Of a stretch of 44,050 nucleotides of DNA, positions 1 through 44,050 are shown piece after piece; position 1 is the first letter of the stretch, and every line of letters begins with the position of its first letter. A model generated the notes under the pieces. The model did not search any database. It had not been told where the DNA came from and saw only the letters and a program-made list of their open reading frames with translations. The position numbers and the translations under genes were made by a program. Source of the DNA: Candidatus Omnitrophota bacterium (GTDB taxonomy: Bacteria > Omnitrophota > Omnitrophia > JAHJGZ01 > JAFGJY01); NCBI GenBank assembly GCA_016928875.1, contig JAFGJY010000034.1:1-44050 (forward strand). The letters run 5' to 3'.

Positions 1-2877
1 GAATCTATGCTCTCCGCTTGCCGTCCAGGTGAAATACTTGAATTCTTCCATCAGCATAGAAAGGAGTTTTTCACGGTCGCGTGCCTTATAAAGGGCCCTT
101 AGGGCCTCCAATGCCTGCGCGTGCCGGTCGTTATCGCTCCCCTGGTCGATCCCGAATGTACCGGCTATATATTCAAGCACACATCCGTTCTCCGTATGAT
201 ACGGCCCTCTCCATTCGAGGAGATATTTATACGCTTCTTCATTACTTTCAATAAGCCGCTTCATTAAATCGTTGAATATATATTGATCTGAGTGATCGAC
301 CAGTGATTTCAGCTTCCTCCCGGCTATGGTCGCTTCCGGATCTATCGTATCGTAATCAACGCTCAGGTCAAAGCGTCCATACCGCCCTTCGAGCGTAAGC
401 GAAAAGTAGCCGTAGTTCACGCTCCGATGGTCGGTTGAAATGATCGTTATAAGACGTTTTCCAAAATTCGTATGGTCCCACGGCGCCTCGCCATCATGTC
501 CGCGCACCATGATCCGCGCCCCGATAGCATTCATGAACGAATCAAACGAATCTCTGCCGACCCATTGATGATCGGCATCTTTAAATATCTTACCGCGATC
601 ATCCTGCTGTTCGTTCCGATTAACAAAGGTAAAATATAACTGTTCTAATATCTCTTTATTGTGCGCAATGCCCGGTAAACCATTATTGGTAAGATCATAT
701 TTATCCTGAACGGTCTGTGGCGGCTGGCTCGCATGCATGATCGCTATCCCTTTTTTGGTCACTGCCAAAACCGGGAACTTTTCAAAAAGTCCTACGAATT
801 CTTTTATTACTACATCGCCATCCATCGAACCGAAGTGTTCAAGCAGCTCCTCCTCGAATGAATTATTTTGCATATCCGTTGCCAGGACCGATCTGTGACC
901 CTTCCACCGTTCGGTTTCCTCGTGGACATGAACGCGATTTTCATGGTTCCCCATGAGCAAGGTGACTTTATCAGGGAACGCGCATTTAAGCGCTAAAACG
1001 GTCTCAAGAACGCTCGAGTTTGCATTACCTGCATCTACATAATCCCCGACAAACGCAAGATGGCACGGCTCACCGCGAACAGCCTTGCCGATAAAGTCCA
1101 TGTCATTCAAAATTGCTCTTAAGTAGGTAAGGTCTGCGTGAATATCACCAATGACATACAGATCACCCTTAGTATCCGGAATATAGGCAACTCGGCCTTC
1201 GGTAAAGTAGGCGACCTCTTTTATGTCAGCGATCTTGGGCCGTAGAGAACCTTGTTTACCTTCGGCCGTTAAGATCCCTTCGACATCGCGGATCAGTTGC
1301 AGGGTCTCGGCAGCCGTCCTTTTACCCGCTTTATCAATTATCTCTGATGTATATCCAAGGGCTTCCGTATCGCCGGATGATACGTGCTGGTCCTGACGAG
1401 ATGCCCCTTCTTCTTCATGGGCGGGTGCATCTCCGGGCTCATCACGCTTGGTCGCGAACATGATGACTGACGTCGCCTCATCACGGCCGCCTCTCTCTGT
1501 TTGAATAACATCTACGCCATCCTGCCGCATGATAGTATCCGCGCCGTTACAAATAAGGAAGAGGTCCGTTACATCATCGTCCTTGAGGTGTTGTTGCGTG
1601 ATGACCTCCTCCCGCGCAGTCTCAGGCGTAAAACCTTTTTGTTCTATTTTATTGCCGGCCAAGACTGCCGCGATCACATTATTATTTTTTGTGATACCAA
1701 TGAGTACATGTTCCATATAATTCCGTTTAAGACGTACCTTAAGGAGCTCTTCGCCATCAACTGTTTCAAATTTATATTCGCCTTCATTGTCTACGGTATC
1801 TTTGCCTAAAGCGGCAACGTCAACATACTTCCAACGTTTAAGCGCTTTTAAGACGTATGAGCGATCATATTCTTTAAGCGGAACTGAGGTGATCTCTCCA
1901 TTAAGCGCATCTCTGACCAAAACCCGATCTAATGGTTGGCCATTGACCATAAGATCCTTATCAGGCAATCCTTGATACAATTCTCGCGCCCCGAGCGCCG
2001 CGCCATAGCTCGATGTGGTGATCTTTTTAATTTCGTCATATGTATCCGTCTGAGTTTGCGGAAATCGAAAAAGGTGAAAAAGGTCATCGAAATCGTTAGC
2101 GAGATCTTGTATCGGAATGCGATCCCCCTTGACGAGCAATTGCTGCCCATATATGGCATATTCGATATCTCCCGCGATATCATTCGCCGCGATCTGTTCA
2201 ACTCCTGCTCTATACACCGCGTCATGATCCTCACCAAAAGCAAATGTAAGCCGCTCCGCGCGCACTTCTTTTGGTTTATCTTGTGTAGCCTTCATCACGA
2301 CAAAACAGGTATATTCTCTTTCAGTCTCAACAGGCTCCGACCTCCGGCATAAAAGCCTTCTGGTAGCGCCGTCATACAGCACAAAGTGATCATTAAAGAA
2401 CAAATTGCCGTTTAAGATCGTGGCCACAGATGAGTATTGAGGGTCCGATTCAGTTGAACCGACCAAAGAAGTAAGCGGCGATTTTATGAACTTCTGTTCC
2501 TCTTTACTCTGCTCTTCATCTAAAAGTTTCCCTTGTTTATAGAACTGAAGTTTATTCCCAAGCTTTCGATCGACATCATATTTTCTATTGGCCGCTACAT
2601 TCACTGCGACTTTGATATCGGTCTTTTGAGGATCAAAGGATTCGACCCTTATGAGTGGATTGGTATTAATGGCTTCGGAAGGGCTGGTAATAACATTGTT
2701 GTTTTCCGTTGAGTCGGAAAGCTTCTTCTTGATGTCGCGGTTCTTAAACCGCGTAGCCAGTGTTGCCCGGCCAAGAACATCGGCATTGACAGTCTGCGGC
2801 ATGCCTACAAAGCACACTATCAGCGCCACAGATACTATGCGTACAAATCTATTCTTGTGTAGAAATATAGAAGCCAT
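1..2877 (-). CDS. Secreted PPP-family serine/threonine phosphatase (metallophosphatase) with N-terminal phosphodiester-glycosidase-like region; C-terminus truncated by window edge
   Basis: Minus-strand frame with codons at low coordinate = 1 mod 3. ATG at 2877: MASIFLHKNRFVRIVSVALIVCFVGMPQTVNA... No stop seen in the stretches translated by hand down to position 1. PPP signature motifs in order: GDIHA (1135-1149), GDYVDAG (1027-1047), GNHE (940-951), RGHDG (about 490-504). Not in the ORF track because it has no stop within the window. Confidence 0.9.
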   Translation of the reverse strand, partial: MASIFLHKNRFVRIVSVALIVCFVGMPQTVNADVLGRATLATRFKNRDIKKKLSDSTENNNVITSPSEAINTNPLIRVESFDPQKTDIKVAVNVAANRKYDVDRKLGNKLQFYKQGKLLDEEQSKEEQKFIKSPLTSLVGSTESDPQYSSVATILNGNLFFNDHFVLYDGATRRLLCRRSEPVETEREYTCFVVMKATQDKPKEVRAERLTFAFGEDHDAVYRAGVEQIAANDIAGDIEYAIYGQQLLVKGDRIPIQDLANDFDDLFHLFRFPQTQTDTYDEIKKITTSSYGAALGARELYQGLPDKDLMVNGQPLDRVLVRDALNGEITSVPLKEYDRSYVLKALKRWKYVDVAALGKDTVDNEGEYKFETVDGEELLKVRLKRNYMEHVLIGITKNNNVIAAVLAGNKIEQKGFTPETAREEVITQQHLKDDDVTDLFLICNGADTIMRQDGVDVIQTERGGRDEATSVIMFATKRDEPGDAPAHEEEGASRQDQHVSSGDTEALGYTSEIIDKAGKRTAAETLQLIRDVEGILTAEGKQGSLRPKIADIKEVAYFTEGRVAYIPDTKGDLYVIGDIHADLTYLRAILNDMDFIGKAVRGEPCHLAFVGDYVDAGNANSSVLETVLALKCAFPDKVTLLMGNHENRVHVHEETERWKGHRSVLATDMQNNSFEEELLEHFGSMDGDVVIKEFVGLFEKFPVLAVTKKGIAIMHASQPPQTVQDKYDLTNNGLPGIAHNKEILEQLYFTFVNRNEQQDDRGKIFKDADHQWVGRDSFDSFMNAIGARIMVRGHDGEAPWDHTNFGKRLITIISTDHRSVNYGYFSLTLEGRYGRFDLSVDYDTIDPEATIAGRKLKSLVDHSDQYIFNDLMKRLIESNEEAYKYLLEWRGPYHTENGCVLEYIAGTFGIDQGSDNDRHAQALEALRALYKARDREKLLSMLMEEFKYFTWTASGEHRF
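1440..2240 (-). other. Degenerate phosphodiester glycosidase (NAGPA, PF09992)-like region inside the phosphatase CDS
   Basis: Spaced motifs resemble PF09992: AIYGQQLLVKGDRIP (cf. GxGPxLvkdGk), NYMEHVLIGITKNNNVIAAVLAGNK (cf. hPRTaiGitkdgkllLvvvdGr), and FTPETAREEVITQQHLKDDDVTDLFLICNGADTIMRQDG (cf. ltleElaellkelGa.dAlnLDGGGStTm). The DGGGS core is replaced by ICNGADT. Confidence 0.5.
2782..2877 (-). other. Predicted N-terminal signal peptide of the phosphatase CDS
   Basis: Basic n-region (HKNRFVR), hydrophobic core (IVSVALIVCFVGM), then a small-residue cleavage-like site (VNA-D). Confidence 0.7.
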
Positions 2878-2985
2878 AGAAACTGCCTTTTGGTAACAAA
2901 TAAACAGTGCCTATTGATACTAAATAAAGTATGACCGATGGAAACTATGATCGAGAGAAATTTCGATAACAGATGCTTTGTCTAA

Positions 2986-3013
2986 AATATAACATATCCT
3001 ATTGGCATTACAA
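2986..3013 (-). promoter_or_regulatory. Candidate sigma70-like promoter upstream of the phosphatase CDS
   Basis: On the minus strand TTGTAA - 16 bp - TATATT, about 110 bp upstream of the ATG at 2877, in an AT-rich intergenic stretch. Motif match only. Confidence 0.3.
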
Positions 3014-3083
3014 GACTTGCAGAGTTTTTCGTGATGTTTATAAAGATGCTTAAATGATTGAATTTGCGGTAGTTATAAAAACA

Positions 3084-3540
3084 TCATGTTGAATGGGGAT
3101 TATTTTGAACGTAATTGCGAATAGTGTTCAGTTCATCGAGGTTGCGGATCACACGATCATGAAATGAACGTTGCCATTGAAATGCATTATTGTTATGGTC
3201 ACGATGAATGATACGTGAAACCGATGATTTGTAAGCATGAATGATTTTTGACAGCGTCATTTTGGTGCGATCGGTACATGTATTCCCGGCCCCAAGACGT
3301 AATATCCCGTGAACATGATCCGGCATGATCACATATTCATAACACGAAATATTATCAAAATGTGCCGGTAATCGATCGCCAACAGCGGTCCGCAATATCC
3401 CCATACGCGTTTAACCGCATAATACCATCGTTAATATCGCCAAACCACGGTTGATCGCACTTGGTTTTAATGGTAACAAAATATAACCCCGGTTGTGCAT
3501 AATCGTGTTTGTTGGATCTGTTTGATTTTCTCCATCGCAT
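3084..3540 (-). pseudogene. REP-associated tyrosine transposase (RAYT / IS200-like Y1 transposase), frameshifted
   Basis: Two overlapping minus ORFs in different frames make one family-like protein: MRWRKSNRSNKHDYAQPGLYFVTIKT...YGDIADRCWRSI, then PAHFDNISCYEYVIMPDHVHGIL...FQWQRSFHDRVIRNLDELNTIRNYVQNNPHST*. HUH motif HVH at 3309-3317; candidate catalytic Tyr in NYVQNNP. One extra A in ATT-A-CCGGCACAT breaks the frame. Confidence 0.85.
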
Positions 3541-3584
3541 ACGCGATACATATATGTATATTTTATGGTTTATTGTATGTATGT

Positions 3585-3620
3585 GTGTGTAGGGGCCGCA
3601 GATCTGCGGCCCCTACATAC
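3585..3620. repeat. REP-like palindrome (hairpin)
   Basis: GTAGGGGCCGCAGATCTGCGGCCCCTAC (3589-3616) is a perfect 28-bp palindrome; pairing extends to 3585/3620 with one wobble. Confidence 0.85.
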
Positions 3621-3654
3621 GCGGTTTTGCACCCCATACGCGGTTTTGCACCCC
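3617..3654. repeat. Two exact tandem copies of a 19-bp unit
   Basis: atacgcggttttgcacccc at 3617-3635 and 3636-3654. Confidence 0.9.
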
Positions 3655-3678
3655 ATATACGGTATTAATCGCATTTTT

Positions 3679-3698
3679 GGGCCGCACATGTGTGGCCC
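3679..3698. repeat. Second REP-like imperfect palindrome
   Basis: gggccgcacatgtgtggccc: same GGGCC..GGCCC stem type as 3589-3616, followed by the same CCCCTAC end. Lies just downstream of the giant-gene stop codon. Confidence 0.75.
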
Positions 3699-3707
3699 CT
3701 ACAAACT

Positions 3708-6700
3708 TTACGCTGCGACCGCGAACAATTCGTTGAACTTCTTCGCCTTAGCAAGCTGCTTCTTGAAGACCTCAACCAGGCGTTTTGACATTTCACCGCT
3801 CATCGTAAGTTTCGTTTTTTCAACCCGACGATCGGCGACTCCCTCGGCGACCATCTTAACGACACGCATACCTTGCACATCAAGCGTCGGCGCCTGCTCG
3901 AATCGATACACCATCATATCGTCGTCTTTGGCGCTGCTGAAGAACTCAACATCCTCGGCTTCAGGTAACGCCGCATTATTATCTATCCCGGCATAATACA
4001 TCCCCTCACGCGCCAGACTATCGTCCTTATCCATTAACACATTGACCGCATCCGCCTCGATCAAGGCCGTTATATCAAGCATGAATGAACGATTTGATGC
4101 GATCTCGATCGAACTGAAAAATCTCTCTAAAGCCTCATCCGATATATCAGGCTGTCCGTTCTTCATAATGGCTTCAAGTATACGTCTTGAAGTTTCTTCG
4201 TTATACTTACCTGAGAAAATAGTGACCTTGGCTGTAGCGCTCGACCATTTCATCGTATTTCCGACAGCCGCAACAAAGTCCTTAAGCCCTTGCACCTTTT
4301 TATCAAGCAACACGTTATTATTGGTCGCAGGAATAACGATCGTATCCTTACCGATCGTCACGCCGTGATCAGGCAGCAGCGTATCAAGGTTCACTATGAA
4401 ATTAAACTGCTTCGACTCCGGCACAGGCGTTACTACCTGCTCTTCAACAACAGTTACTTTACCGGCTCTTACCGGTTCAGTCACTGTCGGTGCTGTTATG
4501 TTAAACAACGTATTGAACGCAAATGCCGCACCTTGCGTTGCCAGGAAGATACCCGTGTCTTTCTCGATCATGTACGCATCACGCGCTTCCTTCATCAGCG
4601 TTGTCAAATAGCCGTCGAAGATGCCCGTCATAAAGGCGCCCAGAGCGTCAGCATAAAGCATCGTATTAAACCGTTGCACCGTAAACTGCGGATTTATGTC
4701 GCGCACGTAGTCGATGATCGTGTTCCTCCGTAATGTATCACCCGCAATACGCCATTCGCCTGTATCATCCGTCTTATACGCAAAGGTGACCTCGATAAGC
4801 CGTCTTAGGGCTTTAAAGTCGATCCGCGTATTGTCCGATGAGAGATAATCCCGCAGCCCAGTGACCGCATTCCTGAACGCCGCTGCACCTTCGAGCCGAT
4901 ACACATCCTTTAATTCAGCCCGCAAATATTCCATTTCTACGGTCGCAATGAACGCTTCCGTGGTAAACGCATCGATCTGTTTACCAGAATCAATATAGAT
5001 CCATTTGTGGACGAGTTCATGCAGTATTTCGGCCCGTAAGAGATACGGATTCGCAAAGATATCGATATCTATATCGATATACATTGTACCTGCTTCCTGA
5101 TAAAATCGGGCTCCACGTTTATTAGAAAGGTTATTGAATACCCTGACCTCGACGTCATTTATGAAGGGTTTGAATTTCGGGAACTGCTCCATAAGCTTGT
5201 ACAGTGCATTCTTGACCATTGTTTGTGCATTCTGGAACTCTCTGCGTGAGAGGACCCCGCGATCGCTCCACACATTGTTCTTCCCAATGAACAAGAGCTC
5301 TTCCGCCCCCTTTGGTTCCTCCATTACAAGCTGTGACTCGTCAACTGCTCTATCCTCATTTCCCTCACGCTGTTGTAGTGCCCTCATAAGATTTTCATTC
5401 AGTATAGTCAAGGCTAAATACACTGATTCATACAATTTCCTTGCTTGATTATAGTTAGCATCATTGAACTCGTTATCAGCTTTAATCAAAGCATCTTCAA
5501 CATCTTTTTTATAATTTATATCAGGGTTAAGATAAACCTTTCCATCATCAAATTTAGACATGTTTGAAATAAATTTTTCAAACATCATGTACGTTTTAGC
5601 CTTACTATTAATTGCCTCAATACCCTCGCTTTGTTTTTTGAAAAACTTAATAGTTTCCTTCTCATTCGCAGCATCTAGGAAACCGGGAGCTTTACTGAAA
5701 ACAAGATCCCTGATCACCACATAATCTCTCGTCACAATGTCATTGTGCTCTTTCTTTTGTAAATCATTCTGACGAGCGTTGCATTCGCTCATCGTACTAC
5801 TTAATTTAATGAACTCCGTAATAATACGGAGGTTTTTCATTAACACATCCAAAGTGGTGCGTGCATCTGAATATCTGTTTTGGCGCATAGACGACTTAAC
5901 CATTTCTAGCAATCTTAGTACATCATTTTCATCTAATGCTTTATTAAGATCTCTTAAATCGCTTTTTTTAACTTCCTTTTGCTTTCTTGTATCGTTATAT
6001 TTACGCAACAAATCAAGAGTATCATTATATTTAATTAGGGCATCTATCGCATCTTGGGCTTTACGGAACTGCTGTATTGAATCGCCAAATCCCTCTTTTA
6101 CGAGCAACTTATTGGCTGATTTAAATAATGTAGCAACAGTCGTATTATAATGATCGATCATAAAACTTTCTTCGTCTGACCTTTCAGTTTCATTCTTTCC
6201 TCTTACCTCAGTCGTATAATTTAAATATGTCTTCATCATCGACTTTGTTTTAAGTTTCTCAAACAAGGCAATAACTTTATCTATTGTCAACGTAGCATTT
6301 TCTTTAGCTTTAAGCAATAAAGCCGACACATATTCCTGGTCTGATAATTGCATAACACTCTTACCATCTAATAGCATATCGTCCTCGACTTTCAAACCCT
6401 CCTTCTCGAGATATTCTTTCATAAAATACTCTTGCTCATTATACGCAGCATTTATTTCCGCATTCAACTTTAGGCTATTTTCGAAAAGCTCTTTATACAA
6501 CTTATTAGATGCTTCGTATAGACCTTTTCCACTCTTTTCATTCGCTTCTTCTATTTTCCTTTTGATCCCCCTGAATCTCTTATCGAACTCTCTTCTTTTC
6601 ATGTCAATCGCAATACCATTGATCCTCTTGCTCATTTCATCAGTAAGTAAACTATTCACACTCCATCTGTGGAAATCATTAAGGATCTCAATATTCTCAG

Positions 6701-9700
6701 GTAATAGCATTACGATCTGTATTTCGGCCTCTTCGAATTCCCAAAGCATAATGCGCAATCTTTCGAAAGAAGTCTTTTCTTTCTTATTTAATAAATGCTC
6801 TTTCTTATATTTTTCTACAAAATCTTTTACCTTCTTGAAATTGAACTGCCTTCTATACGGATGATCCTCGCCCAATGATCCTACCCACGTTACAAATGAG
6901 TCCCAATATTCATATTGCTCGCTATAATACTTCAGCCGTTCTATGGTCCTCTTTTCTTCCTTATAAAGGCTTTTTTCCTTATCTTTATCATTCTCAAATG
7001 CCACATTCGCCATCTGGTGGATCCGCCACGAAACACCATAATAAAAGCGTAGCTTCTCGGACGTGCTAAATATTATGTTTGATAAAACTCGGCTTAGCCA
7101 CTTTTTGAAGGTTCCTTCGGGCCATGCGGGTGACATTACCTTATACTTTTCTACATCCTGAGCAATCTTATCATACTCGTTCTTCAAGACCTTCATAAAA
7201 TCGTCATCATCTGTGCGCCCTGATTCTTTCTTATATTTATCAAATAGCGCTTTAAGGACCTTGAGATCGTTATCAAGTGCCTTTGTTTGTTCTACGGCAA
7301 TGCCAAGATATTTCTCCTTATCAGCCATCAACTTAAATTTCCTTTTTTCGTCCTTTACTTTCTTTTTGGCATCGTTATAGCTCTCTTTCACCTTTTTAAA
7401 TGCAACACGTGCGGCACCATCCTTCTTGTTATTTAACATATTAAACTGAGCCGCTATATATTCCTTGTATTTATTATCCAAATCTTTCTGAGCTTCAACA
7501 TATGAATTATTACCAGTGAGAGCCGTTTCATACTTCACGATCTCATCTCTCAATGGTTTCGAATATTTCAAATATCGTGTCAGGCTCTCTATTTCCTTCC
7601 CAAGTTTATTTTTCTTCTCATGCTGAATATCCCCTGTGGCCGCAAGCTTCTCTTTCTTCCCTCTTAACTCATTCTCCTTAGTCTCATAATCCTGCTTGAA
7701 CCCTGTTATCGATTTGATAATTTTTTCATCGATCATGACCGATTTGTATTCTTTTTCATCCATTGAGGCCTTGAACTGTTCAAGCCTATCAAGCATACGG
7801 GATAGATTATTGATCTTAATGATCTTATTCCTTCGGTAATGGACCGAACCTGTATCATCCGCATTTTTGCCGTCAAGTTCTGCTATATCTTTAACATCCT
7901 CATACAATTCTGCGGCTGATACTAACTCATCTACTATAACTTTTTCATCGCTCGTTAAATCCTTCGTTGGGTCGATCTTTGATATTTTCGCGAATCTCTC
8001 ACCAAGGGATTTGATATTACTGCGTATGGTATTATTCTCATTTAAAGCTTTATTGATCGTCTCTAATTTGTGATTGAATATAAGCATCTGATACAAATTA
8101 TCTACAAACGTAGGTTGATTATTTTGCGTATACTCGGCATAGCTTTTCCTCTGATCAACATATTTTTTAATATCGTCCATTATCTTTTTGATCTTATCTG
8201 CAGATACAATGGCCCCGTAATCCTTCCTGACCGCATTATCTATATTTTTCTCGCTACTATCCTTGATCTGTCCATCTATCGACCTTTTTAGTTCACAAAT
8301 ATTCTTATAAACCTCTAGCATCTTTTTGAGTTTATGCGAAATACTGATCAAATGAGCGGGAACATCGCTCCTTTCTAATATCTTATAAACGTCATTCAGT
8401 TCTGAATAAAAGCCCTTTGTTTTGTCATCCGAGGCCGAGGCCAAACCTTTCATTATAAAGTTCTGTATAGAGATCAAGGCAAGGTATGGGTTCTTATCTT
8501 CATAATCGGTCACATCATCGATCGTCAGATACAACCATACCGCGACCGCTTTAGCGACCTGTGCCCTTGTCTCCCCGACTCTTTGGCCTAATGCTAAATA
8601 ACTCTTAAATTCTTTTGAACCTTCCAGCTCGTTTATCAACTTAATATAAATATCTTTAAGCGCAGGGTCTCTTATCTGCTCTATTTTTGATCTAATTTCA
8701 AAGACCATCACTGGCACATTTATCTCGTTGAATAATATATTCACCTTCTCATTTAAGTTCTCAATTGACACTTCGATATCTTCCGAAATGATATAGTTAT
8801 TATTTAAGACCCTAGACCATATCCCGATCAATGACTGTTTATATCCTTCCAATAACTCGGTCTGTTGATCATGCTTTTGATCTGATATTTCGATCATTTC
8901 ATTGCCTGATAGAAGGATGTTTTGAATAAATACGATCTTTTTCGTAACAAGCAACAACCATTTATAATCAAGGTCATCGAGCCTGTTCATATAATACTGG
9001 TATCGTGCTTCAGGCCGATCATCACTTTCGAACTCTGATTCACGTTCAAATCCGATCTCGTTTTCGCTCATGAATTTCTTTAGCTCATTATAGAAATCAG
9101 CACCATTTATTTCGCCTTTCCACACCATCTCTTTAAAATCATTAAGCGATCGTGTTGCTCTCGCTTTGTCACTCCTTATATACATTTCATTTTCCTCCAA
9201 CGCATCATTCACTTGCAACATTGTCTCATCGTCCTTAAAATAATCGATCTGTTTTTGCACTCGGTCGCTTTTCTTAAGGATGTCCGCGCAATATCCAAAG
9301 ATCTCATCCATACTACTCCCTAGGTCTCCTGGAGTCGTATATGACCCTTTAAGCTGGAGAACATACATAATTTTATTAAGGATTGCCTGATGTTCATTAA
9401 TATCAAAGTGAGCGGTTTTCTCAGCTGCACTGGATAGGGCATCTGAAATGAGTTTTACTTTTTCATTGTTCGAGAGGACCTTTTCCGGATCAGGGTCATC
9501 CCATCGCTTTTGTATGCCCCATCCGTAATGTGAGGCGATCGCATGCAGTGTTATTACAGCAAGAAGCGCCAGAGCTATAGCACTAAGCCATGGCAAGGAA
9601 AGCATAAAATGGACAATAGCAAGTATGCCAAAAAATACGACCGGAGGTGCTATCCGTTTCACGAATGGATGCGCGATCCCGACCAACGATACCTTCTTCC

Positions 9701-12700
9701 AATGCGGCTTTGATGGCCCCATGTAATCGAGTATGCCTTTTTCGATCGCCTTAAAATAATCGAGTTTTTCAAGCAATCCCTCCACATATTTATTGTCCTT
9801 GATCAAAGTATCCCTCTTGATGTCGCCTTTCATCGTTTCCAATAATTGCAATCTGCGGTATACGCTTATCGATCCCCAGTGAGTCTCGATATATGAATAT
9901 TGCGACTCAAACATTATCCTGCGTATCTGACGTTGAATGTACTGGAAGAGCTTAAAATACTCGATATCAACAATGCCGTAATCACCATATGGTCTGCCAT
10001 TGATAGTTCTTGCCTCTTCATCTATCTTAGCAAAGATAAGGTCCTTTTCTTCATCCGGTGTTTGCGCTATATCCCGGAATTTCATAAAGTTAAGATCTTT
10101 CTCCTCAAGAGAGGCAATATCCGTCATATCGACGAGTAAAAGCCGCAATTTTTCCCAATCATCTAATCTCCCTTGTTCATGGGGCTTAGCTCCGGGCATT
10201 TTGGTTATTGATATATCAAGTATATGCTCAGCACCGTTTTCAGGCGGGGCTCCTTGCAGATCAATATATTTTTGTTTCCAACGCTCATAAAGCCCGATCC
10301 TCGAAACAAATAAATTCGATCGATAATGCTTTTGCTTACCATACATCATAGTATAATAGGTAAGATATTCACCTATGACCCATGAAAAGATATAGATCAA
10401 CCCACCGCGCCATAAAAGCACCGTATCGATATTAAACACTTGTACCAAACTAATGATGAGAATACCGTACACCCATGGCCGCAGCCACAATGTTGAAGGC
10501 TGACGGATACGCTGAGCATCATCTTTCGGATCGAACTGCGTCATGGTTATGATGTATTTGATCGGTGTTATAATGAGCCCTGCCATCATCAATACTATGA
10601 TCAGGCCATGCATAGAACGGAATAAAATGCCCCATCCTACAGGCAATCCTGTGGCAAAAAACGCAAGATACAGGAACGCTGATGCCACATACAGTCCTAT
10701 CCCGGACCATACCAAAGCCTTGCCAAACTTATTTATGTCTCCGAAATACACATCCCAAATAGAAAATCCCTTCGCCAAGGTATCCTCGATCTCTTTTGAC
10801 GTATCGGCTGCAGATATCCATAGCGGTTTCTTGCCTTTAATGACCGTATACACCCCGACTAATATGGCATTTTGGACAAATAAAGGCCACATGAGGAGTT
10901 TCTGAGAGAAGAACGTTTCCTTAACTGAAAGTTTGAGACGTTTCGCGGTCAATGAAGTAATATCAAATATATTCCATCGTGTTTTTATATTAAGCTTTCT
11001 ATATATCCAATCCCACCTTCTGGCAATCCACCCCGGTGCCGCAAGAACGGCAACGAACGTAATAAAACCCGGTATCCCGTACACGATAAGCGCGCGTATC
11101 ATATAAAACATAAATGCTGATACACGATTGCCCAATAGATAATCCTGGATAGGGCTTATGAACGTAGCAATGGGTGTTTGAGCGATAAGGCCTACGAGCG
11201 GCTGCCACAAATACACACTAAGGAAATAAACCGCTACTGCTGCGGCAACAGCCATAAGCGTAAGTACTATTAAGTTCGTTAGCTGTTCACGGATAGGTTT
11301 TTTCTGGGCCTCACCGAATATCGCACCGACGGTCGCAGGTACGACCTTCGATAACGGTATCATGGTAAACATGACAAAGGCAAAGATAAGGGCTGAAAAG
11401 AGCGGATACGCAGCACCCATGATCCCTGAGGCAACGACCGCCGGCATACCGAAGAGTATTAACCAAATAAGGAACTGCTGCGGGCCGAGGATACCGCCTG
11501 TCACGATCTCCAGGTATTTACGCGACCCGGGCCGCAAGGTGCTCCGGTCATCCTCAACGCCCATGATATCATCGTACTTTTTATACCTAAATTCATTTTG
11601 TAAACGCTCAAGGTGTTGTTTACGTAAGATCAGTTTTTTATATTCATATAAACGTTGATCTTCAATCGTTTGTAATTTTGCTTTGATCGTACGCAATTCA
11701 TCTTCAGTGGCCTTCTTTTCTTCTTCGCTCTCTAGCTTACGCAATTTCTCAGCTGTCAATTCCTTCTCTTTTGTGACTTGGTCGAATTGCTTTTCAAGCG
11801 GTTTTAACGATTCTCTTATGTTAATCTCTCCGCTTTGGATCTTACGTCTGATCTCTTCGGTGCTCATATTCTGAAAGCCCTCAAGCACACGGTTGATCCC
11901 GTCAAGCAGCTGGATCTGTTCCATCATGACCTCAAGAGCTGCGTCACGGTTCTCCCATTTCTTCCCCTTGAACCATGCGCCGAATACGGTATCAGCATGT
12001 AGTAATATGACGTCACCCGGCAGCCATCCCTGCGCACGTTTAATGACCGAATACATGTCGTTCGGATTGTCGCCGATTATCGTATTGAACTTTTCATCAT
12101 CAAATGACTTTATAAGGCGCGCAAAGGTACGCAATGCTTCCCAGTGATCGTGACTACGCGCGATAAACAGCACCGATTGCTTAAAAAGTATATTTTTCGG
12201 ATACAAGACATTATCCATGAACATCTTGCCCCAGGCCGATGATTCCTCGAAGATCTCATCATGGCGATATGCCACATAACGAAGCACGTCTTGGGCAAAT
12301 GCCTGTTCTTCCACGTTCAAATTATATCCTCCGTTGGTGATCGCAATGAATTTCTGCCAAAGCCCAACCACCTCTTTTTTATGTTTACGGACATACGCAG
12401 AGGCTACGGAAACTGAGCTCTTTGTCGATCCGCGCAACATACGCTCTTCAGCATCGGTCTGTTCGAGGAACCTAAACTGCTGCTCAGCCCAAACACGCTG
12501 CGGCGACCCTATTCCGTTGGCTGATACTTGATCGACCTTCTCTCCTGTGTCTGCGTCAACAACCTTCTTCCTGTCAAACAAATATTCGTTTTGATCCCCT
12601 ACGCTTATATGTAAAAAATCACCGATATACGCGATATCTTCGTCATTCGCGTTAGATACCGCCTTCCCGTACATACTGCCTTCTTTTTCTTCGGTCTGGA

Positions 12701-15700
12701 TAAATTTGAACTGACCACGACCCGCAAGCTTCTTATAGATAACGATATCTTTCGTTTTATAATGGATAGAGTGTATATCCTTGTCATACACACCAAGATA
12801 CTCATCATCATCATGTTTATTAACATCCCATAAATTACCTAACTCATCGACAAGGTACGTATCAGGCGATATACGAACACCGTCAAGCTTCCTGCAATAC
12901 ACACCCTCATCATCCATAAAAACTTCCTGCACAGTATAAAGCAAGGACCGCTTCCTAATATTTATAGTGCCGTTCCTGTCGGGCTTATCTTCTATATAGA
13001 ACGTATTGGCATGTGCTAACCGCGAGTAGCGGAAAAGATCGCCTTTCTTAGCCATGGCGCCTGTGCCCTTCAAGCTGTGTGTTTGGTAGACCTTATCAGT
13101 TGACTCAATAGCGATCTGGTGCGGCATTACTCCGATAAAGTTAAACGAGAAGCCCGTAATATTCTCTACAAATGAAAGATAATGCCCCCCCGCCCCCGCA
13201 CGATACCTCATTGAGAACCCATCACCACTATTAAGCACATATCCGTCTTGATACGGATATTCACCCTCTTTAATATCCGTTTTCGGATACCGCACTAAGC
13301 GTGCATGGTATTCGATATCTGCTAGTAATTTATCAAGCATAATACGCTTTGAGGTAAAGAGCTCGGAATTAAAATCGTAGATATTCCTAAGTTGTCGTAT
13401 CATTTTCTCATAATCATCGACTGTTATGAACATAAGGTTCTCACGGCCGCTCTTCTTGATAACGAGTCCCGTTCCGTCATCCGTCCCATCGAAAACTCCA
13501 TCCTCATCAAGCCGGTCCATCATTTTCTTATTAAATCCGGTCGCATAATACCCTCCTACCTCTCCCGCATTCGGATCAGGATTTTGATTCTTTGCAAATG
13601 TCCCTTCGCGTGCGATCACCTTACGCACACCCCAGCCACGAAACATTCCGCGTATATCATAAAGTGATACCATCCCCGACTTGAGGATCGATCCCTCATT
13701 CGTTTCAGAAAGACGTTTATTTTCCGTAATTGTTCGAAATTCCTCTCGCCCAAAAACCTTCATTTCCGCTAACGTCTTCATATCATCGTCTGAAAGTTCT
13801 TCCCCGACAATAAACTGTGGCATGGTAATCAGATCACCCCGGATATCAACAAATGCTTCACCGGCTTTTGCTAATAGTTGCGGCCCGGCTTGTATTTCCT
13901 GCTCCGTTTCACCAAGCATATCTTCATGATCACCTTGTGGAATGGCATTCTTGTAAACTCCGTGATAAAATTCGCGCCACACGATTTCGCCGTCTTCTTC
14001 GACATAATAATACGGCCTGTTAGATACCTCGAATTCACCGGATCTATTGACGAAGCCCACAACGCCATCATTATCAACAACTTCTCTATCGTAAAACACT
14101 CTCATAGTAGGATGGTCTTTCGGAAAACACATAAGCGGCTCTATCGGCATGAGGCGTCCGTCAAGCCCGAACCACGGGAAACTTGCTTCCTGCCACTCAA
14201 CCGCAAAGAGCTCGTCTTTCTTTTCCTTATCGCTGATCGTTGAACCGATATATTGCGCTAATCCCTCGAACTGAGATACTTTTTCACCTTTGGCATTGAG
14301 CGGCGCAGTGACCGAACCGGGCCATGGCTGTATGTCACCTTCAATGACCTTCTGCCTACCGTCCTCTTTAAATTCAATAAAATCATTAGTACGTTCATCA
14401 TAATTATAAAGCTCATACCGTGCCCATACATTACTGTACCCAACGTCTCTGTTATTTGGGCTGACAATATCAGTTATATGGCACATATAGGTCCGACGGG
14501 ACCTGCCGGCCTCTTTATCTTCTTCATATACATTACCGTCCGTGTCGACCAGGAAATAATACGGGGACGGATGCAAAGGATCGATGATCTTTTTATCTGC
14601 AAGCACATTTTCTTTAGGGTCATAATCTTCGCGCTTTCCTTCGGCTATCATAGTGGTCGCTATTTCAAAGCGGACCCTCGGAAGCGGTTTACCGCTACGG
14701 TCAGTAACGATCTCGCCGGCAACTTTGCCGAATCCGCCCGGCCGCCTCAAATATCCTTCTTCATCGAATATATAATCTCCTTTGCGCGCAACTAAATACC
14801 CTTCATGATCATAGAGGTCACCGCCCGACTCAACACGGATAGAAGAATACGCGCTATCAGGCTCTATGGGGACTAAGCGCAAGTTGTCTTTGAAGGTAAC
14901 ATCATAATACCAAACACCATTGATACGCACATCAAAGGTCTCACGCGCGTACATTCCGTTCTTAAGCTCAAGATACGCGTAATAGTCCTCATCATTCATG
15001 ACCTCTTCGTGCTTTGTAGGATCCCACGAAGCATCTTGGTCGTGCTTAAATACACGATAGGTACCGTCATTATTCGGCAACTTGCTCTTTAGTCTCTTAA
15101 TACGCCAGTCATTCATACGTGACATGTAATGCATATGATAATTCGTACCATACGCAAAATACATCATACGGGCCTGATACGCTCTTTGCTTTGCGTTCAA
15201 TGCTTTATAACGATTGTTAATAGGTAAACCAAAACCAAATATGTTCGCATTGTTGCGTTTTGAGATGATAACCCTATTTCTTCCCACATCACGACGGAGC
15301 CGTAAAAATCCGTTCATATGTTCTATAAGAGAACGCGCCTGCGTCGGATCTATCCTATGGTCACTCGAGAACACGGTATAAAATTCGTCAAAGGGATCAT
15401 AATTCCCGAACTGATCTTTCTTCATGTTGGAACGGTAACTACTCTCCCAGATCCCTTCATACACCTGCGATCCATACGTGGATTCAGCAGCCGCAAGGTC
15501 AGAATTAAGGAACAAGGTGGTCTTAAGGTTCGGCGGAATGCGGCCCGTTACTTCGATCTGTTCATTGCCCTGGTAATCAAATGCCTGCTCTTTCTTGTGG
15601 TCTTTAAGGGACGAATGCCACAATAACACAAGCCGCGGCATATAATAAATGAGCGCTGTGATAGCAATGATCAGCACAGTAGCGCCAAGCGTTGTATTGA

Positions 15701-18700
15701 GGAACCATATATTCCCGAATAATTGCCCCGGATGGAAGACAGTAAGCAATGACGTAAACCAACCAATATTGCTCAACGGAGTAATATGAGCAGCCAAATT
15801 TACACATAAGGTCAGGAATCCATAATAAAGCCCCAGGGTGAACAGGTTGCGAAAGATATGCTTAACAAACGTTGCTATGATCGTATAAAGCAGGTTCACA
15901 ACGTCCTTATTGATAAACCGGAAGATAAGTGTCGCGGCCGCGAGCACAATGCCGATACTTTGTGCCATGTCAGCCGTGACCAATGAATAGAGCAGGACCA
16001 AGATACCTAATAAGAACGCCTCATGAACAAGGCCATAGGTCGCGCCTTTAATGTAATTCCAGAAATCCTGAATGCGGATCCGCACATTGACGTTCGCCTC
16101 AAAAGCCTTATCGGTAGGCGTACGTTCCATATCACGTTCATCAGGAGTAATATAGCGCCCTGTTTTATTGAAGACAGGACTAAATATACCGAAGAACGTG
16201 GCAACCTGCCGCACAAATTCCTTTAAGCGATCAAGGAAGAAATATACAAGCGAAATAAAAGCAGCCCCTATCAATATGTTTGATAACAACTGATATTGTT
16301 CTATTATTTTTTGACTTATATTGATGAGCAATTCCAGATCCTGTCCGAGATGCACGTTGAGAAGAATTAAAATGATGATCGGAGCCATAAAGACAGTAAA
16401 TTGCAACACCTTCAAGAAAAAGGCCCGTGTCGATGCCCTCTGCCATGCCTTTCTATCGATCGGCGCACCTTTTCTATCGTCCGGCTTGATCATCGCCAAA
16501 CTCTGTGCGGTATCCGTATCGACTTTCCGGCTCATTCGCTGCAGATAGTTATAGACCGGCGTGTTATAAATAAAAAGATATCTCGTCCCGTGCCAAAAAT
16601 AATACAAAGCGAGTGCAACAAGATAGAATATTGCGAACTGAAAGAGGTGAGGATCAAGAGCAAATGCCATCACGGCCCCTATACCTAAATACACTATTTG
16701 ATGGACCACTCCTTTACGCAAACTGACGATCTGATGTGTCTTGGTCTTCTTAGAAAGCCTCTCAAAGCGGTCCGGTATCCAAAAACGGCGCTGTTCCTTC
16801 ATTTTGAATTCACGGGTACTGTCATCAGTATCTTTCTTAGCGATGTTTTCTATATTTTTCTTAAAACGCCATTTATCATATCTTTTATTTATGAACCGTC
16901 CTACACTGATCGCTATACCGACCGTAAGCACAAAAGGCACAAATGTCGTAAATGCCACATAACTGCCAATGACGAACTGGAAGAAATATGCCGAGAAGGC
17001 GATCAGCGTGAGTACGATACCTGTGTTAAGTGCATGCACAAAACCGCGGGATACTATCTTACGTGCTTCATGCCACACATTTTGTCCTTTAACGTCATTT
17101 CGCCACCTGACGTATGTAATGCCCAGATTAACGAGCATACGTACGCCCCATACGATCCCCATATACATAAGGATGTCGCTGCCTATGCCTAGCGCGAAAG
17201 CGCTTTGAAGGAGTGGTCCAGCATGAAGAAACGCACTGCTAAATTGGTAAGAAACGATGAACATCGGCCCAAAAAGGAGGATATATACAAATAACTGCTG
17301 CAAGAATACCCATAACTGGTGCCATAACTGTTGCAAGAATACCCATAACTGTTGCAAGAATACCCACGCTTTATTAGGTTCTTTAGGTCCCGCGCGTGCC
17401 TCAACTTCTCCTATGCCGGCAGTTGTCCCCTTACCACCATCATCGGTTGAAGCGATCGTACCCGTTTCATCGGCTTTCGTAGGCTTCTCCGCTTCATCCC
17501 TAGCATCTCCTTTACCCTCTTTATCACGTGGCCGTCCATCGCCAGGCTGTTTTTTGATCTTATCTTTAACAAAGCGTGAGACCTTCTTTTGCTTACGCAA
17601 GATCCACTGGAAGATCAGCAATAAACCGGCAACTAAAGCAAGCACCTGAGTCGCATATTTCTTGAAACCCGAAACAAAACCTCTCAAAGGCTGTTCGATC
17701 TTTTCTACAATATTCTGGCCTGCTCGTTCTTCGTAGGCACGCAGCATCTCCGCACCTTCTGCGCGTTGTTCATTAAAGTATTTAAAATAATTTACGAGCA
17801 GTTGCTTTTCAGTATCGTTGAGTGTGACTATATTATTTATGCCGAGCTCACTCCCCAGCTGACCCGTAACCTTACGTGCGAGATCTTGCATAATGTTCTT
17901 GCCTAACACATTGAAGTGGTCTTTCTTTATTACAGTAGCAGAGTACGTATCATAAAGTGTTTGAGCAGACGAGAAATATGGCGTACTGCTCATGCCTGAA
18001 TCATACCCTTCGTCTATAAATACGAGCAATGCCTCGATATCGATCTCTGCTGTACTGACCTGAAGATATCCCGCCATCGTATCAAGGAGCGCCGGTAATT
18101 GCCGCATTAAATACAGCGCTTTCGGTACATCCGCTACTTTCGCGCGCCCCGGCCTGTCGGCTGATTGATAGAGCACATAATAAACGACATCGTCAACAAC
18201 TTTATCAAAACCGTCAAAGGTCGCGCCTTTGTCTTCTTTGAATCCCGACATAGCCGTAACGTAATTCTTTAACAGTGTCTTTTCCGCTTCCGTTAACGGC
18301 GCCTTCGCTATCATCTTTCGAATAATGAGCGGCACCGCAGCATCGACTGTTTGCGTCTTCATGCCTTCCGGCAGAACTGTGATCTCCGGAACACGTACGA
18401 TACCCTTATACACCATGTAGATCGCATCTATTGAGAAATCGCCTGCCTTCATATCGAAGATACGCGCTATTTCTTCGCGAATGGCGAACATGGCCCGATA
18501 TGCCTCAAACGTACTATCGATCTCCGCCTGCGTAGCGTTAGCCGCTGCTATCTGCTCGCGGAAATATACCGTAAACATGTTCTTGGCAAATTGGTCATAC
18601 TCACCTTCCTGCCCTTCATACATCTTCAAGAAATCCTCGAGCGCCTTGTTGAATTCGCGCGATTGCGCCTCAAGGTATATCCCTTTCGCACTGCGCGGAT

Positions 18701-21700
18701 TGTTCTCGATCCCGTATAACGAATACTGCGTTTGCGGAAATACTTCTTGCGCTATTTCAAGGATACCGATCTGTCCCCGCTCATCCCTGTGGTCAAAATA
18801 CGCGAGAGCTTGCATATCCTGCTCATCGAACTCCTTCGCATATTTCAAGCGGCCTTCCTGTATATTGATGATCTTCCGCAGTACCGGCGGCATATCATCG
18901 GTCTTCGCCCGTGCGACCTTAAGATCACGGCGAACCGTTTCCTTTTTCTGCCAGATACCGTATACCTTGTGCTCAAGCAATTCTAACGGCATATTCTTAT
19001 CAAGCATCCTCACTGCCAGTGATCTTGTGAATTCTGCGGCTTTGATCTTATTTACCTTAGAGACTGCCCAGCCTGTATCATCATAATATGTGCGGTATTC
19101 TTCGAGACCGATCCATTCACCTGCTTCGTCATAGTGCTTTGAATACAGTATAGAATGTACCTTGTTCGCGTAAAACTCGATTATCTGTTTCTCTAATGTA
19201 TTGATCGCATTTGTCAATGACTCGCCTTCGCTTATTTTGATCATATGCAGCAATGGATCTATTTCAGGATACTGATCGATCATGTAGTCATACTTGTTCA
19301 TGGCTTCGCTGAGCATAACAAGATAGGGACGGGCATCCTCGTCAGCTCGCAACATAGTATCTAATTGCGCATATACGCTGCTAATCTCAGAAACAACATC
19401 CTTTTTATCTTGTGCTGCGGTTGCGCCCTCTAAAGCATTTAAGATATCATCGATCCGAGCGATCATCTGTGCATTAGCGCCATCTACTCCAATATAATTC
19501 CGCATATCTTCTAACGATGCTTTCAGCATGTTCTTGTCGGCATTGTAAACCGATGAAAGGATATCCAGTATCAATCTGACGTCATTCGCCGTATTATTGG
19601 CATCTAATTCCTTCATCTTTTGTACGAGACGATATATACGCGTCTCAGGCAGCTCGTCAACCGTTATCCCTGCAAAATTGACCCTGAAGATTGTAGCCAT
19701 GGCATCAAGAGATTGGCTCGCGAGGTATTTTTTCATCTCGAGCGAAAGCGAATCGAAGTCGATACCTTCCCCGATCACATCCGTCATGAGACGATCACGG
19801 TATTTCATTGACTCTTCGATCACCTTGTCAAAACGGCTCATATCCAAGACATACTCTTTCACATATTTACCCTCAACGATATTGCCCTGCGCATCGATCA
19901 TTTGCAGTATTTCGGCTTTGTACGTAATAACCCCCTGACTGAAAAGCTGTCCAACGATACCGGAAAGCACGCCGTCCTGTTCGACCTTTTTACGGATAAG
20001 CTTGTTGCGAGCATCGATCGACGGGACATCGTCGCTATAGGCCGGTATAATGATCTCTTCGATAAGCCCTAACCGTTCAAATGAACGCTTTACATGCTGC
20101 AGCACGCTTGTTTCTTGTTGTAATTCGCCGGGCAATGTTGTTGCAACATCGCGTCGGCCTAAATAATACATTAAACGCCCACGCTCATCAGAGTTAACAC
20201 GGGTAACCTCATCGTCATTGCGGCTGCTGTGCAGCGAAACATATCCAACGCGGATCAGATCGGTCAGTATCTGTAATTCGCCGATCAAAGAAGCCATTTG
20301 TTGTTCGTTCTGTGCGCTAATAACTACATCTTCTCTTCGTTCATAGCGGTCCGTCGTCGTGTTCAAAATATAATATTTGTTAAATAAAGGATGCTTAAGA
20401 GCCTCATCGCCCATTATCCTTTGCCGTTTCTTCGATATGACCTGCGGCAAAACATACATGTCCCGGCCCACGCGATATTCACGCTCATTCTCAACCTGAT
20501 AGACCAAAATGTAGCTCACGGCATCTTCCACGGAATACCCCTGGGTCATGATCAGGCTCACGATAGTACTGACCGTATACGGCTTGATCTCATTCGGTGT
20601 TGTCGTGCGGGTAGCATTACGCGTGATATTATCGAAGAATTGCGTTATATTAAGGCCGTCCCTCATCTGCACATCATAATAATAACTGTCCATCCGCGCA
20701 CGTATATCGCCAAAAATACCCAACTCTTCAAGCTCAGCCCTTCTTGACCAAACCTCTCGTAGGACTTTTACTTTGTAGTCATTCTGCAATCTGAGCCACA
20801 TCTCGGAAAAAGCTTGCGGCGTTTCCTCACGGCCGTCCCTTTTCGTCAACTCAGCAAGCGTGTTCATCAACCTGACCTCGCGGTCATGGATCTTGTCCTT
20901 AGAGCGATTTTCACGATACCGGCCGTTCAACTCTGCAAGCAGGGTCTCGTTATCCATCTTTCTGTTCTCTTCACTGATGCGCCATTGTTCTGATAATGTC
21001 AGATAATAATCGGCAGCATACCGCACAGTGTTATCACGTATCGCTCCCTCTATAAAACTCTGTATATCCGGAGAACGCACATCTTGGCCACGTTCCTTGG
21101 CAACGGTGATCAACAATCTTTCTGTAGCTTTCTGAAAACCGCTCAAGTCTTCTGTTATTTCCTGGAGTTTCTGCTCCCATTCATCGGGTTGATAATGTGC
21201 CTCAACGGCTTTTCGGAACATCTGGTTGATCAATATAAATATTTCTTCAGCAGGTAATTCTTCCGTTTCATTGCGATACTTCGATGCAATAGCACGAAAG
21301 TCTTCAGCTAAAACACCCAGGTTCTTATCCAAGTGAGAAATGGTCACCTTGCGCAGATCTCGTTCGAATCTCCATTTTTTCATACCGCCCGCGCCCCATG
21401 TCTTATCAAATTGTTCCGGCAGAAAATACGCGATCGCCATGGGATCAAGGTCTTTACCAACCAATATCAAGTATTGCGTTAAGACATAGGTGCGGCGCTC
21501 AAAATAATCCTTAAGCCACGCCGATAGCTCTTCACGTTCCAAGTACCCCAGATCATAGACCTGTTCGTACAATTTCTCTACCAGCCCCGAAACTTGCCCT
21601 TCGGTCAGTTTAAATATCCTGCGGTCAAAGAACGCCTGCTGTTCATTAAACTTCTCTTGCACGTCTTTATTCTTAGCGATCATCTCGAGCTGCGCATCTT

Positions 21701-24700
21701 CGAGCGCCAACATTTCCTCTTTAAGGCGGATCATGTCCTCATAATATTGGCGGGTACCGGCCCTGAACGCTTCTTCGTAGCCTTCCTCGCCTTCTTCGAT
21801 ATCCAAAGTGTTCTTGATCCGCTGTATCGACTTTTCGTTCGTTTGTGAACGCGTCAAAAGCTCTCCGATACGGCCCGTATTATTGTAATTGAACAAGGCA
21901 TCGGTAATGATCATGTGCAAAAGCATGGTGTGGGAATCACTATCAGCCTCGTCAAACACTTTACCCGTCACCAATTCATAATATTCCGTATATTCGCCCT
22001 GATAGACATAGCGCGCGATATCATATGCAGAAGGAGCGATCTTTTCATTGTCTTTTGAGATCGTGGTATTTGCGGTCGTAAGTTCAACGATGATAGTCTC
22101 GACATATTTGTTTATAATGGCCTTATTGATCACATCCCGTGCATCTTGCGTAATGAGCCGTTTCTCGATGAGCATAACAACGAGATCATATCCTGTATCC
22201 TCAGTCCCTGTCCGCTGAATGTAACGTACCAGGTCGCCATCAAATATCTTGGATGCCAATTCACCGCACATTGCATCCGTTACAGGCTCTGCCTTAGCGA
22301 CCCCATAGGCATCACATAGATAATTTATAATAACAGCATCTATTACCTTATATTCGTTCTCCAACTGATTGATGACCGTCTCGGTGCGTTTATACCTGTT
22401 CATCGCGGCATCGAACCACATTGAATATTCGAAATCACGCTCTAGGTAGCGATCGACATAATTCACAAGATCATCCGGTGTGAAATGGCGCGATAATTCA
22501 TCTTCTTTGGTGAACGGACTATGCTCACCGTAAAATGTCGCGTCTCCCGTTGAAAGCCGCTTGCGGTTCTTGTCGATCTCGACAAAGCGCATCTCTTTGA
22601 GATTCTCATCTGAAGTCTTCTTGTAGAACTTTCTCATCTGCCTAAAGTCAGCATTAAATATTCTTTTAAATAAACATTTCATCTCGTACAATATCCGCCC
22701 CAAGAACGTTCTCGGCTGTGTCGGCCTTGCCTCTTCATATGCATTATTACGTTCTTTAACATACTCGATCATCTGTCTGCGCAAAACAAGGTCATCGGCA
22801 ATCTTCTTTTCCTGATATTGCTCGATCCGGTTCACAATGCTGAAATACTGGTTGACCTTAGCAAACGCATTGGTAACCATAAGGTCGCCAACAGACTTAC
22901 TTACGTCGCCGCTTTTGTAATTATCCTGTAAATAAATTCGGTCAAAGGTATCGAGCGTTAACTCGTTATACAACGCTCTCAGCTCTTTTACTACGCTACG
23001 ATGTTCGTCCGTTTCCCCCAAACTAAAGACAGCCGTGTCAAGCTTGAGCTCTTCTACATTCTGCCCGTTTTCTTCGGGTAATGCCTCAATGGCTGATATC
23101 AGCTGATTGATGAAGTACTTTATCTGGAAATACTGTCCCATGAGCCGCTGATAGTGTTCATCATCAGGCGTACCAAGACGGTCTGCGGTTTTGATCGTAT
23201 TAAGGTTCCTGAGGAACGTAAACTGTAAATCGTTGAATTGCTCAATTATGTTCCGAATGTTACGCCAATACGGCGAAATGGTCGTTACTTCTTTGACAAC
23301 GTCTGCTATCTCGCCTTCAACCGTTATATCCTTCATGGCCCGTTCAAGGTGGGTAACATTTGTTTGCATGACGGAATTCACATATATCACCGCGAGCAAG
23401 CTCACTTTATACGCATCCTCATCGTTTTGGGTAATCACATCGAACTCGGCCAAAACGTCCTGTCGCCGTTCATGAGCAGCGACAACGTTTTGTTTAGCCT
23501 CATCATTACTAAAGACAAGCAACAAGAGCTCCTTGGCCGTATCAAGATCAAGCGCCCTGAGAGCCTTATAAAGCGCTTCTTTATGCTCATTACTGACCAC
23601 AACACCTGCCGCAAGAATCTCTTCGGCTGTCTCTAATAAGTTCAACAGATCACTTGCTAAGTCCTCGCGCGGCGTTTCGATCGTCAATCCTTCTTTGTGC
23701 TCAAGGTAACGTGCCACTTCGATCTTTTTCACCTCGGAAAGTCCGATATTCTTTGCGATCGTTTCGATCGACATAAGGACGCGGCCTTTCTCGTCTACGG
23801 CATTAACACCCTTTAAATAATCGTCCTCGGACGTGATCACATAGCGCCCTTCCGGGTTCTTCTCCGCGTCATAGATCTGACGCCGGTATATGCTGATGGT
23901 GGCAGGCTCAAGAGACCTAAAATGTTTGGTAAAATAATGCCGTATATACGCTTCCTGCTCTAACGCAAGTTTGATATCGTCATAATTCCGGATGCCTTCT
24001 TTCCACAACCGGCGCAGGTCGTTCTGGACAACGATCGAACGATAGAACGCGGCAAATTCATCGGTCTTCACCTTCTCGCGCAGATACCTATCGAACATTT
24101 CTTGTGTTTTGTTCCCTTCCTCCGACACCGCATCAAGTGTCCATCCATTGATGAATGTGATCGCAGCATCTCTCTCGGCATCCGTAACGAACAATGTTAT
24201 ATTTCTGATCAATATTTCTTTATACTTAGCGAGCGTTTCATCATCTATCATAGGTTCGGATGTATCGCTTGTTTGCTCGCCCATAGCTGCCGTGAAATAT
24301 CCGTCTATATTCCGCGCGAACGTGCGATAGCCACCGTCTTCTTTCACACGGTTGACATTATTCTCGCCGGCCGGCTGCCAGTCATTGACGAAGGCAACCA
24401 GCGATTCATCCCACATACGGGCATCCTTGATATTCTGCAGCATTGATTGCTTTAAGGCCTCGAGATAATAAAGGTCCTTTTCACCCTCGTATTGCCAGCC
24501 ATACGGCTTAAACGTCATATAGCGCTCATTACCGATAACGCCTTGATTGACAAGTTCTACATCGATGCGTAAATATGAATCAAGCCATGAGGATACCTGT
24601 TGTTCTGACAACCGCATCTGTTCTGCATAGTTAGGCCCTGGGTTGAGATTACCGTTAATCATCATGTCTTCAAGGAAGAGCGTTAAATAGGATTGCGCAA

Positions 24701-27700
24701 CACCGCGTACATACCATGAACGGTCACGTTGTGAAACGGCAAAAAGATCCTGGCGTTCCTGCGGGCTAAGTTCTTCACCGCTAAAATTAGCGATGACGCG
24801 GTTCTTTAGGAAGTTATTGCGATCGGTGATCGCACTCAATTCACGGTCCGTGGTAGTAATGAGCCCTCGTTTATCAAGTTCATCGATCATGAACTGTAAT
24901 AAGTGAGCAAAGGCTTGTGAAGAAATATAATACCGATCCAATCCCACGTTCTGGAAGACCTTGGCAAGCGACATACTTTGTGCGCCGAACTGCTCGGTCA
25001 ACCTACTTGCTCCACGAGCGATCTTGAACTCTTCTATAGACCCCGTACCGCCGCGCGCGATATAATCTGCATATGCACGGCTGATCTCGTCTTCGTTATC
25101 CAATTCCTCTGACTCTGAAGAAGCCCCGCTAAAATACGGCGCTTTCTCAACAGCACTCTTGTAGTTATTGATCGTGTTGCCTATCGCATTCTTGACCCTC
25201 GAATCTAATTCCTGGCTCTTTATGCTCCGTAATTTGATCGTCGGTTTCTGGATCGTCGTATCCTGCGGCGTTACAGGCTGCTGGTCCTGATCTTCATCCT
25301 GCATGATCACGACAGGTTGTGTTTCATAGGCGGTTATGGTCCCCTGCATTTCCGGGTAGATATACTCATCAAATGCCGCAGCATACGCCGCTTCGTCCGC
25401 ATATACCCCGCCCACATAATTATCCAGGCTTGCAAGCAGCGGCCCACCCGGGTTAGCCTGTCTAAATGCGATCAGATCACGACGCATCCGGTCCCTATCA
25501 TATACAATATCGAGCCTATCGTTGATCGCCAATTCCCTAAACCACCGCTTAATAATGTATTCCCGATCGATCGGCGTCAGGCCGTAATTTTCCAATTGCA
25601 TCCGGTCAACAACAGATTCAAAGGCAAAGACGAGTCGATCATCGTCATCCATGATCTTAAAGGGCACATGACCTGTCGTCGATGCCTGTACCTGTTCTGT
25701 TGAAAACTCCAGATGCGTGATGATGATCTTGCCCTCTGATCTTTTGGCTGTCTTCTGGTCACTGAGAATATCGATCTGATCTATAATGCCTAAAAGTTTC
25801 ATCTCATTGAGAGGTATCTGGATCATATCGGCACCACGCGTGATCGTGACCTCATACACAGGCAGATCTTTTCGCTTGAATTGAACAATAAAGCCATCAA
25901 CGGTCGTTTGAGCCCAATCGATCCCGATCTTAACACTCTTATACCCCGAGAGGTTCGTCTTAACGATTTTTCCCCAGAATCCACTCTTAATGTCCCCTAC
26001 CATACCTGCCAGGTCAAGCTCAAGGCGTGTCTGATCAGCCGATAATGTGGCATTATTCCGCATGATATTAGCCGTGTTGGTATAGTCTGTCGTAAAAGCA
26101 CCGTATTTAATGAATTCTAATCTATCTACCTGATCCTCATCCTGAACGCTTACCGACGGGATCGTCCTGCGGGACTTCGCTGTCTCGACCCTTGATAGTT
26201 CCATTTTTCTGATATTCGCCGTTGAGAAATCCCTCTGCAAATAATGGTCCATCCACTGTATCATGTTCATCCCGACATTAAAGGTAGTGATCGACCTATT
26301 ACCTCTAAAGGCAGTCTCATTCATCAAACTTTCCATATATCCCGATAACGGTGTATTCCCCGTAAGATCTTGTTTGTAGTTATAAAGGGCTATCATCTCA
26401 ATGATGGAATCAAATGAATAGACAACTTGGTTCCATGGCTGCGAGGAAGATGTGTCGTTGTGCATACCGGTAAGATTGTTCATTACCGCCTGCGGCATGA
26501 AACGCATGAGGAGCGCTGACGCATAGGGGGCTTCTTTCTGCTCGCCGCCCTGAAGGGGCACATACCCCGGAAGACCGAGGGTGGGTTCGCCGTATTCATC
26601 GTATACGACCTGACCTGCGCTATTGACATAGCCTGTCGGCGCCCGTCCCCAATACGCCCGATTTTCTCGTGTCTTTAGATCAAGGCTAGCTTCACCGTAA
26701 TTCATCGCACTCTTTACGAAATACGGCGAATATTGCATCAAGCCCAAGAGCTCATACGGCAACATATGTTCGAACGATGTGCCGCCTTTTGACCCCAGGA
26801 TCGGAATGATCGAACCATCAGCCTTCTCAAAATGAAGCACGTTCTTTTGCGCGCGCACGAATGCGTCATACGGTACACCGTCAAAAAGAACACCGAGCAT
26901 AATGGCTGTCAAAGCTTCGGAATTGAGGTTCCCATAATTGTCTCGTGACCATTCGCCGTTCTTATACGCTAAATTAAGCAACTGTGAACCATCCGCACCG
27001 CGTGCGAAGAAAAATCGCATGTCGATCGACTGCGCAAGCGCGAAACAACGGTCCGCGAGTGCATTATTACCAAGAGTTTCGCGCGCATATTGGCCTGCGA
27101 TCAATAAACCGGCTTTTAAATTACCGCAATCAACGGCCGATATTTCTCCATCACCCGATGGCACCCAAGCACCTGCCGCATTGACGCTGTAGAAACGATA
27201 CGGCATACCACTTACGCCCTTCGGCATTCTTTCAAGGGCTGAGACCTGTCTCTCTAATGTTGCCGAAACATCCTTCCCCTGCATAATGGTCATAAGCAAA
27301 CTCATGCCGAAGTTAGAAATGGTCGAACGCTTTTCGGCAGGTGTCTGAACCGTTCCGTTCCTGATCAAAGCAAAATCATAATACAATCCGCTCGGTTCAT
27401 GGCGCAACGCGTTCAACTGCTGCTCTATCTTGCCTGACTGTTCATCGATGAACCTGATCTGCTCGGCCTTCTCGATATCTGTCACTTCATACGTCGGTTT
27501 CACTACGTTCTGTGGGACCGGAGCTTCGAAGACCTCATCATATTCACCGCGCGGTGCGAACAACGCTTGATACTGCCGATCACGATAGATCTCTTCATTA
27601 ACGGCGTACAATATCGTCATAGGCAAGCTGCCCTCAAAGATCCACGACGGATCATTCGTATACACATCCTCCATCGTCTTTGTGACCGCCGCTAGCAGAT

Positions 27701-30700
27701 CCTCCGGGCTCAGTCGCGCTATATTCTTAATGTCGAGAGCCATAGCTAGTTCCCGGTCCGTGACCCCACGTCTATGGAGAGAATAAAGCTCGACCTCAAC
27801 CATAGTTTTCACCCAATATTTGAACAATGGATCGTCAATAATGACGCCGACTGAACGAAGGCCGGCACTGATCGCGGCCTTTTTCTGCTCCGGTGTCATT
27901 CCCTCGATATCAGGACGTAACTGATCGACGATCTCGCCCAATATCCCAATTTGTTCGCCCAACATCTCCGTACTAAAGGCTTTCATCGCGACCAGAAGTG
28001 CGGATGAAACACCTTCAGAATACCAGTTCGGTATGAACTCCATGTCCTTATCGAGCATTTCTTCGATCTCGTTTTCACTGATGATGTGGCCGCCCTTTCT
28101 GAGCTGGCGCTTGATCTCCGCAGTCGCTATCTTCTTCTTGAGTATAAATACCTCTGACGTTTTATCAGGCTGAAAAGTCTGTGCCGTCTTTATCTGCTCA
28201 TTAATGATCGCGAGCCGATTAAGCGCGTATTGCGTCCCGTTCACCACCCCGAGGCCGAAGGCATAGTCGTCATTCTGTAAATAATCATAAACCAGCGGCA
28301 GTAAACCGAAAGCCTCCGACTGCCGGTACCAATTATGCATTACTGAACCGTTAAGGTCATCATTGAGGGCCGTTTTGATATCATCTTCAGTGAAATCAGG
28401 CCCTTCTTTGAACCCTTGTAATCCCAGCATGCGCTTCTTTGCATCGACCATTCGATCGAACGTAAAGCGATACCGCGGCGTTTCAGTGTTTATCGGGATC
28501 AGCATTCTCGGCTCGCCATTGACGTCCACATTCTGGCTCGTGACCATCATGATCGCGTTAATGATCTCAAGCTGCTGGGTGATATCCCCTTCAAGGCGCG
28601 CGTTGATAATGCCGTTCGAACACGCAAAATAAAGTGCTGAAAGCATGACCCCGCCGTCTTCGAAACGTTTCTTGATCTCTTCGGTCTTTGCATACTCTTC
28701 GCTCTCTTCAATGATCCCTTTCTTGACGAATTTCCGTGCGATCGAACGGGAAGCATAATCAATATCGAACGTAAAGAGCGGACTATTAACATCCACGATA
28801 TTCCGCACCAAACCGGTCTCCTTGTCAACATCGACGGTCTCGACATAGGTATCAAAGAACGTATCAATATCGTCCTTCGCGGTAATATCTCCCATAGCGA
28901 GAGAGAGCGCAAAACTGAAATAGACCCCTTCAAGCATGAACTCGTTCTTCTTGTTCTCATCCTGATCGGTGTGTAATGATGCGACCTTTTGCCCGAATGT
29001 CATGCGTGTATTCGTTACCGGATCGAAATAAAGATCTTTATCAGCATCAACAATGATCCGGCGTTTGATAAGATCAGCGAGCATGAATTCGACCGCATCG
29101 CCGCGCGATCCTTCTTTGTACCTATCTGACGGCACGAGGAAATAATTGATCGTATCGGTGCCCTTGTACTGGCCGATCGCCTCCTTGACGTTCTTGTAGG
29201 CACTAAAGAACGGTATCAGGTCCGGCATGACTTGCAGTATCCCTTGCTCGAGCAGCGAGGCAGTGATCGCAAACCGCACGCCGCTCTTTGTCCATTCCAT
29301 GGTATTAAAGAGCGCAACGATATTCGGATCCGTTTCAGCAACATCATGTCCCTTCTTCCTTAGTTCACTCACCTTTTCCTTGATCGCCATCTCACGGCTG
29401 AACCCAAAAAGCTTTGCATCTCGGTCCGGCAGGAAGAACGGCACATAGTTCTTGAGCTGGGTGTAAATATTGAAGAAGCCATCATGATCAGTGATATCTT
29501 CTTTAAGAAGCGCCTTGGTCATCGCGAAGATCTGCGCATCGATGTTCCATGAGACGTTCCTTCCATACAGATTGAGCATCGCATCGTATTCATATTTATA
29601 CTCACCGGTCTTGACCTGGTCGAGCGTCAGATAGACGCCACGCTTGCGGTATTTGATTATGACCTTCTCAGCCGCCGCAAGTTCAACATCGAACCTGAAT
29701 TGTTGGCTCGTCGTATCGACATCAAAGGCGTTCTTGTACCGCGTATTAATGGTCTTATAGAGTTCGATAAAATCGCCGACCTGCGATTCGGTGATCGCAT
29801 CGGCCTGTATCGCTTCCTGAATGGCTTTGGCAAAGCTGAATGCCTTGGCCCTTGTGTACCACGCACTGTCACCGTTCATATACAGGTCTTGATAATACCT
29901 GAACTCGGCCCGGCGTTCGATCTGAGCATCGGTCAAATAGATACCGCGTCGCGCATAGATCTGCCAGGTACGTTCACGTGCCGCGTTCCGCGCGTCATAA
30001 TAGAACATATTGTCTTTTACCACGGCGCCGAAAATATCTCCGTCCCTTAAGACCATCGAATAGATCCGCAAGAATTGGGCAACCGCGGTCCGTTTCAATA
30101 TTATCTTCTCGGCCTTCGTCTTGCCGAGTGCATCCCAATAGGCGTCCATCTCAGCCGTAAAGGCCTCGAGTTCTTCGCCAAGCGACTGCGCGAATGACGC
30201 TTCGACACCGCGCTTAAAGTAATCTTCATACGCTTTCCAGTATAATTCCATCTTTTTCTCGTCATTAATACCGAACGCCTTGTCGAGTTGAGCATAGAAC
30301 GTTTTCCATGCGGCTTCCGTCTTGGCGGCATCCGTCTTGGCGGTCCGTGCTGCTGTTTTATACCATCCCCAGATCAATTCATTTGACACGTTCTTGACCA
30401 GAGAATCGCGGTTCTGGATGGTGAGCGGTTGTTGTCGTACGGCACGCTGATCACGCTCGGACATGGCCATCGGTGCTTCGCTTAAACGATCTATGTCCTG
30501 GTTGAAGAGATATTTCTGGGTCGCGAGAAAATCCTTGAACCCTTCGAAGAACACCTCATCCTTTAAGAACAGATCGGGATAATCGGCCGCGAGGTTGACG
30601 TTCATCTCATCAAGGATGCCGCGGGATTCCATAGCACGTTGCAAATTATCGAACGCGAATGACAAGTCGTCGCCGACAGAGGTTGTGCTATTGACCGGAT

Positions 30701-33700
30701 GATACTTCTTGAATATCACCGAATAGCCGCCGGACTTCACGACGATATCATCGGCATAGGCCGAAATAACGCCCATGCGATACAGTTCCCGGTCATGAAG
30801 GTTCTTGAAATATTCGATATCGCGCGTATCGGTAACCCATGTCGGCTGGGTGATCTTATATTTCTGATCGCCGACTGCGGACGTCGACAAGAAACCCGGT
30901 TTGCTGAAGCGGCTCATATCATCGATATATTGCCGTAACGAGAGGTTATATGCATCGCCGCTCGCTTTAAATTCAGACTCTAGTCCCGGCAATAGGCCTT
31001 TTTTATAGCGCTGGTGTATGTCGATCATGATATCAAGTTTAAGACTCGCTTCTTCAACGGTATTGCAGCCGCGGGCGACTTCACGCGCCAGATATTCGAT
31101 CTGCGCGTCGTGCTTGACGTTCATGTCCGTTTGCAGGGTAAGCTCGAGCAATTTCTCGAGCTTATCGATCAACATCAGTTTCACGACGACCATTTGAATG
31201 TACTGATCGACGTCACCATAGAGTTTATTCGGATCCCCGCCTTTTCCGTCACCGATCATACGCGCGATCGCCATGATCTCATTAAAATCACGCGGATTAT
31301 CCATTTCGTAATTATTGTTGGCTATATCAATGAAATCACGGTTCTCTCTGAGCTCGCCCGCGATCTCGACCGTATTCAGAAAATCTTCAACAGTAGCATA
31401 CGGAGCCCCAATGGCCGCGATGTCCTTGGCATAGGCCAGGGCTTCTCCGAATACATCCGGCTCCATGATCAGCGTTATTAATTCATCAAAAATATCAATA
31501 TCATCAAAAATGCCCGGATATTTACTAAAAATAATGTTCTGACGATACCGGTCATCTTTGATGAGATCGATCGCGATCTTGAACCTACGTATATATTCAT
31601 ACACGTCGATCTTGTCGTATGTCTTCCATTTCTGTAATTCCTGGATCCACAACGTCACGGTATCCGGCCCTCTGGTCGTTACGAACTGCGCCATGCCGAG
31701 CAGGACCGCAAGCATTTTTGAATCAGCGCGCGCTTCTTCTTTCGACGCACGGAGATCATTGCTTACTTTTTGGATAAAATCAAACGGCGATGTATTGCCG
31801 TCAAAAACCTCGTCTATAAGATCCTCCCCCAGCAGCGGTAACAGATAATCTTTAATGACAACTAAGGCGTCAATATAATCGTCAATATACCACTGCGGTA
31901 TTTCAATGATCTCGGAATCCAAGCCATTGACATAATCAAGCGGATCCTTATAAACGAACAAAAGCCCCGCATCCTTTGTATCCAAAACCATATAATACGC
32001 GGCACCGAAGAGCAGGCCTGATATCATAAAATCCGTGTACAGTTCGGCTCCCACCTTCATTTCGGTGCTCAACATCCTCTCCCTGAAGCCCTGCAAACCG
32101 TTAACCGGATTACCATACACGGCCAAGAACCGCGGGCTGTCAAGAAGCGCGAGCACCACTTTCACCTGCCGCATATATTCGTTAAAAGAGAATATACGTG
32201 CCGGATCGTTCTCGTAATCATATAAGACTATGTCGCCCGTGGATGAATCAATGAACGGTTTCTTGATGAAATGCACCCCATATCGGCCGCTCACCTCGAT
32301 CGGATCTCCCGGTATCTCGACGATCTCGGCAACGCTGAAATAGATACCCTGGACGACCGCATTACGCACTATTTTCTCGTCATTGGCACGATCATCATAG
32401 GGAAGCTTGGTCGGGAAATGATCATATAAACGCGTAAAATCGTTATCTGTCTGGCCTGGCTGAACTCGTTTAAGTTCCAATACAACACGCACCCGGCGCA
32501 CGTATTCGTCGATCTGTATCGGCTGTATCCACGTCTCGCGGATAAGCGCCCCGGTCTGCGAGCTGTACAGTCTCAGCGGGATCGCGCCGCTTACCTCATG
32601 GGCAATCCCTGGATTGACCCGTTCTATATCGCCCTGCATCAATTCCACGATGGCGGCAGCACCAAAATATGCGCCGATGCGATACTGAATATCGTATTGT
32701 CGTATCCTATACTCACGCAGCGGGTCTGCCGCATCCGGATAGCGCGCGTTAGCAGCTTCCAGCATTTCCTGCGTTGTCGGGAATGTCCCGAACAGTTCCG
32801 CGAAAGCGCTGTAGCGCGGATTATCCCGCAGTTCAAGGATGACCTCAAGACGGCGGTTATATTCTTCATAGGTAATCGCATCCATGAATGATTTCGTGTG
32901 CGTGCTCGGGCCGGTATAATCACGCAGTTCGATCGGACGGCCTAATTGGTCTATCTCGGTCTGTGTTTCGTACACGGTCGCGGCTGCGGCAAAGTAACGG
33001 CCGCTCTCGACCGCTATCTTGCGCCGCGCGTCAAAGCTCCCCCTGTTCTCAAACGTGAGTGGCTCAGGGAATTCACCAAAAAGCTTTATAAAATTATCAT
33101 TTGTTCTCAGTTTATTGACGATCGCTACGCGCCGCATATATTCATCGAACTGTATCGGCTCCTGCCAGGTATTGTATTCAACGATAATGTTGCCATTGTC
33201 ATCGTAGGTCCGTAATGGAACCGTTTCCTGACCGCTTATGGCCTGGATATCGCCTTTGTTAAGCTCAACGATGCCTGCTACCCCGAAATATGCGCCGATA
33301 CGTACTTGCCGATCGAACCGTTCACGTTCGATCTGATCCTGAGAGACATCTTCACCCGGCATCTGTATCATCTCTTGAACGGTCGGGAACGTTCCAAAGA
33401 GATCTATAAACTCGTCTGATGATTGCCCATCATAACCCTTGATCAACGCGCATACGACCTTGAGTTGACGCTCGTATTCCTGAAGCAATATCGGCTCGAT
33501 CCAGGTCACGTAATCAACAGCTCCGGTCTCCCAATTGAAGGTCGTAAGCTTGATAGCTGTCTTTGCATCATTCGCGCGTTCACTATTAGTCCGCATGATA
33601 TCACCACGTTGCAATTCAACCATGCTTGCAATAGCAAAGTATCCGCTTATGATCGTATTACGCGCATAGAGGTCCTCATCGCTTATATCGTTAGTAAGAG

Positions 33701-36700
33701 TATATTTTCTATATTCACCAAAAAGTTCTGTAAAATCGTTTTTCACGCTTTCTTTGAGCGGTAATAAACTTTTAATAACCGCCATACGGCGGATATATTC
33801 GGTGATATTGACCGGTAAATAATAATTGGTGTTCTTGATAACTGCCCCACCGTCAACTGCCTGTTGACCATTAATGCTCTTGTATTTCTTATACTCTCTG
33901 AACCTCACCGGTTGATCAGGATCAAGTTTAAGCGCGGTATACGAATCGTCGTATACTAATGCAGCAACAGAGAAATAGCTCGCCACAATGATCTGACGCA
34001 GTCTTTCATTGTCAAAATCGAGAATGCTGTATTTATCGACGTTACCGTACAATTCAAGAAACGTCTCATCCTTAAGCAGTTTATCGATGATATCGAGACG
34101 GCGCTTGTATTCTTCTATTTCAGTTGGCAGGAAGCGGCTCACTTCATTTAAGAAGGCCGGTGTCTGGCCAAGCACAGGATTATCAGCTGCCCTATATTTC
34201 TTATATTCAGCGAACCGCACAACTGTATCAGCATTGACATTCCCAACTCCCTGTTTATATACCAACGCTGCGGTCGACATATAGGCCGCGATGATGACCT
34301 GGCGCGCTTTCTGGTCTTGTTCGTTAAGCGCATCTGCCGCATACTTATCAAGATCACCATACAACCGTTTAAAGGTCGCGTTCGTGATCAGCTCATCGAC
34401 AATGCCAAGCCGGCGTTTGAACTCAGTGAGGTTAACCGGTAAGAACCAGTTCACTTCATCAATGACCCGCGGCGTATTATCCTTCGTCAAGTCCCCATCA
34501 TCCTTTATCGTGTATTTCTTGAACTTCACAAATTCGATCGGTTCCTTGCCAAAATCAGGATGGGTCTTTTCATCATAGACAAGCGCGGCGGTTGAGAGAT
34601 ATGCCGCAACAACAATACCACGTTTCTTGATCAATTCATCCCATAGCGATGGGTCCTGCTTAAGGATATCGTCGATGTTCGTGAGAGTACCGTAGAGTTT
34701 CGTAAAGATCGTGCTGATGTTGCTATCGTTCATAAGATTATCGACGATAGAAAGACGGCGTTTGAACTCACTGAGTTCAGTCGGCAGATAGTAATTCACT
34801 TCTTCGAGCACTTTCGGCGTATTGGCAAGCGTCAACTCACCGTTCTTGGCAATAGTGTATTTCTTATACTGGGCAAAGCGTATCTCTTTATACTTCCACT
34901 CAGCATCACTGCTGACATCCTTATCATAGATCAGCGCCGCTGCCGAGAAATAGGACGCGATAATGACCTGGCGCGCTTTTTGGACCTTCTCGTCGGTCGA
35001 ATTGATCGCATATTTATCAAGATCGCCATACAGCGTCTTGAACGCCGGTTCTGTCATGAGTTCTTTAATAATAGCCAGCTGGCGTTTGTATTCCTTGAAA
35101 CCGGTGCGTAAGAACCAATTGACCTCTTCCAGTACTTCAGGATAGTCGGTGATCGGGTTTTCGGCCGTGCCCGTATATTTCGTATATTTGACGATACGGA
35201 TCGGCTCATCGCCGCCGGTCGGATCGGCAGTCTCATCATAGATCAGGTTTGCTGTAGCAAAATATCCGGCAAGCACAATGCTGCGCTCATCCAAGAGCGC
35301 TTCCCATTCAGAGCGCGGACGACTGAAGATATCGCTCAGGCTCCTGAGTGTTCCATAAAGGGCCTGGAAGGTCGCGGAAACATTGGGATCATTAAGGATG
35401 TTGTTGAACACCGTTATCTGACGCATGTAATCCTGGAGCTCGGTCGCCATGAAGCGATTGACCTCGATCAGTTTCTCGCCCTGATCGACTGCCGGTGCGG
35501 CCGGATCATCGCTCGTATAATTCAGATATTCCTTAAAGATCACCGGCTTGTCTATGTCAAAGCCCGCAACGTTACTTTCATACACCAGAGCCGCTACCGC
35601 GAAATAAGATGCAACGACAACCTGACGGGCCGCTTCTTTGGCTTTATCTCCAAGAGGATAATCAGAAAGCTTACCGTAGATCGCCGTGAAATCATCGTTC
35701 GCTATCAGCTGGCCGATAACATTGAGCTGGCGAGTATATTCGGTCAGGCCGGTCGGCACATAACGATTTACGGACTTAAGGGACTTGCCCTGGTCAACGG
35801 CCGCCGCATTCGGATCATTGCTTTCATATTTGAAATATTCGTAGAACACCACAGGATTATCCAATGACAACAACTTCGCTGTGTAGGTACTGTCAGAGAC
35901 AAGGGCCGCAGCCGCGAAATAGCCGGCAACGACAGCCTGACGTGCTTCCTTGGTCTCGGCATTCCCCAGCGCATAATCATTGAGGTTCCCGTAGATCTTA
36001 AGGAATGTCTCATTCTTAATGAGCTTGCCGATCATGTCCAAACGGCGTTTATACTCTTTCAGCTCCGTCCCCTGATAGCGGCTCACGTTCTTCAAGACCG
36101 GCTCATCGACGACTTCGGCTGTTGGGAAATATTCCTTGAAAACGACCGGTTCTGCAGCGTCGAACCGTGTATCGCCGTCTGCATAAATAAGTGCTACTGC
36201 CGTCATATACCCGGCGACCGCATCACTGCGAGCGTCCCCTGTGAGGGTTGCTATATCGCCGTACAATTGTTTGAAGATCGGCGCGACAGTCTCGTCATTA
36301 AGGATATTGACGAGAACCTCAAGACGGCGTTCGTACTCAGACAGCTTGACGCCGAGGAAATAATTGACCTTGACGATCACGGCTTCATCATTGCGCTCCT
36401 CGAATTCAATGAACGGGATCGGCTTGTCCGTCACTTCATTATCCTCGAAAACGATCGCGGCAACGCCGAAATACGTTCCGACCGCCTCGCTCACCGCGCG
36501 CTTGGCCTCAGCATTATTGCGGTCTTCATACGACACCTGTTCCGGAAAGGCGCCGAAGATAGCAACGAAATTCTCGTTCGCCTTTAATTTATTGGCGATC
36601 TTCACCTGGCGGATATATTCGCTCAAAAGTATGGGAACCTGCCAGGTCGTGGAAATGATCTCGCCGGCCTCATTATATTCGCGCAGCGCCACGACATCCT

Positions 36701-39700
36701 TCCCCGTCGTTTCCTTAATATCACCTTTACTCATCTCGATCATCCCAGCGACCCCGAAATAAAGGCCGATCCGCTGCTGTATCTCAAAACGTGCAATCGC
36801 CCCTTCTTCGCCCGGCATCGCTTCCGCAGCCCTTATCTCCTCTATCGTCGGGAAGGTCGCATTGAAATCGCCGACCGTGAAGAGTTCCGCGAACTTTTCT
36901 TCGTTCTTCAGCGCTATGACGACATTGACCTGGCGGATATATTCATCGAGCGTTATCCCCTCAACGTATGTTGTCGTGTATTCCGTCGCACTCGTATAAT
37001 TCTTAAGCGCGATCGCGCCTTTTATCTCCGCCTGGGTCTTAAAAACGATACCTGCCACGCCAAAATAGATACCCACCTGTATCGCGTCATCCGGGTTAAA
37101 CGTATCATCCAAACCGTACAATGTCTTGAAGGAGGCGTATTTCTGATTATTAACAAGTTCCGTCACGATCGCGACCTGACGGACATATTCCGTAAGGCTC
37201 AGCTGCTCCATCCACGATTCTTTAACGAGATTCCCGTTCTCATCGAATTGCATAAGATGAACGACATCGGCCGTGGCACCTTCCACACTGTCATCATACA
37301 GCATCGCCGCAACGCCGAAATACCGTCCTGTGGTCGTCGGATTATCAGGATCAAATCCGGCGCCGAGTTGATACAACGCCCTGAACTGATCGTATTGTTT
37401 GTTTGACAGATCCGACAACTTGCTCACTATATTTACTTGGTCTTCAAAATCATCAAGTTCTATCTGCATCATCCAATTCGTCTTAACAAGATTGCCCGAT
37501 GGATCGAATTCCTTCAGATTGACCTTGCGCGGTTCTGCCTGAACTGTTTTATCGTAAAGGATACCGGCAACGCCGAAATAACGTCCCACTTTTATTGGAT
37601 CATCAGGCTTAAAGCCGGTGCCGAGGTCATACAAGTCGCGGAAGGGAGCAAAGCGATCATCGTTCACCAATTTCGTGACAATGGCAACTTGGGCCTTGAA
37701 CGAACTGAACGCGATCTGTTCGAGCCATGTATCTTTTATCGGATTTCCATTATCATCGAATTTTATAAGATGTACCATCTTGGGCGTCGCACCGGCAACA
37801 CTGTCATCGTACAGCAGCGCAGCGACACCAAAGTAACGGCCGACCTGTACCGCATTATCCGGATCATATTCTTCAGGTAATTCGTATAACTGCCTGAATG
37901 GTTTAAAGTCGGGATCTCTAGCCAGACGCACCACCACATTCGCCTGATTTGCGAAATCATTCAGTTCGACCTGCATCATCCAAAATCTGCTTGTAACGTT
38001 CGTCGGCGAATCATAGGCCCTCAATTCTATCGGTTCTGTCGGCGCTGACTGAACGGTCCTGTCATAAAGGATCCCGGCAACACCAAAGTAACGGCCAACG
38101 CTTATAGGATTGGTTACAACAAATTCTCCTATAAGGCTGCGGTAACCATCAAATCTCCGATCATTGATGAGGACTTGCACGATGTGAGACTGGCGTGCAT
38201 ATTCACTCAATGCGATCGCCGGATAAAATTTACTCGTAGAACTCGTCTCGGACGTATAGGCCTTCAGCTCGACCGCCTCGGTTGGCAAGCTCCCGTCCTG
38301 ATAAACAAGGGCCGCGGCACCAAAATACGAACCAACCACATCCTGATCAGCCGCATTCCACGCACCAAAGAGATTGGCATTGCGCAGATCAGCGAACCGC
38401 GCCTCACGCGCAAAGGCGCGCACGATCGCAAGCCGGCGTTGATATTCGGCGAGCGATATCCTTTCATAATAATTCCCTTTTTCTGTCCTTAATACGCCGG
38501 TCCCGATAAAATCAACGGCACCGAAATAGCGACCGATACTCTCGGCATCACCAACAGTAAATTCACCAAATAAATTTATAAAATTCGGGTCATTCTTCAG
38601 TTCATACACCGTAGCGCATTGAGCGAGATAATCCTCAAGCGGTATATTATGCTCTTGGATATATCCGGCTGCTCCAAAATAGACGCCAACGGTCGTTGCA
38701 TTGTTCGGGTTCCATCCGCCATAAACCGCGGCAAAACGGCCGTTCGGGAATTTGGTCGTATCTGGGTTGTTCACATCGTCAATAAGATCGCGCACCATAC
38801 CGCATTGATCGAGGTATTGCGCTGCCGTCATCCCGTGCGACTGAATATATCCGGCAGACCCGAAATAGACGCCTACCATATTCTGATCGTTCGCATTCCA
38901 AGCTCCGAAGAGCGAGGCAAAACGGCCCTGAGGGAACCGATCAGTGTCAGGATTGCCCTCATCTTCAATAAGTTCAAGCACGATACCGCATTGATCGAGG
39001 TATTGCGAAGCTGTCATCCCGTGCGACTGAATATACCCGGCAGCGCCGAAATAAAGCCCAACCACAGCAGGGTCATTCGCATTCCAGGGCTTTTCAAACA
39101 ATGCCACAAAGCGGCCGTCCGAGCTCAATTGTTGAACGATGGCGCACTGCTGGAGGTATTGATTGACGTATTCGTCAACTGGTATATTATTTGTCGCGGC
39201 AGTTTTCTGGATATTCCCCGCGGCACCGAAATAAACGCCGATCATCGTCGTGTTGTTCTGGTCCCATACTCCAAAAAGGGTAGAAAAACGGCCGGCTGGA
39301 TCTGATCTCAATTTCTGAACGATATCGCACTGCTCCAAATATGCCGGTGCCGAGACGCCATGTGCCATATTGTAACTGGCAGTCCCGAAATAGATGCCGA
39401 TCCTCGTTTGATTGTTTCTGTCCCACGTCCCAAAGAGAGTAGAAAATCGATTTTGCTGGTCCGCTGCTAAAGTGTGTACATATGCGCATTGTGCAAGGTA
39501 TGTTGATGGCGATATATTATGCGACTGAATATACCCGGCAGCGCCGAAATACTGGCCTACACTAGCGGTATTTGTACTACTCCATACGCCATAGAGATAT
39601 TGAAAATCAAGGTTACTTCTAAAATAATTCTGAACCCAGTCGGCTTGCTCAAGGTAATTATTGACATTCGTCAGATAATTGCCCGGTAATCCGCTCAAAT

Positions 39701-42700
39701 AATTGACGAGATTGAGAACAGTCGTCTGATGCTGAGCAGGCCAAGTGCTGAACGGTACTCCTATGTAATTCTGCATGCCAAACAACGTCATATAATTCAC
39801 ATCATTGATCAATAACACAAAGCCCTCATAGATCTCGTCAAAGCTCAAAGCACTGGTAGTGATCTCATCGCTCACGGCTGTCGCGCTGGCTGCAAGTTCG
39901 GTCTCAGCCGCGGCAGTACTCGTTGCCGTTGCCGCTGCCGGTACGGCCGTCGCTGCCTTTGTGGTCGGAGAAGCTGTGGCTGATTTAGCGGTCAACGTCG
40001 GTGCTGTCATTAATAAAGGACTCGTGCTGGTATATGCTGCCGTTGATTTCAGACTGCCGCCCGAAACCGCGGGTGCTGTACTCGTCAGGTTGCCGCGCCT
40101 GATCAGCACCTTCATAAGCTCGTTCGTCGTCTCTTCATCCTTATCGACGTTCGTCTTGAGCTTCTGGAATGCCATCAGGTTGATGAACAACAGTTCACCG
40201 GTCAGCTGGTTTTGTTCAGCCATTGAGCTGAATAACGCGCTCACGCGGTTTCTGTCGATCAGTTCTCCATCTTTAACAACGCTCCTTGTTATTGCATGAA
40301 GGGTGTCATTGACCCCCTTCATGCCGATGGCGCCGCGACCGATCGATGCATTGTAGTTCTCCGGGAATATCTCTCTCAAAATATCATTACAAACACGGAC
40401 ATTTTTAACATAATTCTCATACGTGCCGCCCCCTTGATAGAGACGTTTGGTGATGAAGGTATGCATGATACTACGATAGTATGGATTATTAACTGCCATA
40501 TCGTCAGATGAAAAACCATCAAAGATATTATTTTTGATCAAGTCGTCAGCGACCTGGATCGCGGCTTCGTAATACTTACTATCCGCGTTCTTTGCCAAGG
40601 CATAGCACGTTTCCGCCCACAGGTCATCAAGGTCCTCGGCTACCGTCATATCCAGACCTTCCGTGCGGCCGTATAACGCCTCGACCGACGGTTTGATCTC
40701 TGCCATGCGCGCGATGAATCTTGCGGCACTGAACGATATCTTGGTAGTGCCGGCTATCCAGCGTTCGGTCATCTCTTTCAGTAAGGCTTCCTGGTCCTCA
40801 AGCGTGAGCCCGGAGAGGAGATCTGCTGTAGCGAGCGCATCCTTCATTTCCCGTAAATAGGTAATGTAGGTATCATCAGTGACCGTCATACCGTTCACCG
40901 TAAACCCTTCGCCCAGGGCGATCTGTACAGCCAAAGCTTTTGTATTGACCGCGCCGCTGACGATCGGTTTGCTCTTTGTCGGAGCAATATCCTTGATATC
41001 ATTATGTATCTTAGCGAGTTTCTTTATGAAAGTACGGTAATTATCCCCGTTGTAAGTAGCAGTTGTATGAATGGCGCGCGAGGCGTATTTAAAGAGGGTG
41101 TTGATCGCTTGAGGATCATCAAGCAGGCCGGTAGCAGGAATGATCTCGAGCGCTATGAGATCATCCTTAAGCGACTTCATGGCCGTAAGAATACGTAATT
41201 GCTGTGTTTTATCCTGGACCGAGAGGCGTGTAGCAATATCAAGCATGGTCCTGATAAACCGCTCTTTATTCTCGGCTGATATCGTGATACCGAGATCATT
41301 AAGGACGCTGGCCGCATTCCGCACGTCCTCTTCCTGCACGCCATATGCCGCGACCTGGAATACCGGCGCTTCCGTGTTAGTGGCATTGCGCATCGAGAAG
41401 TCAATGCCTTTTCCGTCAAATACCTTATCAAGCACTATTTTTGCCTGCGCCATGTGTCTGATGAATTCAACCATTTCCTCCGGCTTGTAGCCCGCGTAGC
41501 TCGCAATGAACGAAAAATCTTTGCGGCCATTGTTCACGGCCACTCCTTGTATCGTCCTTAATTCGGCTTTCAGCGACGGATAGTCGGCGGCAAAGCTGAC
41601 CAATGATGTCGCCACAAGCGCACTTCCCTTCTCGCGGAGTTGTGTTATCGTTAACGCCGCGATAAAGAGGAAATCGAAATCCTGTTCATTCGTCAGATCG
41701 AACCCGCTCGTATCGATCTCGCTTATGACCGCGAGAATGCTCGTCAATTGTTCGCGGCTTAAGCCGCCCGCATCCAGCAAGCCGGGCGTAATAAAACGGG
41801 CAAAGGCATCGATCGTCTGATAATCGTTCATCGTAGGTGTGTGGCCCAATATCTTGGTGAAATTCACGTCTCTTAGTAACGCGATCATGTTCTCAAAATG
41901 AGCGACCACATTCTCATCGCTCAGTTCTTCAACTTTGGCAGCCGCCCACGCGAAGTACACGTCACGGCTCGCGCTGTCCTTTAACGCGTCGATCATGCTC
42001 AAGGCTGTATCGCCTAATGCAACGCGAATGGTGTTCAGGTATGGATTGAACGTACGAACATACGTAATAAATTCCTCAATATCTTCGACATCGGCAAGTT
42101 CTTCAAGGATAGCGATCGTTTTGTTCTTGACCTGCACCAGTTCATCAGAGGTAAGCGCGCGGGCCTCATCATTCCGCATGAAACGCGCGACTTCCTGCGT
42201 GGTTCTGAGGACATCTTCTTCCGTCGCTTTTGTAATGCCTTTTTGTTTCAAAGCGCTCACGACCTCAGCTGCCCATGTCTGCCAGCGTTGCATGGTTATC
42301 GTATCCTTGCCGAACGGCTTTAAGAGATCAAGCGTCGTATTCTCGATATCCTCGATCGAGACTTTCATCGATACCATCTTGGTGATCAAGGCCTGCACTT
42401 CTTCCTTCTTGAACTCGCCGAAGGTGATCATGCTTTCCCAATCGAAGAGCAGCGACGAGTCTTCCTGCCGCGTCACATCGAGCTTGTATAGCGGATCTGA
42501 ACTTAATTTCGGAAGTTCATCCATAAGCCACAGCCGCGTTTCGATAATGCCTTTGACCTTCTCGGCACCGTCTTTCAGGCCGAATTGATACGCGTTAACG
42601 GCCCAATATATAAGCTGCAGTTTGTGCTCCGGATTCTGTAAGGACACCTTATCGACCCCCAGATACGCGCGCACATATTCCGCAACATCGGCCATCATGC

Positions 42701-44050: not shown

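Follow-up and report, generated by a model that had tools for sequence, protein, structure and literature searches.

Open reading frames (ORFs) longer than 20 kb are already known from Omnitrophota, as reported in PMC10066038, PMC12057145 and PMC11573180, and the largest example cited is a 39,678-aa protein of Velamenicoccus archaeovorus, for which a structural coat has been proposed (PMC10066038). The same source portrays the giants of this phylum as adhesins or coat, with little conservation and few annotated domains. Adhesion domains (discoidin, laminin_G_3 and dockerin) are annotated in some giants of one class and are not required of all. The giants, in which few domains are recognizable, are also read as weapons. 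A second described system is the cyclic glucan synthase Cgs (PDB 8RF0, PMC10901819), which carries GT84, cyclase (CY) and GH94 domains. In Agrobacterium Cgs, D527 and D624 coordinate UDP, D739 is the base, R773 lies in the RW motif, and Y694 is self-glycosylated and carries the glucan primer (PMC10901819). The cyclase residues D1104 and E1300 correspond to acidic residues in a GH144 enzyme, and beta-1,2-glucans are the substrates of GH144 enzymes (PMC10901819). All soluble domains of Cgs are cytoplasmic, and its transmembrane (TM) bundle forms no export channel (PMC10901819).

The window analyzed here, 44,050 bases, is an entire contig (C51) of an Omnitrophota draft MAG of 1.73 Mb in 131 contigs, which is 77.65% complete. 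On its minus strand, to which all feature coordinates below refer, an open frame extends from 44048 to 3708, comprising 13,446 sense codons followed by a TAA at 3708-3710, uninterrupted by any N or stop; the codon of residue i begins at 44048-3(i-1). The ORF is ~40.3 kb long and is still open at 44050, where it runs off the end because the contig is exactly 44,050 bases, and the protein is thus >13,400 aa. An earlier note had claimed a single minus-strand ORF of >13,440 codons with its start outside the window, and had doubted that the TTG at 44036 is the real start; both claims hold, and the TTG is not a credible start. The draft assembly did not yield the true start, and none of its other contigs overlaps the 44050 end at the DNA level. 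We propose, at a probability of about 0.5, that this ORF encodes a giant single-chain envelope protein arranged around a split pair of cyclic-glucan-synthase-like modules, which would build or decorate a surface glycan coat, the activity being inferred.

A stop-free run as long as this ORF has a chance of ~e^-732 at 46% GC, as calculated from base composition. Each 1,000-codon block shows the GC pattern over codon positions that is typical of coding DNA. Synonymous codon choice mostly resembles that of 45 other ORFs from the genome, departing slightly from their range in parts of the repeats and in the AT-rich C-terminus. A misassembly that joined unrelated genes into one frame would be in keeping with a draft assembly of this fragmentation and completeness, and with the drop in GC over the last 2,500 codons. 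However, 40 kb pass without a stop or frameshift, coding periodicity is maintained all along, and the same modules occur in the same order in independent assemblies, for example in an 11,305-aa giant with both ends present within a 251-kb contig and in one of 16,199 aa from a 207-kb contig, so we regard such an artefact as very improbable. The sequence analysis shows the frame to be one genuine ORF in an Omnitrophota genome.

Several features were observed downstream of the giant gene. Directly after its stop, positions 3585-3706 contain REP-like palindromes (GTAGGGGCCGCAGATCTGCGGCCCCTACA and, 86 bases further along, a variant) as well as a 19-bp tandem repeat. Two overlapping minus-strand fragments in different frames follow at 3084-3540, and the 106-aa fragment matches Y1_Tnp (IS200-like transposase, 1.9e-9); the pair looks like a frameshifted REP-associated transposase separating the giant gene from the one that follows. 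The latter, at 1-2877 on the minus strand and cut by the contig end, opens with a signal-peptide-like sequence and encodes a Metallophos domain (PF00149, 2.5e-14). The window contains no tRNA and no Rfam family.

Pfam gave nothing above cut-off on the whole giant ORF. Among the stretches tested, the conserved segments are residues ~9340-11400 and the glucoamylase-like part. The first of these contains a region, residues ~9480-10700, that profile homology identifies as a divergent glycosyltransferase of the GT84 type, interrupted by a long beta-rich insert. The domain order given in the earlier note holds with corrections: its repeats A and B form one family, and its 'TM / beta module / TM' is this GT84-like glycosyltransferase. 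The N-terminal half of the domain lies at 14889..15611 (residues ~9480-9720), the beta-hairpin-rich insert, formerly the 'beta module', at 12519..14888 (residues ~9721-10510; alignments A1 and A2), and the catalytic C-terminal half at 11949..12506 (residues ~10515-10700). When compared by hhalign with a profile built from six Cgs proteins on plasmid records, the C-terminal half reached a probability of 97.1-97.5% and scores of 94.8-100.2 (100.2 with 12 rows), while controls stayed at <1%, with 60 column shuffles scoring ≤23.1, the reversal 23.2 and four other parts of Cgs ≤21.6. The N-terminal half scored 40.1 against controls of ≤20.6. The core profile also picked up Cgs-sized proteins of the same phylum at their GT84 domain (E 1e-9 to 1e-11), the three checked being GT84+CY+GH94, and in the reciprocal HMM search the Cgs GT84 profile matched three giants at 4e-8 to 6e-6.

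With Rhizobium Cgs as the alignment reference, whose numbering is the same as that of Agrobacterium Cgs, D10532 corresponds to D624, Y10591 to Y694 and D10634 to D739, and D9563 corresponds to D527 as read from the FSSD motif only. The second DxD aspartate is lost (D626 to E10534), and so is the RW arginine (R773 to G10674). The 12 divergent rows of alignment A5 all keep the first DxD aspartate, GK, H-D...E and R...W; giants often lack the second DxD aspartate, and the position of Y10591 is Tyr in 6/12 and aromatic in 10/12. The core therefore has the profile homology and the aspartates D527, D624 and D739 of GT84, but not the complete DxD or the RW arginine, and because of these two losses it is a changed, non-canonical GT84. 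Stand-alone GT84-like relatives display the GT2/GT84 motifs YHSD, D(A/S)D, THDHWEA and R..GW..GD, and go unrecognized by both Pfam and NCBIfam. A sequence search of the PDB with the GT core returned nothing useful, and an AlphaFold model of a stand-alone core relative (9 rows) was poor (pLDDT 43) and was discarded.

The second conserved segment, residues ~5558-5915 (26304..27377), is homologous to the Cgs cyclase domain and GH144 (PF10091), with the known acidic residues kept, and the 'glucoamylase-like' label of the earlier note is confirmed. A direct Pfam match of this domain fails; the assignment runs through a stand-alone protein, L105, which matches the window domain at 7e-27, PF10091 at 1.3e-13 and the solved Cgs at 9e-19, and homology to PF10091 was also obtained by hhalign (93%). 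S5637, D5640 and E5711 match S1101, D1104 and E1300 of Cgs. A class-wide search with the domain yielded stand-alone proteins, mostly of 565-760 aa, and a PDB sequence search with the single sequence gave nothing useful. The window domain has the canonical order, whereas a circular permutation with respect to Cgs is seen in the giants G053, G020 and G063, the permuted domain spanning residues 3066-3520 of L014 (the G053 giant) and 8331-8799 of G020.

The residues of both modules bear on a further explanation, in which the GT84-like and cyclase-like parts would be relics of a degenerate fusion and would serve only to anchor a very large structural coat protein in the membrane and to bind carbohydrate. 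Repeats and helices make up most of the mass, the equivalents of D626 and R773 are lost, and a structural coat has a precedent in the V. archaeovorus proposal (PMC10066038), but catalytic-type residues are selectively conserved, namely the equivalents of D527, D624, Y694 and D739 in the GT and of D1104 and E1300 in the CY domain, and we consider this explanation unlikely.

The glycosyltransferase lies between two TM blocks, the first with ~13 TM segments at 15639..17654 (residues 8799-9470) and the second with ~9-10 at 10344..11474 (residues 10859-11235), with one more near residues 11481-11499. Simple hydropathy scales and charge counts were used for the topology calls. Lys+Arg counts in successive loops of block 1 are 20/0/7/0/21/0/12/1/11/4, which amount to 71 in odd and 5 in even loops, and the odd/even bias was also observed in 9/9 relatives tested, being weakest in G205 and G038. 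Because of this bias, the GT domain is predicted to be cytoplasmic, and all ~8,800 residues before 8799, cyclase-like domain and repeats among them, are predicted to lie outside. The protein may thus have a surface role, given that the bulk of its chain would lie outside the inner membrane.

On the proposed synthase-like reading, the transferase would draw on a cytoplasmic nucleotide sugar, with its own tyrosine, Y10591, as a possible priming site, and the glycan would get to the outer side via the TM blocks, where the cyclase-like domain would trim, cyclize or transfer it. The repeats and helical stretches would hold both activities at the cell surface, and the resulting protein would build or decorate the glycan coat. 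The passage across the membrane is purely our supposition, because in Cgs both modules are cytoplasmic and the TM bundle is without an export channel (PMC10901819), which counts against this reading, as do the Glu at the second DxD aspartate, the Gly at the RW arginine, and the absence of GH94 from the fragment, whose N-terminus is missing.

The earlier note had linked the locus to attachment to, or lysis of, other cells. Such a role would have the outer part bind another cell, the glycoamylase-like domain and an HExxH peptidase digest its surface, and the GT core act as a dead anchor; it is the literature reading for the phylum (PMC10066038), GH144 enzymes act on beta-1,2-glucans (PMC10901819), the cyclase-like domain is predicted outside, and two catalytic positions of the GT are lost. 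Yet Pfam detected no adhesin, lectin or lytic domain, including discoidin, laminin_G_3 and dockerin, in the giant ORF, and both of the enzyme modules recognized are of glucan-synthase type. Against a dead anchor stand the first DxD aspartate, the SHD aspartate, GK and R...W, which are invariant across the 12 divergent proteins, and stand-alone forms with intact DAD/DSD exist, so that we find this role doubtful, though deserving some weight. The HExxH motif itself is present as HELVH at 5007..5021 (residues 13010-13014) in an orphan C-terminal domain and is a candidate zinc peptidase motif, with no Pfam match.

The remainder of the chain consists of repeats, linkers and orphan regions. A repeat array of ~27-29 units occupies 32019..39671 (residues ~1460-4010), with short units of 52-62 aa first and then long units of 79-117 aa that contain an extra beta-hairpin. 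The repeats that the earlier note had called A and B are indeed present, but they belong to a single family, with or without this hairpin, rather than to separate ones. Each unit is composed of a helix, a beta-hairpin and two helices, with the motif G.YFG.A...SL.EY.RQ..IV..L..D.RF..L.G. AlphaFold modeled three units, with the other units as rows of a shallow, self-derived alignment, at pLDDT 89.1 and pTM 0.83. A fold search against PDB and BFVD gave nothing at E <0.05 (best 0.06-0.08, with low TM-scores), a PDB sequence search gave nothing useful and Pfam gave no match, and a new fold for the repeat unit is suggested by the model.

Upstream of the array, a beta-rich stretch at 43299..44048 (residues 1-250) appears 'barrel-like' by eye and does not match the OEP-like domain of relatives; it is followed by a helical orphan at 40029..43298 (residues ~251-1340), for which 49 genomes of the class yielded no relatives, and by a Thr/Ala/Ser-rich linker at 39864..40016 (residues ~1345-1395). 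The 'barrel-like' and 'CBM-like' parts named in the earlier note are without profile support. A long helical stretch in which no domain was recognized lies at 17679..25271 (residues ~6260-8790), and a charged, helical or coiled-coil-like orphan at 5349..9551 (residues ~11500-12900). No relatives of residues 1-3000 or 11400-13446 were found in the 49 genomes of the class, and the C-terminal domain of the relatives G020 and G012 does not match the C-terminus of the window protein.

Matches to the core profile were detected in 35/384 sampled genomes of the phylum, and in 20/384 they lie in open frames ≥4,000 aa. Of two genomes that share the core, genome search ranked G012 as same class and G053 as same phylum. 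Giants of 23,964 aa (G013), 20,415 aa (G205), 16,199 aa (G020) and 11,305 aa (G063) were recovered, and sizes of the relatives' frames are to be read as lower bounds, many being cut by contig ends. The cyclase-like domain precedes the GT core in five giants (G053, G063, G020, G012 and G205) and follows it in G038. A ~500-aa N-terminal domain is common to G013, G020, G053, G063, G093 and G002 in the architecture map, and the N-termini of relatives carry signal-like segments. In the window's own genome, a search with this domain for the missing N-terminus returned only ordinary-sized, apparently secreted proteins. At least six genes there carry the domain ('IQDAH', weakly ChaN/Tiki-like), on contigs C94, C81, C108, C14, C43 and C11, most of them ordinary-sized and apparently secreted.

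Some relatives contain SecA-like, peptidoglycan-binding or outer-membrane-efflux-like domains, with SecA-like domains in G053, G063 and G093 (Pfam SecA_DEAD 1.4e-12 in G053) and an OEP match in G020 (1e-4); a TolC-like region was also seen within the G053 giant. By eye, the giant gene comes directly after same-strand RND-efflux-pump-like genes in G063:C12:104948-112683 and G053:C89:30781-34763. Three very long consecutive ORFs (4,481+, 20,415 and 8,666+ aa) occupy G205:C94:3-101597, the last two with near-identical N-terminal signal regions.

Beyond this locus, we tentatively suggest, with less than an even chance of being right, that a recurrent group of Omnitrophota giants may be single-chain trans-envelope glycan machines, with a GT84-type polymerase inside, a cyclase or transglycosylase outside and, in some members, domains of SecA-like, peptidoglycan-binding and outer-membrane-efflux-like kinds, which would produce a surface glycan coat, transport it and put it in place. 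The two Cgs-like modules of the window protein point to a role in surface glycans for at least one group of giants, which would then be more than adhesins or weapons. The function can be tested, because the core is conserved and has a known enzyme as its ancestor, its catalytic residues are mapped, and it has stand-alone relatives of ordinary size. If true, these giants would synthesize envelope glycans, perhaps including the 'coat', and, to our knowledge, would rank among the largest glycosyltransferase-containing proteins known.

Compared with the Omnitrophota giants described so far, the window protein is alike in phylum, size class (a single ORF >20 kb, here 40.3 kb without a stop), many TM helices (~23 in two blocks), a large predicted extracytoplasmic part and few database matches, and similar giants in independent assemblies of the phylum support the membership claimed in the earlier note. 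It differs in its GT84/cyclase core, the V. archaeovorus protein being compared by description only (PMC10066038), and it adds a ~2,550-residue repeat array without a match among solved structures. A GT84-like core in giants goes unmentioned in the accessible parts of PMC10066038, PMC12057145 and PMC11573180, and may have been noticed elsewhere. Stand-alone PF10091 proteins (GH144 endo-beta-1,2-glucanases, e.g. 5GZH) are homologous to the window domain, but are small separate proteins. The stand-alone GT84-like proteins G296 (1,469 aa) and G314 (1,287 aa, open at the contig end) have the same GT core and beta-rich insert, but unlike the window protein they retain an intact DxD, are of ordinary size and are without a cyclase-like domain or repeats. 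With Cgs, the window protein shares homologous GT84 and CY modules in one chain and the equivalents of D527, D624, Y694, D739, S1101, D1104 and E1300. In contrast to Cgs, its CY precedes its GT, the two lie thousands of residues apart and on opposite membrane sides (predicted), the GH94 phosphorylase domain is absent from the fragment, a long beta insert interrupts the GT, and D626 and R773 are lost; it has ~23 TM segments against 6 and is >4 times longer. New here is the predicted identity of the giant's middle, namely distant relatives of both working modules of Cgs on opposite sides of a membrane block.
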